From positions 374,550-438,549 of the forward strand of contig NZ_FOVM01000002.1 in assembly GCF_900115155.1 (NCBI RefSeq): a stretch of 64,000 nucleotides of DNA. The letters run 5' to 3'. The notes under the pieces were generated by a model that made no database searches, was not told the origin of the DNA, and saw only the letters and a program-made list of their open reading frames with translations. Positions 1-64,000 of this stretch are shown piece by piece. Both the position numbers and the translations under genes were made by a program. How positions within the stretch are numbered: the stretch's first letter is position 1; each line of letters begins with the position of its first letter. This DNA is from Mycetocola miduiensis (GTDB taxonomy: Bacteria > Actinomycetota > Actinomycetes > Actinomycetales > Microbacteriaceae).

Positions 1-25
1 CCCGTGTCGCTGCGATGCTCGTGAA

Positions 26-39
26 TGGACCTTCGTCCG
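26..39. promoter_or_regulatory. DosR-box-like palindrome (TGGACCTTCGTCCG)
   Basis: The 14-mer fits the island consensus with its outer bases changed. No gene start lies at the usual distance to the right. It may serve a gene to the left of the window or be an orphan left by a deletion. Confidence 0.45.
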
Positions 40-354
40 TAGTCCATAGGCGTTCCGGGCGGAAGGCGGCACCGGGTGCAACAGCTATTGCAGACGGAAT
101 GGCAGCTGGGAACGGCCGGACGGCCCTCGTAGCGGTCTCCCCGCGTGCGTTCCAGGCCGGCGGCGTCGCCGTCGCTGAAGTTGTCCGAGACGCTCATGTG
201 TCGGGGCCTTTTTGGGTCCCTTTTGACAAGCGAACAACGGCAAATATCCACATCAAATGATGAGTGCTCATCCGACGCGATCGCCCTTGCGGCCGTATGA
301 TTACTGGTATCCACAACTAAAGACGGCGCGGACCCGCACTTCAGCGTCTGTCAG

Positions 355-388
355 GGGGTCAGGGGTTCGAATCCCCTCAGATCCACCA
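355..388 (+). other. tRNA-like 3' end remnant (possible attachment-site scar)
   Basis: A 5-bp T-stem with the TTCGAAT loop (361-377) is followed by CAGATCC, a discriminator A and an encoded CCA (378-388). No matching 5' acceptor strand (GGATCTG or a G-U variant) occurs within about 100 bases upstream, so this is not a complete tRNA. A tmRNA 3' end is also possible, but no tmRNA 5' part or tag reading frame was seen. Such isolated 3' ends are typical of att sites left by elements that integrate into tRNA or tmRNA genes. Confidence 0.45.
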
Positions 389-638
389 AAACCTCTGGTG
401 AGCGATAAGTTCTCAGGGGTTCTTTTCTTTCGGAAAGCGCCTCCGGGGCCTTATTGGGGCCTTAATGATTTTCATCGAAGGTTCCGGGGACCACTCCCGA
501 GGTCGCTCAGTCGGCCGAAAGTGCTGCGAACGGCGGTCGTGCCCACCTGGTGGTATTCGAGCGGTCGCTCCATCTGCTCATTGGTCCGTGCGACGAGTAG
601 AGGAGAAAGACCCTTTCACGGAATTCTGAGCCCATTGA

Positions 639-652
639 GGGACTTTCGCCCT
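639..652 (+). promoter_or_regulatory. DosR-box-like site, promoter of CPBP gene
   Basis: GGGACTTTCGCCCT. A TAGCTT hexamer at 676-681 starts 24 bp past the end of the box, and the GTG start at 688 lies 7 bp after that hexamer, which implies a leaderless transcript. No Shine-Dalgarno sequence precedes the GTG. Confidence 0.75.
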
Positions 653-687
653 TGTCGCCGCACCGCATGCGCTCGTAGCTTCAGACG

Positions 688-1407
688 GTGCGGTCGCAAT
701 CTACTGACAACGTAACCTCTCCATGGACTCCACCGCCCCCGCCGCAGCCTAGATGGGGCGGGTCATCTCTCTGGACTGCGATCGCCGCCATAGAGGTTGC
801 GCTCGCTATCACGACAGTGATTCTGGACCTGTTCATCCCAGCGCTGGTCCTGCTCGTACTTGGTGCGTTCTCGTTAGCGCTTCGGCGACAGAGCCTCAAG
901 ACGCTCGGAGTGTGCCGCCCGCCTGCAGGCGCCTCCAGAATGATCATCCACGTCGCCCTGCTGACGCTTGGCTGGAACATCCTCACCTTCCTCCTGTTCC
1001 TTCCGTTGCTGGAGCTCGCAACCGGTACCGAACAGGATGTGAGCGGGTTCGCCCCGATACAGGGCGACTTCCGTCTGTTGCTCCTCATGCTTGCGCTGTC
1101 ATGGACTCTCGCAGCCGTGGGTGAGGAGTTCGCGTTCCGCGGCTATGTTCAGACGCGAATGCGCGAGCTGCTCCCGGGGCGTTGGGGGCTCGCCACAGCG
1201 ATCATATTTTCGTCGTTGCTGTTCGGGCTGGTACACACAGAACAGGGAATTGTCGGAGTGATCGTCACGACCGTCGATGGTGTTTTCTTCAGCCTCCTGC
1301 GCTACCAGTTTCGAACGCTGTGGGCAGCCGTAACGTCGCACGGCGTTAGCAACACGATGGGGCTTATCGTCTTTTTTCTGTTCGGCCCGGTGCAAGCTCC
1401 CTGGTGA
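688..1407 (+). CDS. CPBP (CAAX-like) family intramembrane metalloprotease
   Basis: A 239-residue multi-pass membrane protein. The CPBP signature is complete: EE-x3-R at residues 146-151 (EEFAFR), then an F-x3-H segment (FGLVH), and near the C-terminus H-x3-N (HGVSN). These residues bind metal and catalyse in Rce1-type proteases, whose bacterial members cleave or modify membrane substrates of unknown identity. The start is the GTG placed 35 bases after a DosR-like box, without a ribosome-binding site. A damaged copy lies at 16692-17371 and a more distant CPBP gene at 43412-44329. The substrate cannot be inferred. Confidence 0.85.
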   Translation: MRSQSTDNVTSPWTPPPPPQPRWGGSSLWTAIAAIEVALAITTVILDLFIPALVLLVLGAFSLALRRQSLKTLGVCRPPAGASRMIIHVALLTLGWNILTFLLFLPLLELATGTEQDVSGFAPIQGDFRLLLLMLALSWTLAAVGEEFAFRGYVQTRMRELLPGRWGLATAIIFSSLLFGLVHTEQGIVGVIVTTVDGVFFSLLRYQFRTLWAAVTSHGVSNTMGLIVFFLFGPVQAPW

Positions 1408-1599
1408 GCAGTCGTGCTCAGGCGGGCACCATCAAACCTCGAGTTCGCCGGGTGATCATGTGCCCCGTCACCCGGAGCGCTCATGGACTTTACCTGCAAC
1501 AGGTTGTTGGAGCCGTCGACACGCAGAGAGAGGAATCGCTGGGGAATTGTTGGCTATCGCCAACCGTACTTGTGAAGCGTATGCGGAGCAGCGCGCGCC

Positions 1600-2129
1600 T
1601 CACGGAGTCGGATTGTCCGTTCGCACATCAAGTCCGAGCGTCGAGAGCACCTTCGTCGCCCAAGTCTCGGCGCGTTGGAGTTCCCCTTCCAGAAGGGGAC
1701 CTTCATACCCATGCACGCAAAAGGTTTCCTGCTTCACCGACGTTTCGAATCCGAGGGACCGCAGTTCATGCCTCGCCGCTTTTGCGGCTGAGCCAGGGAG
1801 GCGCGGCTTGTCGACTCGAGTATCGAACGCGACGGCCGGAACCTCTGATTCAACCCTGTCGAGTGCGTTAAGCCACCCCGGATGCCCCTCGTTGGTGCGT
1901 GCGGTGCAGAGTGAGATTTGACGGCTTCGGCGCGCGTCGCGGGCCGTGTCATCGAGAACGCCTGCGTGGGTCCACCAACGACGACAAGACCGTAGCCGCT
2001 GGCCGATCCGGGCGCAGAATCGGAGTCCATGACGTCCACGGTGCCGACGGGGGTTAGAACCTTTCCAACGACCCGAGCGACTTTTTCCGTATTGCCCCAC
2101 AGGGACTCATAAACCACAAGTGCTTGCAC
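1600..2129 (-). pseudogene. Flavodoxin-like protein, frameshifted
   Basis: The N-terminal half is a flavodoxin FMN-binding start (MQALVVYESLWGNTEKVA, with the phosphate loop S-x-W-G-N-T-E) and continues to about base 1920. The rest (RTNEGHPGWL, then FETSVK and YEGPLLEGE to the stop at 1600) lies in another frame. Together they would make a protein of about 175 residues, typical for this single-domain flavodoxin family. One frameshift near 1915-1920 separates the halves. It is not a close copy of the flavodoxin at 40693-41247. A weak palindrome at 2174-2187 is the only box candidate upstream. Confidence 0.75.
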
Positions 2130-2198
2130 TGTTGCTCCTCAGATTGAGCGACCCGCGAGGGTCCCGGTTATGGAGGACAACGGCCTCCGATGGTGCGC

Positions 2199-2504
2199 TT
2201 AGGTCTCTTGCCTATGCCCAAGCTGTTCTGGCTCACCGGTCGAGGCACGGATAGAGGCTTCGCTGCGTTCCGCACGGCGGCGGGCCCCGCTCACACCGAA
2301 AAGGTAAATGGCGTCGAGGACCCCTAGCGTGTTCGAGATGAGCAGTGTGACGAACCAAGACCTGCTGTCATCTTTTGCCGCGCGCCAGAGCGAGGCGCCC
2401 TTCCACGCGAGCGTCCATGCCACAAGGGCGACGAGAACCGAGCGGCCAACTGTGCCACGCGTGTCCACTAGATGAGTGGAGCTACTAACCTGATAAATCT
2501 TCAT
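2199..2504 (-). CDS. Small membrane protein resembling the DUF5652 family
   Basis: 101 residues from the ATG at 2504; the longer open frame upstream has no protein-like character. Two hydrophobic segments lie at about residues 20-36 and 48-68, with the pattern WKGASLWRAA followed by WFVTLLISNTLGVLDAIYLF, which I recognise from short DUF5652-like proteins. The C-terminal 25 residues are polar and Arg/Glu-rich. No strong ribosome-binding site is visible. It is divergent from the membrane-protein gene at 2737, and the box at 2658-2671 lies between them, so it could share that regulation. Function unknown. Confidence 0.65.
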   Translation of the reverse strand: MKIYQVSSSTHLVDTRGTVGRSVLVALVAWTLAWKGASLWRAAKDDSRSWFVTLLISNTLGVLDAIYLFGVSGARRRAERSEASIRASTGEPEQLGHRQET

Positions 2505-2657
2505 GACGAGCCAATCTCGTGGTGGTCCCCCTGCGCAGGTCCTGTTACTAAGCGGGGACGACACGGCGGAACGCTGCATCGGTCGAACTCCACTGTGCCA
2601 CGGAAGGGGAAAGGTGGTAAGCCCTCGTCGCATAAACGGCACTGGCTCGCCGGAATC

Positions 2658-2671
2658 GGGACTTTCGCCCT
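2658..2671 (+). promoter_or_regulatory. DosR-box-like site upstream of membrane protein gene
   Basis: GGGACTTTCGCCCT, identical to the site at 639. A TTCACTG sequence follows at 2694-2700; the paralogous gene at 59958 has the same sequence at nearly the same place after its box. The next start codon is at 2737. Confidence 0.7.
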
Positions 2672-2736
2672 GTCGCATGCCCGCTGAGTGAACTTCACTG
2701 GGAATGCACAAGCCGAATTGGGGAAGGGAAAACACT

Positions 2737-3276
2737 ATGCACGGCTCGCAATTTCGGGCGGTGATCTATTGGACGCTCCTCGTGGTCACCATCTTCAACG
2801 TCGTGTCCGCGATCGGTGGCGGGGTCGCCATGCTCGTCACAAACGGGCTCGGGATGCCCGTCGCCAGCCTCGCAGGAAGCCCGTTTGATTCCTTTGTGTG
2901 GCCGGGAGTAATCCTGATCGTGGTGGTTGGGGGAACGCAAGCTCTCGCGGCGGTACTGCTTCTGTTGAGGCGCGAGTCGGCCTTGCTTTGGTCAGCTGTG
3001 GCTGCACTGGGAATGCTGATTTGGATCTTTACTGAAACTGGTTTGATCCGGGGATGGTCGTGGTTGCAGGTTGTCTACTTCGCCACCGGAACGGCGCAAC
3101 TCGTGTGTGTTCTTGCTTTGCTCGGTGTTGCTGCCTGGCTCCCGCGGGAGCCGCTGAGGGAACCGGTGACAAGCGCCTTTCAGGTGACACCGCGCACGGT
3201 CACCGGCATCCGGTCCCGCTCTGCCCGGCGCGCCTCGCAGCCGCGCGCGGAGCAGGTACAAGCGAGGTCGTCATAA
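2737..3276 (+). CDS. Four-helix membrane protein, island family (copy 1)
   Basis: 179 residues from the ATG at 2737, which has a GGGAAGGG-type ribosome-binding site; the in-frame ATG at 2704 has none. Four hydrophobic segments are seen at about residues 10-35, 48-72, 80-100 and 105-130. Conserved features are NGLGMP, VVGGTQALA, the FTETGLIRGWSWLQVVYFATGT stretch around helix 4, and a basic tail of about 45 residues. Close relatives are at 32926-33393 (disrupted) and 59958-60425. All three follow a DosR-like box. Function unknown; the repeated linkage to ADH and USP genes suggests a stress membrane role. Confidence 0.8.
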   Translation: MHGSQFRAVIYWTLLVVTIFNVVSAIGGGVAMLVTNGLGMPVASLAGSPFDSFVWPGVILIVVVGGTQALAAVLLLLRRESALLWSAVAALGMLIWIFTETGLIRGWSWLQVVYFATGTAQLVCVLALLGVAAWLPREPLREPVTSAFQVTPRTVTGIRSRSARRASQPRAEQVQARSS

Positions 3277-3290
3277 TGGTCCCGGGACGT

Positions 3291-3486
3291 ATGACAGAAG
3301 GGCGCGCGCGTAATTGTGCGAGACGGGCCGTGGGGCTTCTTCTTCCTTGTGGCCTGGGTGGGTGCTGCTATCTACTTCGTCTCTGAGTCTGATGGCTCAT
3401 TCTGGGGCGTTATTCTCGGCCTGCTGCAGGCGATCGTCTGGCCGGCGTACGTCGTCTTTCATGCGCTGACGTTGATGGGTGTCTGA
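3291..3486 (+). pseudogene. Small two-helix membrane protein, probable frameshift
   Basis: From 3316 the frame encodes VRDGPWGFFF, then YFVSESDGSFWGV and LLQAIVWPAY, closely matching the intact 72-residue protein at 61464-61682. The start ATG at 3291 (MTEGRAR) is in another frame. The two are separated by the run GGCGCGCGCG at 3301-3310, where the intact copy has two more bases, so slippage in a GC dinucleotide run is the likely cause. Translation could restart at GTG 3316 to give 56 residues. It lies between the membrane protein at 2737 and the tandem USP. Confidence 0.65.
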
Positions 3487-3559
3487 TCGCGGGCACACAC
3501 AGCCGGGCAGCGAATGTTCGCTGACCGGCGACCGGAACAAGAGAAGTGAGGAACGAACG

Positions 3560-4516
3560 ATGGACACACCAGACATCGAGGGAGCCGTCCAGATTCTGCC
3601 GGCGCTGGAGGACCACCAAGTCGACCCGACCACCGAGCGGGTACTAATAGCAACCGACGGGGGAGACGCGGGAGAATCGGCCGTGCGATGGGCCGCAAAC
3701 CGCTCGAAGCTCCATCGCCTCGACATCGACCTCATTTCCATCATCGAGGTCGACCCGATCACGAAGAAAAGTTACGGGGAACAGCTCCACGAGGAAGCTG
3801 AGGTCGCGGTGGATCACGGGCGGAAGCGACTGCTCGCGGCTACGCCGGGTTCAGACATCCACACAGAGGTCGTTTTCGGTGACGCACGCTCAATCCTCGA
3901 CGAACTGTCCGCTGAATTCAACCTCCTCGTCGTCGGCAGCAACCGCACTGGCCGGCTGACTGGTTTGCTTGGCAGCACTTTCTCCGTGAAGGTTGCGGAG
4001 AGTGCCCGTTGCACAGTCGTCGTTGTCCCCAAGAACTGGAGCCCCTCTCAAGGACCGGTCGTCGTGGGGATTGGAATGGACGATTCCGATCAGCGTGTGC
4101 TGGCATATGCGGTCCATGAGGCTCGAGTGCTACACGGCCCGGTGAGGCTTGTCCACGCATTGCAGCTGCCAGCATATTTTCCTTCAAGGGCCAGCACAGG
4201 CCACGGGGGAGACATGAATGACATCGTCGAGAGGCACACCTCAGCTCTCGACGATCTTGTCGCAAACCTGCGGGCTCAGAATGTGGACCTGGAGATAGAA
4301 GGAGTGCTTTCCGTCGATGATGCAGGCGAAGCGCTCCGGCGGGAGGCGAAAGGGGCCACCATGCTCGTGGTGGGAAGTCACGCCCGGAGTGCCGTGGACC
4401 GGTTCTTCGTCGGCTCGGTGAGCCGTGACATCCTCTGGAGGCCGCCCTGCCCGATCGCCGTAGTTCGTGCGCATGAGCCGGAGTCGGCGTCACCCGGTTC
4501 GGCGAGCGGTAAGTAG
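3560..4516 (+). CDS. Universal stress protein, tandem two-domain
   Basis: 318 residues from the ATG at 3560, preceded by GTGAGGAACGA; the frame opens earlier, but only this start has a ribosome-binding site. Two USP domains lie at about residues 25-155 and 160-305. Both keep the ATP-binding loop: VVGSNRTGRLTGLLGS in domain 1 and VVGSHARSAVDRFFVGS in domain 2. Tandem USPs of this size (Rv1996 and Rv2623 in Mycobacterium) bind ATP and modulate growth arrest. It is third in a run with the membrane genes at 2737 and 3291 and probably shares their box. A fragment of a related tandem USP lies at 34958-35458. Confidence 0.9.
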   Translation: MDTPDIEGAVQILPALEDHQVDPTTERVLIATDGGDAGESAVRWAANRSKLHRLDIDLISIIEVDPITKKSYGEQLHEEAEVAVDHGRKRLLAATPGSDIHTEVVFGDARSILDELSAEFNLLVVGSNRTGRLTGLLGSTFSVKVAESARCTVVVVPKNWSPSQGPVVVGIGMDDSDQRVLAYAVHEARVLHGPVRLVHALQLPAYFPSRASTGHGGDMNDIVERHTSALDDLVANLRAQNVDLEIEGVLSVDDAGEALRREAKGATMLVVGSHARSAVDRFFVGSVSRDILWRPPCPIAVVRAHEPESASPGSASGK

Positions 4517-4571
4517 CGTCGGAACGACTGGATGAAGCAATCACGGCGATCTCCGCGAACCGTTCGGCGGC

Positions 4572-4698
4572 TACCCAAGTCGAACCGCGCATCGGCATCC
4601 GCGAACAGGGCGCGCACCCGGTCGATGGCCGCGGCGTCGGCATCCGCCCGCAGCGAGACGACGGTTCCCATCGTCTCGAACACCCACGGCGTACGCAT
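4572..4698 (-). pseudogene. ApbE (FAD:protein FMN transferase), N-terminal fragment
   Basis: About 40 residues from the ATG at 4698 match the ApbE N-terminus (FETMGTVVSLRA, then a helix ending ADARFDLG). After this the frame runs into unrelated sequence adjoining the USP gene, so some 85% of the protein is missing. ApbE attaches FMN to a threonine of FMN-binding domains, and the gene directly upstream encodes such a domain, with the pair overlapping by ATGA. The break most likely arose by a deletion that joined this cluster to the USP gene. Confidence 0.7.
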
Positions 4699-5156
4699 CA
4701 GAACCCTGCCGCGTCGAGGGCGGACTGTAGCGAACGGAGGTATCCGTCACTTGTGTAGGTCGCGCCGCCCACCGTGGCGACCGAGGCCGACTGGGCCGCG
4801 AGCACCTCAGACCGCAGCACAGGTACCGCCCGGTTGCTGATCGCGACCGAACGACGGTCGTGGTCGGTGGCCTGCAGGGCTGTGACATCGGTGATGGTGC
4901 CGTTCACGACGGTGACCTGCACCTGCATGGTGCCGAACGGAGTCGAGACCGCTGGGCCGACGAAGGTGCCGTCGGTTGCCGTCTGCGGAGCGACCGGTGC
5001 CGTCGTGGCCGGGTCGCTGCGCCCGGTATCCGGGGTTGTCGCCGTTCCCGCGACCGATGCCACGGGTGGCGATGTCGTGATTGTGCCCACCTGCCAGCCG
5101 ACGACGAGGACAACGGCTGAGGCGAAGATGCCGCCGAGGAGTGCTCGTGTCCTCAC
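4698..5156 (-). CDS. FMN-binding domain protein, membrane-anchored
   Basis: 152 residues from the GTG at 5156, which overlaps the stop of the upstream reductase (GTGA). An N-terminal signal anchor (ALLGGIFASAVVLVVGW, about residues 5-22) is followed by a Thr/Pro-rich linker and an FMN_bind domain with GTMQVQVTVVNGTITDV and, near the end, GGATYTSDGY. The last motif is the flavinylation site, with Thr at about 133 as acceptor. Such proteins carry electrons outside the membrane. The frame is intact, but its partners are broken: the reductase upstream has stops and the ApbE gene downstream is truncated. It is probably no longer flavinylated unless another ApbE exists. Confidence 0.8.
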   Translation of the reverse strand: MRTRALLGGIFASAVVLVVGWQVGTITTSPPVASVAGTATTPDTGRSDPATTAPVAPQTATDGTFVGPAVSTPFGTMQVQVTVVNGTITDVTALQATDHDRRSVAISNRAVPVLRSEVLAAQSASVATVGGATYTSDGYLRSLQSALDAAGF

Positions 5157-6596
5157 CAGTCGAACCCTTCTATGTGGAGTTGGAGGTCGGGCAGACCTGC
5201 ATCGCATGCTGCTGCCACAGCGAGTTCGGTCCATTCGGCGGGGCCGCAGATGTTGAGATCGGAGGAGCGGAGATCGGGAAAGATGGTCTGAATCGACACT
5301 CCCCGGGCGGCGTCCGCTGCCGAGAGCCACGACGCGCTCTTCGCCGGCCGCGGCCCGATCGACACATAGAGGCGGGCGCCGTCTCTACTCGACAACGCCT
5401 GCATCTCATCCCAGAGGAACATCCGACCGTCGGCCGAGTAACGAAGCAGGATCGTGGCTTCACCTGGTGCCGGCGTGCTCTGCTCGAGCAGGGCCCGCAC
5501 CGACGTCACCCCGATACCCGACGCGAGGATGGCGAGTCGCGGCGCCGTTCGGGCCTGGTCGGTGAAGAGCCCGTATGGTCCCTCGAACGAGACGCGGGTG
5601 CCTGGCCGGACCGCGAGCATCCGCTCCGTTCCGGCTCCGAGCGCGCGCACCGTGATGCGGGCGGCGTCGGGTGTCGGCACCTCGGAGAGCGAGATCGGGT
5701 GCGAGTGCCACCAGAGTCCATGCCCCCAGAAGCGCTACTGAAAGTATTGTCCGCCTCGCGCCTGCAAGCGGTCGAGGTTGCGGCCCGTGAGGTGAAGCGA
5801 AGCCGTGTCGGCCGAGTGCCAGACTACGGAATCGACGCGAACCGTGTGTCGAAGTGACGACACGATGGGCTCGAACACCCGGAATGTGAGGATCGACCCA
5901 AGCGGCGAGCACGTAGAGCCCGATCCACTAGCCCCGCAGAACGGTGCCCTCCGCGAGCACGCCGCCGGCGCTGAGCTGGTGCGGGAGCGCGGTGAGCACG
6001 GCTGCATAACCAAACCACACCTCATACGGGAACCGGCGCCGAACCGCGACGAGCGAGGTGACGACGATGAGGATCAGCAGCCCGAGTGCGATGAAGGCGA
6101 GGGGCATGTCGGGCGTCGCGAGCAGTGAGTACATTTCGGCAACCGGGTTGATGCCCTCGGTCATCGCGTAGCCAGCGAGCAGCAGCACGGCATGGCCGAG
6201 GAGCAGGTACAGCGCCGGTTTGCCGAGCGACCGGTGCGTTGCGAGGGCCCGGTCGTGGCCGATGGTCGCGTCGACGACGGGGATGCGCGCCGCGAGTATG
6301 AGCATGACGAGAACAAAGTTCGTGCCGACGAGCCCCGCGAGGATGCCCGAGCTCGTGACCGTCTCGGCCGGGGTGGTGAAGTCGCCCGCGCCTCCCTCGC
6401 TGAGGAACAGTGTTGCGGCAAGCGGACCGGACGCCCAGAGGGCGATGACAGGGAGTCTGCCCGGGCGAGACGGCGGCGCAACCGGCGCGCGGCATCCGTG
6501 TGGTGACTCCGGCATCCTGGCAACCCTCGACTGCCCGGCGCGAACCGAGGGGACGGTCGGCCGTTCGAGCTGCGTCGTCAGGTTCGCTCCTTTCAC
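5153..6596 (-). pseudogene. Ferric-reductase-like membrane flavocytochrome with FNR domain, disrupted
   Basis: The N-terminal part (to 5931) has about six membrane segments with the His pattern of the ferric-reductase-like domain (THRSLGK, LLGHAVLL, LPHQLS). It is followed by an FAD/NAD reductase half (TVRVDSVVWHSADTASL, RMLAVRPGTRV, EGPYGLF, ILASGIGVTSVRALL, CGPAEW). There are three lesions: a TAG at 5928-5930, a frameshift near 5890 between AAWV and LTFRVFEP, and a TAG at 5735-5737 where a Trp is expected (F-Q-stop-R-F-W-G-H-G). The intact protein would have about 450 residues and pass electrons to the FMN-binding protein. The true start may be the Met at 6515. Confidence 0.8.
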
Positions 6597-6604
6597 GGGT
6601 GCCT

Positions 6605-6618
6605 GGGACTACAGGCTC
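6605..6618 (-). promoter_or_regulatory. Weak DosR-box-like site near the reductase pseudogene
   Basis: GGGACTACAGGCTC has one good half and one mismatch in the other. No nAnnnT hexamer lies at the usual spacing, so it may have decayed along with the gene. Confidence 0.3.
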
Positions 6619-6755
6619 CGCCCGGAAGCTATGAGCGCACTATGAGACGGGTGGCGGAGAACTGTGACTTGCACGTCGCACTCGTAGGCGGGTCGGTGCG
6701 GCCGCGGCCTGAGAAGAGGAATGACCCTGGAAACCGAGCGCGTTCGAAGTGTTCT

Positions 6756-9437
6756 TCACGCCAGCGATGGTTCCCGCCGGTGCGATGACCGCCGCACGAG
6801 TTTCTCTGCCTCTACGATGAGTAACACGCTGGATCCGACGCCGAGACACACGGCCCATTGCCACGGGCTGAGCGGAGTGAGCCCCAGGATTTCGGCTGAC
6901 ACAGACCATTGCATCGCACCCCAGTGTAGGAGTAGCGCTCCGACAGAGGTGAACAGCAACAGTTTGTTGCCGAGCGGGTTCAACTGGAACAGCGAGCGAT
7001 ATTGGGCCCGGGCGCTGAGCACCTGGAAGAAGTTCAAAGCCACGAACACGGTCAGAGTGAACGTACGAGCCTCAACCTCTGGCATCCCGCTCTCGAATGC
7101 CCAGGTGAAGACGACCAGAATGGCCACGGCCATCCACGTCGCCGTAATTCCAGTGCGATACCAGAGCGTGCGCGACAGGAGACCTTCGGTGCGGTCCCGA
7201 GGTGGCCGTTTCAGCTCGTCACCCTCGGCAGCCTCGAGCGCGAGGGCGATGTCCTGCACCCCGTTTGTGACGATGTTGATCCACAGCATCTGCAGCGGAA
7301 GAAAGAGCAAAGGCTGGTTGAGCACCACATTCGCCGACATGGCAAGAAGTGCAGCAGCACCGGTCGACAACAGGAAGAACGTGGCCTTGCGAATCGCCGC
7401 GAACGTGACACGGCCCTGTTCGACGGCATGAACAATCGTGACGAAATTGTCGTCGGTCAGCACGAGGTCAGCTGATTCGCGGGCGACATCGGTGCCAGAC
7501 CGGCCCATGGCCACTCCGATGGCTGCAGCCTTCAGCGCCGGTGCGTCATTCACGCCGTCACCGGTTACCGCGACGACGTGGTCGGCGGCCTGCAGCAGGC
7601 GCACGATACGCAGTTTGTCCTGCGGTGTCACCCGCGCGGCCACACTGACTTCCGCAAGCCGTACGGTCAGCGCATCGTCATCAAGTTCTGCCATCTCGGC
7701 CCCGGTGAGGGGAGGCACGTCGGTCGGCAGCCCCAGGCGTTTCGCGATCGCAGTCGCGGTCAGCGGCTGGTCGCCGGTGATCATCTTCACAGCGATCCCG
7801 GCTTCCTGGCAGGCACGTATTGCGGCTGCCACGTCAGCGCGAGGTGGGTCCGACATCCCCTGAAGGCCAAGAAAAGTGAGCCCGCTCGGTGTGGGAAGCG
7901 GCGACGATAGTTCCTCACCCGGCTCGAGTGTTCGGGTGGCCGTCGCGATAACACGCAGCCCGTCAGCAGCCATCCGACTGTTGGCGTCCTGGACAAGTTT
8001 ATGGTCGAGTTCGCTGGTGCCGGAGTGGCGGGCGAGGGAATCCGACATCGAAAGCAGAGTGTCAGCGGACCCCTTCACGTGCAGGACCCGTCGGCCGCGC
8101 TCGTCGACTCGAACCGTCTGTGAGTACCGGAGATCCGGTTCGTATGGCATATGGGCGCGGGGGGTCTCCGCGCGCTCCTCCTCGCTCAGCACACCGAACT
8201 CGAGCGCCGTCCGGGCCATTGCGACGTCGACGGCGTCACCGGTGAGTTCGGAGTGAGATCCGCCTCTCGTCGCCTCGTTTGTGAGTGCCCCGGTCAGCAG
8301 GACCGCCTTTATCGTCGGAGACTCCGTTGCTTGCCCGTCGGCTGCTGTCACGTCGACGGTGGAATCCGGTGTCCAGATGCGCTCGACGGTCAGCCGATTC
8401 TGGGTGAGGGTTCCGGTCTTGTCCGATGCAATGACGGTTGTGGAGCCAAGGGTTTCAACCGACGGGAGCGTACGGAGAATCGCATTGCGCGTCGCCATCC
8501 GTGAGACTCCGACGCTCATCGCCACGGTTAGGACGATTGGCAGGGATTCCGGGATGGATGCCACGGCAAGGGCAACAGCGGTTCGAAACATCTCCGAGAT
8601 ACTGTTTCCGGTGAGCACTCCGGCGACGAACACGGCGGTCACGCTGACGAGCACGATCAGCCCGATGCGCCGCTCCAGCTTGTGGGTGAGCATCTGGAGC
8701 GGGCCCGTGCCGGCGGGTCCTTGAACGAGCGCGTTGATCTCACCCAATTGGGTGTGAACACCGGTCGCCGTCACAACACCCACTCCACGGCCGCTCGTCA
8801 CAAATGTGCCGCTGAACGCCATGTTCGACCGCTCAGCAGAGGGAGAGTCGACCGGCACGGCGGCGGAGCGCTTGCTGGCCGCGACGGATTCGCCTGTGAG
8901 CATGGACTCGTCGACCCGCAGGGCGTTTGCCTGGAGAAGGCGCATGTCCGCTGGGATCCGTTCACCGCTTTCGATGAGCACGATATCGCCGGGCACCACG
9001 TCGGCGGCCGACACGACGTGCTCCGTGGCGTCCCGCAACACCCGGCAGGTATCGACGGAGAGGGACTGGAGTGCACGCACGTCGGCTTCCGCTTTGCGTT
9101 CCTGCCAGAACCCGAGAGCGGCGTTGAGGCCAAGAATGAGAGAGATTGCGATCGCATCGACTGGATGGTCGGTGGCGGCGGAGATCACTGCTGCTATAAC
9201 GAGGACACCGATCACCGGGCTCAGGAACTGGCGCAGCAGGACACGCCACCACGGCGTCGAGCTCGCGTAACTCAGCTCGTTTGGCCCGTACCGCTGCAGT
9301 CGGCTTTCGGCCTCGGTTGAACTGAGACCATTCTCTGAGCTCATCAGCTCGCGAAGTGCCTCCTGGCTGTTAATCAAGAACCATTTTCGTTGCGCAAGGA
9401 GAGCGGGGTCTGCGTCAGCCGCTCGTTGTGTCGCCAT
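6756..9437 (-). CDS. Cation-transporting P-type ATPase, type II (Ca2+/PacL-CtpF-like)
   Basis: 893 residues from the ATG at 9437, with the strong upstream sequence GGGAGGGGTC; the frame extends to 9506 without another good start. It has an N-terminal cation-ATPase domain, TGES in the actuator domain, PES in helix 4 (VASIPESLPIVLTVA), the phosphorylation site DKTGTLTQN at about residue 340, MITGDQP, the hinge TGDGVNDAPAL and a C-terminal four-helix cation-ATPase block. This is the architecture of P2 calcium-type pumps, like mycobacterial CtpF, itself a DosR regulon member. No box lies within 100 bases of the start. Three further P-type ATPases are in the window. Confidence 0.9.
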   Translation of the reverse strand: MATQRAADADPALLAQRKWFLINSQEALRELMSSENGLSSTEAESRLQRYGPNELSYASSTPWWRVLLRQFLSPVIGVLVIAAVISAATDHPVDAIAISLILGLNAALGFWQERKAEADVRALQSLSVDTCRVLRDATEHVVSAADVVPGDIVLIESGERIPADMRLLQANALRVDESMLTGESVAASKRSAAVPVDSPSAERSNMAFSGTFVTSGRGVGVVTATGVHTQLGEINALVQGPAGTGPLQMLTHKLERRIGLIVLVSVTAVFVAGVLTGNSISEMFRTAVALAVASIPESLPIVLTVAMSVGVSRMATRNAILRTLPSVETLGSTTVIASDKTGTLTQNRLTVERIWTPDSTVDVTAADGQATESPTIKAVLLTGALTNEATRGGSHSELTGDAVDVAMARTALEFGVLSEEERAETPRAHMPYEPDLRYSQTVRVDERGRRVLHVKGSADTLLSMSDSLARHSGTSELDHKLVQDANSRMAADGLRVIATATRTLEPGEELSSPLPTPSGLTFLGLQGMSDPPRADVAAAIRACQEAGIAVKMITGDQPLTATAIAKRLGLPTDVPPLTGAEMAELDDDALTVRLAEVSVAARVTPQDKLRIVRLLQAADHVVAVTGDGVNDAPALKAAAIGVAMGRSGTDVARESADLVLTDDNFVTIVHAVEQGRVTFAAIRKATFFLLSTGAAALLAMSANVVLNQPLLFLPLQMLWINIVTNGVQDIALALEAAEGDELKRPPRDRTEGLLSRTLWYRTGITATWMAVAILVVFTWAFESGMPEVEARTFTLTVFVALNFFQVLSARAQYRSLFQLNPLGNKLLLFTSVGALLLHWGAMQWSVSAEILGLTPLSPWQWAVCLGVGSSVLLIVEAEKLVRRSSHRREPSLA

Positions 9438-9893
9438 GACCCCTCCCGGTGAGTGGGGCTTCCATGCTAGCCGTGGCGTAGCGCGGGTTCGAGGCCCATG
9501 AGGCACCTACTCGGAAGCGACGCTGGCGATTTCGCGCGGGGATGGCCACTTCCGAGGGACCCGTTGTCGCCACGAGCGAACTCGCAGAGCATGTGCGGGC
9601 CATCTATGACCGCCACACCGCCGGTCGCGGTCCAGTCCGGCCGCCCCATCATTCCCTTTGTCGGGATCCACGAACGTCCTCCCACAGCAACACCGCCTTC
9701 CCTATGCCAAGGTGACGAGACCGCCGCAGAGCACTGCCAGTGACATCGCGATGTCGGGAACGGCTGTCACCATGCGTGGCCACGCTTCGATGAGCGGCAG
9801 ACCCGTCGCCCACAGGGGTATGAGGACCGCGGCGGCAAGCGGGAGCAACAGGTCAACTCCAACCGACCCAGCCGTCATCCGGCGCCGGTGAGG
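9438..9893. other. Gene-poor stretch
   Basis: Apart from a doubtful small minus-strand frame (9702-9878), nothing here resembles a known protein. One plus-strand frame from 9542 (MATSEGPVVATSELAEHVRA) looks protein-like for about 28 residues and then loses that character. It may be the eroded start of a gene. Confidence 0.4.
9702..9878 (-). CDS. Possible small membrane protein
   Basis: 58 residues from the ATG at 9878, with two hydrophobic stretches (VDLLLPLAAAVLIPLWATGLP and IAMSLAVLCGGLVTLA). There is no clear ribosome-binding site and no family I recognise. It lies beside the pfkB remnant, so it may itself be a fragment of a larger membrane protein. Confidence 0.25.
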   Translation of the reverse strand: MTAGSVGVDLLLPLAAAVLIPLWATGLPLIEAWPRMVTAVPDIAMSLAVLCGGLVTLA

Positions 9894-10067
9894 GCAGGAG
9901 ATGCTTTCCTTGCCGGACTTGTGTTGAAACTCGCTCAAGGCCAGCCGATTGAGAGCGCGTTCCGCACAGCCGTCGCCGCGGGAAGTGCCACCGCGATGAG
10001 GCCAGGCACCGAGCTCTGTTCTGCCGACGACGTTGCGAGGTTAGAGCGCGAACTCGAGTTCACCTGA
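9894..10067 (+). pseudogene. PfkB sugar kinase, C-terminal remnant
   Basis: Fifty-five codons in one frame (AGDAFLAGLVLKLAQGQPIESAF...ELCSADDVARLE) match the last 55 residues of the intact PfkB at 44480-45418 at about 80% identity. The fragment begins at the catalytic G-A-G-D loop, and everything upstream is missing. It ends in its own TGA. A dead copy left by deletion. Confidence 0.85.
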
Positions 10068-10127
10068 GTGGAGGGTTGGCGCAAGAGGGGGTTGTCCTCG
10101 GGAAGAGACCGGAGAGCGGGGTATCGG

Positions 10128-10850
10128 TTAACCGGTTCCCGAAACGGGGGTCCGTTGACCCAACCGGATCAATGCGATCCCCACGGCGATGAACCACACC
10201 CAAAGCAGCACGCCGTACCCCCAATAGAACAGCGGCGCCGCATGACGCAGCGCTTCACTGACGATCCCCAGGGCACCGGTCACAACCCCAAGCCAGGCGA
10301 CGACGCGCGGCAGCACACCGCGGGTCATAACGATGGAAATCAGTAGGATGCCGGCGGCTGAGAGTACACCGACGATGGCAGGTGTGTTGTTCTCGGCTAC
10401 GATCGCCTCGGCGGCTGTGGCGAACCTGTCACGCTCATGGACGGATGCCTCGGAATACCGGTCGCTGAGGTACACCAACGATAGCGAGCCTCGGCTCGTC
10501 ACCGGGATCGCGAGGATCAGCGCCCACGAGAGCCCGCCGATCACGCTGGCGATCAGAGCAAGGCTCTTGTTGATGGGCTCGAGCGCGACGAACAGTGCAA
10601 CGAACACCAGCACAGCGAGCGCGTTCGGCAGAATCCAGAGAATCTGCTCCAGCACGTAGGGCACCGTGTTGGCGGCGATGAACTCGAGCGTTGCTGTACC
10701 TCCGTGGACCGGCGGGGGCGCGATGAAGTCCACGATGAGCGCAGTGATGAGCAGCAGCACGAAGAGGATGGATGAGATTCCCGCAATGAGGTATAGCGAA
10801 CGCCACGTCTGTTGGCCAGTATCGGGCCGTATCGCGGACTTGATGGTCAT
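10128..10850 (-). CDS. Multi-pass membrane protein, DUF4386-like
   Basis: 240 residues with about six membrane segments (near 20-42, 60-82, 90-112, 165-185, 190-212 and 215-235). The features resemble DUF4386-type proteins: an N-terminal tail before the first helix, LSWALILAIPVTSRGSL, a loop with DRYSEASVHERDRFATAAEAI, and a final VGIALIRLG. The family has no known biochemical role. It lies 21 bp upstream of nothing recognisable and directly downstream of the Gly-rich membrane gene (10872-11111) on the same strand, so it may be co-transcribed from the box at 11147. Confidence 0.6.
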   Translation of the reverse strand: MTIKSAIRPDTGQQTWRSLYLIAGISSILFVLLLITALIVDFIAPPPVHGGTATLEFIAANTVPYVLEQILWILPNALAVLVFVALFVALEPINKSLALIASVIGGLSWALILAIPVTSRGSLSLVYLSDRYSEASVHERDRFATAAEAIVAENNTPAIVGVLSAAGILLISIVMTRGVLPRVVAWLGVVTGALGIVSEALRHAAPLFYWGYGVLLWVWFIAVGIALIRLGQRTPVSGTG

Positions 10851-10871
10851 GATTCTTTCCCGTCGGCATCC

Positions 10872-11111
10872 CTACGAGCTGGTGATCCGGTCTGAGGCAC
10901 GATCAGTGTCGGCTGCTGGCCGTTTCGTGAACAGGTCTCGTGCGACGGCGCCTGCGACCAGTCCGATACCCGCGCCGATCGCAGCACCAAGCGCGATGCC
11001 CGGGGCACCGGCGATCGCGACGCCGATGGTGAGGCCGGCTCCCGCGCCGAGCGCTATTCCCAAACCGGGAAGGGCCGGATAGAGCGACGAGTTCGTTCCT
11101 GAGTGTGTCAT
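10872..11111 (-). CDS. Small glycine-rich membrane protein
   Basis: 79 residues. Two glycine/alanine-rich hydrophobic segments (LGIALGAGAGLTIGVAIAG and GIALGAAIGAGIGLVAGAVA) are joined by a short turn, followed by a charged tail. The repeated GxxxG pattern suggests tight helix packing in the membrane. The ATG at 11111 has no ribosome-binding site but lies 35 bases from a box, with a TAGCGT hexamer 7 bp upstream of it: a leaderless start. Function unknown. Confidence 0.65.
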   Translation of the reverse strand: MTHSGTNSSLYPALPGLGIALGAGAGLTIGVAIAGAPGIALGAAIGAGIGLVAGAVARDLFTKRPAADTDRASDRITSS

Positions 11112-11146
11112 GCCGCCACGCTAGTTACTTTCGACCGCTTGTGACA

Positions 11147-11160
11147 GTGACTTAGGTCAC
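11147..11160 (-). promoter_or_regulatory. DosR-box-like site, leaderless promoter
   Basis: GTGACTTAGGTCAC is a perfect palindrome with GTGAC/GTCAC arms. The TAGCGT hexamer lies at 11118-11123 and the ATG at 11111 follows after exactly 35 bases. Confidence 0.7.
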
Positions 11161-11180
11161 AGCGTCTGGACGGAAGGACG

Positions 11181-13100
11181 CTAGTGCTTTGTTTCCGCGA
11201 CCGTGCGGCCACGTTGCGATGCGGTGACAGCCGAATCTCGGTTGTCGAGTCGACCGCCCACAGCACGCAGCGCGGCGAGGATTGTCGCCAGGTCGACGAG
11301 CTCCTGAATGATGGCGCCGGCGACCGCAGGAATGAAGCCGAAAGCGGCGATCAGCATCAGAACGACCGAGATCGCAATGCCCAGCCAGATGCTCTGCAGG
11401 GCAATCCGCACGGTGTCACGTCCAATGCCGACTCCGACCGCGACCCGGGAGATGTCGTCAACGAGGATCACGGCATCCGCCGATTCGCTGGCGGCCGTCG
11501 CCCCTTTGGCGCCCATCGCGATGCCGACGTCCGCCGCAGCGAGTACAGGCGCGTCATTCACGCCGTCACCCACCATGATCACCGGCCGTTCCGCGAGGCC
11601 GGCCACCTCAGCCACTTTGTCTGCCGGCAGGCACTCCGCACGCACGCGGGTGATGCCCAGCTCGGATGCCACGTGCTGCGCCGTTTGGACCGCGTCGCCG
11701 GTCAGCATCATCGATTGCCGGACGCCCAGAGCCTCGAGCCGTTGCAATGTGGCACGCGCATTGGCCCGCAGCGGATCGCTGGCCATCAAAGCGCCGGCGT
11801 ATGCCCCGTCGATCGCCACGTAGACGGCCAGTTGGCCGGGCCCGATCTTCGTGCGCCGCGCATCCGGGGCATGCTCGGCGACGAACGCGAACTTGCCGAC
11901 AACCACCTCTCGACCGAGCACTCGTGCAACCACCCCGTTGGTGGCGGCCTCACGTGCGTCCTCCGCTTCGTGCAGCGGGAGTCCACGGTCCTGCGCGGCC
12001 GCGATCATCGACGCGGCAAGCACATGGGATGAATACTGTTCGACACTGCCGACGAGGGTCAGCACCTCGTCGGCAGTGAACGGGGGCTCCGACCGCACAC
12101 CGGCAAATGCCGGTGCGCCGTGAGTCAACGTGCCGGTTTTGTCGAACACGACGGTCTTCGCGGCTGACAGCTGCTCGAGTACTCCGCCGCTCTTCACGAT
12201 GATTCCGTTTCGGGCTGCCCGGCTCATGCCGCCGATAAACGCCACCGGCGCGGCAATCAGAAGGGGGCACGGCGTGGCGAGGACCAGTACTTCGGCGAAC
12301 CGGACCGGGTCACCACTCAACGACCAGGCGACAGCCCCAAGAGCCAGCGCGAAGATCGTGAACGGTACGGCGTACCGGTCCGCGAGCCGAACAACCGGCG
12401 CCTTGCTCTCGGCAGCGCGGGCGACCAGGGCGACGATCTGTTGATATTGGCTCCCCGCGGCGGTCTCCGTCGCACGAATCTCGACAGCGGCTTCACCGTT
12501 GACGACACCGCTGAGCACCGCGTCGCCCGCATGTTTTTCCACTGGAATACTTTCGCCCGTGATGGAGGATTCATCGAAGGTCGTCTCGGCGGAAAGTAAT
12601 ACGCCATCGACCGGCACGATCTCCGACGGGCGCACGAGCAGCACGTCGCCCACATTGACTTCAGAAACGGGCAGGTCCCGGTAACCGCGCTCAACGGCGA
12701 GGTGGGCCAGTTGAGGCGCCCGGCTGAGCAGGGCATCCAGTTCGCGTTTGGCTCGCTGATTCGCGTACGCCTCCAGCGCTTCGCCACCGGTCAGCATGAG
12801 GACGACCAGCAGTGCCGCGATGTACTCGCCGACGAGAACGGTTGAGACAATGGCGGTCACAGCAAGGATGTCGAGCCCGAACTCCCGGCGAAGCATCGCC
12901 CGCACCATCCCGACAGCCTGCCACCCCGCCACGGCGAGGGAATACGCGCTGAACAGCCACGGCACCAGCCAGCTGGCGCCGAGAAACGCCAGGATGATTC
13001 CAGCGAGGCCCACAGCGATGGTGAGCGTGACCGGCCAGAACCGGAGAGCCAAACCTGCGACGCGGGTCATAACATCAGTCTGTCGGATAGACCGCCGCAT
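11181..13100 (-). CDS. Heavy-metal-type (P1B) P-type ATPase without N-terminal metal-binding domain
   Basis: 639 residues from the ATG at 13100 (GGAAGATCCTGAC upstream). The N-terminal membrane helices begin directly, with no CxxC domain. Actuator motif TGES, then the membrane motif TPCPLLIAAP in place of the usual CPC, DKTGTLTHG at about residue 319, a possible HP-type motif near SSHVLAAS, MLTGD and GDGVNDAPVL. The TPCP variant occurs in a P1B subgroup of uncertain metal specificity, so zinc, cadmium or copper transport cannot be assigned. The 3' end lies 70 bp from the start of the small Gly-rich gene. No clear box is seen upstream. Confidence 0.85.
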   Translation of the reverse strand: MRRSIRQTDVMTRVAGLALRFWPVTLTIAVGLAGIILAFLGASWLVPWLFSAYSLAVAGWQAVGMVRAMLRREFGLDILAVTAIVSTVLVGEYIAALLVVLMLTGGEALEAYANQRAKRELDALLSRAPQLAHLAVERGYRDLPVSEVNVGDVLLVRPSEIVPVDGVLLSAETTFDESSITGESIPVEKHAGDAVLSGVVNGEAAVEIRATETAAGSQYQQIVALVARAAESKAPVVRLADRYAVPFTIFALALGAVAWSLSGDPVRFAEVLVLATPCPLLIAAPVAFIGGMSRAARNGIIVKSGGVLEQLSAAKTVVFDKTGTLTHGAPAFAGVRSEPPFTADEVLTLVGSVEQYSSHVLAASMIAAAQDRGLPLHEAEDAREAATNGVVARVLGREVVVGKFAFVAEHAPDARRTKIGPGQLAVYVAIDGAYAGALMASDPLRANARATLQRLEALGVRQSMMLTGDAVQTAQHVASELGITRVRAECLPADKVAEVAGLAERPVIMVGDGVNDAPVLAAADVGIAMGAKGATAASESADAVILVDDISRVAVGVGIGRDTVRIALQSIWLGIAISVVLMLIAAFGFIPAVAGAIIQELVDLATILAALRAVGGRLDNRDSAVTASQRGRTVAETKH

Positions 13101-13225
13101 GTCAGGATCTTCCGAACTGCGGTCAGGTTCCGTTCGAGTCCGGCGGCCTTATCGACGACGTGCGTGGCGTCCCTTCAGGGACAAGGGGTGGCCTACCTGA
13201 GCGCCCGGCTCCTAGACTCGCTGAC

Positions 13226-15854
13226 GTGGCCCAGGAAGCGGAGTGGACTCGGCGCTACGAAGCCGTCATCTTCGACTTGGACGGCGTCGTCACCGACACA
13301 GCCACGGTGCACGCGGCCGCATGGAAGCGTCTTTTTGATGAGGTGCTGCCCCTGCTGAAACCGGATGCTCCACCCTTCGAAGAGGTCGAGGACTACCGTC
13401 GGAGCATCGATGGTCGACCTCGCGAAGACGGCATTCGCCTGTTCCTCGCTTCGCGCCGGGTCACACTTCCTGATAAAGCTGAGAACCCAGAACTCGCCTC
13501 AGCGACGTCGCCGACAGTACAGTCCTTGGCCGTTCGCAAACAGTACTTTTTCGAACGGGTGCTCAACGAGAACGGGGTGAGCGCCTATCCGGATGCGGTG
13601 ACGCTCCTGCACCGTTTACGGCAGTGCAGCGTCCCGACAGCTCGTGTCACGTCGAGCCGGAACTGTGGGCTGGTGCTTCAGACGGCCGAAATCGCGCATT
13701 TGTTCGATGTCACCGTCGACGGCATCGACGCGCAGCGGATGCACCTCCCGGGCAAGCCCGATCCGGCCGCATTTCTGGAGGCCGCCCGGTAGTTGCATGT
13801 GACGGCGGCTGAGACGGTCGTGCTCGAAGACGCGAACTCAGGGGTGGCTGCGGCGGTGAACGGCGGTTACGGCTGGGTGTCGGCGTCAGCCGGCATGGTG
13901 TGGATCAAGACCTGCTGGCGGCCGGCGCCCACCTGATCGTCACCGATCTGAGCGACCTTGACACCCGTCTCGCGGACACGCACCCGGGCTGGGGCGGTGG
14001 AGAGTCGCAGAACAACCCGTGGAGACTGCACTACATCGGTTTCGATCCGGCAACGGAGCCGCTGCGCGAAACTCGGTGCACGCTGGGCAACGGCTAGTGG
14101 GCCTCTCGCGGTGCCGCACCAGAAGCGAATTCGGCGGCGCCGCATTATGCCGGCACCTACCTCGCCGGCGTCTACAACCGGCTCCACACCCGCGTCGATG
14201 GCCGCAGCTTCGAAGACGAAAGCCTGGTGAACGCCCCGAACTGGTTGCCCTTCAGGTTTCGTATCGGCGATGCAGACACCTGGTTCGACCTTGCGAGGTC
14301 CGAACTCCTCGACTACGAGCAGACATTGGATCTCGGGCGTGCCGTGCTCACTCGCGCCTTCCGAACCCGGGATTCGGCCGGCGGCATCACGCGCATTACT
14401 CAAGAGCGGTTCGTGTCGCAGGAGGATGACCACGTGGCGGGCCTCACGGCGACATTCGAAGCCGAGAACTGGTCAGGTCCGGTCGTCTTCCGCTCGGGAT
14501 CGGAGGGCCGAGTCGCCAACCGCAATGTCTCCGAATACCGTCTCCTGGCCGACACTCACCTGGTACCGCGCGCAACCACCGAGCCGGACCCTGACACGGT
14601 GTTGCTCGAAATGGAAACCTCCCAGTCCGGGATCCATATTGCGATGGCCGCCCGTACGCGGACGCTCGTCGGCGGTGTCGTCCAGCATCCGCCACGCCGT
14701 CTGATGACAGATCCTTCCGGCTGGGTCGCCCATGAGATGTCACTGGAGGCGGGAGAGGGGCAGCCAGTGACGATGGAAAAGACAGTGGTCGTCTACACCT
14801 CCCGCGACAGGGCCATTTCATCACCCGCGCTTGCGGTGATGAAGCGCATACGCCGACTGCCTGATGTTGCGACGCTCCTTACCGCGCACGAGTCGGCATG
14901 GCGAGTCCTGCGGAACGAGTTCACGGTGCTACTCGCAACGGATTCAGAGCAGATCGAGAAACGCCCGCAATTGGCGCTGAACGTCAATACATTCCACGTA
15001 CTGCAAAGCGCCGCCGCCGTCACGGCCGACCTCGATGCCGGGCTTCCCGCCCGCGGCTTACACGGTGAAGGATATCGGGGACACATCTTCTGGGACGAGA
15101 TGTTCGTCTACCCGACGCTCTCTTTGCACCGTCCTGAGATCACTCGGGCGCTGCTCGGTTACCGCTATCGCTGGCTCGGTGAAGCACGGGAGGCAGCACG
15201 ACGGGCAGGTCACAAGGGGGCGATGTTTCCCTGGCAAAGCGGCATTGACGGGCGCGACGAATCCCGACCGAATCGTTCAACCTGCGTGACGACAGCTGGA
15301 TGCCCGATAATTCCCGGCTCCAGCGGCACGTGGGGCTGGCCATCGCGTACAGCGCGTGGAAGTTCTACGAATCCACTGGCGAGATCGGCTATCTGGTCGA
15401 GGAGGGGGCTGAGCTGATCATCCAGATCGCCCGGTTCGTCGCCAGCCTGGCCACACACGATGACACAACGGATCGGTACGACATCGCTGGAGTCATGGGC
15501 CCCGATGAGTTCCATGACGGATATCCGGACGCTCCCGGTGAGGGGCTTCGCAACAACGCCTATACGAATGTGATGGCTGCCTGGGTGATGCTACGTGCCG
15601 TGGACGTTGTCAACGTGCTGTCGCCCCGGTACGCCGACCAGATGTGGAACCGTATCCGACTGCGACCGGGGGAGGTGAAGCAATGGCGTCTCATCGGTAG
15701 CCGGCTGCGGGTCCCCTTCCACGCCGACGGCGTGATCAGCCAGTTCGAGGGCTACGAACGACTGAAGGAGTTTGACTGGGCAGGCTACCGCGCCCGCTAT
15801 GGCGCGATCGGCAGGCTCGACCTGATTCTGGCCGCCGAGGGGGACACCAGCTGA
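13226..15854 (+). pseudogene. HAD phosphatase-GH65 glycoside phosphorylase fusion, dead copy
   Basis: From GTG 13226 (VAQEAEWTRRYEAVIFDLDG) it follows the intact protein of 50733-53930 through the HAD domain and most of the GH65 domain. Lesions: TAG at 13790-13792 in place of Gln, a frameshift near 13890, TAG at about 14096 in place of Tyr (GNG-stop-W), a frameshift near 15260-15300, and loss of the last 210 residues after LDLILAAEGD. The catalytic stretch GVMGPDEFHDG is still readable. A TAGACT hexamer at 13213-13218 resembles the leaderless promoters of the island, but the box upstream has one poor half. Confidence 0.9.
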
Positions 15855-15914
15855 ACGGTCTAAAGCGAGTTCGCTGACCGTGGCCGCCCAGAGCCGCCAG
15901 TGAATTACTCTCGC

Positions 15915-15928
15915 GGGACCTTAGGCCC
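15915..15928 (+). promoter_or_regulatory. DosR-box-like site upstream of BON gene
   Basis: GGGACCTTAGGCCC. A CACAAT hexamer at 15952-15957 begins 24 bp past the box, predicting a leader of about 29 bases before the ATG at 15993. Confidence 0.75.
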
Positions 15929-15992
15929 TGCCTTCGCTGGCCGGTGATCTGCACAATGTGAACAGCGAATCAGCGAGTCGAAAGGATCCGGA

Positions 15993-16664
15993 ATGACTGC
16001 CTTGAATACCCAACCCCCGCGTAACGACAAGACGATTCAAGCGGCCGTTGAAGAGGAGCTCGAGTGGACACCCGAGGTTAACGCAGCTCATATTGGGGTG
16101 GCAGTCACCGACGGCCGCGTGATGCTTTCGGGGCAAGTGGACAGCGTCGTGGAACAGAGCGCCGCTATCAAGGCCGCACTCAGGATCAGCGGTGTCACCG
16201 GGGTCGAAGACGACCTCGCGGTTCGCCATCACACCGACTCGACGACGGACGCTGACATTCAGCAAACCGTCGATCGAGTGCTCGAGTGGACCAGTGGTGT
16301 CCCCAGCTCGATTAAAGCCAAGGTGCATGATCGCAAGGTCGTCCTCACCGGACAGGCGGATTGGAACTATCAGCGCTTAGCCGCTGGGAAAGCCGTCGAA
16401 CGGGTCTTCGCAGTGCTTTCGGTCGATAATCAGATCACGTTGAGGCGTCGGCCGTCGGCCGACGACACTGCTGAGCGCATCAAGAATGCCTTCGTGCGGA
16501 ATGCCACTCTTGACGCGAACACCATCACGGTGAGTGTTTCTGGAAGCGAAGTAACCCTCAGCGGGTCTGTTCATTCGTGGGCCGAAAAGAAACAGGCTGG
16601 CCTGGCCGCCTGGGCCTCTCCCAATGTCACGGACGTCAAGAACGAGATCACCGTCGTCGCGTGA
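15993..16664 (+). CDS. Triple BON-domain protein (copy 1)
   Basis: 223 residues with an AAAGGATCC ribosome-binding region. Three BON domains lie at about residues 15-80, 88-150 and 155-220. Each has the pattern of a short helix with W-x-P/x-V, a beta-strand G-x-V-x-L-x-G-x-V and a helix rich in Ala (GRVMLSGQVDS, RKVVLTGQADW, SEVTLSGSVHS). There is no signal peptide, so it is probably cytoplasmic. BON domains are thought to bind phospholipid or act as osmotic-stress modules. Paralogues at 35654 and 48896 also have a box, at 64-72 bp. Confidence 0.9.
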   Translation: MTALNTQPPRNDKTIQAAVEEELEWTPEVNAAHIGVAVTDGRVMLSGQVDSVVEQSAAIKAALRISGVTGVEDDLAVRHHTDSTTDADIQQTVDRVLEWTSGVPSSIKAKVHDRKVVLTGQADWNYQRLAAGKAVERVFAVLSVDNQITLRRRPSADDTAERIKNAFVRNATLDANTITVSVSGSEVTLSGSVHSWAEKKQAGLAAWASPNVTDVKNEITVVA

Positions 16665-16691
16665 TCGTAGGCGTGGGCCGGTAGCATCTGA

Positions 16692-17371
16692 ATGGTTTCA
16701 AGGGCGCCCGCCACTGCCCTCGTGGGGTCGCCCGTCCTTCTGGATCGTGTCGGCATTGTCGAAGTCGCGCTGGCGGTCACGGCGGTGCTCATGGATCTGT
16801 TCATCCCCGCTTTGGTTCTGCTGGTGCTCGGGGCCTGCTCGCTTGCGCTCCGCCGGCAGGGTCCCGCAACGCTCGGGGTGTCGACCGAAACGCGCTGGCA
16901 GAAATGGCCGCACAGGTTGCGGTTCTGACGCTCGCCTGGAATGTGCTCACCCTACTGATGGTTCTTCCACTGCTTGAGCTGGCGACGAACACTCAACAAG
17001 ATTTCAGCGGATTCACCGCCCTTCAGGGCGATCGGCGCCTACTGCTGATCATGCTGGCGCTGACGTGGACGCTCGCTGCTGTGGGAGAAAAATTTACTTT
17101 CCGCGGTTATCTGCAGACGCGGATGCGCGAGTTGCTCCCAGGACGGCTGGGGCTCATAACCGCTGTTGTTCTGTCATCTGTATTGTTCGGGCTGGTTCAC
17201 ACGGAGCAGGGCATCGTCGGCGTGATCGTAACTACGGCGGACGGCGTCTTCTTCAGCGCCCTCCAGTACCACTTCCGCACGGTCTGGGCAGCCGTCGTCT
17301 CACATGGCGTCAGCAACACCGCGGGAATGGTCGTCTTCTTTCTGTTCGGCGCCGTGCACGCTCCGTCGTGA
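16692..17371 (+). pseudogene. CPBP protease, frameshifted copy with altered active site
   Basis: The frame from ATG 16692 matches the CPBP protein of 688-1407 up to TLGVSTETRWQKW. A frameshift near 16900 then moves the match to the frame that continues with AAQVAVLTLAWNVLT and ends at 17371. In addition, the catalytic EE-x3-R motif reads EKFTFR, so the second Glu is Lys. The C-terminal histidine motifs are unchanged. With two independent lesions it is very probably non-functional. Confidence 0.85.
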
Positions 17372-17454
17372 CAGGCTCCGTCAAGCTGCAGCAGGGACGC
17401 GTCGCGTCGTCGACGCACTCTCGGCGCTTCGCCGTGCAGTCTCTCGAGCGCGAG

Positions 17455-17847
17455 TCATGCGGCGGCGGGCGATCCCGCAGGAACGGCCGCGCGTGGTCCG
17501 TGCGGTTCGGTGAGGAGGTACACGAGCATGGCGATGAGCCCGAATCCGAGGAGGCCCGATACCAGTAGAATCACGAACCAGGTCTTGTTCTCCAGCGGAG
17601 CGGTGTTGATCAGGGCGCCGATCCACGCGACGAACTGTGCGACTGATGCAGCGACGATCACGAGAACCGCGGATGCACCGACAGCAACCGTTCCCCAGCC
17701 GAACGCCGACTGGATCCCTACGACATCAGAGCCGTCCATCGTGAAGCTGCTACTTCCGAACGCGATCGCGGCTCCCAGCACGGCAATCGCGATGACGATC
17801 GCGATGAGCGACCCGTAGAAGAGCTTTGCGATGACTGACCTGGACAT
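17455..17847 (-). CDS. Small membrane protein, three helices
   Basis: 130 residues from the ATG at 17847, with AAAGGAG upstream. Hydrophobic segments are at about residues 8-30, 48-72 and 88-112. The third carries NKTWFVILLVSGLLGFGLIAMLVYLL, recalling short membrane proteins with a phospholipase-D-nuclease-N-like helix. A Pro/Ala tail closes the protein. The box at 17957-17970 is 110 bp away and has no -10-like hexamer in this direction, so control by it is doubtful. Function unknown. Confidence 0.65.
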   Translation of the reverse strand: MSRSVIAKLFYGSLIAIVIAIAVLGAAIAFGSSSFTMDGSDVVGIQSAFGWGTVAVGASAVLVIVAASVAQFVAWIGALINTAPLENKTWFVILLVSGLLGFGLIAMLVYLLTEPHGPRAAVPAGSPAAA

Positions 17848-17956
17848 GACCTGCTACTCCTTTGGCTCTGTGCGATCCATGATTCTCACCCCGCGGTGTG
17901 TGGTGGAGGGGCTTTGGTCCCGGTTACTGAACCGCCCGTGGGGTCATTTCGATGGC

Positions 17957-17970
17957 GGGACGTTCGGCCC
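17957..17970 (+). promoter_or_regulatory. DosR-box-like site upstream of multicopper oxidase pseudogene
   Basis: GGGACGTTCGGCCC. A GACGAT hexamer at 17992-17997 points rightward, toward the oxidase remnant starting near 18072. Confidence 0.6.
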
Positions 17971-18071
17971 TTTTTCTGCCAGCATGCACAGGACGATCCT
18001 GAGGAGGTGGGCCTTTCTGTGATTGTGGGCCGGAGAAACCGCCGCGGAACTACGTGACAAGGCAGATAACC

Positions 18072-19102
18072 ATGGACATCACACGACGAACGCTTTTTGG
18101 TGCGACTGCGGCGTCTGGCGCAGCGCTGCTCCTGCCGATGGGGACCACCCGACGGGCGACAGCGATCTCTCTGCCACTGGGGATGCCATTCAGCGAGCAA
18201 CTGCCGACCCTCGCCGGGTTGGGCGTGATCGACGCAACGTCCGGGGTGGCACGGTCATCGAGATGGTCAACGCGTCTCACTCTTTTTCCAGTGCGATGCC
18301 GCCCACGCCAACGCTCGCGTATCGTGGCGGACCCGCTCTACAGACCTACCTGGGACCCACCATCGTGGCACGGCAAGGAGTTCCGTTCGACGTCACGATG
18401 ATCAGCAAGCTGGGTGAGCACCCACTTGCCGAGGCCATCGATCACGAGATCGACGGCGTGACGTCTACTGACGCCACCAACCCTCGCGTTTCCACGCACC
18501 TGCACGGAGGCAACACGAGTCCGGATAATGATGGGGATCCTGTCGACACGTTCACGAGAAGCGACGGACCGCGCGTCTACCATTACGGCAACACGCAAGA
18601 GGCGGCCGGGCTCTGGTATCACGACCACGCACTGGGAATCACCCGCCTCAACGTCCTTGCGGGGCTCGCGGGTGGATACCTGATTAGCAACGATGATGAC
18701 CCCGGGACGGGACCCGGCGCGCTGACGGCGGCGCCCTTCCTCCGGCGCCCGACTTCGAGATGCCGTTGATCATCCAGGATCGATCGTTCAACGACCGTGG
18801 GACCTCTTGCTGCAACCTACGGTGGTCAGCCGATTGCGCCGAACACGGGCCCGTTCCCGCCGCCGCCTGTTACTCCCTTCCTGCGCGGCGGAGCGCGGCC
18901 ACCGCCACCCAACGAGCGGGGATGGAAGGACACAGTGCGGAGCATGCCGGGTGAGGTCACCCGGATCGTCGTGCCATTTGGCGCCGACGCTGCAGGATCC
19001 ACCACAGCATTCCAGGCGTCCTTCCTCGGGGACTATGTGTGGCATTGCCACATCCTGGAACATGAAGACAACGAGATGATCCAGCGTTACACCATCGTCT
19101 GA
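18072..19102 (+). pseudogene. Tat-exported multicopper oxidase, disrupted
   Basis: The N-terminus has a twin-arginine signal (ITRRTLFGATAASGAALLL). After VIDATSG near 18240 the frame shifts and continues with TVIEMVNASHSFS, the first copper motif (THLHGGN) and YHDHALGITRLNVLAGL. Near 18740-18800 another frameshift and a large deletion occur; only the C-terminus remains (RIVVPFGA, YVWHCHILEHEDNEMI), carrying the T1 and type 3 copper ligands. An intact CotA-like enzyme would have about 500-600 residues, so some 250 are missing. The product cannot form the full copper centre set. Confidence 0.85.
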
Positions 19103-19119
19103 GTACCTCGATAGTGCAC

Positions 19120-19560
19120 TCACGGAGTGCGGGGTCGATGCACCACCAACACCGGACAGTGGGCATGCTCGGCGCATGCGGCGCTGACCGATCCGAGGAG
19201 CATCCCGACGAACCCGCCATGCCCGCGGCTACCCAGGACCAGCATCCGTGCACCCTTACTCAACTCGATCAAGGCCCGCGCTACGGGCCCAGGCGCCGTC
19301 GTTGTGGTGAGGCCTGGCGGTGGCTCGTCGTGAAATGCCTCCCGGATCGCCGCGGCGAGTACGGTTCTCGCGTCCTCTTCGGGCGACCACACCGGAATGG
19401 GAGTGTACTCGACCACGAGGGGGAACTCCCAAATGGTCACCGCCTCAAGGGGGACACCGAGTGCCCCGGCCATTTCGGCCGCCTCGCGAAGCGCGTCAAT
19501 CGACGACTCCGAACCGTCGACCCCCACAACAATCTGGCGTTTGCTATTGCTCTCTGTCAT
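19120..19560 (-). CDS. Universal stress protein, single domain (copy 1)
   Basis: 146 residues. VVGVDGSESS at the start and LGSRGHGGFVGMLLGS near the end form the ATP-binding site of the USP fold (G-2x-G-9x-G-S). About 75% identical by eye to the copies at 27737-28174 and 59329-59809. The ATG at 19560 lacks a ribosome-binding site and sits 35 bases from a box, so it is probably translated from a leaderless message. It is divergent from the GyrI-like gene, which has its own box. Confidence 0.9.
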   Translation of the reverse strand: MTESNSKRQIVVGVDGSESSIDALREAAEMAGALGVPLEAVTIWEFPLVVEYTPIPVWSPEEDARTVLAAAIREAFHDEPPPGLTTTTAPGPVARALIELSKGARMLVLGSRGHGGFVGMLLGSVSAACAEHAHCPVLVVHRPRTP

Positions 19561-19595
19561 CCGACCACGGTGCTCGGTGCGGCGTTCGGGCGACA

Positions 19596-19609
19596 GGGCC
19601 GAAGGTCAC
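19596..19609 (-). promoter_or_regulatory. DosR-box-like site, leaderless promoter of USP
   Basis: On the minus strand GTGACCTTCGGCCC. The hexamer CACCGT is at 19567-19572, and 35 bases separate the box from the ATG. Confidence 0.75.
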
Positions 19610-19664
19610 CTGTCGCATGATTGTCGTAACTAAGTGCATGTGGACAACCTTCGCGGCAATCCCC

Positions 19665-19678
19665 GGGACCTTCGGCCC
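19665..19678 (+). promoter_or_regulatory. DosR-box-like site, leaderless promoter of GyrI-like gene
   Basis: GGGACCTTCGGCCC. The hexamer GAGCAT is at 19702-19707, and 35 bases separate the box from the ATG at 19714. Confidence 0.75.
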
Positions 19679-19713
19679 TACGCATTGCTTCTCGGTCCGC
19701 CGAGCATCCCCTT

Positions 19714-20172
19714 ATGACGAATATCGCTCTCACCGAGCACGACGAACAACCGACCGCCGGGGTCAGGAAAAGAGTGCCCATGTCGGAGCTGACCGGCTTT
19801 TTCTCGCGCGCGTTCCAGGACACGATGGCGGCGCTGCAGGCCCAGGGCGTGCACCCGACCGGCCCGCCATTCGGCAAGTACTACGGCATGCCTACTGAAA
19901 CCGTCGACGTGGAAGCGGGCTTTCCCGTTTCAGCGACGATTACAGCGGCTGGCGACGTCGTGCCGGGATCGCTACCCGGCGGACGGTGCGTGGAGGCTGT
20001 CCACGTCGGACCGTACGACACGATGGAGCGGACCTACGCAGAGATTGGACGCCACTTCGTAGACGCCGGGCTGACCCCGGGCGCTGTTATGTGGGAAAGC
20101 TACCTCAGCGACCCGGAGGTGGAGCCGGATCCTTCGGCCTGGCGAACCCGGATCTGCTGGCCTGTCGGCTGA
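19714..20172 (+). CDS. GyrI-like / AraC-effector-type ligand-binding domain protein
   Basis: 152 residues with the GyrI-like fold only. After a 20-residue start come the helix LTGFFSRAFQDTMAALQ, PTGPPFGKYYGMP, the central strand DVEAGFPVS and the signature EAVHVGPYDTMERTYAEI, ending with WESYLSDPE. Such stand-alone domains bind small amphipathic ligands, and some hydrolyse cyclopropanoid toxins. There is no DNA-binding domain. The leaderless ATG at 19714 follows a box by 35 bases. The SDR gene downstream has its own box. Confidence 0.8.
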   Translation: MTNIALTEHDEQPTAGVRKRVPMSELTGFFSRAFQDTMAALQAQGVHPTGPPFGKYYGMPTETVDVEAGFPVSATITAAGDVVPGSLPGGRCVEAVHVGPYDTMERTYAEIGRHFVDAGLTPGAVMWESYLSDPEVEPDPSAWRTRICWPVG

Positions 20173-20262
20173 GTGCGCTCGGTTCATCGGCGATCACCGC
20201 GCCCGCTTCTGTCTCCAATGCTTGGCCGGAGTCGCGGCAAGGCTGGTGGGAGCGAGCGCCAG

Positions 20263-20276
20263 ATGACCAAAGTCCC
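20263..20276 (+). promoter_or_regulatory. DosR-box-like site upstream of SDR gene
   Basis: ATGACCAAAGTCCC (minus strand GGGACTTTGGTCAT). The hexamer AACGAT is at 20300-20305, predicting a leader of about 38 bases. Confidence 0.65.
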
Positions 20277-20349
20277 TTGTTCGGCGGTGGCAGCCGGGAA
20301 ACGATGGGGTGTGCCGGCGAATCTCCGGCCCTGAGACCAGGAGAATCAG

Positions 20350-21132
20350 ATGAGCCGCACATATGTCGTGACCGGGGCAGCAAGCGGAATCGGAAAGTCG
20401 ACGTCAGAACTGTTGACCGAGCAGGGCCACAGGGTGATCGGAACCGACCTCCGGGACGCCGAGATCGTCGCTGACCTCAGCACTGCTTCCGGTCGCGAGC
20501 AGCTTGTGGAGGAAGTCACCCGAGTGAGCGGCGGGGGAGTCGACGCCGTCCTCGCCGTGGCAGGGCTGGCAACGCCCAACGCAGCGACCGTCGCGGTGAA
20601 CTTTTACGGGACGGTGGCAACGCTCGAAGGGTTACGACCCCTGCTCCTCAGGTCCCCGAGCCCGCGCGCGGTCGCGGTCAGTTCGATGGCTGCGCTGTTT
20701 CCTCCCGATGAGACCCTCCTGAATGCACTGCTTGATGGCTCGGAAACCGAAGCCATGGCCAGGGCCGCAGAACTGGAGGCAGGGGATGCCCAAAGGAGCA
20801 GCCTCATCTACGGCACGGCCAAGCGTGCCTTGTCACGATGGATACGAAGGCAGGCACCCACCGCAGAATGGGCGGACGCATCCATACCGCTGAATGCCGT
20901 GGCACCGGGCGTTGTCTACACGCCCATGACGGCCTACATCATGAGCGACGCCGCAGCCAGATCACAGGTGGCGGCCATGGTGCCGATGCCCCTGAACGGA
21001 TTCTTCGAACCACGGGGCGTCGCGACGCTTCTCGCGTGGTTGACGAGCGAGGACAACGCGCACCTCTGCGGCCAGATCATTTACATTGACGGTGGATCCG
21101 ATGCGGTGCTGAGAGGCGACACGGTCTTCTGA
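20350..21132 (+). CDS. Short-chain dehydrogenase/reductase (SDR)
   Basis: 260 residues with AGGAG before the ATG. The nucleotide loop is TGAASGIGKS (about residues 8-17), followed by DLRDAE, which suggests an acidic residue after strand 2 and thus NAD preference; then LAVAGLA, the catalytic Ser in VSSMAAL, and the Y-x3-K pair in YGTAK. The C-terminal GQIIYIDGGSDA is typical of classical SDRs. The structure resembles 3-alpha-hydroxysteroid dehydrogenase-type SDRs, which have short central loops. The substrate is unknown. Confidence 0.9.
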   Translation: MSRTYVVTGAASGIGKSTSELLTEQGHRVIGTDLRDAEIVADLSTASGREQLVEEVTRVSGGGVDAVLAVAGLATPNAATVAVNFYGTVATLEGLRPLLLRSPSPRAVAVSSMAALFPPDETLLNALLDGSETEAMARAAELEAGDAQRSSLIYGTAKRALSRWIRRQAPTAEWADASIPLNAVAPGVVYTPMTAYIMSDAAARSQVAAMVPMPLNGFFEPRGVATLLAWLTSEDNAHLCGQIIYIDGGSDAVLRGDTVF

Positions 21133-21189
21133 CCCGATCGCCAACCTCACCGGGCAGCTTTGATCATCGGGGTGGACCGTCGTCGGTGA

Positions 21190-21558
21190 TCACCGTTCGG
21201 TGATCCGGCGGTAGGCCTCTTCGATCCACCTGATCAGTTCATCGTCGACATCAGCGACGGCACGCAGTTCGACGTGGTGCATCCATTGCTTCGTCGACGT
21301 GTGTGCGACTTCCTTGATCCGCTGTGAACTCAGCTCCCGACCGAGCGCGAAGGACGCAACGACGGGAACATCGCTGTTCACGTACATCCCGGGCCGCCAC
21401 GCAAACGCGAAAGCGCGCCCGGCGCGGAACGCCACCTGGCTTTTGGACACGTGAGCCTCGATTCCGCCACCGAACGCGAACACCCGTCTCGCGAGCGCGC
21501 GATAAATCTCGCGTGCCTCCGCCTCAACGAAGAACTGCTCACCGGGAACTGTTCCCAT
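21190..21558 (-). CDS. DUF5655-like domain protein
   Basis: 122 residues. The sequence VEAHVSKSQVAFRAGRAFAFAWRP, followed by KEVAHTSTKQWMHHVELRAVADVDDELIRWIEEAY, fits the DUF5655 domain. In larger proteins this domain follows a nuclease-like region; here it stands alone. It is convergent with the SDR gene and upstream of the ACP gene on the same strand by 110 bp. No box was seen. Confidence 0.7.
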   Translation of the reverse strand: MGTVPGEQFFVEAEAREIYRALARRVFAFGGGIEAHVSKSQVAFRAGRAFAFAWRPGMYVNSDVPVVASFALGRELSSQRIKEVAHTSTKQWMHHVELRAVADVDDELIRWIEEAYRRITER

Positions 21559-21668
21559 GGCGACTCCTCAGACGCGAATGTCTGGCCGATGCCAACGGCG
21601 ATCAGCTTCATCCACCGCGTGCGCACAGAAAGGGCAGCGTCCCTGTGCGAAGCGGAGGGACCTCGCCA

Positions 21669-21911
21669 TCAGCTGTGCGCGGCGATGTAATGGATGAGGC
21701 GCTGAACGCTCGTCAGGTCGGCATAGTCTTCTTCCGGGGTGCTGACTCCTGTCGACTGCGCGAGGTTTTCGAGCAGCCGGAGGAAGTCGAGGGAGTCGAG
21801 CTCGAGGTCCTGGCGTAGCCGCGAGTTGGCGTCGAGTCGTTCGGTGTTGACGTCGGGCGCGACCTCATGAATGGCCGCGAGCACCGCGGCGCGGGCTTCG
21901 TGTTCGTTCAC
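21669..21911 (-). CDS. Acyl carrier protein, last gene of the acs-E1-E2 operon
   Basis: 80 residues with LELDSLDFLRL; Ser40 is the phosphopantetheine attachment site. Acidic, four-helix ACP pattern. The start ATG overlaps the E2 stop by four bases, so it is translationally coupled. An ACP inside a pyruvate-dehydrogenase-type operon is unusual. It may accept acyl groups made by the E1/E2 pair or the acyl-CoA synthetase, rather than serve general fatty acid synthesis. Confidence 0.9.
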   Translation of the reverse strand: MNEHEARAAVLAAIHEVAPDVNTERLDANSRLRQDLELDSLDFLRLLENLAQSTGVSTPEEDYADLTSVQRLIHYIAAHS

Positions 21912-23311
21912 AGCTTTTCCGGTTTCTGTAGCAGCTCGTCGATGCGGGCGAGGAATAGGCTGCCGCGCAGTCCGTCACTGGCGCGGTGATCGGCGGAGAG
22001 CGTCGCGGTCACGGTTGGGCGCACGCCGATCAATCCATCTATAGCCCGTGGTTGACTCACGACTCGACCGAAGCCCACGAGGGCGACTTGCGGGGGGTAG
22101 ATGACGCCGAAGACTGTCTCCACGCCGAGGTCACCGAGGTTGGTCACGGTGATAGTGGGATCGGCCATCTCCGCGCGCTGGAGATGACCGGCACGGGCAC
22201 GGACGGTGAGGTCGCGAAGCCTCTCCATGAGCTGGTCGAGCGCGAGGGTGTCGGCATCGTGGAGCGCCGGCGCGACGATGCCACCACCCCGCAGGGCCAC
22301 AGCGACGCCAAGGTGCACGGCCGGGCTCGGTTTGAACACGCCGTCGATGAAGAATCCGTTGATGTCGGGGACCTCCTTGGCGGCTTTGGCTGCAGCCGCG
22401 AGGAGCAGTGCGGCGGGTACCAGCCGCGTTGCAATCGGTCGTTCGGAGTTGATGCGCTGCATCCAGGCCATGGCAGCGCCGAGGTCGATCGTGGTGCTGA
22501 GGTAATAGTGGGGGACCTCGCGTTTCGAGCGCGCCATCAGTTCACCCACGGCGCGGCGGAGTTTTGCGATTCGTTCGGCGGCCTCCGTAGCCGTCGCGGT
22601 CTCGGCCGTCGGCGCTGCGGTATCGGATGGCGGCGCGGCTCCTCGCTCGGGCACCGACGCGGATAGGGGAGCGGCGAGCGCCTCCGCTCGCAGGTCGGCC
22701 TCGGTTACGGCGTTGCCGGGGCCGGTTCCACGAACTCCGGCGAGGTCCACCCCGAGTTTGGCGGCGAGGCGACGAGCGCGCGGAGACGACCGGACCCGGC
22801 CCATCGTTGGCGTTGGCGTCGGCGTGGGCGTTGGTGCCGCTGGCGGTGTGGCGGCGGGAGGCGCCGGTGCAGCGCTGCGTTCAGCGGCCGCTTCGACGTC
22901 GGCCCGCGTGATCGCGCCTTGTCGCCCAGTACCGTGGAGGTGCTCGATCTCCACGCCGAGTTCGTGTGCCAGATGTCGGATCGGCGGAGTGGCATGCCCT
23001 ACCGACTCCAGAGGCGGTTGCACAGCAGGCGTCGCGCCGGGTGCCGCCTTCGGCGGGACGAGGGCCCCATCGGCGGGCGTCCCCGTGATGCGAGCGATGG
23101 GAGTGCCTACCGGTACTGTCTCGCCGAGGTCGACGAGGAACTCTGCGACGATGCCCTCCTCGAACGACTCGACTTCCATAACGGTCTTCTCGGTGTCGAC
23201 CTCGGCGATGAGGTCGCCGCGGTGCACATAGTCGCCAGGCTTGACCAGCCACTCGACGACCTTGCCGTGCTCCATGTCCGCGCCAAGCGACGGCATCCTG
23301 AACTCACCCAC
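21908..23311 (-). CDS. 2-oxo acid dehydrogenase E2 (dihydrolipoamide acyltransferase)
   Basis: 467 residues from GTG 23311, overlapping the E1beta stop by eight bases; a Met five codons later is an alternative. The lipoyl domain comes first ([12 protein letters not shown]; lipoyl Lys42 in DTEKTVM). A Pro/Ala linker follows, then two peripheral subunit-binding domains (near residues 112-147 and 187-220) with a Pro-Thr repeat between them, and the catalytic domain with the active site DHRASDG near the end. The enzyme moves an acyl group from lipoate to CoA. No E3 gene is in the window, so a lipoamide dehydrogenase from elsewhere is needed. Confidence 0.92.
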
Positions 23312-24284
23312 CAGCGCCCACCACCTCGCGTGCCGCCGCGCAGACACGCTCGGACGAGGGAAGCGATGTCTGCTCGAGGTGCCGGGCGTAGGGGATGGGA
23401 ACCTCCGCGCTGCAGACCCTGGTGACCGGGACGTCGAGGTCGTAGAACGCTGACTCGGTGATGCGGGCGCTGATCTCGGCGGAGATCCCGCCGCTGCGCC
23501 ACCCCTCGTCAACCACGACAGCGCGATGGGTCTTGGCCACGGATGCGAGGATCGCGGCGTCGTCGAGGGGGCGGAGGGTGCGCAGGTCGATCACCTCGGC
23601 GTCGATGCCCTCGCCGCTGAGCGTCTCGGCCGCCTCGAGCGCGGTCGACAGGGTGCCGCCGTAGGTGATGATCGAGAGACCCGCCCCCTCCCGGCGCACG
23701 ACCGCGTGGTCGATATCGACCGACCCCGCGTCGTCCGCCAACTCACCCGAGACGTTGTAAAGCGAGCCGTGCTCGAAGATCAGCACAGGGTCGGGATCTT
23801 CGAGTGCCGTCCACAGCATGCCGCGCGCGTCTTCGAGCGTTGCCGGAGTGAGGATGCGGAGCCCCGGGATGTGCGCCAGCCAGCCCTCCAGGCTGTGCGA
23901 GTGCTGGGCAGCGAGTTGGCGTCCGCCGCCTGTCGTCATGCGAATGACGACGGGAACGTTGAACTGCCCGCCCGACATGTGCAGCAGTGTCGCTGCGTTG
24001 TTCATGATTTGGTCGAGTGCGAGCAGGCTGAAGTTGACGGTCATGATCTCGATGATCGGTCGCATGCCACCGAGTGCTGCGCCGATGCCCGCACCGACGA
24101 ACCCCGCTTCCGAGAGGGGTGTGTCACGAATCCGCACCGGACCGAACTCCTCGAGCAACCCCAGGCTCACGGCGAATCCGCCGCCGTAGCGCCCGACATC
24201 TTCGCCCATCAGAAAGACGCGGTCGTCCTTTTGCATTGCTTCGCGGATCGCTGCGCGCATCGCTTCCCTGTAGGTGGTCTTCAT
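23304..24284 (-). CDS. 2-oxo acid dehydrogenase E1 beta subunit
   Basis: 326 residues from ATG 24284, which overlaps the E1alpha stop (ATGA). The frame opens far earlier but has no protein character there. Typical beta-subunit motifs: [51 protein letters not shown] and the C-terminal transketolase part [11 protein letters not shown]. It pairs with E1alpha to form the thiamine-diphosphate decarboxylase. Sequence alone does not separate pyruvate, acetoin and branched-chain substrates; the SLEGW pattern favours pyruvate- or acetoin-type enzymes. Confidence 0.92.
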
Positions 24285-25278
24285 GGTGCCGTCCGTTCGC
24301 TGTATACAAAGCGTGTGAGCTCCTCGACGGGCTCGAGCGTGCCATTCTCCGCGAAGGTGATAGCGGCCTGTATTTCCTCGTCGACCCCCCGCTGGAGTGC
24401 CGACCACTGGTCGGCTGAAAGTTGCCCATGCGTCTCGAGCGCTGAGCGGAGCGACTGGATCGGGTCACGTTCCATCCAGCGTTCGACCTCGGTCTTCTCC
24501 CGATAGCGCTCCGGATCGAACATCGAGTGAGCCCGGAACCGGTAGGTTCGCAGTTCGAGGAAGTGCGGGCCTGCACCCGCACGCACCGCGTCGATCGCTC
24601 GACGCGCCGACTCTTCGACAGCGAGCACGTTCATGCCGTCCACGGTCCAGGACGCGATGGCGTACCCGGATGCCTTCAACGCGATATCGGTCTGAGACTC
24701 CGATCGATCGAGGGCCGTTCCCATCGCGTAGAGGTTGTTCTCGCAGCAGAACAGCACGGGCAGGTCCCAGAGCGCCGCGAGGTTGATGCTCTCATGAAAC
24801 TCGCCCTCCGCCACGGCACCCTCACCGAAGAAGCACACGGTCACCCGGTCGCGGCCTGACATCTTATCGGCGAGGGCCAGCCCGACCGCGAGCGGCAGCC
24901 CGCCGGCGACGATGGCGTTGCCGCCGTAGAAGCGGGTGGCGGCGTCGAAGAGGTGCATTGACCCTCCGCGTCCCCGGCAGCATCCCTCGGCGTGACCGTA
25001 CATCTCCGCCATGATGGCGTTCGCCGCGACTCCGCGAAGCAGGGCGTGCCCGTGCTCTCGATAGGTGGCGACGACCGCGTCATCCGGTCCGATCGCGGAC
25101 ATGACACCGGCAGCGACCGCTTCCTCGCCGATGTACACGTGCAGGAACCCGCGGATTTTCGCCGCGCTGTACTGCTCGACGCACGCCTCCTCGAGTCGTC
25201 GCACGCGCACCATCTGGCGGAGCAGGTACCGTACATGCTCCGGGTCGCTCACGATGGCCGCGGCCGTCTGCTCGTCGG

Positions 25279-25282
<4 letters not shown>
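24281..25282 (-). CDS. 2-oxo acid dehydrogenase E1 alpha subunit (pyruvate/acetoin type)
   Basis: 333 residues. The thiamine-diphosphate site is visible as [19 protein letters not shown] and FCCENN (about residues 150-182). Other features are [18 protein letters not shown] and [10 protein letters not shown], the phosphorylation-loop region of alpha subunits. The start overlaps the acyl-CoA synthetase stop by four bases. It is second in a five-gene operon with four overlapping junctions, which implies a fixed stoichiometry of the products. Confidence 0.92.
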
Positions 25283-27081
<1,799 letters not shown>

Positions 27082-27116
27082 GACTCGAGGCTATATCCAC
27101 CATTGCCTTTCTCCGC

Positions 27117-27130
27117 GGGACCTTCGTCCT
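27117..27130 (-). promoter_or_regulatory. DosR-box-like site, leaderless promoter of acs-E1-E2-ACP operon
   Basis: Plus-strand GGGACCTTCGTCCT. The hexamer TAGCCT is at 27088-27093, and 35 bases separate the box from the ATG at 27081. Confidence 0.8.
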
Positions 27131-27219
27131 CCCTCCTCGAACCCGAGATCGTACCCGGCAGACACCAATCACGCCGTTTCATCAGAGCGTTCTGTGAGTC
27201 GCCGGAGTTTTATGTCGCG

Positions 27220-27411
27220 TCAGTGGCTCCGATACGACTCGGGGAGGACGCCAAAGGCACGGCTCTGCGATGAAACAGGCAGGGGCATGGGATCGGCGGC
27301 CAGTTGCTCGTTGACCACATCAGTGAGGTCAATCGGCGCTGTCGGAGGTAGTGCGATGTCGGCCGGGCCGATCGTGGCCGGGCGTACCGGCGGAGTTATG
27401 CGGATGCTCAT
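27220..27411 (-). CDS. Small hypothetical protein, 63 residues
   Basis: The ATG at 27411 has a strong AGGAGAAAGATC ribosome-binding region, and the frame is coding-like although short. The protein is Pro-rich (PPVRPATIGPADIALPPTAPIDL), then DVVNEQLAADPMPL, and ends with LPESYRSH. No domain or membrane segment. The box at 27500-27513 with hexamer GACTCT at 27471-27476 predicts a leader of about 53 bases. I do not recognise a family. Confidence 0.6.
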   Translation of the reverse strand: MSIRITPPVRPATIGPADIALPPTAPIDLTDVVNEQLAADPMPLPVSSQSRAFGVLPESYRSH

Positions 27412-27736
27412 GATCTTTCTCCTGGTTCGAAGCTCGTGTTGAATCCGTCCGACTAGTCGGCTCGCTTTATAGAGTCCGAGCGCCTGAGGTCCGCGGTCAG
27501 GGCCGAAAGTCCCGATCTCGGGAATACGGCGCGAATCGCCGCAGCGAAGGGAACGAGCAAAGATCAGCGCGCCTGTACTGAAGCGCGGCGGGCGCAGGGT
27601 CGAGCTGAAGCAGGGCCAGTCGGGCATCCAGCACTTCGCGTCCGCATTTTCCAAATCGCAGCGCGAAGCCCGCTAGCTTTGCGTCGACATGATCGCTCTC
27701 TGAACTCGGTAGCCCCTGCGTGGTGCATGCCGCCGG
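27412..27736. other. Intergenic region carrying one box
   Basis: It holds the leader and promoter of the 63-residue gene. From about 27520 to 27736 no gene or clear structure was seen. Confidence 0.5.
27500..27513 (-). promoter_or_regulatory. DosR-box-like site upstream of small gene
   Basis: Plus-strand GGGCCGAAAGTCCC (minus GGGACTTTCGGCCC). The hexamer GACTCT at 27471-27476 is identical to that of the USP promoter at 28181-28186. Confidence 0.7.
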
Positions 27737-28174
27737 TTAAGCCGGGCGCGGCCGATGTACGACCAGGACCGGGCAATGTGCATGCTCGGCGCACGCAGCG
27801 CTGACCGAACCGAGTAGCATCCCCACGAACCCACCGTGCCCGCGGCTGCCGAGCACCAACATGCGGGCGTCTTTGCTCACCTCGATCAGCGTTCGCGCGG
27901 CCGGCCCGCGAACGGTTGTCAGCTCAAGGTCCGACGGAGGTGCATCAGGGAAGGCCCGGCTCACCGCTGAGGAGAGTATCTTCTTCGCATCCTCCTCCGG
28001 GGACCAGTCCCGAATCGGCGTGTACTCGCCCATGACGGGGAACTCCCATGCGGTGGTGGCCTCCAGAGGAACGTCCAGTGCTTCCGCGATCTCCGCGGCC
28101 TCGCGGAGCGCCTCGATGGATGAATCCGAGCCGTCCACTCCGACGATGATGTGATGCTTGCTGCTGTCTGTCAT
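27737..28174 (-). CDS. Universal stress protein, single domain (copy 2)
   Basis: 145 residues from ATG 28174. This start, rather than the one 14 codons upstream, is chosen because it lies exactly 35 bases from the box, as in the other USP genes. The motifs IVGVDGSDSS and LGSRGHGGFVGMLLGS are intact, so ATP binding is likely. The C-terminus HCPVLVVHRPRPA matches copy 1. It stands alone, downstream of the erythromycin-esterase gene on the same strand, with its own promoter. Confidence 0.9.
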   Translation of the reverse strand: MTDSSKHHIIVGVDGSDSSIEALREAAEIAEALDVPLEATTAWEFPVMGEYTPIRDWSPEEDAKKILSSAVSRAFPDAPPSDLELTTVRGPAARTLIEVSKDARMLVLGSRGHGGFVGMLLGSVSAACAEHAHCPVLVVHRPRPA

Positions 28175-28209
28175 CGTCCCAGAGTCGATGTTGCGGAATC
28201 CGACCGGTA

Positions 28210-28223
28210 GGGCCAAAAGTCCT
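28210..28223 (-). promoter_or_regulatory. DosR-box-like site, leaderless promoter of USP
   Basis: Plus-strand GGGCCAAAAGTCCT. The hexamer GACTCT is at 28181-28186, and 35 bases separate the box from the ATG. Confidence 0.75.
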
Positions 28224-28255
28224 CTGCCGAGATCGAGACGCCGTGGTGCACGCGC

Positions 28256-29560
28256 TCAGTACCCGGTTGGCTCGGTTTCGTATTCGGCTTCTTCAGGGGT
28301 TCTCTCGTGAGCGAGTGGCCGCAACGCGGATGTGTCTTCGAGCCAGATCAGCGCGTCGTAGCGACGGCCCATGACAGTCGGTACGTAATTGCCCCATTCG
28401 CGGTCCGGGTCGTAAACCACGCCGATAGCTCGGTGGCCCAGTCGCTGCCTCAGCCACGGACGATCAGGGTCGGCGCGGAAGTCGAGCACTGCTGACGCTC
28501 CCAAGGCTTCGTGCAGAAGCGCTTCGTGACTTCCTGCACGGGCGGCGGGTACTCGCATCCGCTGTTCGGCGGCACCCCACTGCGTGCTTGCCACGACCTC
28601 ACCGCGATACCCGGCGAGGCCTACCAGAAGCACTTCCGAGTCGCTGTAATGATCGCGCAGAAGCTGCCCCACATTCACCAAACCGTCTTCGGCCATTGAC
28701 GTGCCCCTGGCGTCACCGATGTGCGTGTTGTGCTCCCAGATGATTCCCTTCGATCGCGGGCCGAGATAGCGGGTCACACGGTCGATGGTGTCTGCCATGT
28801 GGATGTCTCGGATGTCCCAGGAGCCTCGGTCAGTGCGCACCATGGCGCGGTAATAGCGTTCGGCTCCGACCGCAAACTGCGCGTTCTGCTCCGCGTCGAA
28901 GGCATCCTCGCCGTCTGCAGCGGCGCGGTGCCGGACCGCGACCAGAAGGTTGACAACATCCGTCTCGCAACTCTGCGGGACGAGTCTGGTGCTCCACGCA
29001 TACCGGTGCGGGTCCCCCTGATACGGCGTGAAGCACTGCCACGCTCGCAAAGCGGCAGGCACCGAATCTGGGTGGTGTTCAGCCAACCAAGAGATCACCC
29101 GATCAAGGGAGTCCCACAGCGAGTACACGTCCAGTCCATAGAACCCGACCCTGCCGGTTGCCTGGCGGCCGACGTTCCACTCATGCAGCCAGTCGAGGAA
29201 GTCGGCGACCTCAGCGTTCGCCCACATCCAGGTCGGCCAGCGGTCAAATTGGGCGAGCAGACCGTGGGCGTCGAGGTTCTGGTTGGCGAGTCCACGCACC
29301 CAGCGGTCGATGCGCCAGCAGTCCGGCCAGTCGCCCTCGACACCGATCCAGGTGAACCCCTGCTCCTCGATGAGCCTGCGGCTGAGCCGAGCGCGCCATT
29401 GGTAGTACTCATGGGTTCCATGGGAAGCCTCGCCGATAGCCACGAACCGTCGCCCCGTTGAGAGGCTGAGGATCGGGTTGAGATCCGCCGGGCCTCGCAG
29501 GGAGTGCGCGAGACCGCGGATGTCGGCGAGGTAGGAGTTCGCCTCCGTGTGCACGGTCAT
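28256..29560 (-). CDS. Erythromycin-esterase family protein
   Basis: 434 residues. Family motifs: VAIGEASHGTHEYYQWRARL near residue 40 with the catalytic Glu/His pair, GVEGDWPDCWRIDRWVRG, FYGLDVYSLW and IIWEHNTHIGDARGTSM. The family includes macrolide esterases (EreA/B) and succinoglycan-type hydrolases, so the substrate is unknown and resistance should not be assumed. It overlaps the upstream PRTase by ATGA. In Mycobacterium tuberculosis the same two domains are fused in the DosR-regulated Rv2030c, so this pair is probably the unfused equivalent. Confidence 0.88.
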   Translation of the reverse strand: MTVHTEANSYLADIRGLAHSLRGPADLNPILSLSTGRRFVAIGEASHGTHEYYQWRARLSRRLIEEQGFTWIGVEGDWPDCWRIDRWVRGLANQNLDAHGLLAQFDRWPTWMWANAEVADFLDWLHEWNVGRQATGRVGFYGLDVYSLWDSLDRVISWLAEHHPDSVPAALRAWQCFTPYQGDPHRYAWSTRLVPQSCETDVVNLLVAVRHRAAADGEDAFDAEQNAQFAVGAERYYRAMVRTDRGSWDIRDIHMADTIDRVTRYLGPRSKGIIWEHNTHIGDARGTSMAEDGLVNVGQLLRDHYSDSEVLLVGLAGYRGEVVASTQWGAAEQRMRVPAARAGSHEALLHEALGASAVLDFRADPDRPWLRQRLGHRAIGVVYDPDREWGNYVPTVMGRRYDALIWLEDTSALRPLAHERTPEEAEYETEPTGY

Positions 29561-30216
29561 CTGTGCTCGCCCGCCATTCGACGTCGAGCATTGTCGAGGT
29601 GCTCGACGACCTCGGCCTCGGAGGTCTGGTCGAAGTCACGGTAATGCTCGCCGACCGCACGGAAGTCCCGCGGCTGAATCAGGCAAAGCACTTCATCTGC
29701 GTCCCGAACGCGGTGCACTGCGTCTGGTCCTCCGACGGGTGCGGCGACAATGACGCGAGCAGCACCGAGCGCCCGCGCCACACGGCAGGCCGCCGATGTG
29801 GTCGCTCCAGTGGCGATCCCGTCATCCACGATGAGAGCGGTGTGACCGGTCAGGTCTACTCCTTCCGAACCAGAGTGCAACAGCGCGCTGCGGTGCGCCA
29901 ATGTCGCCCGTTCTTTCTCCTCCACCTGGTCTATCTGAGCGGGCGTGATTCCAAGAGCGGCGATCAACTCCCCATCGAGAACCCGCACCCCGCGTTCCCC
30001 GATCGCGCCCATGGCCACCTCGGGCTGAAACGGCACGCCAAGCTTGCGGACGACGATGACGTCCAGGGGAGCGTTGAGTGCCGCGGCCACTTCGGCAGCC
30101 ACCGGCACGCCGCCGCGTGGCAGCCCGAGAACAACGACGTCGCCGGTGTGGAAACCGGTGAGTCGACGAGCGAGCCGGCGCCCCGCATCCTCTCGATTCT
30201 GGAATTCATTGCGCAT
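29557..30216 (-). CDS. Phosphoribosyltransferase-like protein
   Basis: 219 residues from ATG 30216, which has GGAGGG upstream; the open frame extends to 30267 without a better start. The PRPP-binding loop is ALIVDDGIATGATTSAA; before it comes VLGLPRGGVPVAAEVA and VVRKLGVP, and after it VAAPVGG, all typical of the type I PRTase fold in this family. It is probably not a nucleobase salvage enzyme of known type. First gene of a two-gene unit with the esterase-like gene. The box at 30270 would give a leader of about 18 bases. Confidence 0.88.
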   Translation of the reverse strand: MRNEFQNREDAGRRLARRLTGFHTGDVVVLGLPRGGVPVAAEVAAALNAPLDVIVVRKLGVPFQPEVAMGAIGERGVRVLDGELIAALGITPAQIDQVEEKERATLAHRSALLHSGSEGVDLTGHTALIVDDGIATGATTSAACRVARALGAARVIVAAPVGGPDAVHRVRDADEVLCLIQPRDFRAVGEHYRDFDQTSEAEVVEHLDNARRRMAGEHR

Positions 30217-30269
30217 GACGCATACCCTCCATACAAGTCCATGATGAGAGAGCCATTCCCGTCGCACTA

Positions 30270-30283
30270 GTGTCCAAAGTCCC
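30270..30283 (-). promoter_or_regulatory. DosR-box-like site upstream of PRTase-esterase operon
   Basis: Plus-strand GTGTCCAAAGTCCC. The hexamer CATCAT is at 30241-30246, at the usual spacing. Confidence 0.65.
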
Positions 30284-30328
30284 AGAGCACCGGGTGACTC
30301 GTTCGTGCGCCCTGCCGGGGTCGAACCA

Positions 30329-30342
30329 GTGACTAAAGGCCC
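30329..30342 (+). promoter_or_regulatory. DosR-box-like site, near-leaderless promoter of VOC gene
   Basis: GTGACTAAAGGCCC. The hexamer TACCGT is at 30366-30371. The ATG at 30379 follows the box after 36 bases; the GTG at 30370 would overlap the hexamer. Confidence 0.7.
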
Positions 30343-30378
30343 TTACGAAGCGACTGGTGCGGGCTTACCGTGCTGTGC

Positions 30379-30783
30379 ATGGTTAGCAGAGTGATTCACT
30401 TCGAAATTCCTATCGACGATCCGCCCCGCGCAGGCACGTTCTACCAGAACGTTTTCGGGTGGACTGTTTCGAAGCAGGGGCCGGTCGACTACTGGACGAT
30501 GACGACCGGAGCGCCCCCTGGGCCCGGAGCGGAAGGTGCTCTGGCCCTCCGCAGTGAAGCTCCTGATGGGGTGCTCGTCTACATTCGCGTCGACGAAATC
30601 GACGATGCCTTGGCGAAGATCGAGGCAGCAGGCGGTGAGCGCATCTCGGAGAAGACCCCCGTACCGGGATTCGGCTGGACTGCGACGTTCCGTGATAGCG
30701 AGGGCAACCTGCTCGGCCTCTTTCAGGAGGAAGACAGTGAAGCGCCGGGGGTGAGCTCGGATGATTCAGGCTCATCATCCTGA
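30379..30783 (+). CDS. VOC (glyoxalase/bleomycin-resistance fold) family protein
   Basis: 134 residues from ATG 30379. VIHFEIPIDDPPRAGTFYQNVFGWTV is the first beta-alpha-beta unit of a VOC protein, and PGFGWTATFRDSEGNLLGLFQE is the second, with a metal-type His (VIHFE) and Glu (LFQE). The length suits a single-domain vicinal oxygen chelate protein. Its C-terminus overlaps the start of the lipoprotein gene by 23 bases. The substrate is unknown; such proteins near stress genes may act on glyoxals or quinone-type compounds, but that is a guess. Confidence 0.85.
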   Translation: MVSRVIHFEIPIDDPPRAGTFYQNVFGWTVSKQGPVDYWTMTTGAPPGPGAEGALALRSEAPDGVLVYIRVDEIDDALAKIEAAGGERISEKTPVPGFGWTATFRDSEGNLLGLFQEEDSEAPGVSSDDSGSSS

Positions 30784-31438
30784 CCTGGGCGGATCCCGTC
30801 CGTTCGTCCGAACGCTGATGGTTGTTGCCGCCGTGGCTATGCTGCTCACCTCATGCGTGCCCACGCCCACGCCGTCTGAAACTCCGGGCAGCACCCCCAC
30901 AGTCACCGCATCCGACACTCCTGCCCCCTCACCGACGTCTGCCGTGCCGACGGCTATGCCGAGTCCGATGCCAAGCCCCTCCGCATGTCCGACAGAGTGG
31001 GGGACCAGCCCGAAGACCGAGTCGGCGTCCACGTCAGCGTCTATCACCGGGGTACGGGCCGGCCGGCACGACTGTTTCGACCGGCTCGTGATCGACGTCG
31101 ACGGAGACCCTGCCGGATACGACGTGCGCTACGTTGCAGCGGTAACCGAGGAGGGGAGAGGCGAGCCGGTCGATCTTCGGGGCAACGCGTTTCTACAGGT
31201 TCTTCTTCGCGCCCCTGCCTACGACCCCGAAACCGGCGAGGCAACGTATTCCTTCTCCGATGAGGCGGAACTCGTCAATGTGAACGGCTTCACGTCATTT
31301 CGCCAGGTGGCCTGGGGTGGCAGCTTCGAAGGCCAGACGACATTCGGACTGGGACTGGAAGCGCAGCTGCCATTCCGCGTCTTCATGCTCGAAGGCCCAG
31401 GCAACGGGTCGAGGGTCGTCATCGACGTGGCTCACTGA
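30761..31438 (+). CDS. Lipoprotein with AMIN-like domain
   Basis: 225 residues. A lipobox (LLTSC, Cys at about residue 32) follows a hydrophobic segment, then a long Pro/Thr/Ser linker and, from about residue 90, a globular domain with HDCFDRLVIDVDGDPAGYDVRYV and FRVFMLEGPGNGSRVVIDVAH, which I recall as the AMIN-like domain of actinobacterial secreted proteins. The ATG at 30761 lies inside the VOC gene; Met20 at 30818 is an alternative start that keeps the signal peptide. It is probably co-transcribed with the VOC gene. Confidence 0.75.
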   Translation: MIQAHHPDLGGSRPFVRTLMVVAAVAMLLTSCVPTPTPSETPGSTPTVTASDTPAPSPTSAVPTAMPSPMPSPSACPTEWGTSPKTESASTSASITGVRAGRHDCFDRLVIDVDGDPAGYDVRYVAAVTEEGRGEPVDLRGNAFLQVLLRAPAYDPETGEATYSFSDEAELVNVNGFTSFRQVAWGGSFEGQTTFGLGLEAQLPFRVFMLEGPGNGSRVVIDVAH

Positions 31439-31450
31439 CCCGGATCGCGA

Positions 31451-31477
31451 GCTAGTAGGACCAATGGCCCTACTAGC
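31451..31477 (+). promoter_or_regulatory. DosR-box-like site inside an extended 27-bp palindrome, Hsp20 promoter
   Basis: The core AGGACCAATGGCCC is at 31457-31470. The flanks GCTAGTAGG and CCTACTAGC form perfect 9-bp inverted arms. A GACACT hexamer at 31494-31499 is at the usual spacing, giving a leader of about 60 bases before the Hsp20 ATG. Confidence 0.75.
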
Positions 31478-31566
31478 TGACGACACGATCACTGACACTG
31501 AGCAGTCAGAGGTGCGTGCACGTGGACCGCGTCTCGATGAAACCAACTATTTTAAGGACAAAGACC

Positions 31567-31995
31567 ATGGCTCGGAACCTTGTACGATTTGACCCGTTCA
31601 ACGGCCTCGACGCACTCCGTCGCGACCTCTTCGACGACGGCGTCTTCCGGTCGCTCCGGGATAAATTGCCAACGACAGACGTCTACATCGAGGATGACAA
31701 AGCGCTGATCATCGAAGCCCACCTCGGGAACTTCGAGGAGAACGACATCACCGTGAACGTCGACCGTGGCGCTCTGGTCATCCAGGCCGAAAGGCATGAG
31801 AAAGAAGAAGACAAGAACAAGAAATACGTCATCAGGGAGAGCAGCAGCAGTTTCTACCGCAGCATCGCGCTTCCCGACCAGGCGGATGAAGGAAAGATCT
31901 CGGCCAACTTCGAGAAAGGCGTGCTCAAGGTAACGGTTCCCCTCGCTGAAGCCCCTTCACCGAAGAAAATCGCCATCGGCACCAAGGCGGAATGA
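31567..31995 (+). CDS. Hsp20/alpha-crystallin small heat-shock protein
   Basis: 142 residues from ATG 31567 with AAGGACA upstream. The N-terminal arm MARNLVRFDPFNGLDALRRDLF precedes the crystallin domain (about residues 38-128), which has DVYIEDDKALIIEAHLG, VNVDRGALVIQAER, ESSSSFYRSIALP and the conserved G-V-L-K-V-T-V-P. The C-terminal I-x-I type tail (KKIAIG) is present. It acts as an ATP-independent holdase. The DosR regulon's hspX belongs to the same family. The damaged copy at 36373-36786 differs by a stop codon. Confidence 0.92.
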   Translation: MARNLVRFDPFNGLDALRRDLFDDGVFRSLRDKLPTTDVYIEDDKALIIEAHLGNFEENDITVNVDRGALVIQAERHEKEEDKNKKYVIRESSSSFYRSIALPDQADEGKISANFEKGVLKVTVPLAEAPSPKKIAIGTKAE

Positions 31996-32111
31996 CCCGA
32001 ACATCGCTGCACTCTTGAGGAGGGCGTCCTCAGGCGTAGCCGGGGACTGGCCGGTCGGCAAGACCGCTGGTCCTCGGCCGCCGCTGAACTGATGAATCAG
32101 CCGGTGGGACC

Positions 32112-32717
32112 TCACATTTCAGTGAGCAGATCCTCCATCGTGACGATCTCGGCCGTCTGCGAGTCGACGATCCGCTTGGCCAGGGCGAGCACATCACGGT
32201 TTGTGCCATCGTCAAGCTCGTCTTCCGCCATCTCGATGGCGCCCTCGTGGTGCTCGATCATTTGCTCAAGGAAGAGACCGGCTGCGTCTTGCCCCTCGGC
32301 AGCCTCAAGTGCCGACATGTCGTCGTCCGACATCATCCCGTCGTCGTGACCCATGCCGTCCATGCCCGCGGCCGACGGCATACCCCAGTCGTCCAGCCAG
32401 GACTCCATCAACTCGATCTCCGCGCCTTGCGCGTCCTTGATCTGCTGAGCCAGATCCAGAACGCGCTGGTCGATGTCGGTCTCCTGAAGGATCAGGTCAC
32501 TCATCTCGACGGCCTGCTCGTGGTGCGGGATCATCATCATCGTGAACATCCGGTCCGCCCTGTTGATGTCACCCTGCTCGCCCGCAGCGGGCGACAACGG
32601 CATCCCGTGTGGACCCATTCCTGGCATCCAGTAGCTGCCGGCGTTGGCGCAGCCCGCCAGAGAGAGCACGAGCGCCAAGGCGGCGACCGCGGTCGTGACC
32701 CGATGGATGTCCTTCAT
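32112..32717 (-). CDS. DUF305 lipoprotein (copy 1)
   Basis: 201 residues from ATG 32717 with GGAG upstream. Lipobox LAGC near residue 24. Two DUF305 repeats follow, each with an H-H-E motif in a Met-rich setting (MMMIPHHEQAVEMSDLIL and EQMIEHHEGAIEMAEDEL), and between them a Met/Asp-rich linker (GMDGMGHDDGMMSDDDMS). The Met/His content suggests copper or silver binding outside the cell; this family often occurs beside copper resistance genes. A CsoR-like palindrome lies 76 bp upstream. About 80% identical to the copy at 41323-41928. Confidence 0.85.
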   Translation of the reverse strand: MKDIHRVTTAVAALALVLSLAGCANAGSYWMPGMGPHGMPLSPAAGEQGDINRADRMFTMMMIPHHEQAVEMSDLILQETDIDQRVLDLAQQIKDAQGAEIELMESWLDDWGMPSAAGMDGMGHDDGMMSDDDMSALEAAEGQDAAGLFLEQMIEHHEGAIEMAEDELDDGTNRDVLALAKRIVDSQTAEIVTMEDLLTEM

Positions 32718-32792
32718 GACCATTACTCCAAACCCGGCTAAATGTCACTTAGCGGCCAGTCGCCCGCGAACGTGAGCAACCGACAACCAAAG

Positions 32793-32811
32793 TATACCCC
32801 TTGGGGGTATA
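32793..32811 (-). promoter_or_regulatory. CsoR-like operator upstream of DUF305 gene
   Basis: TATACCCCTTGGGGGTATA is a G/C-tract palindrome with TAT ends, the form of operator bound by CsoR/RcnR-type copper repressors. It lies between the DUF305 start and the divergent DosR-like box. The second DUF305 gene has the same arrangement. Confidence 0.65.
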
Positions 32812-32833
32812 TCGAGGAAGTGTGGTTGTCTTT

Positions 32834-32847
32834 GGGACTTTCGCCCC
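32834..32847 (+). promoter_or_regulatory. DosR-box-like site upstream of disrupted membrane gene
   Basis: GGGACTTTCGCCCC. No clear nAnnnT hexamer at 24-25 bp; TCAACTGG at 32872 aligns with the TTCACTG of the paralogous promoters. Confidence 0.65.
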
Positions 32848-32925
32848 TGTCGCGATGGCTCAGTCGCGGCGTCAACTGGTTGTGCAAGGACGTCTGTAGG
32901 GCCGGCGGCCAGCGGGGAGAACGTC

Positions 32926-33393
32926 ATGTGGGATTCGAGACTTCGGGCGAGTGCCGCCTGAGCATTGACTATTCTGACCGTCTTCAATGCAGTGTCAGCG
33001 ATCGTCAGCGGGACGGCTCTGCTTGTCACGGGTGGGCTCGGGATGCCCCTCGCCTTTCTCGCGGGAAGCGTCTTTGCTTCATTCACCTGGCCCGCTGTAA
33101 TCCTGGTAGCCGTTGTGGGAGGAACACAGGCGCTCGCAACGGTGCTCCTGCTCCGCCGGAAGGAGGCGGCCCTACTCTGGGCGGCGGTGGCCGGATTCGG
33201 GATGCTGATCTGGATCTTCGTTGAGATCAGCCTGATCCATGAATCGTCCTGGCTCCAAGTGATCTACTTCTCCACCGGTTCGGCGCAAGTCGCGCTCGTT
33301 CTGGCACTTCTTGGAATCGTGGAGTGGCTCCCGCGAAGGCCACTCCACGCCAATCCCACTTCGAAGACGGCCCCTGTAAGCCAGGCAGGATGA
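32926..33393 (+). pseudogene. Four-helix membrane protein (copy 2) with in-frame stop at codon 12
   Basis: ATG 32926 (MWDSRLRASAA) is followed by TGA at 32959-32961, where the paralogues have Trp or a similar residue. The frame then continues unbroken as ALTILTVFNAVSAIVSG to 33393, with all four hydrophobic segments (GGLGMP, VVGGTQALA, LIHESSWLQVIYFSTGS). A restart at TTG 32965 could still yield about 142 residues without the first turn of helix 1. It overlaps the start of an ADH fragment by ATGA, as the intact pair at 59958-61438 does. Confidence 0.75.
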
Positions 33394-33455
33394 CTGCGAT
33401 GCCCGCCTGGAGAACGACCGACACACCGGGTGTCCTTCAATTCGCCCGTCGGGAG
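33389..33455 (+). pseudogene. Zinc alcohol dehydrogenase, N-terminal fragment
   Basis: MTAMPAWRTTDTPGVLQFARREV matches the first 22 residues of the ADH at 60422-61438 (MTDMRAWVTTDTPGILELSSRTI). After about 33455 the sequence abruptly becomes that of the winged-helix gene. The scar of a deletion in a membrane-protein/ADH pair. Confidence 0.75.
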
Positions 33456-33592
33456 GTGTCGAACGCGAACGCCGCGGACGACGCAATCACCACCTGGTTC
33501 ACGGGAATCAACCGCTCAGGCATCCCATCAACGCCACTCATACCGTCGGCGAACTGGTCGCAGCGTTGGCAGACCTCCCCTGTAAATTCCAT
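33456..33592 (+). pseudogene. Winged-helix regulator, C-terminal fragment
   Basis: About 135 bases match the last 45 codons of the wHTH gene at 42797-43075 at nucleotide level (GAACGCCG...GACGCAATCAC and so on), with its stop codon changed. The ADH fragment is fused in front and a TerC fragment follows. Confidence 0.75.
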
Positions 33593-33633
33593 CAATCCTC
33601 TTTCGAACCAATAGGTGACGTATGGTTCACTAA

Positions 33634-34440
33634 TTGCCGGAGTTAGGCCAGCAGTACTTCGCCGGCTTCGTGATCGAGAAGTCGCTCGCAGTCGACAACG
33701 TCTTCGTCTGGGCAATCATCTTCTCTGCGTTCGCGGTTCCGCCGCAGTACCAGCACCGGGTTTTGTTCCTCGGTGTCCTCGGTGCTCTGATCTTCCGCGG
33801 ACTGTTCATCGCCGCCGGTGCCGCATTGATCCAAAGCTTCAGCTGGGTCCTCTACATTTTCGGCGGCTTCCTGGTGCTCACCGGATTTCAGATGCTCCGG
33901 CGAAGAAACGAGCACTTCGATGCTGCACGGTCCCGAACCTTCACCTGGTTCCGAGGCCATGTGCCGATGACTGATGCCTTCTACGGGCAACGACTCGTCA
34001 TACGTAAAGCAGGAGTGCTGCTTGCAACCCCGCTCCTTGCTGTACTCGTGCTTGTCGAGGTGACCGATATCGTCTTCGCAGTTGACTCCATCCCCGCGAT
34101 CTTCGCGGTCACCTCTGAACCCTTCCTCGTCTTCACAGCCAACGCGTTCGCCGTCCTGGTGCGCGCGATGTACTTCCTCCTCGCCGACCTGATGCACCGT
34201 TTCGTGTACCTGAAGATCGGGCTCGCCGTTCTGCTGGTCTGGGTGGGCGTGAAGATGCTGCTGCTGGAGATCTTCTACATCCCAACGACGGTCTCGCTTC
34301 TGGTCACCATCCTCATCCTCACGGTGTCAATTGTCGCGAGCCTGCTGGCTACGCGAGGGCAGGCCCGCCAGATTCTCAAGCCGACAAGTGCCGGGCCCTT
34401 CCGCAGGGCGACCGAGGAAGAACTCACCGAGATTCAGCCC
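33634..34440 (+). pseudogene. terC: TerC family membrane protein, lacking N-terminus
   Basis: From TTG 33634: QQYFAGFVIEKSLAVDNVFVWAIIF, the core of TerC with its Asp-bearing helix; then LTGFQMLRRR, the second metal-type segment VEVTDIVFAVDSIPAIFA, MYFLLADLMHRFVYLKIG and the end of the family near 34400. Roughly the first 60-80 residues (one or two helices) are missing, no ribosome-binding site exists, and a stop codon lies directly upstream. At the 3' end it runs into a response-regulator fragment and reads to a stop at 34500. TerC proteins are linked to metal (Mn) export and tellurite resistance. Confidence 0.8.
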
Positions 34441-34453
34441 GTGCGTTGCGCAG

Positions 34454-34873
34454 GCCCGTCCCCGGATTGCTGCGACGATTCCCAACGTCGCGCTTCTTGA
34501 CATGCGTCTTCCCGATGGCGACGGGATCGATCTGTGCCGCGACGTCAGGTCAAAGAACCCAGAAGTCTTGTGCATCATCCTGACGGCACACGACGATGAC
34601 GAGGCTGTGTACGTCGCGGTCATGGCCGGAGCATCTGGATACGTTCTGAAAGATATGCGGTCTGGAGCTCTCGTCGATGCTGTCCGTGCCGTCGCGAACG
34701 GGCATCAACTCTTGGATCCCACTCTTTCGCGAATGGCTGTGAAGCGAATTGCTACCAGCCAACCGAGCGCCAGCGCCATCGACACTCTCAACACTCGGGA
34801 GAGAGAAATCCTTGAACTGATCGCTGAGGGCATGACGAATCGGCAGATAGGCGAAACTCTCGCCCTCGCGGAG
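34454..34873 (+). pseudogene. DosR/DevR-like response regulator, truncated at both ends
   Basis: The frame gives RPRIAATIPNVALLDMRLPDGDGIDLCRDV, CIILTAHDDDEAV and GASGYVLKDMRSG, which align with mycobacterial DosR around its phospho-acceptor Asp (VLDVRLPDGNGIELCRDL), Thr and Lys. The output helix-turn-helix begins (LNTREREILELIAEGMTNRQIG) but stops before the recognition helix at LALAE. The first 45 or so residues of the receiver are also gone. It is embedded in a 375-codon open frame that runs on into a USP fragment, so the frame is a chance fusion of remnants. It cannot bind DNA in the normal way. Confidence 0.85.
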
Positions 34874-34957
34874 TCACTCGCCGTGTTCTCTTCGCCGTCC
34901 GTGCTCATCGCAGTCGGAACACGTCACTCGACGGGGCGCAGGCCCCGACGGAATTGG

Positions 34958-35458
34958 TCGGTTGGGGCGCGGGTCGCCGGTGCCGCTGAGGGTCCCGTAA
35001 CAATCATCCCGCATCCGCTCGTTGGGGACGGCAATTCGATCGTCGTCGGTGTGGACGATCCGGAGGAATCCGCATCGCTCTTCGCGGCAGAAGAGGCTGC
35101 GCGGACCGGCGCTACCCTTCGTCCCGTTCGCGCATGGGAAGGGCCACCGCTTTGGCCGGGGCGGACGGAACACGACCCGGCTTACCTGGAGTCTCTTGCC
35201 GAGATGTACCGGAACCTGGTCACTGACGCAATGGAAAGCATCCTGATGCGTTACCCCAATCTCATGGTCAACCCGGTGGTCGAGCGCGGCATACCCGCCG
35301 ACGTGCTTTTGGAAGCGCCGAAGGGAGCCTGGACGCTCGTTGTCGGGAATCGTGGCTTTCACGGTCTCAAACGATTCTTCCTGGGCTCAGTCAGTCAGAC
35401 GGTCGTGCTCCAGGCAGCTGTGCCGACGGTCGTCGTCAACGCAAGCTCAGCACGGTGA
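34958..35458 (+). pseudogene. Universal stress protein (tandem type), C-terminal domain fragment
   Basis: SVGARVAGAAEGPVTIIPHPL is the end of a first USP domain, and GNSIVVGVDDPEESASLFAAEE to the stop at 35458 is a complete second domain with VVGNRGFHGLKRFFLGSVSQT. The first domain is missing. It lies in the same frame as the response-regulator fragment but has no start of its own. Confidence 0.8.
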
Positions 35459-35568
35459 GCCGTTTTCACGCGGCACGTGACCGGCACACCGATTGAGTGG
35501 GTCACAGCGGAAATCGGGCTGGCTTGGACGAACCCGTCCGTTCCTCACGGGATCAGCCCACCGTGTGG

Positions 35569-35582
35569 AGGACCAAAGGCCC
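35569..35582 (+). promoter_or_regulatory. DosR-box-like site upstream of BON gene (copy 2)
   Basis: AGGACCAAAGGCCC. The hexamer AAGGAT is at 35606-35611, giving a leader of about 36 bases. Confidence 0.7.
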
Positions 35583-35653
35583 TGTTGAGGCAGGCACGCC
35601 GGAGAAAGGATGTCTAGACGATGGCGGCTTCGCTGAGGAAGGGGAAAAGCACT

Positions 35654-36319
35654 ATGCGCATCGCAACCGATCGTGATGTGAGCGTGCAATCTGCGGTCCA
35701 GGAGGAACTCGAATGGACCCCGGATGTCGACGCCGCAGGAATCGGGGTATCAGTAGAAGACGGCACAGTCACACTCTCCGGAGAGGTGGACAGCTACGCC
35801 GAGCGGGTTGCCGCCAGGCGAGCGGCGCTTCGAGTACGAGGGGTGACAGCGTTCGTGGACAACCTCACTGTTCACCCGAAAGAGACACCGCGGCCCAGCG
35901 AGACGGACGTGGCCAAGGCCGTCAGCCTCGCGCTCAACGCGACCAGCACAATACCGGCCACGGTGAAAGCTGAGATCAACGATGGCCACGTGACTCTGAC
36001 CGGAGAGGTCGAGTGGGACTACCAACGGCGGGCTGCCCGGCGGGCAGTGGAGCACCTGCTGGGTGTGCAGACGGTGAGCAACCTGATCACGTTATCGCCT
36101 CGTCCGTCTGCGCTAGACACCGAAGAGCGAATCAGGGGCGCGCTGACTCGCAACGCCTTACTTGATGCGAACAGGATCAAGGTGACGGTTCTCGGCAACA
36201 AGGTTGTTCTCGATGGCACCGTCAGATCCTGGGCCGAGAAGCAGCAAGCCGGCCGCGCAGCATGGGGTTCGCCGCACGTCAACGACGTTGAGGACCGCAT
36301 CACCGTCCGCAGCGACTGA
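35654..36319 (+). CDS. Triple BON-domain protein (copy 2)
   Basis: 221 residues from ATG 35654, whose leader GGAAGGGGAAAAGCACT is nearly the same as that of the membrane protein at 2737. Three BON domains: G-T-V-T-L-S-G-E-V at about residue 40, H-V-T-L-T-G-E-V near 115 and K-V-V-L-D-G-T-V near 190. About 55-60% identical to the copies at 15993 and 48896. The frame opens 11 codons earlier, but that start is poorer. The damaged Hsp20 copy follows 53 bp downstream. Confidence 0.88.
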   Translation: MRIATDRDVSVQSAVQEELEWTPDVDAAGIGVSVEDGTVTLSGEVDSYAERVAARRAALRVRGVTAFVDNLTVHPKETPRPSETDVAKAVSLALNATSTIPATVKAEINDGHVTLTGEVEWDYQRRAARRAVEHLLGVQTVSNLITLSPRPSALDTEERIRGALTRNALLDANRIKVTVLGNKVVLDGTVRSWAEKQQAGRAAWGSPHVNDVEDRITVRSD

Positions 36320-36372
36320 CATTTCGGGATTTTGAACCTAATCGAACGGAATTCATTATTGCTGACAACGTC

Positions 36373-36786
36373 ATGCGCTTCGATCCGTTGACGGAACTGG
36401 ACGCATTGCGCCGGCATTATCTCGACGACGGCATCTTCCGTGTCCTGCGCTAGAAGACACCCATAACGGACGTGTACACCGAGGACGACAAGGCTTTGAT
36501 CGTGGAAGCCCATCTACCGAGGTTCGACCGAAAACACATCACTGTAGACGTCGACCGCGGTGCATTGGTCATCCAAGCCGAACGGCGTGACAAGGACGAA
36601 ACCAAGAAGAGGAAACACGTCGTGAGGGAAAGCAGCAGCAGCTACCACCGCAGCATCACCCTTCTTGAACAGGCAGACGAGCGGAAGATCCAAGCTGTGT
36701 TCATCGAAGGTGTACTGAAAGTCACGGTGCCGCTCACTGAGGGTGTAGCCAGCAAGCGGATCACCATTGGCTCGGGAGCTCACTGA
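36373..36786 (+). pseudogene. Hsp20 small heat-shock protein, damaged copy
   Basis: Matches the Hsp20 at 31567 from MRFDPLTELDALRRHYLDDGIF onward. The expected start codon six codons earlier reads ATT, and TAG at 36451-36453 breaks the frame after GIFRVLR. Beyond it the crystallin domain is intact (DVYTEDDKALIVEAHL to the end). No box lies upstream; it would have relied on the BON promoter at 35569. Confidence 0.88.
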
Positions 36787-37268
36787 CGCCCTGACCCGTC
36801 CTGATCGCCCTACGATCCACATTGATCCACACCGGATCACGTCAGTGCGCGAAGCGGACGGACGAAGCCGACGACGTCCAGCAATTGGGATTTCCATGAC
36901 TATCGCAGCGCCTTGAGGAATCGAATGCGTATTCATCGTCCGCGACGGGACCTCGGTCGCCACTGCCGAACCTCCGGCCGACACGCCGCGGTCGCTTTCA
37001 GAGCATATGCGCTGACCAGCCACTGGGCGAGCCAGCCAACGCAGGCAAGAGCCAGCAGGATTCCTGCGAGGCGCAGCCCGATCCTAGGCGTGACCGGCCG
37101 TAGCCGCCGCAGAAACGCGGGACATGAAACACAGCCTGTCGGAACGACTCCCGCACCGGCAGGACGTAGGACCCTGTGGGCACTTTCTTCGCCGGCCTAT
37201 CCTCCGATGTGGCGACGTATCGATGACGCGCTCAGTGAAATCCACCGACGCCCGATTTGGAGTTAGAC
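36787..37268. other. Gene-poor stretch
   Basis: No gene with homology was found. A minus-strand frame around 36940-37130 reads RIGLRLAGILLALACVGWLAQWLV, a plausible single membrane helix, but has no convincing start and may be a remnant. A box-like 14-mer at 36947-36960 (GGGACCTCGGTCGC) has one mismatch in the second arm and no gene behind it. Confidence 0.4.
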
Positions 37269-37622
37269 ATGACCGACCGGAACCAGAATCAGGTCGAAGC
37301 CCTACAGATTCACCTTGCACAGGTGGGAAGTCACTCTGCGAAGGAGACGGTTTTGGGCGCCGTTGTGAGTGCTGGAGGCGGCCCACTATATCGGTTCGTC
37401 GCGGTGGCGCCCCCCGAGAGTGGCCGCCACACTGAACGCGTGGCAAAAGGAACGACATTTCCGCTGGGGCCGTTCCAAGATCTGGACAGCGGGACGGAGA
37501 ACGAATGGACTGCGCTGGCCCGGCAGCGACTGCAGGAGTTCGATTCGGAGCTGCAAGGTCGGGGTTGGCGACGGCGCCCTGATCAAGGGCCGCACTGGTG
37601 GTCGTTCCGTTATACGCGCTGA
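37269..37622 (+). CDS. Hypothetical protein, 117 residues
   Basis: The ATG at 37269 follows GGAG at ten bases. Soluble, mildly acidic, no membrane segment. Segments KETVLGAVVSAGGGPLYRFVAVAP, FPLGPFQDLDSG, ARQRLQEFDSELQGRGW and HWWSFRYTR suggest a compact alpha/beta domain. I do not recognise the family. It stands alone between remnants, with no box within 100 bases. Confidence 0.55.
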   Translation: MTDRNQNQVEALQIHLAQVGSHSAKETVLGAVVSAGGGPLYRFVAVAPPESGRHTERVAKGTTFPLGPFQDLDSGTENEWTALARQRLQEFDSELQGRGWRRRPDQGPHWWSFRYTR

Positions 37623-37649
37623 TTGCTTGGATCGACACGGGCTGTCCCA

Positions 37650-37800
37650 CAGACCTTGTGCCGGCGGTCTCAGCTTGTCTGAAGATCTGGAGCACTAGGG
37701 CGACCGAGGGCATTCCACCAGCGATGGCATGGTAGATCCGAAGGACTAATCCGACTGCATGCCGATTGCCGACGGTGGTCAGCGGGTGTTCGTCAGCGTG
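37650..37800 (-). pseudogene. Wax-ester synthase/DGAT internal fragment
   Basis: The minus strand reads GNRHAVGLVLRIYHAIAGGMPSVALVLQIF, matching the active-site region of the WS/DGAT at 61713-63002 (VVFVLRIHHAIADGMAALAIAHALF). The HHxxxDG motif has become YHxxxGG. Only about 45 codons are recognisable. Confidence 0.65.
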
Positions 37801-37822
37801 TGAGCGGAGTACCATCGCGAGC

Positions 37823-38137
37823 GTGAAAGTGACCGTGACCCGGAGCGGGGGTTTCGCTGGCATCGCTCGCCGCTGGCAGGTCTTCCTGGAGAAGGAGCCC
37901 GACGAGGAGTCGTGGCTGATGCTACTCCGCAAGCTTCCTTGGGACGATCCGCCGCGAAGCGAGCCTCAACCCGACCGTTACCTGTACCGGATCAACTGCG
38001 AACCGTACGACACCATCACCCCCGAGCCGCGCGAGGCGGTCATCCCGGAGCAGGACCTCACCGGCCCTTGGCGCGAGCTGGTCGACCGTGTCTGTAAAGG
38101 CGACAGAGAGGAACACCAGCTCCCGACCGAGAGCTGA
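37823..38137 (+). CDS. Emfourin-like (protealysin inhibitor) small protein
   Basis: 104 residues from GTG 37823 (VKVTVTRSGGFAGIARRWQV). The start has the beta-hairpin pattern of the emfourin family, small cytoplasmic inhibitors of protealysin-like peptidases, with later conserved acidic residues (EEPDEESW) and YLYRINCEPYDTIT and PWRELVDRV near the end. A longer frame begins at TTG 37766 but overlaps the WS/DGAT remnant. No protealysin gene is in the window. Moderate certainty on the family. Confidence 0.6.
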   Translation: MKVTVTRSGGFAGIARRWQVFLEKEPDEESWLMLLRKLPWDDPPRSEPQPDRYLYRINCEPYDTITPEPREAVIPEQDLTGPWRELVDRVCKGDREEHQLPTES

Positions 38138-38202
38138 AGACCGTGCCGGAGGAACGACAGCGGCCCGCTTTTCGAAGGGCGTCGACACCCGTTGCTGTGA
38201 CT

Positions 38203-39615
38203 TCACACATGCCGCGGATCAATGGGGGTCGCAACACCCGCGCACGATTCGATCACTTCAGCGACGTCGAGACACATCTCCTCGGAGAATCGCCTCCCGA
38301 TCACCTGGACTCCGATCGGCAATCCGTCTACCAGGCCGCCGGGCACCGCGACGGCCGGAAGGCCCAGGGCGTTGCATGCGGTTGTGATGGACATCCGCGC
38401 GAACGTTCCGGCCACGTCGGTGAGGCTGTCCTGGGCGGCAAAAGGACGTGCGCCGTACACCGGGGCGACAATGACTCGACCTGCGTCGAAGAATTCGCCC
38501 CATGCGCGTTGCAGGCGTGCCCGAGCGACGTATGCTGCGAGAACACGGGTCGCGGAGGGCGGCTCAGCGAGGGCAAACAGCCGCTCCACGAAGGTTCCCT
38601 GTTCCGACCCCCACGGCGGTTGCATTTCCTCCACCGTGAGACTCATGTCTGACTTCAGGATGTCAAGCCATACCGTGGCGGCCTGCTCGATGCCGGGCGG
38701 CTCGATCTCCTCCACGACGTACTCCGCCTCTGCCATGGCTGTGCCGATGTCTCGCACCACCCGCTGAACTTCCGGCGAGGTCCCGCCGGGCGAGGGGTCG
38801 GGGAGGAGCGCAATTCGCGGGCGCTGAACACCCGCGCCCAGGTGCTCAGAAACCGAGACCGACCATGGATCTCGCCAGTCCTGGCCTGACATCACTGGGA
38901 GCGCCACCCGCAGATCGGCCACCCGGCGGGCCAGAGGACCTTCGGTCAACATCAACTGAAGGCTGATTGGTTGCTCTGCCGGCTCCTGCATGGCCGCGCG
39001 GGGAATGCGTCCCAACGTCGGCTTGAGCGCGGCGACACCGCAACATGAAGCGGGCCACCGCAGCGACCCGCTGAGGTCCCCACCGACGCCGAGCGGGCTC
39101 ATGCCCGTCGCGATGGCGGCGGCCTCGCCCCCGCTCGATCCGCCCGGCGTCACTCGGGGGTTCCAGGGGTTGCGCGTGGCGCCATGCAGCGTACTGGTGG
39201 TGTGCCAACCGATGCCGAAGTCTGGGCAGTTGGTACGCGCGATCGGGATTGCACCCGCTGCGCGCAGCCGTCGAACGTGCGGCGCATCATCCGATGGGAT
39301 GGCACTCGCAAGGGCCGGCACCCCTTGCGTCGTCGCCGATCCGGCGAGGTCGATGTTCTCTTTCACGCTGAACGGCACACCGTGCAACGGCCTCAGGGGA
39401 TTTCCGTCAGTTATCGCGCGATCCGCCCTGTCAGCAGCAGCACCCGCCTCCTCCGCCAAGACGAGCGTGACCGCGTTCAGAGCACCGTTCACGGCGGCGA
39501 TACGATCGAGGTGAGCGTCGACCACCTCACGCGCGGACAGTTCACCGGTGCATATACCGGCCGCAAGCTCGGCGGCACCCCGACGCCAGATTTGTGTGTG
39601 TTCGTTCGTCGTCAT
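38203..39615 (-). CDS. Amidase signature family hydrolase
   Basis: 470 residues from ATG 39615, overlapping the stop of the E2-like gene by four bases. The Ser-Ser-Lys triad region is visible: Lys in GVPFSVKENID, Ser in TPGGSSGGEAAAIATG and the nucleophile in GGDLSGSLRWPA; here the usual D-x-G-G-S is D-L-S-G-S. The C-terminus has NALGLPAVAVPGG and GLPIGVQVIG, typical of the family. The substrate is unknown; GatA is unlikely because no gatB/C is adjacent. Coupling to a CoA-acyltransferase-like gene suggests acyl amide or amine chemistry, but this is only inference. Confidence 0.88.
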   Translation of the reverse strand: MTTNEHTQIWRRGAAELAAGICTGELSAREVVDAHLDRIAAVNGALNAVTLVLAEEAGAAADRADRAITDGNPLRPLHGVPFSVKENIDLAGSATTQGVPALASAIPSDDAPHVRRLRAAGAIPIARTNCPDFGIGWHTTSTLHGATRNPWNPRVTPGGSSGGEAAAIATGMSPLGVGGDLSGSLRWPASCCGVAALKPTLGRIPRAAMQEPAEQPISLQLMLTEGPLARRVADLRVALPVMSGQDWRDPWSVSVSEHLGAGVQRPRIALLPDPSPGGTSPEVQRVVRDIGTAMAEAEYVVEEIEPPGIEQAATVWLDILKSDMSLTVEEMQPPWGSEQGTFVERLFALAEPPSATRVLAAYVARARLQRAWGEFFDAGRVIVAPVYGARPFAAQDSLTDVAGTFARMSITTACNALGLPAVAVPGGLVDGLPIGVQVIGRRFSEEMCLDVAEVIESCAGVATPIDPRHV

Positions 39616-40442
39616 GCGTCGCCTGGTGCTGTGTGGAGGAGGGCATCGAGCGCTACGCCGGACGAGACTAGGTCGACGAACGTGCGCACGAAGCGTGCGC
39701 CGGCTGCTCCGTCGATAAGGTCGTGGTCGATAGACACCGTCAGACACAGATGCTCTTGTTCACCGATTTCGCCACCATGGCTGGCGAGCCGCTTGGCAAT
39801 GGCGCCGAGCGTAACCTCGACGCTCGTTGCACTGGGAGCGAACCCCCACCCGGGGACCCCGCCACTCCCTGCTCCGACGTTCGATATCGCGATCACACCT
39901 GCGTTGGCAAGAAATCGGGAGTTTCGTGACAGGTAACGCACGGCCGGGCTGACGAACACCACAGGCAGGTGACGCATCGGCCACGGAAGCGGGGAGCCCT
40001 GTGGGACTCCGGCGCGGAAACGCAAACTCAACTCGCGAACCGATGCGCGATCGGCAGCTCGCAGTGTAAGAAACCCCACTACCGGCTCATCACCGTGGAA
40101 TTGCTCCAGATAGCAGACGACGTTGACGTCTTCGAACAGGATCAAACGACGCCCCCGACGGATGGAGTTGAGCTGCGGGTGCTGGCGCACGGCGCGCGCC
40201 AAACATGCGGCAACATACGCCGTGAATGATATCGACTCGCCGGTGTGGCTGCGATGCTCGTGAATCAATCGCCGCGGCTTTGTCACATCGGCTTCGACGA
40301 AGGCCACCATGAGTCGGCGCGAACCAGCCACATTCATCAGTGCGGCCATGACACGTCGGCTGCGCGGCAACGGCACGACGCGGTATCCCGCACCCGTTTG
40401 TGCGGCAGTAACATCCCGTGCGTCGTTGTCTGAAGAGGTCAT
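39612..40442 (-). CDS. Lipoyl-less E2-type acyltransferase (2-oxoacid dehydrogenase catalytic-domain family)
   Basis: 276 residues from ATG 40442 with AGGA five bases upstream; further Mets upstream lie too close to the -10 region. Only the catalytic domain is present, with no lipoyl or subunit-binding domains. Features: GYRVVPLPRSRRVMAALM, HTGESISFTAYVAACLARAV, AISNVGAGSGG and the active site IDHDLIDGAAGARF, with catalytic His and Asp kept. Such proteins form trimers like chloramphenicol acetyltransferase and may transfer acyl groups from CoA to an unknown acceptor. It is coupled to the amidase gene. Confidence 0.8.
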   Translation of the reverse strand: MTSSDNDARDVTAAQTGAGYRVVPLPRSRRVMAALMNVAGSRRLMVAFVEADVTKPRRLIHEHRSHTGESISFTAYVAACLARAVRQHPQLNSIRRGRRLILFEDVNVVCYLEQFHGDEPVVGFLTLRAADRASVRELSLRFRAGVPQGSPLPWPMRHLPVVFVSPAVRYLSRNSRFLANAGVIAISNVGAGSGGVPGWGFAPSATSVEVTLGAIAKRLASHGGEIGEQEHLCLTVSIDHDLIDGAAGARFVRTFVDLVSSGVALDALLHTAPGDA

Positions 40443-40512
40443 CGCAATCCTGAGTCGCTGCATCAAGCCATCTGCCATGCCCAGCATGGGCATTGACGGG
40501 GCCTGGCAGCTA

Positions 40513-40526
40513 GGGACCTTGGTCCC
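40513..40526 (-). promoter_or_regulatory. DosR-box-like site upstream of acyltransferase-amidase operon
   Basis: GGGACCTTGGTCCC, a perfect 14-bp palindrome. The hexamer CATGCT on the minus strand is at 40483-40488, giving a leader of about 35 bases. Confidence 0.75.
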
Positions 40527-40605
40527 TGCCAACGGACGCGAGCAGTTTCGCCGCCGGCTGGATGGGGCAGCTGCCACGTGAGCACGGGGATGCAGCGAGG
40601 GATAC

Positions 40606-40619
40606 AGGACCTTTGTCAC
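40606..40619 (+). promoter_or_regulatory. DosR-box-like site upstream of flavodoxin gene
   Basis: AGGACCTTTGTCAC. The hexamer TACGAT is at 40644-40649, 25 bp past the box. Confidence 0.7.
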
Positions 40620-40692
40620 TTAAGCCCGGCAGTCACGGAGACATACGATCTGAGCGCCCGGGTAGACCGGACCGCAACGAAGGAGGCGCACA

Positions 40693-41247
40693 GTGAAGGT
40701 GTTGGTGGCTTACGCGAGTAAGTACGGCGCAACGGAAGGAATCGCGCAACGGATCGGAGAGGGGCTCCGGCGCAGGGGGCACGAGGTGGATGTCACGCGG
40801 TGCGAAGACGTCACAGAGCTGTCCCGATTCGACGCCTACGTCATCGGATCGGCGACCTACGAGTTCAATTGGCGAAAAGACGCAAGGAAGCTCGTAGAGC
40901 GCAACGTCGACGCGCTCGCCGCACACCCTGTGTGGCTCTTCAGCAGCGGCCCGGTCGGAACTGAAAAGGTTGATAATGAAGGCAAAGATGTCCTGAAAGG
41001 CGCCGAGCCCAAACAGTTCCATGAGTATGAGGAGCTCGTCCACCCACGCGGTATGCAAGTGTTTCGCGGTGCCTACGACCATGACAAGTTGCGTGGCGCC
41101 GACCGGATCATCGCATGGATGCCGGCGATCCGCGACATCATGCCGCAGGGGGACTTCCGAGACTGGGATGCGATCGATGCATGGTCATCCTCGATCGCTT
41201 ACGAACTCCAGACGGTGACCTCGACACAGCGGGCCAGTAGCGGCTGA
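40693..41247 (+). CDS. Flavodoxin-domain protein (HemG-like)
   Basis: 184 residues, with AAGGAGGCGCACAGTG giving a strong ribosome-binding site. FMN phosphate loop YASKYGATEGIA at the start, then YVIGSATYEFNWRKDARKLVE and VWLFSSGPVGT, the pattern of the flavodoxin_5 family that includes protoporphyrinogen/menaquinone-dependent HemG. C-terminal FRGAYDHDKL and MPQGDFRDWDAIDAW are typical too. The family's electron donor or acceptor role fits a low-oxygen island. Whether it acts in haem synthesis cannot be decided. Confidence 0.88.
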   Translation: MKVLVAYASKYGATEGIAQRIGEGLRRRGHEVDVTRCEDVTELSRFDAYVIGSATYEFNWRKDARKLVERNVDALAAHPVWLFSSGPVGTEKVDNEGKDVLKGAEPKQFHEYEELVHPRGMQVFRGAYDHDKLRGADRIIAWMPAIRDIMPQGDFRDWDAIDAWSSSIAYELQTVTSTQRASSG

Positions 41248-41322
41248 GGCTTCACTGAAGATGCCCGCGGCACCTGATGGCTCGCTCTTCTTGCTGACCT
41301 AGACGTTCGACGCGGTTCGGGC

Positions 41323-41928
41323 TCACATGTCGGCGAGCAGATCCTTCATCGTGGCAATCTCGGCCGTCTGCGAGTCGAGAATCCGCTGGGCCAAAGCGAG
41401 TACATCGCGGTTGGTTCCATCGTCGAGCTCGTCTTCCGCCATCTCAATGGCACCCTCGTGGTGCTCGATCATCTGTCTAAGGAAGAGAAAAGCGGCTTGA
41501 TTTCCCTCTGCAGCTTCAAGTGCCGACATGTCGTTGTCAGACATCATTCCGTCACCATGACCCATGCCGTCCATGCCCCCGGATGACGGCATGCCCCAGT
41601 CGTCCAGCCAGGACTCCATCACGTCAATCTCCGGGCCTTGCGCGTCCTTGATCTGCTGAGCCAGATCCAGAACGCGCTGGTCGACATCTGACTCCTCGAG
41701 AATTAAGTCACTCATTTCGACTGCCTGCTCATGGTGCGGAATCATCATCATCGTGAACATCCGGTCAGCTCTGTTCACGTCGCTCCGTTCGCCTGCAGCC
41801 GGCGATGACGGCATCCCATGGGGACCCATTCCCGGCATCCAGTAGCTGTCGTTGCCGGTGCAGCCGGCCAGAGACAGCATGAGCGCCACAGCAGTGGCTG
41901 CGATCAGGATCCGACGGATGTGCTTCAT
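41323..41928 (-). CDS. DUF305 lipoprotein (copy 2)
   Basis: 201 residues from ATG 41928. Lipobox LAGC, then SYWMPGMGPHGMP, two H-H-E repeats (MMMIPHHEQAVEM, RQMIEHHEGAIEM) and a Met/Asp/Gly-rich linker. Same order and length as the copy at 32112-32717. A CsoR-like palindrome lies 50 bp upstream. Probably a periplasm-side copper-binding protein. Confidence 0.85.
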   Translation of the reverse strand: MKHIRRILIAATAVALMLSLAGCTGNDSYWMPGMGPHGMPSSPAAGERSDVNRADRMFTMMMIPHHEQAVEMSDLILEESDVDQRVLDLAQQIKDAQGPEIDVMESWLDDWGMPSSGGMDGMGHGDGMMSDNDMSALEAAEGNQAAFLFLRQMIEHHEGAIEMAEDELDDGTNRDVLALAQRILDSQTAEIATMKDLLADM

Positions 41929-41977
41929 GACAATCACTCCATACCCGGCTGAATCTCGCACGGTGGTTATTCACAGA

Positions 41978-41994
41978 ATACCCCTCCGGGGTAT
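41978..41994 (-). promoter_or_regulatory. CsoR-like operator upstream of second DUF305 gene
   Basis: ATACCCCTCCGGGGTAT. The same layout as at 32793-32811, including a DosR-box-like sequence 24 bp beyond it, here degenerate (42018-42031, GGGGCTTTTGCCGG). Confidence 0.65.
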
Positions 41995-42130
41995 GTGCGG
42001 AAAGTCCGGTTGTCTTCGGGGCTTTTGCCGGCGGCACGCTCGCGTACGCCACTCCACGCCATTTTCTCTGCGCCGACCTCGGCATGTGCCGCGCGGGCTC
42101 GCGCGTCGCGGATCAGCGACTGCTTGTTGG

Positions 42131-42144
42131 AGGACCAAGTGCCT
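42131..42144 (+). promoter_or_regulatory. DosR-box-like site upstream of PPOX gene
   Basis: AGGACCAAGTGCCT has one good arm and a weaker second arm. The hexamer CACACT is at 42168-42173, the same hexamer as in the BON promoter at 48856. Confidence 0.55.
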
Positions 42145-42208
42145 ATGTATACGTTTCTAGAACGGTGCACACTGGGAGACACGCGGGTCGTCGAGAAGGA
42201 GTCTGATC

Positions 42209-42679
42209 ATGAGTGATAACCCTTACGCACTGGCGAGACCACCGGCCGTTATGGAATCGGGCGTCGAGTCCCTCGACCTTTCGCAATGCTGGCGACTCCT
42301 CGCTTCGAACGATCTCGCACGGCTAGCCGTCGTGGATAACCTCGGAGCGGACATCTTTCCCATCAATTACCTGGTGAAAGACGAGCAGGTGTTCTTCCGG
42401 AGCGCTCCTGGCTCGAAAATCGTGAGTCTGACGGAGAATCCCGCCGTTGCCCTCGAGATCGACGGCACCGAAGAACGTAAGCGATGGAGCGTAGTCGTAC
42501 GCGGAGAAGCGCACAGGCTCAACTACGACGCCGACATCGAAGAGTCAGGCGTGCAGCGCCTTCATACGATGCCGAACTCCCAGAAATGGAACTATTTTCG
42601 GATCAGTCCCCGGTCAGTGACCGGAATCAGGTTCCGCTCCGCCCGTCGCTCGGCCCGATCCAGCCCGGGCACAACATGA
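42209..42679 (+). CDS. Pyridoxamine 5'-phosphate oxidase-fold flavin protein
   Basis: 156 residues with AAGGAGTCTGATC before the ATG. The split-barrel pattern is visible: CWRLLASNDLARLAVVDNLGADIFPINYLVKDEQVFFRSAPGSKI, then NPAVALEIDG and WSVVVRGEAHRL. This matches small PPOX-class (FMN or F420) proteins such as those in the mycobacterial DosR regulon. The cofactor cannot be chosen from sequence alone. It follows a box by 65 bp. Confidence 0.85.
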   Translation: MSDNPYALARPPAVMESGVESLDLSQCWRLLASNDLARLAVVDNLGADIFPINYLVKDEQVFFRSAPGSKIVSLTENPAVALEIDGTEERKRWSVVVRGEAHRLNYDADIEESGVQRLHTMPNSQKWNYFRISPRSVTGIRFRSARRSARSSPGTT

Positions 42680-42796
42680 TGGCTTCAGAGCACATGTGTT
42701 CGAGGCAAGCAGTGCCGGAGTCGTCGTGAAAGACGGAACCCGGGTGCTTCGTTCTGGTTATTTGCGGTTCTTCGCTGGGGTTGGCAAGGATGGACG

Positions 42797-43075
42797 ATGG
42801 CCGACTGGACCTTTCTGACCCATCACGCCCATGTCCTGCTGGAGGTGGCGAAGAACCCGGATGCCCTCTTGTCGGACATTGCCTCGTCAGTGGGCATATC
42901 TGCGAGGGCAGCGGTCACAATCCTGAACGACCTGGAAGAGCTGGGGTATGTCGATCGCGAACGCCGTGGGCGACGCAATCACTACCTGGTTCATGGGAAT
43001 CAACCGCTCCGACATCCCACCAACGCCACTCATACGGTGGGTGAACTGGTCGCAGCGTTGGCCGACCTTCCCTGA
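42797..43075 (+). CDS. Small winged-helix (MarR/ArsR-like) DNA-binding protein
   Basis: 92 residues. THHAHVLLEVAKNPDALLSDIASSVGISARAAVTILNDLEELGYVDRERRGRRNHYLVH is a complete winged helix-turn-helix with the recognition helix SARAAVTILNDLEE and the wing RERRGRRNHY. No ligand or metal domain. AAGGATGGACG provides a ribosome-binding site. It could repress nearby genes. A fragment of a second copy lies at 33456-33592. Confidence 0.8.
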   Translation: MADWTFLTHHAHVLLEVAKNPDALLSDIASSVGISARAAVTILNDLEELGYVDRERRGRRNHYLVHGNQPLRHPTNATHTVGELVAALADLP

Positions 43076-43411
43076 GGATTCCGTCAATTCCTCTCGACCC
43101 AATAGATGAAGTGTGGTTCAGTAATCCTGCCCAGTTCGGCGGGTTCCTGGGACTCGTCTGTGCGAACGCTGGGGCAGCCGCCATTGGAAGAAGCGCACGC
43201 TTCATCATTCAGGACCAAAGTCACTGTCCGCTCGTTACTGCAGTGGGACGATGAGTAGGACGGTCGGTCGAATCTGACGCAGTCCAGGCGAGCCGAGGTG
43301 GATGACCCCACAGGTGCTCGGGCATCACGTGGCCGGTGGGCGTCGCGGGTGCACCAGTTCTGACGGTGGGGTTGAGCGGTCCCCGGCCCTTGGAACGGAG
43401 ACGAGGGCGGG
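43076..43411. other. Intergenic region with TerC remnant and one box
   Basis: Bases 43111-43147 (VWFSNPAQFGGF) match the sequence preceding and starting the TerC fragment at 33618-33660, so a TerC gene once followed the wHTH gene here too. A box lies at 43211-43224. The rest holds nothing recognised. Confidence 0.5.
43211..43224 (+). promoter_or_regulatory. DosR-box-like site, probably for CPBP gene
   Basis: AGGACCAAAGTCAC. The hexamer GACGAT is at 43247-43252. The next gene starts at 43412, so the leader would be about 150 bases, longer than elsewhere. Confidence 0.5.
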
Positions 43412-44329
43412 ATGGTTCTTAGCTGGCGATGGTGGACGTGGGCAGCGTGGTGCGCGGGCGCTCTGCTGGCGCTTCCGGTTCTGGGTCTGGGAACGGGCGG
43501 CCTGGTGGCCTATGGTGCGGGTGTGCCTGCATCGGCGCTGGTGGCGGGTGCAATCACCGGCACATTGAAGAGGGGCCGGGTGCGGTCGGACCGCCAGGAC
43601 CTGGCGGGTATCGCCGTGCTCTATGTCGTTGTCGTCAGTCTCTTCGGGCTGGCCTTCACCGGGTTCGGCACAGACAACGTGCTCGGGCTTTTCCTGTGCT
43701 TCGCCGCGGGGATGCTGGTGGGAGTAGCCGGACCGATCGTCTACACCGTATGGCTGCGGCGGCGCCCCCTGTCTTCGCTGGGACTGGGCGCGAATCGCTG
43801 GAAATCGGCACTGGCGCTCAGCGTCGCGCTCGCCGCGATTCAGCTTCTGGTCACTCTCGTCGGAAGGCGCCTGCCTGCCAACCCGGAGGACTGGGTGCCG
43901 TTGCTGGTCATGTCACTGACAGTCGGCGCGTTCGAGACGGTGTTCTTCCGTGGATTCATTCAAGACCGCCTCAGGGCGGTTGGCGGTCAGGCCGCGGGAG
44001 TTGGCGGGGGAGCCGCCTTATATGCGGTGTACCACGTCGGGTACGGAATGAGGGGGCTGGAACTTGTCTTTCTCTTCGCCCTCGGGACCGTGTACGCATC
44101 GGCATACGCGCTCGTTCGGAACGGTCTCGTGCTTTGGCCGTTCCTCACGCCGCTCGGGAGCTTTTTCAACAACGTAACCAACGCGGACATCGAACTGCCG
44201 TGGGCATCTATTCTCGGGTTCCTCGACGTCCTGGGCTTGATGGCCGGGGTCCTCTGGCTCGCGCGGCGACACTCGAAGAAGACGCGTGCCGCTTTCTCCG
44301 GAGTCGCTCACGAGGAACGAAAGCGATGA
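43412..44329 (+). CDS. CPBP family intramembrane metalloprotease (distant type)
   Basis: 305 residues with about eight membrane segments. The CPBP motif appears as FETVFFRGFIQDRL (E-T-x3-R type), followed by YAVYHVGYGM (F/Y-x3-H) and the third motif region PLGSFFNNV. It is only remotely similar to the CPBP genes at 688 and 16692. The start ATG has GAGGGCGGG upstream. Its C-terminal tail is basic. PfkB follows after 150 bp with its own ribosome-binding site. Confidence 0.8.
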   Translation: MVLSWRWWTWAAWCAGALLALPVLGLGTGGLVAYGAGVPASALVAGAITGTLKRGRVRSDRQDLAGIAVLYVVVVSLFGLAFTGFGTDNVLGLFLCFAAGMLVGVAGPIVYTVWLRRRPLSSLGLGANRWKSALALSVALAAIQLLVTLVGRRLPANPEDWVPLLVMSLTVGAFETVFFRGFIQDRLRAVGGQAAGVGGGAALYAVYHVGYGMRGLELVFLFALGTVYASAYALVRNGLVLWPFLTPLGSFFNNVTNADIELPWASILGFLDVLGLMAGVLWLARRHSKKTRAAFSGVAHEERKR

Positions 44330-44479
44330 GAAGGTGGACACCCGTCGAACTCGCCCACTGCAATGCTTTCGCGGCCCATGTGTCGATGTGACACCCGACG
44401 CCGCGACACACCCGGGTGGCCGTCGGAGCCGTAGCCGCTCGGTTCAGGCACTGGGCGAGGATCACCAAGGAGGCGGCGC

Positions 44480-45418
44480 ATGCAGGCACCGATCGTCACG
44501 CTGACCATGAATCCTGCCCTTGACGTGTCGATTTCGGTGGATCGCGTCGTGCCCGAGCGCAAACTGCGGAGCGGCCCGGGCCGCTTCGACCCAGGCGGCG
44601 GGGGTATCAATGTGACCCGTGCCATCAGGAATCTCGGTGGCAGTTCGACCGCGGTCTACCCGCTTGGTGGGCCCACCGGTGAGGCGTATCGCAGTCTCGC
44701 GGAGGCCGCCGGTGTCTCAGGCCACGTGATAAGGATCGCTGGCGAAACCCGGGAGAGCTTCACAGTCCACGATTCATCCACGGGTGAGCTTTACCGATTC
44801 ATCCTGCCCGGGCCGGAATTCGTTGAGCGCGAGTGGCGCGCGTGTCTGTCCGTCGTCGGCCACAATCTTCCTCGAGGGGGGTTCCTCGTGGCCAGCGGCA
44901 GCCTGCCACCGGGAGTCCCGGCTGACTTCTACGCGAGGGTCACCCGGCTCGCCGCCGGTCAGGATGTCCGCGTGGTCGTCGACGCGTCAGGGCCGGCACT
45001 TGAAGCGGCGCTGGCCCAGGGCCTTTTCCTCATCAAACCCAGTCGCGACGAACTTGCCGAATTGGTCGGGGCTCACGGCGAGTTGGACACCGACGAGCAA
45101 CTGCGAGCCGTCGGTGCCCTCGTCACGGAGGGTCGCGCTGAACACGTCGCGCTGTCCCTGGGTGGCGAAGGCGCACTTCTTGCCTGGGCGGACGGCACAC
45201 TTCGACTGTCGACGCCGCGGGTCGAGGTGGCAAGTGCGGTTGGAGCGGGCGATGCCTTCCTTGCCGGACTCGTGCTTCGGCTTGCCGAAGGCCAGCCGAT
45301 CGAAAGCGCGTTTCGCACAGCGGTCGCAGCGGGCAGCGCGACGGCGGCGATGCCCGCCACGGAGTTGTGCAGCGCTGAAGACGTGGCGACGCTCGAGGGT
45401 CAGCTCGGTCTCGGCTGA
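44480..45418 (+). CDS. pfkB: PfkB family sugar kinase (phosphofructokinase-like)
   Basis: 312 residues with AGGAGG before the ATG. Substrate-binding start PIVTLTMNPALDVSISVDRV and GGGGINVTRAIRNLGG, characteristic of 1-phosphofructokinase, tagatose-6-phosphate kinase and Pfk-2; then SGSLPPGVP, IKPSRDELAELVG and the catalytic loop VGAGDAFLAGL with Asp at about 258. The DosR regulon of Mycobacterium holds the homologous Rv2029c. The exact sugar phosphate is uncertain. A dead C-terminal copy is at 9894-10067. Confidence 0.9.
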   Translation: MQAPIVTLTMNPALDVSISVDRVVPERKLRSGPGRFDPGGGGINVTRAIRNLGGSSTAVYPLGGPTGEAYRSLAEAAGVSGHVIRIAGETRESFTVHDSSTGELYRFILPGPEFVEREWRACLSVVGHNLPRGGFLVASGSLPPGVPADFYARVTRLAAGQDVRVVVDASGPALEAALAQGLFLIKPSRDELAELVGAHGELDTDEQLRAVGALVTEGRAEHVALSLGGEGALLAWADGTLRLSTPRVEVASAVGAGDAFLAGLVLRLAEGQPIESAFRTAVAAGSATAAMPATELCSAEDVATLEGQLGLG

Positions 45419-45426
45419 CTGCCGGC

Positions 45427-45440
45427 GGGACCTAGGACCC
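45427..45440 (+). promoter_or_regulatory. DosR-box-like site, leaderless promoter of PEP synthase regulator
   Basis: GGGACCTAGGACCC. The hexamer GAGACT is at 45464-45469, and 35 bases separate the box from the ATG at 45476. Confidence 0.8.
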
Positions 45441-45475
45441 TATGTTCGCAACCGCGGTCGTGTGAGACTCCCCTC

Positions 45476-46339
45476 ATGACCGCTGCATTCACCGACACCG
45501 CGTCAGCACGCGCGGGGATGCCGGGACGGACCGCTTTCGTCGTGTCGGACAGCACGGGCGTCACCGGTGAGACGATCGCCGAGGCGCTGCTGTCGAGCTT
45601 TCCGGCATTCAGCTTCGACCGTCGCACCATCCCATTCGTGGATAACGAAGCGACGGCGCGGGAGGTAGCCGCCGAGATCGACCGCGTCGCGGCGAAAGGT
45701 CTGCGGCCGATCCTGTTCCTCACCGTCGCCGATGCCGAGCTGCGCCAGATTCTCGGCGGTTCCCAGGCGATCATCATCGACCTTCTAGGTGCGCCCCTCA
45801 ACGCACTGGAAGCGGAATTGGCGACGACACCGTCCACATCATCCCGAGCGGGGCACAAAGACAACGAGCGCCGCCGCGTGAGGAAACGGATGCGCGCGGT
45901 CGAATACGCCATCGAGCATGACGACGGACAAGGCGCCACGGCACTGGAGGTGGCTGAGCTCATCATCGTCGCTCCGTCCAGGTGCGGAAAGACCGAGACC
46001 GCGATGTATCTCGCCATCCAGTTCGGACTCCTCGTGGCGAACGTCCCGCTCACCGACGATTCACTGCACGAAGGTGAAGGACTTCCTGCGACCGTCATAC
46101 CGCACGTTCGACGATGCTTCGGACTGACGAGCACCCCACTTCGGCTCCATCAGGTGCGAAGCGAACGGTGGCCGAACTCTGCCTATGCCAGCCTGCAGCA
46201 GTGCACACGGGAATTGAGGGGGGCCGAGAAGGTGTATCGCCGCCACGGCATCCCGTTCCTGAACTCGGCGATGTCGAGTGTAGAGGAAACGTCCGCAGCC
46301 ATTGTCCAGGCGATGGAACTCCGGACCGAAGATCCCTGA
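45476..46339 (+). CDS. PEP synthase regulatory protein (bifunctional kinase/pyrophosphorylase, DUF299)
   Basis: 287 residues. N-terminal FVVSDSTGVTGETIAEALL, the nucleotide loop APSRCGKTETAMYLA (about residues 166-180) and the C-terminal YASLQQCTRELRGAEKVYRRHGIPFLNSAMSSVEETSAAI all fit the PPSR/PDRP family. These enzymes phosphorylate PEP synthase (or PPDK) at a Thr using ADP and remove the phosphate with Pi. It lies 12 bp upstream of ppsA. The leaderless start means synthase and its switch are both under the box. Confidence 0.92.
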   Translation: MTAAFTDTASARAGMPGRTAFVVSDSTGVTGETIAEALLSSFPAFSFDRRTIPFVDNEATAREVAAEIDRVAAKGLRPILFLTVADAELRQILGGSQAIIIDLLGAPLNALEAELATTPSTSSRAGHKDNERRRVRKRMRAVEYAIEHDDGQGATALEVAELIIVAPSRCGKTETAMYLAIQFGLLVANVPLTDDSLHEGEGLPATVIPHVRRCFGLTSTPLRLHQVRSERWPNSAYASLQQCTRELRGAEKVYRRHGIPFLNSAMSSVEETSAAIVQAMELRTEDP

Positions 46340-46351
46340 AAGGAAGATGAG

Positions 46352-48808
46352 ATGACGAACGTTCTGTGGTTCGAGGACATCGATATGAACGACGTTCCCC
46401 AGGTCGGCGGAAAGAACGCGTCTCTTGGTGAGATGGTGTCTGCGCTCGCCGGGAGGGGAGTGCGGGTTCCCACGGGATTCGCAACGACGGCCGATGCCTA
46501 CCGTCAGTTCCTTTCCGCTGACGGACTCGCCGATCGGATCCGGGATGCCCTCGCCCGACTCGACGTCAGTGATGTCGCCTCCCTCTCCGCGACCGGCACC
46601 GCGATCCGCGACTGGGTCGAACGGCAACCGTTTCCTGCCGAGCTCGAGCGTGACATACGCGACGCATACTCCGCGCTTTTGGCCGCTGAACAGGACCAGG
46701 AGGTGGTGACGTGGGCCGTGCGATCGTCTGCCACAGCCGAGGATCTTCCCGATGCCTCGTTCGCCGGCCAACAGGAGACCTATCTGAACATCGGGGGAGT
46801 CGAGAACATCCTTTCCGCGATCAGAAGCGTTTTCGCCTCGTTGTACAACGACCGCGCAATCGCTTACCGCGTGCACAGTGGCTACCGGGATCATGACATC
46901 GCGCTCTCCGCGGCGGTCCAGCGCATGGTGCGGTCGGACATCGGAGCTTCTGGGGTCATGTTCACGGTCGACACGGAGTCCGGCTTCGATCGCGCTGTCC
47001 TCATCACGAGCGCGTACGGGCTCGGCGAGGCTGTCGTGCAGGGCGCGGTGAACCCGGATGAATTCTTTGTCTACAAGCCCGCGCTGCGGCAGGGGCGGCG
47101 CGCGATCCTCAAGCGGCAGGTCGGGGAAAAGGCGGTCGCTCTGCGTTACGCGGACGGTCGCGGAGTCGGCAGCAGCACCGTCTTCATTGAGGTGCCCCTC
47201 GACGATCGCCAAAGGTTCAGCATCACCGACGCCGAGGTCGAGGAACTCGCCCGGCACGCGCTCGTCATCGAAGAGCATTACGGGCGGCCCATGGATATCG
47301 AGTGGGCTCGCGACGGAAACGACAAGCGGCTCTACATCCTGCAGGCCCGCCCCGAAACCGTGGTGTCACGCGCAGGCGGAAACGTACTCCGCCGATTCGT
47401 GCTCCGCGAGAAAGGCGAGGTGCTGGTCACTGGCCATGCAATCGGCCAGCGGATCGGGGCAGGCCCGGTCCGCGTCCTCGACAGCATCGCGACGATGGAC
47501 AGCTTCCGGGCCGGGGACGTGCTCGTGGCCGACATGACGGACCCCGACTGGGAGCCGATCATGAAGAAGGCCTCGGCGATCGTGACGGATCGGGGCGGCC
47601 GCACGTGCCATGCGGCGATTGTCGCGAGGGAACTGGGAGTCCCGGCCGTCGTCGGCACCGGCAGCGCCACACGCGACCTCGCCGGCAGCGGCGACGTGAC
47701 CGTCTCGTGCGCCGAGGGTGACGATGGAGTCGTCTACCGGGGCCATCTCGAGTTCGCCGAGGTGCAGACGCAGCTGGACAGGATGCCGGACATCCCGGTC
47801 AGGTTGATGATGAACGTCGGCACGCCTGACCAGGCCTTCTCGTTTGCATCCCTGCCGAACCGGGGAGTCGGCCTCGCCCGGCTCGAGTTCATCATCAATA
47901 ACCAGATCGGAATCCACCCTCAGGCCCTCCTCGACTACGACGAACTGACAGGCCAGCTCAAGACGGACATCGCCGACCGCATCGCCGCATACGACTCCCC
48001 ACGCGACTTCTTCGTGCGTCGGGTAGCAGAGGGGGTCTCGACGATCGCCGCAGCGTTTGCGCCGGAGCCCGTCATCGTACGCACGAGCGACTTCAAGTCG
48101 AACGAGTACAGGAGCCTTCTCGGTGGGCGGCGATACGAGCCTGAGGAAGAGAACCCGATGCTCGGCTGGAGGGGAGCGTCCCGCTACATCACCAAGAGCT
48201 TCTCGGATTGTTTCGCGATGGAATGCGAGGCGCTGCGGTACGTCCGCGACGAGATGGGCCTGACCAATCTCAAGATCATGATCCCGTTCGTGCGAACCGT
48301 CCAGGAAGCCGCAGCGGTGATCGATGTCCTCGCCGAGAACGGGCTCCGTCGGGGCGACAAGGGCCCCGAGGTGATGATGATGTGCGAGATCCCGTCGAAT
48401 GCCCTCCTCGCTGACCGGTTCCTCGACCACTTCGACGGCTTCTCCATCGGATCCAACGACATGACACAACTGGTGCTCGGTGTCGATCGGGACTCGTCGC
48501 TGGTCGCCGGCGCCTTCGACGAGCGTGACCCGGCCGTGCTCGACGTTCTGCAGCGAGCGATCGCGGCCTGCGTACGCCGCGGCAAGTACATCGGAATCTG
48601 CGGCCAGGGCCCGTCCGATCACCCAGACCTCGCAGACTGGCTCGTGGACCAGGGCATCGAATCCATCTCGCTCAATCCGGACACCATCGTGGAGACCTGG
48701 CTGAGACTGGCCCAGCGAGCAGGCGGAACAGAGGCGTCGACGACGCCCGCCGCATCGCGCCGGTCCGGGTCGGGTTTGCTCGCGGAGACCGCCGAGACAC
48801 GTCGATGA
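46352..48808 (+). CDS. ppsA: Phosphoenolpyruvate synthase
   Basis: 818 residues with AAGGAAGATGAG upstream. N-terminal ATP-binding domain ([33 protein letters not shown]), the swivelling His domain with the phosphohistidine in [21 protein letters not shown] (His at about 420; the adjacent Thr is the regulatory site) and the C-terminal TIM barrel ([56 protein letters not shown]). It converts pyruvate and ATP to PEP, AMP and Pi. Paired with its regulator, it would favour gluconeogenic flow. Confidence 0.95.
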
Positions 48809-48818
48809 CGGCACCCGC

Positions 48819-48832
48819 GGGACCTTCGACCC
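48819..48832 (+). promoter_or_regulatory. DosR-box-like site upstream of BON gene (copy 3)
   Basis: GGGACCTTCGACCC. The hexamer CACACT is at 48856-48861, and the ATG is at 48896. Confidence 0.75.
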
Positions 48833-48895
48833 TGCCGGCACCGAGCGAGCCCCTCCACACTGTGAGGAGAAATCCGCAGCCTGAAGGGACCAGAG

Positions 48896-49585
48896 ATGAC
48901 TGCCTCGAAGCGGCAGGTCACGCACGACGACATGGCGATCCAGAAGGACGACAAGACGATCCAACGGGCCGTCGAGGAAGAACTCGACTGGACCCCCGAC
49001 GTGAACGCGACTCATATCGGCGTTTCGGTCGACGGCGGCCGCGTGACGCTTTCCGGCGCCGTAGACAGCATCGCGGAACGAACCGCCGCTACGAAAGCTG
49101 CGTACAGGGTGGATGGTGTCACCGGCGTCGAAGACGACATCGCCGTTCGCCGCGACCCCGCCTCCAACGCTGACATCGACATCCAGCACTCCGTCGACCG
49201 CATCCTCGAATGGACCAGTGGTGTCCCCAGCACGGTCACGGCCAAGGTGCACGATCGCAAGGTCGTGCTCACCGGCCAGGCCGATTGGAACTACCAGCGC
49301 GTCGCGGCGGCCAAGGCAGCCGGACGCGTGCTCGGCGTGGTCTCCGTCGACAATCAGGTCACCCTTCAGCGTCGGCCGTCCGCCGGCGACACCGCTGAGC
49401 GCATCAAGAACGCCTTCGTCTGGAACGCCACACTCGACGCCAACACCATCACGGTGACGGTCTCAGGCAACACGGTGACGCTGACTGGATCGGTGCACTC
49501 GTGGGCCGAGAAGAAGCAGGCGGTTCTCACCGCCTGGTCGTCGCCGAACGTGGCGGAGGTCATCGACGACATCATCGTCCTCTGA
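48896..49585 (+). CDS. Triple BON-domain protein (copy 3)
   Basis: 229 residues with GAAGGGACCAGAG upstream. Three BON units (GRVTLSGAVDS, RKVVLTGQADW, NTVTLTGSVHS) at about residues 22-88, 95-157 and 160-226. About 75% identical to copy 1, with the same spacing between box and start. The ADH gene follows after 28 bp and may be co-transcribed. Confidence 0.9.
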   Translation: MTASKRQVTHDDMAIQKDDKTIQRAVEEELDWTPDVNATHIGVSVDGGRVTLSGAVDSIAERTAATKAAYRVDGVTGVEDDIAVRRDPASNADIDIQHSVDRILEWTSGVPSTVTAKVHDRKVVLTGQADWNYQRVAAAKAAGRVLGVVSVDNQVTLQRRPSAGDTAERIKNAFVWNATLDANTITVTVSGNTVTLTGSVHSWAEKKQAVLTAWSSPNVAEVIDDIIVL

Positions 49586-49613
49586 GCGGCAACGAGAGAA
49601 AGTGAGCGCGAAA

Positions 49614-50672
49614 ATGAAGGCACTCGTGTACGGCGGTCCCGGGGTGAAATCGTGGACAGATGCTCCCGACCCGGTGATCCTGCACCCGACGGATGCCGTC
49701 GTGCAGGTCGACACGACCACGATCTGCGGCACGGACCTGCACATCCTGAAGGGGGATGTGCCCGCCGTGCAAACCGGTCGCATCCTCGGGCATGAGGGCG
49801 TCGGAACGGTGACAGAGGTGGGCGCTTCAGTGACGAGTCTTGCGGTCGGGGACCGCGTGATCATCTCCTGCATCAAGTCCTGCGGGCACTGTGCGAATTG
49901 CGCGATGGGGTTGTTCTCGCACTGCCTCGGCGACGAAGGCCGCTCGGGCATCGGCTGGATATTCGGCCACCTCATCGACGGGACCCAGGCCGAATACGTG
50001 CGGGTCCCGTACGCGGAGAATTCCCTGTACAAACTGCCGGACGGTGTTCCGGACACGGACGCTGTCATGCTCTCAGACATTCTGCCCACCGGTTTCGAGA
50101 TCGGAGTGCAGTACGGGCAGGTCAAACCCGGCGATGTCGTCGCAGTCATAGGTGCCGGGCCGGTCGGGCTCGCCGCGATCGCGACGGCGGGGCTGTACGG
50201 CGCAGCCACCGTCGTTGCCATCGACCGTGACACCAACCGGCTGGAGCAATCCAGACAGTTCGGCGCAACGGACACAGTGATCTCCGGCACCGGCGACTGG
50301 AAACAGCAGGTCCTCGCACTGACCGACGGTGCGGGAGTAGATGTCGCGATCGAGGCGGTCGGGGTTCCTCTGACGTTCACCATGGCCACCGAAATCGTGC
50401 GCCCCGGAGGTCACGTCGCCAATGTCGGTGTGCACGGAAAGCCGGTGGAGTTGCATCTGGAGGACCTGTGGATTCAGAACGTGACGATCACGACAGGCCT
50501 CGTCAATGCCAACACCACCCGGATGCTGCTGAAACTCGTGGCGCAGAAGAAGATCCCGGTCGACCGACTGGCCACCCATCATTTCACCTTCGACCAGATG
50601 CTTGACGCCTATGACACCTTCGGGAGAGCCGCCGAGACCAAGGCGCTCAAAGTTGTGATCAGCCGCAGTTAG
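49614..50672 (+). CDS. Zinc-dependent alcohol dehydrogenase (MDR family)
   Basis: 352 residues from ATG 49614; a GTG four codons upstream (49602) is also possible. Catalytic zinc site CGTDLH and GHEG, structural zinc Cys series SCGHCANCAMGLFSHC, Rossmann motif VAVIGAGPVGLAAI, then AIDRD suggesting NAD. The HCLGDEGRSGIGWIFGHLIDGTQAEYVRVP segment is typical of class III-like or formaldehyde/butanediol-type MDR enzymes. Its 3' end is followed 60 bp later by the HAD-GH65 gene with no box between, so a BON-ADH-GH65 operon is likely. Confidence 0.9.
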   Translation: MKALVYGGPGVKSWTDAPDPVILHPTDAVVQVDTTTICGTDLHILKGDVPAVQTGRILGHEGVGTVTEVGASVTSLAVGDRVIISCIKSCGHCANCAMGLFSHCLGDEGRSGIGWIFGHLIDGTQAEYVRVPYAENSLYKLPDGVPDTDAVMLSDILPTGFEIGVQYGQVKPGDVVAVIGAGPVGLAAIATAGLYGAATVVAIDRDTNRLEQSRQFGATDTVISGTGDWKQQVLALTDGAGVDVAIEAVGVPLTFTMATEIVRPGGHVANVGVHGKPVELHLEDLWIQNVTITTGLVNANTTRMLLKLVAQKKIPVDRLATHHFTFDQMLDAYDTFGRAAETKALKVVISRS

Positions 50673-50732
50673 CACGCGGCGCGGTGTGTTGTGGTTTCGA
50701 ACCTGGCCGGGGCCGATCGTCGGAGACCTGAC

Positions 50733-53700
50733 ATGGCCCTGTCCTCAGAAGACACCAGACGTTACGAGGCGGTCATCTTCGACCTGGACGGCGTCGTCAC
50801 CGACACCGCCACGGCGCACGCCGCCGCCTGGAAGCGACTCTTCGACGAGGTGCTGCCGCTGCTGGCGCCGAGTGCTGCCCCCTTCGACGTGCACGAGGAC
50901 TACCGGCGCAGCATCGACGGCCGGCCACGTGAAGAAGGCATCCGCACCTTCCTCGCCACGCGCGGCATCACCCTCCCCGAAACACCTGAGAAAGCCCCGC
51001 CCGAGACTCCGACCGTCCAGTCCCTCGCGGCTCGTAAACAACAGTTGTTCGAGCGCCAACTCGACGAGCATCCGGTCGCCGCTTACCCCGATGCGATCTC
51101 CCTTCTGCACCGTCTACAGACGCGCGGCATCCCCACGGCTGTCGTCACCTCGAGCCGCAACTGCGGTCGCGTCTTGCAGGCGGCCGGAATCGCCCACCTC
51201 TTCGATGTCACTGTGGACGGCACGGACGCCAGGCGCATGCACCTGCCCGGCAAGCCTGATCCAGCCACCTTCCTGGAAGCGGCGCGACAGTTGCACGTGA
51301 CGGCCGCCAAGGCCGTTGTACTCGAAGACGCTTACGCAGGCGTCGCCGCGGCCGCCAACGGAGGTTTTGGATGGGTCGTCGGAGTCAACCGGAACGGAGA
51401 CGAGGACGCACTCCGCACCGCGGGTACACATGTGGTGGTGACTGACCTCAATGACCTGGAAAAGCGTCTGGCGGCCGCTCACCTCGGATGGGCCGGTGGG
51501 GGATCTGACACCAACCCGTGGCGGTTGCACTACGTCGGATTCGACCCCGCAACCGAGCCACTGCGGGAAACCCTCTGCGCACTCGGAAACGGTTACTGGG
51601 CGACCCGTGGCGCCGCACCAGAGGCAGATCCGACACCACCGCACTATCCCGGCACGTACCTCGCCGGTGTGTACAACCGTCTGCGCACCCAGATCGATGA
51701 ACGCACTGAAGAGGACGAGAGCCTGGTGAACGCGCCGAACTGGCTGCCCCTCGCGTTCCGCATCGGCGACACAGGTGACTGGTTCGACATCCGGACGGCC
51801 GACGTGCTCGATTACGAACAGACGCTCGACCTCGGCCGGGCCGTTCTCACGCGAACCTTCCGAACCCGGGATTCCGGAGGCCGTATCACCCGCGTCACCC
51901 AGCAGCGCTTCGTATCCCAACACGACGACCACGTGGCCGGCCTCGCGGTCACGTTCGAAGCAGAGAACTGGTCCGGTCCGATCACCGCACGTTCGGCGGT
52001 GGACGGGCGCGTCGCAAACCGTAACGTTCCCGAGTACCGTCTCCTAGCTGACACCCACCTGAGGCCGCGCGCGACCGCCGAGCCAGACGCCGACACGGTG
52101 CTACTCGAAATGGAGACCTCCCAGTCCGGTATCCACATCGTGATGGCAGCCCGTACCCGGGTGCGCGTCGACGGGATCGTGCAGCACCCTCGTCGTGTTC
52201 TGGTGACGGATGCGGCGGGCTGGGTCGGCCACGAACTCAGGTTGGAGGCGCGGGAGGCGCACGCGATAACGATCGAAAAAACCGTGGTGGTCTGCACGTC
52301 GCGCGACCGCGCCATCTCATCGCCTGCGCTCGCGGTGACGAACCGGATGCGCCGACTGCCCGACCTGGCGGACCTTGTCTCTGCGCACGAGTCGGCATGG
52401 CGGGAGCTGTGGAACGAGTTCGCTGTCGTGCTGGAGACGGGTCGAGAGCAGGTCGGCTCGCGCCAGCAGTTGGCTCTCAACATCAATATCTTCCACGTGC
52501 TCCAGAGCGTCGCCGCCGTCACCGCCGATCTTGACGCGGGGCTGCCGGCGCGCGGGCTGCATGGTGAAGGCTATCGGGGACACATCTTCTGGGACGAGAT
52601 GTTCGTCTACCCGACGTTGTCTCTGCACCGCCCGGAAATCAGCCGGGCGCTGCTCGGCTACCGCTATCGACGGCTCGGCGAGGCACGCGCTGCCGCGCGG
52701 GCGGCGGGCCATCAGGGTGCGATGTTCCCGTGGCAGAGCGGCATCGACGGGCGGGAGGAGACACCCACGGAACTCTTCAACCTGCGTGACGATGAGTGGA
52801 TGCCCGACAATTCGCGGCTTCAGCGGCACGTGGGTCTCGCCATCGCCTACAGCGCGTGGAAATTCTACGAGTCCACGGGCGACATCGGGTATCTCGTCGA
52901 CCAAGGTGCCGAACTGATCATCGAGATCGCCCGTTTCTTTTCCAGTCTGGCCATTCACGACGAGACGGCCGATCGTTACGACATTGCAGGTGTGATGGGA
53001 CCGGACGAATTCCATGACGGGTACCCCGACGCCCCGGGCACCGGGTTACGCAACAATGCCTACACGAACGTGATGGCCGCCTGGGTGATGCAACGAGCGG
53101 TGGAGGTCGTAGCGTTGCTATCGCCGCGGTACGCCGACCAGATGTGGAACCGGGTCCAGCTGCGTCCGGGCGAACCGGACGATTGGCGACGCGTCGGCAG
53201 CCGATTGCGGGTCCCGTTCCATGCTGACGGCGTAATCAGTCAGTTCGAGGGCTATGAGCATCTGAAGGAGTTCGACTGGGACCGGTACCGCGCCCGCTAT
53301 GGTGCGATCGGCCGGCTCGACCTGATTCTGGCGTCCGAGGGGGACCACACCAACAACTACAAAATGTGCAAACAGGCTGATGTCCTGATGCTGCTGTACC
53401 TCTTCAGCGCCGACGAATTGCGGCAAGTTCTCCTCAGTCTGGGCTATGACTTCCCGCCGGAGGCGATTCCTCGCACCGTCGAGTACTACCGGGAACGCTC
53501 CAGCCACGGCTCAACCCTCAGCAGCGTCGTGCATTCCTGGGTGGAAGCCCGCGGGGACCGGGCACGTTCGTGGAGTTTCCTGGTGCAGGCTCTCGAGTGC
53601 GATCTGGCCGACAGTCAGGGCGGCACAACGCACACCGGGGTGCACCTCGGTGCCATGGCTGGGTCAATCGATATGGTCACACGCTGCTACACCGGCCTGG

Positions 53701-53930
53701 AGTTGCGCAATGGCACGCTGTGGCTACACCCCGTGCTTCCTCCGGAAATCTCGGGAATAGACTTCACCGTGTACTTCCAGCAGCAGTTGGTGCGGGTCGT
53801 CATCGACTCGGCCATGCTGCGCTTGTCTGTTCTTCCCGGTGGTGCGGCACCGCTGCTCGTCAATGTTGAGGGTGCCGCGGCACAATTGAGTCCTGGCGAG
53901 TCGCGTGCATTTTCCGTGAGCGGCGCATAG
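50733..53930 (+). CDS. HAD phosphatase/phosphoglucomutase-GH65 glycoside phosphorylase fusion
   Basis: 1065 residues from ATG 50733 with GGAG upstream. Residues 1-250 form a beta-phosphoglucomutase-type HAD domain (VIFDLDGVVTD with Asp17 and Asp19; VVTSSRNCG; KPDPATFLEAA; VVLEDAYAGVAA). Residues about 290-1060 form a GH65 phosphorylase with GNGYWATRGA, HIFWDEMFVYPTL and catalytic Glu759 in MGPDEFHDG. It would phosphorolyse an alpha-glucoside such as trehalose, kojibiose or maltose and convert beta-glucose-1-phosphate to glucose-6-phosphate within one protein. Mycobacterial Rv2006 has the same fusion. A dead copy lies at 13226-15854. Confidence 0.92.
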   Translation: MALSSEDTRRYEAVIFDLDGVVTDTATAHAAAWKRLFDEVLPLLAPSAAPFDVHEDYRRSIDGRPREEGIRTFLATRGITLPETPEKAPPETPTVQSLAARKQQLFERQLDEHPVAAYPDAISLLHRLQTRGIPTAVVTSSRNCGRVLQAAGIAHLFDVTVDGTDARRMHLPGKPDPATFLEAARQLHVTAAKAVVLEDAYAGVAAAANGGFGWVVGVNRNGDEDALRTAGTHVVVTDLNDLEKRLAAAHLGWAGGGSDTNPWRLHYVGFDPATEPLRETLCALGNGYWATRGAAPEADPTPPHYPGTYLAGVYNRLRTQIDERTEEDESLVNAPNWLPLAFRIGDTGDWFDIRTADVLDYEQTLDLGRAVLTRTFRTRDSGGRITRVTQQRFVSQHDDHVAGLAVTFEAENWSGPITARSAVDGRVANRNVPEYRLLADTHLRPRATAEPDADTVLLEMETSQSGIHIVMAARTRVRVDGIVQHPRRVLVTDAAGWVGHELRLEAREAHAITIEKTVVVCTSRDRAISSPALAVTNRMRRLPDLADLVSAHESAWRELWNEFAVVLETGREQVGSRQQLALNINIFHVLQSVAAVTADLDAGLPARGLHGEGYRGHIFWDEMFVYPTLSLHRPEISRALLGYRYRRLGEARAAARAAGHQGAMFPWQSGIDGREETPTELFNLRDDEWMPDNSRLQRHVGLAIAYSAWKFYESTGDIGYLVDQGAELIIEIARFFSSLAIHDETADRYDIAGVMGPDEFHDGYPDAPGTGLRNNAYTNVMAAWVMQRAVEVVALLSPRYADQMWNRVQLRPGEPDDWRRVGSRLRVPFHADGVISQFEGYEHLKEFDWDRYRARYGAIGRLDLILASEGDHTNNYKMCKQADVLMLLYLFSADELRQVLLSLGYDFPPEAIPRTVEYYRERSSHGSTLSSVVHSWVEARGDRARSWSFLVQALECDLADSQGGTTHTGVHLGAMAGSIDMVTRCYTGLELRNGTLWLHPVLPPEISGIDFTVYFQQQLVRVVIDSAMLRLSVLPGGAAPLLVNVEGAAAQLSPGESRAFSVSGA

Positions 53931-53935
53931 TACGG

Positions 53936-56557
53936 CTATGTGCGCTTGTCCCGCCTCAGCGACTTGTGTAGAGCGTCCACGAAGAGAATGGCCAACCCGC
54001 CCGCCAGCACGAAGATCCAGCCGATCCACGACGGCCAAGTGCCACCCAACAACTCGGCAAGCACAGGGATCCCCAGAAAACACACCACGAGAGCGAGGTC
54101 CACCCCGACGGCGAACACCAGCGCGCGATTGGCGAACACGGGATGGGACCATGCAGGAAGCGTTTCGCTCCGGCACGCGAAAGCATTGGCGACTTGAGCC
54201 GAAGCGATCGTGGCGAAGACCGTTCCTGAGGCCATGGCTAGCAGGTCTGGCTGAGCTGATTCTCCCCACCGCCAGCCTCCGAGCAGGAGGACCGTCGTGA
54301 AACCCGTAAGGGAGACGGCAGCCTCAACCGGTCCGAGAACGCCGAACGCGCGGACGAGGAGCGGCCTGGTGATCAAGGGGTGCGAGCGGTCCTTCCCCTG
54401 CATGACTCGACGGCTCGGAGGTTCGACTCCCAAGGCCAACGCCGGGAGCATATCCGTGCCGATGTCCAGAGCAAGCACCTGCAGCACGCTGATCGCGAGG
54501 GGGAAGTTGCCACCGCTCAGCGCCCAGACGGCGAACGGCGCCAGTTCAGCAACGTTGTCCGTCAGGTGATAGGTGAGGAACCGTCTGGCGTTGGCAAACG
54601 TTGCTCGCCCGAGGCGAATGGCCGAAATGATCGTCGCAAAATGGTCGTCGAGGAGCACGAGGTCGGCTGCTTCGCGTGCAACATCGCTCCCGCTCGCACC
54701 CATCGCCACCCCGACGTCGGCCTCCCTCAGAGCCGGAGCGTCGTTCACCCCGTCTCCCGTCATAGCGACGACGTGTCCTCGCTGTTTGAGAATCCGTGCG
54801 ATCCTCAGCTTGTCTGCCGGAGCCACGCGCGCAACAACGGCGCCTTCCTCGTGGTCGAGGATGGCACCCAATTCCCGGTCGTCTCGGGGCAGGTCAGGTC
54901 CGAGCACAGGTCCCCCAGGAAGAAGCAGACCGACTTCCCGGGCGATCGCCCGAGCAGTATCGGGATGGTCTCCCGTCACCATGACCACTCGGATGCCGGC
55001 TTGGCGGCACGACTGGATCGCTCGGTGAACATCCGGCCGAGGTGGATCCTCCAGCCCCAGGAGTCCCAGAAGTTCGAGCCCGGTTTCGATTTCCTGTGCT
55101 GAGGTCCCAACAGTCAGTGCCCGACCGGCAACGGCCAGCACACGCAGACCGCGAGCCGCCATGGCATTCACCGCCTGGGTGCACTCGGGAGTCGTGTTCG
55201 TGCATTGCTGAAAGACTCTCTCCGGTGCACCGATCACGCTGACACGGTCGCGGCGAATCGCGGAGCTCATCATTCGGTCTGCCGTATATGGGAACCGGCT
55301 CTCTGGTTGAATTGCGTCGATGTCGATTCCGCTGCGCATGGCGAGGCACACGATCGCTGCCTCGAGCGGGTCGCCCTCGGCCACCCATTGCCCGTCACGA
55401 GAAATGGGGCGCCCCACCACGCATTGCGCAGCGGTTGACGAGATGCCGGGCAGGAGCGCCAGGGCAGCGGGTCTGCCTCCTGACTGGGCCACCGGTTCGT
55501 ATCCTTCACCCGTGACGGTGACGGCCCCGTGGAAGGTCCACACTTCGACCACAGACATCCGGTTCTGGGTAAGGGTCCCCGTCTTGTCTGTGCAGATGAT
55601 CGTTGTTGCTCCGAGAGTCTCCACAGCGTCGAGTCGCCGGACAAGTGCGTTCTGGTCCGCCATGAGCTGGGCGCCGCGGGCGAGTGCGAGAGTGACGGTC
55701 GGCAGGAGACCTTCCGGTACGAGGGCGACCGCCACACCGACCCCAAACAGAAATGCTTCGGTGGGTTGAAGTCCCAGAACGATCCCGGTGAGACCGAGGC
55801 CGACGCCAGCCAGTACGGCGATGGTGGCCACCGTCCGGACAACACGGTCCAGTTCACGAGCCAGGGGACTCGGTGGCCTCGTGGCGGCCTGCGCGAGTTC
55901 TGAGATCGCCGCCAGCGTCGTGTGTGAACCGGTGGCTGTGACAAGCGCTTCCGCGTGGCCCTCGACGACGAAGGTGCCGGCCGACAGCGGATCTCCTGCC
56001 GCACGGGCGACGGCGTCGCTCTCACCGGTCATCATCGATTCGTCGACTGCGAACGCAGTGGACTCTTCGACCCTCATGTCCGCTCCGATGCGATCACCCG
56101 AGCTGAGCATCACCCGGTCGCCGCGGACCAGGTCGGCTGCGTCGATGGTCACCAACGAGCCGTCTCGCCGAACCCTCGTGACGGTCGGAAGCAGAGCATG
56201 AAGTCGCTCCGCTGCCCTGTCGGCGCGGTATTCCTGCCAGAAAGCGAAGAGAGCGTTGAGGACGATCACGACGACGATAGCCACGCCAAGTGCTGGTGTT
56301 CCGCTGAGCAGGGCGAGCCCGGCGGCTGCCCACAGGAGTATCGCCAGCAAGTGCGTGAACTGGCGCATCAACGCAGCCACAGGTGACCGACGCGCCGCCG
56401 GAGGCGGCACGTTCGGACCGTCCTGGTTCAGCCTGACCTGTGCTTCGCCCGATGTCAGCCCGGCTGGCGAGCTCGTCTTTTCAGGCTCGCGGGCCATCGC
56501 GCTGTACACGCTTCCACATTGGCATCCAGTCGACTCGTCCCGTCTCGCGTCCGCCAT
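53936..56557 (-). CDS. Cation-transporting P-type ATPase, type II
   Basis: 873 residues from ATG 56557 with GAAGGGCGCCC upstream. N-terminal cation-ATPase domain, MTGESDAV in the actuator, helix 4 motif LVPEGLLPTVTLALA, phosphorylation site ICTDKTGTLTQN at about residue 323, VTGDHPDTARAI, TGDGVNDAPAL and a C-terminal helix block with DIGTDMLPALALG. The PEGLLPT form occurs in Na/K- and Ca-type P2 pumps. The ion is not decidable. A short Cys pair near the start (TGCQCGS) is unusual. A box lies at 73 bp. Confidence 0.9.
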   Translation of the reverse strand: MADARRDESTGCQCGSVYSAMAREPEKTSSPAGLTSGEAQVRLNQDGPNVPPPAARRSPVAALMRQFTHLLAILLWAAAGLALLSGTPALGVAIVVVIVLNALFAFWQEYRADRAAERLHALLPTVTRVRRDGSLVTIDAADLVRGDRVMLSSGDRIGADMRVEESTAFAVDESMMTGESDAVARAAGDPLSAGTFVVEGHAEALVTATGSHTTLAAISELAQAATRPPSPLARELDRVVRTVATIAVLAGVGLGLTGIVLGLQPTEAFLFGVGVAVALVPEGLLPTVTLALARGAQLMADQNALVRRLDAVETLGATTIICTDKTGTLTQNRMSVVEVWTFHGAVTVTGEGYEPVAQSGGRPAALALLPGISSTAAQCVVGRPISRDGQWVAEGDPLEAAIVCLAMRSGIDIDAIQPESRFPYTADRMMSSAIRRDRVSVIGAPERVFQQCTNTTPECTQAVNAMAARGLRVLAVAGRALTVGTSAQEIETGLELLGLLGLEDPPRPDVHRAIQSCRQAGIRVVMVTGDHPDTARAIAREVGLLLPGGPVLGPDLPRDDRELGAILDHEEGAVVARVAPADKLRIARILKQRGHVVAMTGDGVNDAPALREADVGVAMGASGSDVAREAADLVLLDDHFATIISAIRLGRATFANARRFLTYHLTDNVAELAPFAVWALSGGNFPLAISVLQVLALDIGTDMLPALALGVEPPSRRVMQGKDRSHPLITRPLLVRAFGVLGPVEAAVSLTGFTTVLLLGGWRWGESAQPDLLAMASGTVFATIASAQVANAFACRSETLPAWSHPVFANRALVFAVGVDLALVVCFLGIPVLAELLGGTWPSWIGWIFVLAGGLAILFVDALHKSLRRDKRT

Positions 56558-56629
56558 GGGCGCCCTTCACATGAGTCTGACTGCGGACCGGATCGCTCGA
56601 CCAGGGTCGAACGTCCTGAGGAACGCGGC

Positions 56630-56643
56630 AGGACCTACGACCG
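56630..56643 (-). promoter_or_regulatory. DosR-box-like site upstream of P-type ATPase
   Basis: Plus-strand AGGACCTACGACCG. The distance to the ATG (73 bp) matches the leadered class, but no nAnnnT hexamer is seen at 24-25 bp. Confidence 0.5.
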
Positions 56644-56696
56644 TGCCGGCGTCGACGTGTCCGATGTCGCCGCGGTCTCGCTTCTCGCTCCCGCCG

Positions 56697-59075
56697 TCAC
56701 CGTCCGAATCGCCGATGCACCCACTCAAGGGTCAGGCTCGCGCCGGCGGAAGTGCCGATCGCGGCGACCAGAAGATCGTTCGGGGGCATGTCCAACTCCA
56801 GGAAGTCCACGATCAGGGGAACCGACAAGACCACTATCAGACCGAGGTATGACGCCCCGACGATCGCGGCGGTGATGGGAGTGAACGGTCGAGCGAGAAC
56901 GGTCAGAACCCACAGGGCAGAGAGCGTCAGCGTGATGACCGCTGATGTCTGCACCTCCGCGCGGGGCGCTGCAGCGACGATAGTGGCATAGGCGACCACG
57001 AGGGCGACCGCGACCGCCACGACAAGGCCGGAGGGGACGCAAAACCGAAGGGCTCTCCGCAGAAACCCGGGACGGTAAAGGCGATCGTTCGGCAGAAGGG
57101 CGAGAACCAGAGCGGGAAGGCCGATCGTCAGACCGTCGACCACCGAGAGCTGGCGTGGCAGGAAGGGGTATGGCAAGAGGAGCGCTCCGCAGGCCACCCC
57201 GAGAAGGACTGCGTACGTCGTCTTGGTGAGGAAGAGTTTTGACAGTCGTTCGACGTTGGCGATCACCCGACGGCCTTCGCCGAGGATCCCGGGCAGCCTG
57301 GCGAAGGCACCGTCGAGCAGCACGACGTCAGCTACCGCCCGAGCCGCCGACGAACCAGAGCCCATGGCGATGCCGAGGTCCGCGTGCTTCAGCGCGAGCG
57401 CGTCGTTTACACCGTCTCCCGTCATTGCCACGGTGTAGCCGAGTGATTGGAAGCCCAGCACAAGCGCCTTCTTCTGCTCCGGCGTGACCCGACCGAAGAC
57501 CCGGTCTGTACGGAGAATGCTTGTGAGTTCGGCCGGGTCTCGGGGGAGGAGTCGCGCGTCGACGCCGGTGAAGCTGCCGGGGATTCCGGCCTCCCGTGCT
57601 ACCGCGGCCACAGTCAGTGGGTGGTCGCCAGAGATCACACACACTTCCACGCCTTGCCTGCCGAAGTAGCGGATCGTTTCGGCCGCGTCCCCACGGATCT
57701 GCTCGCGGAGCACCACCAGCGCAACCGGCTCCAACGCCGCCGGCAGAGCGGGTGCTTCTCCGTCCTCCGCCAGCTGGATGCGAACGTCTGAATGAGCGAG
57801 AACCAGTGTGCGGAGGCCGGTATCCGCCATTGAGCCGGCGCGGTTCAGCAGTGTCGGCGAGCTACCAGACGACGCGCCAAGCACGATGTCCGCGCCCCCG
57901 AGGACCCACGACCCTGGCATTCGGCCATCAACGAAATAGGCAGCGCTCCATTTGTGGCGGCTCGAGAACGGGATGGTGGCGTCTGGCAGCACAGCTTCGA
58001 CGCTGTCGGGCGGAAACGCTCGCCCGATCGCCTGCGCCGTGGCGTTGGCCACCGGATCAGCCGCGAACCAGGCCAGCGCGAGCTTCCAGCCCTTCGGTGG
58101 TCGGTCCACGGGTTCCACGCGGTCGAGAGCGAGTGACCCTTCCGTCAGTGTGCCCGTCTTGTCCACGCACAGCATGTTGACCCGCGCGAGACCTTCGACT
58201 GAGGCGATCTCATGGACGAGTACCCGGCGTCGGGAGAGCTTCACCGCCCCGACCGCCAGCGCCACGGATGTCATGAAGACGAGCCCCTGGGGCACCATCG
58301 CGATGAGCCCCCCGACAGCCCCGATCACCGCATCCCGCCAGGCGCCATTCGAGAGCGCCGTTGCCCAACCGCCGGCTGCCTGCATTTGACCGTTCAGGAG
58401 GATGCAACCGACAGGGAGCAGCCCGATCGAAATCCAGCGGATGACGCGCCAGATCGACTCCCGCAATTCACTGCGGACCGGTGAGAAGGTCCGGGCTTCT
58501 GCGGTGATGCGTGCCGCGTACGAGTCGGCACCGACACGAACGACCCGTGCGAGCCCGCTCCCGGAAAGCACGGTTGACCCGCTCAACAACTCTCTGCCAA
58601 GATCTGCACTCACCGGGTCCGCTTCGCCATTCAATAGGGATTCGTCGACTTCGATGTCCCGACCGGCGACCACCTCGGCATCCGCGGTCACTTGCTCGCC
58701 GGGACGCAACTCCAGCAGGTCGTCGAGCACCACGTCCGCCACGGAGCATTCGACACGACGGCCGTCGCGCAGCACCAGGGCCCGTGGCGCGTTGAGCACC
58801 GCGAGATGGGCCAGCGTTCGCTTGGCCCGGTATTCCTGCACGACGCCGATCAGAGTGTTGGCGACGAGGAACAACCCGAACAAAGCGTCCTGCCACGCTC
58901 CGAGCGTGAACAGAAGCGCGGAGCATCCGCCTACGACGGCATTGAACAGCGTAAGAACGTTGACGCGAACAATGTTCAGGAGCGACCGGCCCGTGTCATC
59001 CGGCTGGGTGTTGCCGAGCCCGTGGTCCCGGCGCTCCTGAACCTCCGCGGTGCTGAGCCCGGTCGGGGTTGTCAC
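56697..59075 (-). CDS. P-type ATPase, CtpE-like (HAD-IC family)
   Basis: 792 residues from GTG 59075, whose first bases overlap the stop of a 25-codon upstream frame (GTGA); ATG 59081, two codons earlier, is the alternative. Features: VDESLLNGEADPV in place of TGES, helix 4 motif MVPQGLV in place of PEGL, LCVDKTGTLTEG at about residue 303, ISGDHP, TGDGVNDALAL (the usual Pro-Ala is Leu-Ala) and a C-terminal block of helices. This matches the CtpE class, a calcium-type importer in Mycobacterium. Two boxes lie upstream. Confidence 0.88.
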   Translation of the reverse strand: MTTPTGLSTAEVQERRDHGLGNTQPDDTGRSLLNIVRVNVLTLFNAVVGGCSALLFTLGAWQDALFGLFLVANTLIGVVQEYRAKRTLAHLAVLNAPRALVLRDGRRVECSVADVVLDDLLELRPGEQVTADAEVVAGRDIEVDESLLNGEADPVSADLGRELLSGSTVLSGSGLARVVRVGADSYAARITAEARTFSPVRSELRESIWRVIRWISIGLLPVGCILLNGQMQAAGGWATALSNGAWRDAVIGAVGGLIAMVPQGLVFMTSVALAVGAVKLSRRRVLVHEIASVEGLARVNMLCVDKTGTLTEGSLALDRVEPVDRPPKGWKLALAWFAADPVANATAQAIGRAFPPDSVEAVLPDATIPFSSRHKWSAAYFVDGRMPGSWVLGGADIVLGASSGSSPTLLNRAGSMADTGLRTLVLAHSDVRIQLAEDGEAPALPAALEPVALVVLREQIRGDAAETIRYFGRQGVEVCVISGDHPLTVAAVAREAGIPGSFTGVDARLLPRDPAELTSILRTDRVFGRVTPEQKKALVLGFQSLGYTVAMTGDGVNDALALKHADLGIAMGSGSSAARAVADVVLLDGAFARLPGILGEGRRVIANVERLSKLFLTKTTYAVLLGVACGALLLPYPFLPRQLSVVDGLTIGLPALVLALLPNDRLYRPGFLRRALRFCVPSGLVVAVAVALVVAYATIVAAAPRAEVQTSAVITLTLSALWVLTVLARPFTPITAAIVGASYLGLIVVLSVPLIVDFLELDMPPNDLLVAAIGTSAGASLTLEWVHRRFGR

Positions 59076-59149
59076 GCCCATCCCGGTGCGACTCCGCCGG
59101 TTCGGAGGAACGACTGGAATGATTGCTCGAGGAGTGTTGAACCCTCCAT
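59072..59149 (-). CDS. Upstream open reading frame (25 codons) coupled to ATPase
   Basis: ATG 59149, preceded by AAGGACCGGCGC, encodes 25 residues (starting MEGSTLLEQS) and ends with TGA at 59072-59074, overlapping the ATPase GTG at 59073-59075. The distance from the box at 59207 to this ATG (58 bp) fits the island's leadered genes, whereas the ATPase start would be 126 bp or more away. It may be a leader peptide that drives translation of the ATPase by coupling. Confidence 0.45.
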   Translation of the reverse strand: MEGSTLLEQSFQSFLRTGGVAPGWA

Positions 59150-59206
59150 GCGCCGGTCCTTCCTTCGTACCGATTCATCGTCGTTCATGACCGGCATCCG
59201 TTTGAA

Positions 59207-59220
59207 GGGGCTTTCGTCCC
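59207..59220 (-). promoter_or_regulatory. DosR-box-like site, proximal of a tandem pair (CtpE-like ATPase)
   Basis: Plus-strand GGGGCTTTCGTCCC. The hexamer GACGAT on the minus strand is at 59177-59182, 25 bp from the box. Confidence 0.65.
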
Positions 59221-59240
59221 TCGTGACGTTGCACGGACGA

Positions 59241-59254
59241 AGGACCGTGGACCC
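59241..59254 (-). promoter_or_regulatory. DosR-box-like site, distal of a tandem pair
   Basis: AGGACCGTGGACCC, 34 bp centre to centre from the proximal box. Paired boxes are also known in mycobacterial DosR promoters. Confidence 0.6.
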
Positions 59255-59328
59255 TCGGCACAGGCACCGCGCTCGCTAAAGACCCAGAGCGTGACGGTCC
59301 GACTCCCTGACGCGGTGTTCGACGGTCG

Positions 59329-59809
59329 TCACCCTTGACTGTCTGTGCGGGAATTCCTCGGCGTCGCTGGCGGAGCCGGCGCTGCACGTGGGCGGTGGAC
59401 GACCAGAACGGGACAGCTCGCGTGTTCCGCGCAAGCGGCGCTCACCGAGCCGAGCAGCACGCCGGCCAGCCCGCCATGACCTCTGCTGCCCAGGACGAGC
59501 ATCCTTGCTCAGCTCGATGAGCGTTTTCGCAGCCGGTCCAGGAGCTGTCGTGGTCGACAGGTATTGCGGAGGTGCGCCGTCGAACGCGTGGGTGATCGCT
59601 TCCGTCAGGATCGTTCTGGCCTCCTCCTCCGGCGACGGGAGGGGGATCGGTCGGTAATCTCCGATCACCGGGTATTCCCACGTCATCACAGCCTCCAGTC
59701 GCACACCGAGCGCCTCCGCAATCTCGGCAGCTTCCCGAAGGGCGTCGACGGATGATTCCGACCCGTCGACTCCGACTACGACGTGACGTTTGCTGGTGCT
59801 GTCGGTCAT
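59329..59809 (-). pseudogene. Universal stress protein, frameshifted copy (copy 3)
   Basis: From ATG 59809 it follows the other single-domain USPs (VVVGVDGSESSVDALREAAEIAEALG) to LIELSKDAR. At about 59508 eight bases are missing compared with the copies, so the ATP-binding loop (MLVLGSRGHGGLAGVLLGS) and the C-terminus lie in another frame, ending at 59329. The frame read from the start instead yields an unrelated Arg-rich tail. The missing bases would form a near-repeat (GATGCTCG), suggesting slippage. The promoter is still perfect. Confidence 0.8.
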
Positions 59810-59844
59810 GTCTCCACGCTGGATGACGCTGGACAGAATTAGTA

Positions 59845-59858
59845 GGGCCGAAAGTCAC
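59845..59858 (-). promoter_or_regulatory. DosR-box-like site, leaderless promoter of USP copy 3
   Basis: Plus-strand GGGCCGAAAGTCAC. The hexamer CAGCGT is at 59816-59821, and 35 bases separate the box from the ATG. Divergent from the next box, 25 bp centre to centre. Confidence 0.75.
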
Positions 59859-59869
59859 ACTGAAGACTC

Positions 59870-59883
59870 GGGACTTTCGCCCT
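59870..59883 (+). promoter_or_regulatory. DosR-box-like site upstream of membrane protein-ADH operon
   Basis: GGGACTTTCGCCCT, identical to the sites at 639 and 2658. TTCACTG at 59906-59912 repeats the sequence of the paralogous promoter at 2694. Confidence 0.75.
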
Positions 59884-59957
59884 GTAGCTGTGCACGCGAA
59901 GCGCGTTCACTGAAAGAGTCTGGACTTCCAGGCGTGCCATGGAGAACGGAGGGTGCC

Positions 59958-60425
59958 GTGTGGAGTGTTCGGCTTCGGACGACGATATTCTGGTCGCTCC
60001 TCGGCGTCACCGCGTTCAACGCACTATCCTCCATGGTCAGTGGAGTCGCGTTGCTCGCGACCGGTGACCTCGGGATGCCCGCGACCTTTCTGGAAACCAG
60101 CCCCTTTCCCTCTTTCACGGTGCCGGGCGTGATCCTGGTGGTCGTCGTCGGCGGCACGCAGGCTGTCGCGTCTGCTCTCCTGGTCGTACGCCGCGAGTCG
60201 GCATTGTTCTGGTCGGCGGTGGCCGGGTTCGGAATGCTGATCTGGATCTTCACCGAAGTAGTTTTCATTCGAGAAGCTTCCTGGTTGCAGGTTCTCTACT
60301 TCGCCACAGGGACCGTGCAGCTCGTCTTGGTTCTTGCCCTGCTGGGTATCGTGAGCTGGCTGCCACGCGCACCCCTCCGCCGCCCCGCCGTTCCTGAGCG
60401 TCGCCCGGTCGGTTCCAGCCGATGA
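59958..60425 (+). CDS. Four-helix membrane protein, island family (copy 3)
   Basis: 155 residues from GTG 59958 (AGGGTGCC upstream; the frame opens at 59790 but lies over the promoter there). Same motifs as the copies at 2737 and 32926: GDLGMP, VVVGGTQAVA, FGMLIWIFTE, REASWLQVLYFATGT. The tail is shorter than in copy 1. The stop overlaps the ADH start by ATGA. The coupling suggests the membrane protein and the dehydrogenase work together, perhaps in handling an alcohol or aldehyde at the membrane, but this is inference. Confidence 0.8.
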   Translation: MWSVRLRTTIFWSLLGVTAFNALSSMVSGVALLATGDLGMPATFLETSPFPSFTVPGVILVVVVGGTQAVASALLVVRRESALFWSAVAGFGMLIWIFTEVVFIREASWLQVLYFATGTVQLVLVLALLGIVSWLPRAPLRRPAVPERRPVGSSR

Positions 60426-61438
60426 CGGACATGCGAGCCTGGGTGACCACAGACACGCCCGGAATTCTCGAGTTGTCCAGCAGGACGATTCCCCGACCTG
60501 GAGGCGACGAAGTCCTCGTAGAGGTGGAGGCGTGCGGCGTCTGCCGGACCGACCTCCACGTCATCGACAGGGAGTTGCCTGTCCACCGACCAGGCGTCGT
60601 TCCGGGACACCAGGTCGTGGGCAGGGTCCGCGACGTCGGGAGGTCAGTGCAGCGGCTGCGCCGCGGAGACCGTGTGGGCGTCGCGTGGCTTCGCCGCACG
60701 TGCGGGACGTGCCGTTGGTGCAGGGAGGGCCGCGAGAACCTCTGTCCAGGTTCCCGCTATACCGGTTGGGATGATGACGGAGGCTATGCGGAATACGCCT
60801 GCGTCGCCGAGAACTTCGCGTACCGGCTCTCGAACGAGGACGACCCGGTCGATATCGCCCCGCTCCTGTGCTCAGGCATCATCGGCTACCGTGCCCTGAC
60901 ACGAGCGAACCTGGTACCAGGTGGGCGACTCGGGCTGTACGGCTATGGCTCCAGCGCACACATCACCGGTCAGCTGGCCGTGGCTGCCGGCGCGGAGGTC
61001 TTCGTCATGACGAGGGGAGAGGAGAACCAGGGCCTCGCACGGCAACTCGGCGCAGCCTTCGTCGGTGACGCGACCGCGCGGGCCCCGGTGCCACTGGACT
61101 CGGCGATCGTCTTCGCCCCTGCGGGGGAGCTGGTGCCCGTCGCACTCCAGGCCACCGAACGCGGTGGGACGGTCGTCCTTGCCGGCATCCACATGTCAGA
61201 CATTCCCGCAATGTCTTACGAAGCGAACCTCTTCCATGAGCGGGATCTCCGAACCGTGACCGCGAACACTCGAGCTGATGGCGCCGCGTTCCTTCGCCTG
61301 GCGCGCAATCTCGGGCTCACCCCGACGGTCACTCGTTTTCCCTTCACCGGTGCTCGGAACGCACTGAACCAACTGCGCGCAGGAGCCGTCTCGGGCTCGC
61401 TCGTGGTCACATCCGCGGCACCAGTCGTTTCTCAGTAA
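60422..61438 (+). CDS. Zinc-dependent alcohol dehydrogenase (AdhA-like MDR)
   Basis: 338 residues. Zinc ligands CGVCRTDLH and PGHQVVG (where many members have GHE), structural Cys set CGTCRWCREGRENLC, Rossmann segment GRLGLYGYGSSAHI, which is less canonical than GxGxxG, and a C-terminal domain with GGTVVLAGIHMSDIP. It resembles the zinc-binding alcohol dehydrogenase family of AdhA type, whose members act on simple alcohols or aldehydes. Translationally coupled to the membrane protein and followed by the small membrane gene after 25 bp. Confidence 0.88.
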   Translation: MTDMRAWVTTDTPGILELSSRTIPRPGGDEVLVEVEACGVCRTDLHVIDRELPVHRPGVVPGHQVVGRVRDVGRSVQRLRRGDRVGVAWLRRTCGTCRWCREGRENLCPGSRYTGWDDDGGYAEYACVAENFAYRLSNEDDPVDIAPLLCSGIIGYRALTRANLVPGGRLGLYGYGSSAHITGQLAVAAGAEVFVMTRGEENQGLARQLGAAFVGDATARAPVPLDSAIVFAPAGELVPVALQATERGGTVVLAGIHMSDIPAMSYEANLFHERDLRTVTANTRADGAAFLRLARNLGLTPTVTRFPFTGARNALNQLRAGAVSGSLVVTSAAPVVSQ

Positions 61439-61463
61439 CACCTCAAGCAGAAGGAGCGTACTC

Positions 61464-61682
61464 ATGGTCAACGGCAACACAATGACCCGCGACAGTCGAG
61501 TTCGCGTGATTGTGCGCGACGGCCCATGGGGTTTTTTCTTTCTCCTGGCCTATATCGGAGCGGCAATCTATTTCGTCTCTGAGTCCGACGGGTCGTTCTG
61601 GGGCGTCATCCTCGGGTTGCTTCAGGCGATCGTGTGGCCGGCATACGTTCTGTACAACACTCTCGCGCTGATCGGAGCCTGA
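61464..61682 (+). CDS. Small two-helix membrane protein
   Basis: 72 residues with AAGGAG upstream. GPWGFFFLLAYIGAAIYFVSESDGSFWGVILGLLQAIVWPAYVLYNTL: two hydrophobic segments joined by an acidic turn (SESDG). The same gene in damaged form is at 3291-3486, where it also follows a member of the four-helix membrane family. Probably the last gene of the unit starting at 59958. Function unknown. Confidence 0.75.
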   Translation: MVNGNTMTRDSRVRVIVRDGPWGFFFLLAYIGAAIYFVSESDGSFWGVILGLLQAIVWPAYVLYNTLALIGA

Positions 61683-61712
61683 CGACGGGCTCGGTCGGCG
61701 GATCGGGACCGG

Positions 61713-63002
61713 TCAGGTCGTCAGACGGACGAACTCCTCTTTCATCGCCTGCGCGAACACCACTCCCGGAAGCGAGGCTTCGTCGAAGTGGATGCTGCAC
61801 CACAGCCTGCCGGCGTACGACGAGGCAGCCACACCGAGCCGAACGTTGCCTGCCAGCACCGCGAGCGGCCAGACAGCAGTAACGGGAGCACCGGCGAGGA
61901 ACATCCGGCTGGCTGGTCCGGGCACATTGGTGACGAAGCCGGCGACCAGGCGCTGCCGGCGGCCGATTCGGTCCATGATACGGGCACCTGTCGGGCCGCG
62001 CATGAATTCGAGGGTGCCCTGGTCACGTGCCCGTTGCTTCTCGAGATGCGTTTGATCAGCGACGAGGCGAAGGCGCGCGTCAGGATCCGGTTCGGCGAGG
62101 GGGAGTCGGACGATCATGACTCCGACCTGATTGCCTGAGCTTCCCCGCCGACCCAGGGCGACCGGGGTCGAGACTGGCAGGACCGAGGGAATCGGCTCCC
62201 CCGCGGCTTGAAGCATTGCGATGTATCCGGCTGTTGTGGCGGAAAGCAGTGCGTCGTTCACCGTCATCCCGAATGGGCGAACACGCGTCTTGAGCGCTCG
62301 GAGGTCGGTGTCCACGAAGACGACACCTCGTCGCGGCCCGCGGTCACCGAGAAGGACCGTTGTGTTCACGCCCCTGCCGAAAACGGTCTTCAGTATGCGG
62401 CCCACGCTGAAGATTGCTCGTCTCATCATGCGCAGCGGATGCTTGCCGTGCGTCGTGATGGAAGCAGGCGTCATCGTCGGGTCAGACGCGGGTGGCGTTG
62501 ATACTGCGAGACGATCGACGGTGGCCGCCCGTTCGAAGAGCGCGTGCGCGATGGCAAGAGCAGCCATCCCATCGGCGATAGCGTGATGGATGCGAAGCAC
62601 GAATACGACGTTTCCCGTGCGCGAGTCCGGCCCGATGAGCAGTTCCCATAGCGGCCGGTCCAGGGGAAGTGGAACCGTCATGAGCTGACCACACGTTCGC
62701 TCGATCCCGTCTATCCCGTCAAACGGGCCGATGAGCCGGATGTGACGTTCCAGGTCCGGTTTCGCCTCCACCCAGTGATGGCTTCGGCCGACGGGGACGG
62801 GAACACGACACAGCGACGGAAGGGCGGCGATCCGGTCGGCGAGGACCGCGCGCATCGTTGCAATGTCGGGCGTTCCGTCAGTCCTGACGAAGCCGCCGGG
62901 CTCGAACAGCCCGGCGATGAGGAACACGTTGACCTGGCCGACGTGATCGAGCACCAGATTGGCCTCATCGACGGCCGCCAGTTGCTCCGTCGCCGACCGC
63001 AT
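61713..63002 (-). CDS. Wax-ester synthase/diacylglycerol acyltransferase (WS/DGAT, Tgs1-like)
   Basis: 429 residues. The active-site motif HHAIADG is at residues 139-145, and the downstream PLWELL before it and the C-terminal NVPGPASRMFLAGAPVTAVWP are typical of bacterial WS/DGAT. It acylates diacylglycerol or a fatty alcohol, giving storage lipid; in Mycobacterium tgs1 is DosR-regulated and lies beside devRS, as here. The ATG has no ribosome-binding site, and TATGCT lies 7 bp before it, so it is probably leaderless. Only a very degenerate box (63038-63051) lies at the expected place. Confidence 0.9.
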   Translation of the reverse strand: MRSATEQLAAVDEANLVLDHVGQVNVFLIAGLFEPGGFVRTDGTPDIATMRAVLADRIAALPSLCRVPVPVGRSHHWVEAKPDLERHIRLIGPFDGIDGIERTCGQLMTVPLPLDRPLWELLIGPDSRTGNVVFVLRIHHAIADGMAALAIAHALFERAATVDRLAVSTPPASDPTMTPASITTHGKHPLRMMRRAIFSVGRILKTVFGRGVNTTVLLGDRGPRRGVVFVDTDLRALKTRVRPFGMTVNDALLSATTAGYIAMLQAAGEPIPSVLPVSTPVALGRRGSSGNQVGVMIVRLPLAEPDPDARLRLVADQTHLEKQRARDQGTLEFMRGPTGARIMDRIGRRQRLVAGFVTNVPGPASRMFLAGAPVTAVWPLAVLAGNVRLGVAASSYAGRLWCSIHFDEASLPGVVFAQAMKEEFVRLTT

Positions 63003-63193
63003 GGAGACAGCATAGGTGCGCGGGCAGGAGTCGGGAAGCGGCTTGCGGCAACGTCGGCGGTGGTTTATCTGAGTGAGCAGTCGCGGCCGAGGCCGCTCGG
63101 GTGATGGGTGCAGCTGTAGCCCCTGAACCCCCTACCGCCGCCTGGCATCGCATGATTACCCTCGGTTTAGGACGCGCCGAGGAGGGAGACACC

Positions 63194-64000
63194 ATGACGG
63201 AGGAAGGCTTCCTAACTTTCCCTGAGGAGCCGCGCGCGAAGCTCGACGAAGCGCTCAGCGACCTTGTTACTCGTGCATCGGACGTGCTCGCGACTCAGGG
63301 GAGACTGCGCGCGCTTCTCAAGGCGAATCAGCTCATCAGCCAGCAACTCGATCTGCCGGTCGTGCTCCGGCGCATCGTCGAAACAGCCATCGATCTCGTG
63401 AGGGCCGAATTCGGAGCGCTCGGCGTGATCGGCCAGGAAGGGAACCTCGAACAGTTCATTCACGTCGGGATGGGAACAGCCGACGTGGAGCGAATCGGCC
63501 ACCTGCCGGAGGGACACGGACTCCTTGGCGCCCTCATCGTCGATCCACACCCCATCCGTCTGTCGCACCTTGCCGACGACGAAAGGTACTCGGGATTTCC
63601 GGCGCACCACCCGCGCATGGACAGCTTCCTGGGAGTGCCGATCCTCGTCGGTGATCGCGTCTTCGGCAACCTTTATCTCACCAACGCAGCCGCGGGCGAA
63701 TTCAGTTCCGATGACGAAGAGCTCGTCAAAGCCCTCGCGGCAACCGCAGGGTTCGCGATCGATAATGCGCGCATGTTCGCAAACGCACAACGGCGGCAGG
63801 CCTGGTTCGCGGCGTCAGCGGAGCTGACGGTCGCCGTGGCCGGGGCAACCGACGATCCCCTGGAACTCGTGGTCGAGCGGGTGCGACAGGTTGCATGTGC
63901 AGACCTCGTTCGGGTGCTCATCCCCTCTCGCGATTCGGAATCGATGATCATCGTCCGGGCAAGAGGCCAGGACGAGGACTCCATCGTTGGCCTCGAGATC
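63194..64000 (+). CDS. DosS/DevS-like GAF sensor histidine kinase (5' part, runs off the window)
   Basis: 269 residues are visible from ATG 63194 (AGGAGGGAGACACC upstream). A helical start (LRALLKANQLISQQLDLPVVLRRIVETA) leads into GAF domain 1 (about residues 60-200) with GALGVIG, HVGMGTADVERIGHLPEGHGLLGALI, GFPAHHPRMDSFLGVP and FGNLYLT, very close to mycobacterial DosS and DosT. The His-Pro region at residues 138-140 lies near where those proteins carry their haem ligand. A second GAF domain begins near residue 210. The kinase part lies beyond the window. Confidence 0.9.
   Translation, partial: MTEEGFLTFPEEPRAKLDEALSDLVTRASDVLATQGRLRALLKANQLISQQLDLPVVLRRIVETAIDLVRAEFGALGVIGQEGNLEQFIHVGMGTADVERIGHLPEGHGLLGALIVDPHPIRLSHLADDERYSGFPAHHPRMDSFLGVPILVGDRVFGNLYLTNAAAGEFSSDDEELVKALAATAGFAIDNARMFANAQRRQAWFAASAELTVAVAGATDDPLELVVERVRQVACADLVRVLIPSRDSESMIIVRARGQDEDSIVGLEI

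Follow-up and report, generated by a model that had tools for sequence, protein, structure and literature searches.

A predicted DosR-type regulon with its own DosS-DosR pair on a probable tRNA-Ala(ggc) island of Mycetocola miduiensis

The window, a 64,000-nucleotide stretch of the Mycetocola miduiensis genome, reaches at its right edge into a dosS-dosR pair, which the original prediction had not mentioned. DosR aligns with the solved DevR structure 3c3w over residues 5-214 (E 8.7e-66; next entry VraR, E 1.5e-44). Its recognition helix, EKTVKNYVS, is identical to that of DevR in this alignment, and the receiver Asp is kept (LLDMRLPDG aligned with VLDVRLPDG), as in a NarL-type response regulator of the DevR type. 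DosS consists, by sequence, of a haem-type GAF-A, a second GAF, HisKA_3, and HATPase domains; the GAF domains match 2vzw and DevS entries with E values down to 2.5e-41. GAF-A keeps the haem His and distal Tyr positions of 2vzw and DevS and, like 2vzw, has Gly where DevS has Glu; we take 2vzw to be DosT and the residues to be numbered His149, Tyr171, and Glu87. DosS is a DevS/DosT-type kinase with a predicted haem-type GAF. Autoregulation is not evident, because the gap between the WS/DGAT gene and dosS (window 62990-63300) contains no box even at 3 bits; one 8.8-bit site lies at 65530, where dosR ends.

Table 1. Predicted DosR boxes and other features in window coordinates, with gene starts called by a home-made codon model
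Feature	Position	Strand	Bits	Context
att-like direct repeat	352..427	+		tRNA-Ala(ggc) 3' end + downstream sequence; left border of box-rich segment
DosR box	639..652	+	14.5	164 nt before 817-1407 (CPBP type); -10 in register
DosR box	2658..2671	+	14.5	65 nt before 2737-3276
DosR box, leaderless type	11147..11160	-	15.9	35 nt before ATG of 10872-11111; -10 in register
DosR box	15915..15928	+	16.5	64 nt before BON-domain gene 15993-16664
DosR box (new)	17908..17921	-	15.8	60 nt before 17455-17847
DosR box	17957..17970	+	15.4	52 nt before multicopper oxidase fragment 18023-18769
DosR box, leaderless type	19596..19609	-	14.0	35 nt before ATG of USP 19120-19560
DosR box, leaderless type	19665..19678	+	15.5	35 nt before ATG of GyrI-like 19714-20172
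DosR box	20263..20276	+	16.2	73 nt before SDR 20350-21132
DosR box, leaderless type	27117..27130	-	16.8	35 nt before ATG of acetate--CoA ligase 25279-27081, which heads a PDH-type gene row
DosR box	27500..27513	-	16.4	no called gene start <=350 nt downstream
DosR box, leaderless type	28210..28223	-	13.6	35 nt before ATG of USP 27737-28174
DosR box	30270..30283	-	14.3	53 nt before PRTase 29557-30216, then esterase 28256-29560
DosR box, leaderless type	30329..30342	+	15.9	36 nt before ATG of glyoxalase-like 30379-30783
DosR box	31457..31470	+	12.7	96 nt before Hsp20 31567-31995
DosR box	32834..32847	.	15.6	between DUF305 32112-32723 and 32965-33393
Broken dosR copy running into USP part	34502..35458	+		DNA-binding domain only partly left
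DosR box	35569..35582	+	15.4	71 nt before BON gene 35654-36319
DosR box (new)	37161..37174	.	13.9	no called gene start <=350 nt
DosR box, top window score	40513..40526	.	18.0	palindromic at 12/14 positions; between 39612-40487 and flavodoxin 40693-41247
DosR box	40606..40619	+	13.5	73 nt before flavodoxin 40693-41247
DosR box	43211..43224	+	16.2	187 nt before CPBP-type 43412-44329, then PfkB 44480-45418
DosR box, leaderless type	45427..45440	+	15.1	35 nt before ATG of kinase/pyrophosphorylase 45476-46339 (PEP-synthase regulator type), then PEP synthase/PPDK type 46352-48808
Motif within gene, doubtful	46034..46047	.	13.1	inside 45476-46339
DosR box	48819..48832	+	14.8	63 nt before BON gene 48896-49585
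DosR box (new)	56604..56617	-	13.6	106 nt before P-type ATPase 53936-56497
DosR box	59207..59220	-	15.6	125 nt before P-type ATPase 56697-59081
DosR box, leaderless type	59845..59858	-	14.9	35 nt before ATG of USP 59276-59809
DosR box	59870..59883	+	14.5	74 nt before 59958-60425
WS/DGAT (triacylglycerol/wax ester synthase family)	61713..63002	-		Pfam WS_DGAT_cat + WS_DGAT_C
dosS, 5' part	63194..64000	+		runs past window edge to 64888 (L024:16363-18057)
dosR	64881-65531, beyond window (L024:18050-18700)			follows dosS; closest solved structure DevR

All 27 copies of a 14-bp palindrome listed in the original prediction were found at their coordinates. With a leave-one-out matrix, 24 of them scored 12.5-17.7 bits, above the 12-bit cut-off, but the sites at 42131, 56630, and 59241 reached only 7.3-7.9 bits and are unsupported. 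The pattern GGGACYTTNGKCCC matched the window 30 times with up to two mismatches, against 6.7 matches expected and a maximum of 13 in 100 shuffles. A symmetric matrix built from 22 window seeds (cut-off 12 bits) gave 28 sites in the window, an in-sample count, compared with one in 180 kb of background (nine stretches of the same genome), and nine in C13:212-230 kb, a region outside the training set; with column-permuted matrices, the window held 2.4 sites on average and at most 13. Four of its sites are absent from the earlier list: 17908, 37161, 56604, and, within a gene, 46034. When a matrix was built on the nine C13 sites, 17 window sites of at least 12 bits were recovered, 15 of them in that list, and two in the background, a test that is not fully independent because the nine sites were chosen with the window matrix; at 9 bits, the C13 matrix misses six listed sites (639, 2658, 59870, 42131, 56630, and 59241). 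Sites on C7 were intergenic in 28 of 29 cases and had a called start within 250 nt downstream in 26 of 29 (random positions: 972/5000 and 1288/5000). The corresponding counts were 8/9 and 9/9 for C13 sites, and 2/18 and 3/18 for background sites at 9 bits. The palindrome is a real recurring motif.

A scan of the whole genome revealed no overall excess (50 matches with up to two mismatches versus 44 for the reversed control), but the matches are clustered: 22 of the 50, and 9 of the 11 with at most one mismatch, fall in C7:363-441 kb and C13:211-231 kb, which make up about 3% of the genome. The regulon had been placed in one 64-kb cluster; the window does hold many boxes, but the set extends onto contig C13 with nine more.

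The repeat at the left border is 94.7% identical over 76 nt to tRNA-Ala at L009:8712-8787, and a third copy of the tRNA-Ala 3' end is present at C13:211033-211111 (97.5% over 79 nt); copies of this end flank the cluster. In four of five sister genomes, only 1.7-5.4 kb separate tRNA-Ala from the next shared gene; in the fifth, the contig stops early, inside an integrase gene. An integrase and an excisionase-like gene adjoin the tRNA, left of the repeat at 352, and no integrase was found among 63 proteins of the box-rich segment scanned with Pfam. In G+C, the island (63.9%; 63.1% for its C13 part) barely stands out from background (63.1-68.0%). One box lies left of the repeat, at -1280 (C7), and one off the island, at C8:324146. 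Both contigs, C7 and C13, end in multi-copy repeats, so that their join is only presumed. The regulon appears to sit on a genomic island integrated at tRNA-Ala(ggc), presumably mobile in the past, that would carry DosS, DosR, and nearly all boxes.

Of 76 oriented flanks on the island, 24 carry a -10-like hexamer, xAxxxT, at nt 24-29 beyond the box, compared with an average of 2.8 per position; among 330 flanks taken together from 80 DosR loci in other genomes, 53 do (average 9.1). A proximal box at a fixed distance from the -10, as in DosR/DevR regulons, is thus seen by sequence in both sets. ATG peaks at 35 nt after the box on the island (10/76 flanks, mean 1.26) and at 35 and 36 nt in the pooled loci (18/330 and 16/330, mean 4.4). 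There was no GTG peak at 35-36 nt, and 78 flanks of weak background sites showed neither an xAxxxT nor an ATG peak. In box-gene pairs at 45 nt or more, the -10 is in exact register in only 12 of 37, several being the far partner of a divergent pair. In M. tuberculosis, proximal DosR boxes likewise overlap the -35, and a mapped transcription start follows one DosR site at 34 bp, which is said to fit the canonical distance (PMC5360333, PMC3029386).

In eleven genes the start codon lies 35-36 nt beyond a box, and because none of these genes has a Shine-Dalgarno sequence (0/11 versus 22/37 for other box-gene pairs), their mRNAs are probably leaderless. It is unlikely that transcription of this class starts elsewhere or that the true start codons lie downstream. 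The gene starts do rest on the codon model, but the ATG peak is independent of gene calling and persists when an ORF of at least 50 codons is required: eight at 35 and three at 36 nt on the island (mean 0.67), seven at 35 in Microbacteriaceae loci (mean 0.95), and 9, 13, and 9 at 35, 36, and 37 in other loci (mean 2.08), with such an ATG at 35-36 nt in 26 of the 80 loci.

Among 299 genomes of the family, with at most 10 candidates scored per genome, the motif was found in 76 of 101 with DosR and in 20 of 198 without it (p ~3e-30); the strict motif is therefore absent from 25 DosR-positive genomes. The reversed motif showed no link (39/101 versus 87/198). Around dosR the motif is dense, with 97 matches to GGGACNWWNGNCCC against 2 to the reversed pattern in 80 loci of up to ~20 kb each. 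Together with the DevR recognition helix, these data make it very improbable that another NarL/LuxR-type regulator of the genome reads the boxes while DosRS controls something else, even though the genome contains eight further matches to the DosR piece (27-56% identity). Kinship alone does not fix the motif, since DevR-like PolR of Microlunatus phosphovorus, part of a DevS/DevR-like system outside mycobacteria (PolS-PolR), reportedly recognizes a site of another kind altogether, the direct repeat GTTCACnnnnnGTTCaC, and targets poly-P and phosphate genes (PMC6754071). Hardly any credence can be given to the 14-mer being a non-regulatory dispersed repeat copied with duplicated cassettes: the window has nine repeat families of at least 120 nt, several from one HAD-GH65 duplication and others in BON, USP, and DUF305 genes, but the boxes precede unrelated genes, their arms vary, and the -10 and start-codon spacing is fixed, also when pooled over the 80 loci of other genomes.

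The reading as a DosR-type regulon is supported by the adjoining dosS-dosR pair, the motif-DosR co-occurrence, and the gene families behind the sites, which Pfam confirmed, except that the matrix scan found no box upstream of the WS/DGAT gene. We consider it highly likely that the boxes are sites of the DosS-DosR system and form a DosR-type hypoxia/NO regulon on the tRNA-Ala island, the response to hypoxia or NO being a prediction. DosS would sense oxygen loss or NO/CO through its haem-type GAF and phosphorylate DosR; DosR~P would bind the palindrome, whose centre lies at -42.5, and bring RNA polymerase to the xAxxxT hexamer at -12 to -7 (class II activation). In 11 genes, the start codon would coincide with the predicted +1, yielding a leaderless mRNA. 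The induced set, comprising USPs, Hsp20, PEP synthase and its regulator, a PDH-type complex with acetate--CoA ligase, flavodoxin, and P-type ATPases, would shift the cell to a non-growing survival metabolism.

Most knowledge of DosR regulons comes from mycobacteria, in which they are linked with persistence, and USP, Hsp20, PfkB, PRTase, and WS/DGAT families, also present here, are members of the M. tuberculosis regulon. The two systems share a DevR-type regulator with the same recognition helix and a haem-type GAF kinase, but here dosS lies upstream of dosR with no box before it, the boxes are packed in one ~100-kb stretch, Gly occupies the Glu87 position of the sensor, and BON, DUF305, flavodoxin, and PEP-synthase genes lie behind boxes. 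As originally proposed, the palindrome has the arms of the mycobacterial core, agreeing with the stringent M. smegmatis form GGGACTTNNGNCCCT (PMC6448022). Such a regulon had been called not well described. For Microbacteriaceae, a search of a paper library for DosR found no paper, but a DevR-type regulon outside mycobacteria is known from Streptomyces coelicolor, where OsdK-OsdR is the DevR counterpart and USP genes lie near the two-component system (PMC5069765). The OsdR palindrome, bound in EMSA, is said to conform to that of M. tuberculosis; its consensus, AGGGCCGATCGGCCCT, differs from ours, the regulon is also linked to development, and the words "island" and "leaderless" are absent from the paper's main text (PMC5069765).

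A similar DosRS cluster is carried by plasmid NZ_CP014514.1 of Frondihabitans sp. PAMC 28766, also of Microbacteriaceae. It encodes a GAF kinase (46% identity) and a response regulator (61% identity) along with USPs, BON, pyridoxamine oxidase, alcohol dehydrogenases, GH65, and beta-phosphoglucomutase, and has 20 boxes of at least 12 bits in 90 kb versus one in another 50 kb. The plasmid differs in being a 213-kb circle, typed non-mobilizable, and its DosR is placed in another clade.

In Microbacteriaceae, a DosR regulon is seemingly packed with its own regulator on an inserted island. A sensor, a switch, and ~40 predicted boxes on an apparent island that four close relatives lack at this site suggest that dormancy programmes can pass between bacteria as a unit. 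More tentatively, sensor, regulator, boxes, and effectors might travel between Microbacteriaceae as one tRNA-Ala island/plasmid cassette, with the fixed box-start spacing leaving part of the mRNAs leaderless and still open to translation while normal initiation is slowed by loss of oxygen. Three questions thereby become testable in harmless hosts: whether a complete hypoxia programme can be acquired at a single stroke, how the position of transcription start is set by the box, and why, for 38 boxes, 11 genes should have leaderless mRNA.

The segment also contains a broken dosR copy, 83% identical to intact dosR over 124 residues, in which DosR query residues 38-199 align at 76%; Pfam finds a partial Response_reg, GerE profile positions 2-31 of 57, and Usp.

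The original prediction of a DosR-type regulon, in which DosR would bind a 14-bp palindrome (here, box), is well supported by the sequence; the new parts are its predicted packaging on a tRNA island and a predicted leaderless gene class. All 27 of the 14-mers that had been claimed are present, and leave-one-out matrix scoring supported 24 of them, while those at 42131, 56630 and 59241 failed and were rejected. The strict form of the motif, with up to two mismatches, occurs 30 times in the window against 6.7 expected. A matrix trained on 22 window sites recovered 28 window sites of at least 12 bits (an in-sample count), compared with a single one in 180 kb of background, and nine in C13:212-230 kb, a stretch of another contig that was kept out of training. 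Column-permuted matrices never gave more than 13 sites in the window. A matrix built from the nine C13 sites, themselves picked with the window matrix, found 17 in the window and two in the background. Chance or G+C composition as the source of the motif is ruled out by the shuffles, the background loci and the C13 cluster. On C7, the contig carrying the window, 28 of 29 sites are intergenic (random positions: 972/5000) and 26 lie no more than 250 nt upstream of a gene start (random positions: 1288/5000).

In the genome as a whole (3.30 Mb in 15 contigs), the motif proved concentrated, with 22 of 50 matches (up to two mismatches) in about 3% of the genome, but not generally enriched. The reversed pattern gave 44 matches at the same tolerance; therefore, concentration alone counts, and the reading that the motif is frequent genome-wide was dropped. 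Off the island, a 16.4-bit box accompanied by a 9.9-bit site lies on contig C8, 94 nt ahead of a called gene, and is a likely outside target.

The gene families named in the original prediction (USP, Hsp20, PRTase plus esterase, PfkB, HAD-GH65, P-type ATPases and WS/DGAT) were confirmed, and we found further genes for a PDH-type complex together with acetate--CoA ligase, for an enzyme of the PEP-synthase type and its regulator, and for flavodoxin, BON and DUF305. No box was found in upstream scans of WS/DGAT or dosS. HAD-GH65 has a second, broken copy that survives as separate HAD and GH65 pieces, and pieces resembling a decayed multicopper oxidase gene, with a Pfam match shown for the first, lie behind a box.

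Coordinates of features of the predicted island and related loci
Feature	Location	Remark
Window	C7:374550-438549
tRNA-Ala(ggc) 3' end and downstream sequence, copy	window 352-427	94.7% over 76 nt
tRNA-Ala(ggc) 3' end, copy	C13:211033-211111	97.5% over 79 nt; matching orientation
dosS-dosR	window coordinates 63194 (dosS start) to 65531 (dosR end)
Second dosR copy	window 34502-35458	continues into USP part
HAD-GH65 copies	window 13221-15854 and 50728-53063	71-79% DNA identity in register; 37.5 kb apart
Oxidase-like pieces	window 18023-18769 and 18944-19102
Box ahead of Asp23-type gene row	window coordinate -1280 (L009:18720)	left of att-like repeat
Small element beside tRNA-Ala	L009:8961-13889
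Partial tRNA-Ala 3'-end copies, sister G005	L153:14565-15391
Box and 9.9-bit site, contig C8	C8:324146-324183 (L013:10001-10038)

DosS contains GAF, HisKA_3 and HATPase_c domains. Its GAF-A matches 2vzw, which we take to be DosT, and DevS entries; the haem His and distal Tyr positions are kept, and Gly stands, as in 2vzw, at the position of DevS Glu87 (positions counted by hand, the residue number of Glu87 being likewise assumed). Among the NCBIfam models listed (for DosR the best 25 of 102), none scored above its own cut-off for DosS or for DosR, the best being MadS and MadR, both below cut-off. DosR matches the DevR entry 3c3w with an E value of 8.7e-66 and has an identical recognition helix, EKTVKNYVS. 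PolR is described in PMC6754071 as a DevR-like protein with a different motif; kinship alone would therefore have been too little to fix the motif. The second dosR copy looks like a relic, since its N terminus and some of its DNA-binding domain are missing and it continues into a USP part.

At E values up to 1e-60, and with no more than 10 candidates scored per genome, we called DosR in 101 of 299 Microbacteriaceae genomes. The family is identified by a locus that is identical over 3630 nt to a Microbacteriaceae record. The motif GGGACYTTNGKCCC was found in 76 of the 101 genomes with DosR versus 20 of the 198 without it; for its reversed pattern the counts were 39/101 and 87/198. Within the genus, two of six genomes, Mycetocola miduiensis among them, have a DosR match, the other DosR being 54% identical and from a different clade. 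In the DosR tree the window's protein forms a long branch within a clade of Microbacteriaceae entries (support 92/93, under the starred level), and DosR of sister genome G005 falls in a separate clade. The tree is compatible with transfer inside the family, but is no proof of it.

Counted from the end of the 14-mer, the pattern xAxxxT peaks at nt 24-29 in 24 of 76 oriented island flanks (mean per position 2.8), and ATG peaks at 35 in 10 of them (mean 1.26). Among 80 DosR loci from other genomes, whose flank counts are not independent because rows share kinship, the same xAxxxT peak appears in 53 of 330 flanks (mean 9.1) and ATG peaks at 35 and 36 in 18 and 16 (mean 4.4). GTG has no matching peak at 35-36 in these flanks, and weak background sites show neither the xAxxxT nor the ATG peak. 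The −10 element is at 24 in 26/88 flanks of the 14 Microbacteriaceae loci; in the 66 others it is at 24 in 27/240 and at 25 in 23. These 66 loci (among L034-L113) have further xAxxxT peaks at 46 and 47 (22 and 17; mean 6.1), 22 bp beyond the main one, which perhaps stem from second boxes 22 bp upstream; tandem boxes would fit them.

Eleven island genes begin 35-36 nt past a box; the −10 register is exact in nine and one base later in the two that start at 36. By a simple test, none of the 11 has a Shine-Dalgarno sequence. Where box and gene are at least 45 nt apart, 22 of 37 pairs have one, as do 54 of 123 genes overall; a single pair, spaced by 25 nt, belongs to neither distance class. If the box spans −49 to −36 and the −10 element −12 to −7, +1 would coincide with the start codon, which makes these 11 genes the predicted leaderless class. 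Papers on Mycobacterium tuberculosis place a DosR site 34 bp ahead of a mapped TSS, stated to match the canonical distance (PMC5360333), and have the proximal DosR box overlapping the −35 (PMC3029386); for M. marinum, efficient translation of mRNAs with 5' leaders shorter than 4 nt is described (PMC8022548).

On the relevant parts of C7 and C13 together, 37 of 38 boxes of at least 12 bits lie within the putative segment from window 352 to C13:211111, i.e., between the tRNA-Ala 3'-end copies. In four sister genomes only 1.7-5.4 kb separate the tRNA from counterparts of C13:195-197 kb, whereas M. miduiensis has 78 kb of C7 beyond the tRNA up to the contig end and another 33 kb on C13. Each of the two contigs finishes in multi-copy repeats, and these would account for the break between them; further contigs could lie there. 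C13:197-211 kb is missing from the sister sites too, yet lies outside the third repeat, and we read the arrangement as probable insertions stacked at a single tRNA. Between the tRNA and window 352 sit an integrase gene and an excisionase-like gene. Together with IrrE-type and Abi_2 genes they make up a separate small element; in sister genome G003 the excisionase-like gene has 97% identity and the integrase gene 94%. Because further partial 3'-end copies occur in G005, tRNA-Ala looks like a candidate integration hotspot in the genus. G+C content did not differ clearly from background and gave no clear mark of foreign origin; no tRNA was found within the window, nor any Rfam match at gathering scores.

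A tblastn search (E up to 1e-40) found DosR relatives on 35 plasmid records. Island DNA closely shared with plasmids was rejected, as window 38000-62000 yielded only short 70-74% matches to three Rhodococcus plasmids. As in the island, dosS-dosR of a Frondihabitans plasmid lies among USP, BON and GH65/HAD genes; 14 + 6 boxes were present in 90.4 kb of this plasmid versus one in another 50 kb (140 of 213 kb scanned). Asp23 genes occur both on it and behind the C7 box to the left of the att-like repeat.
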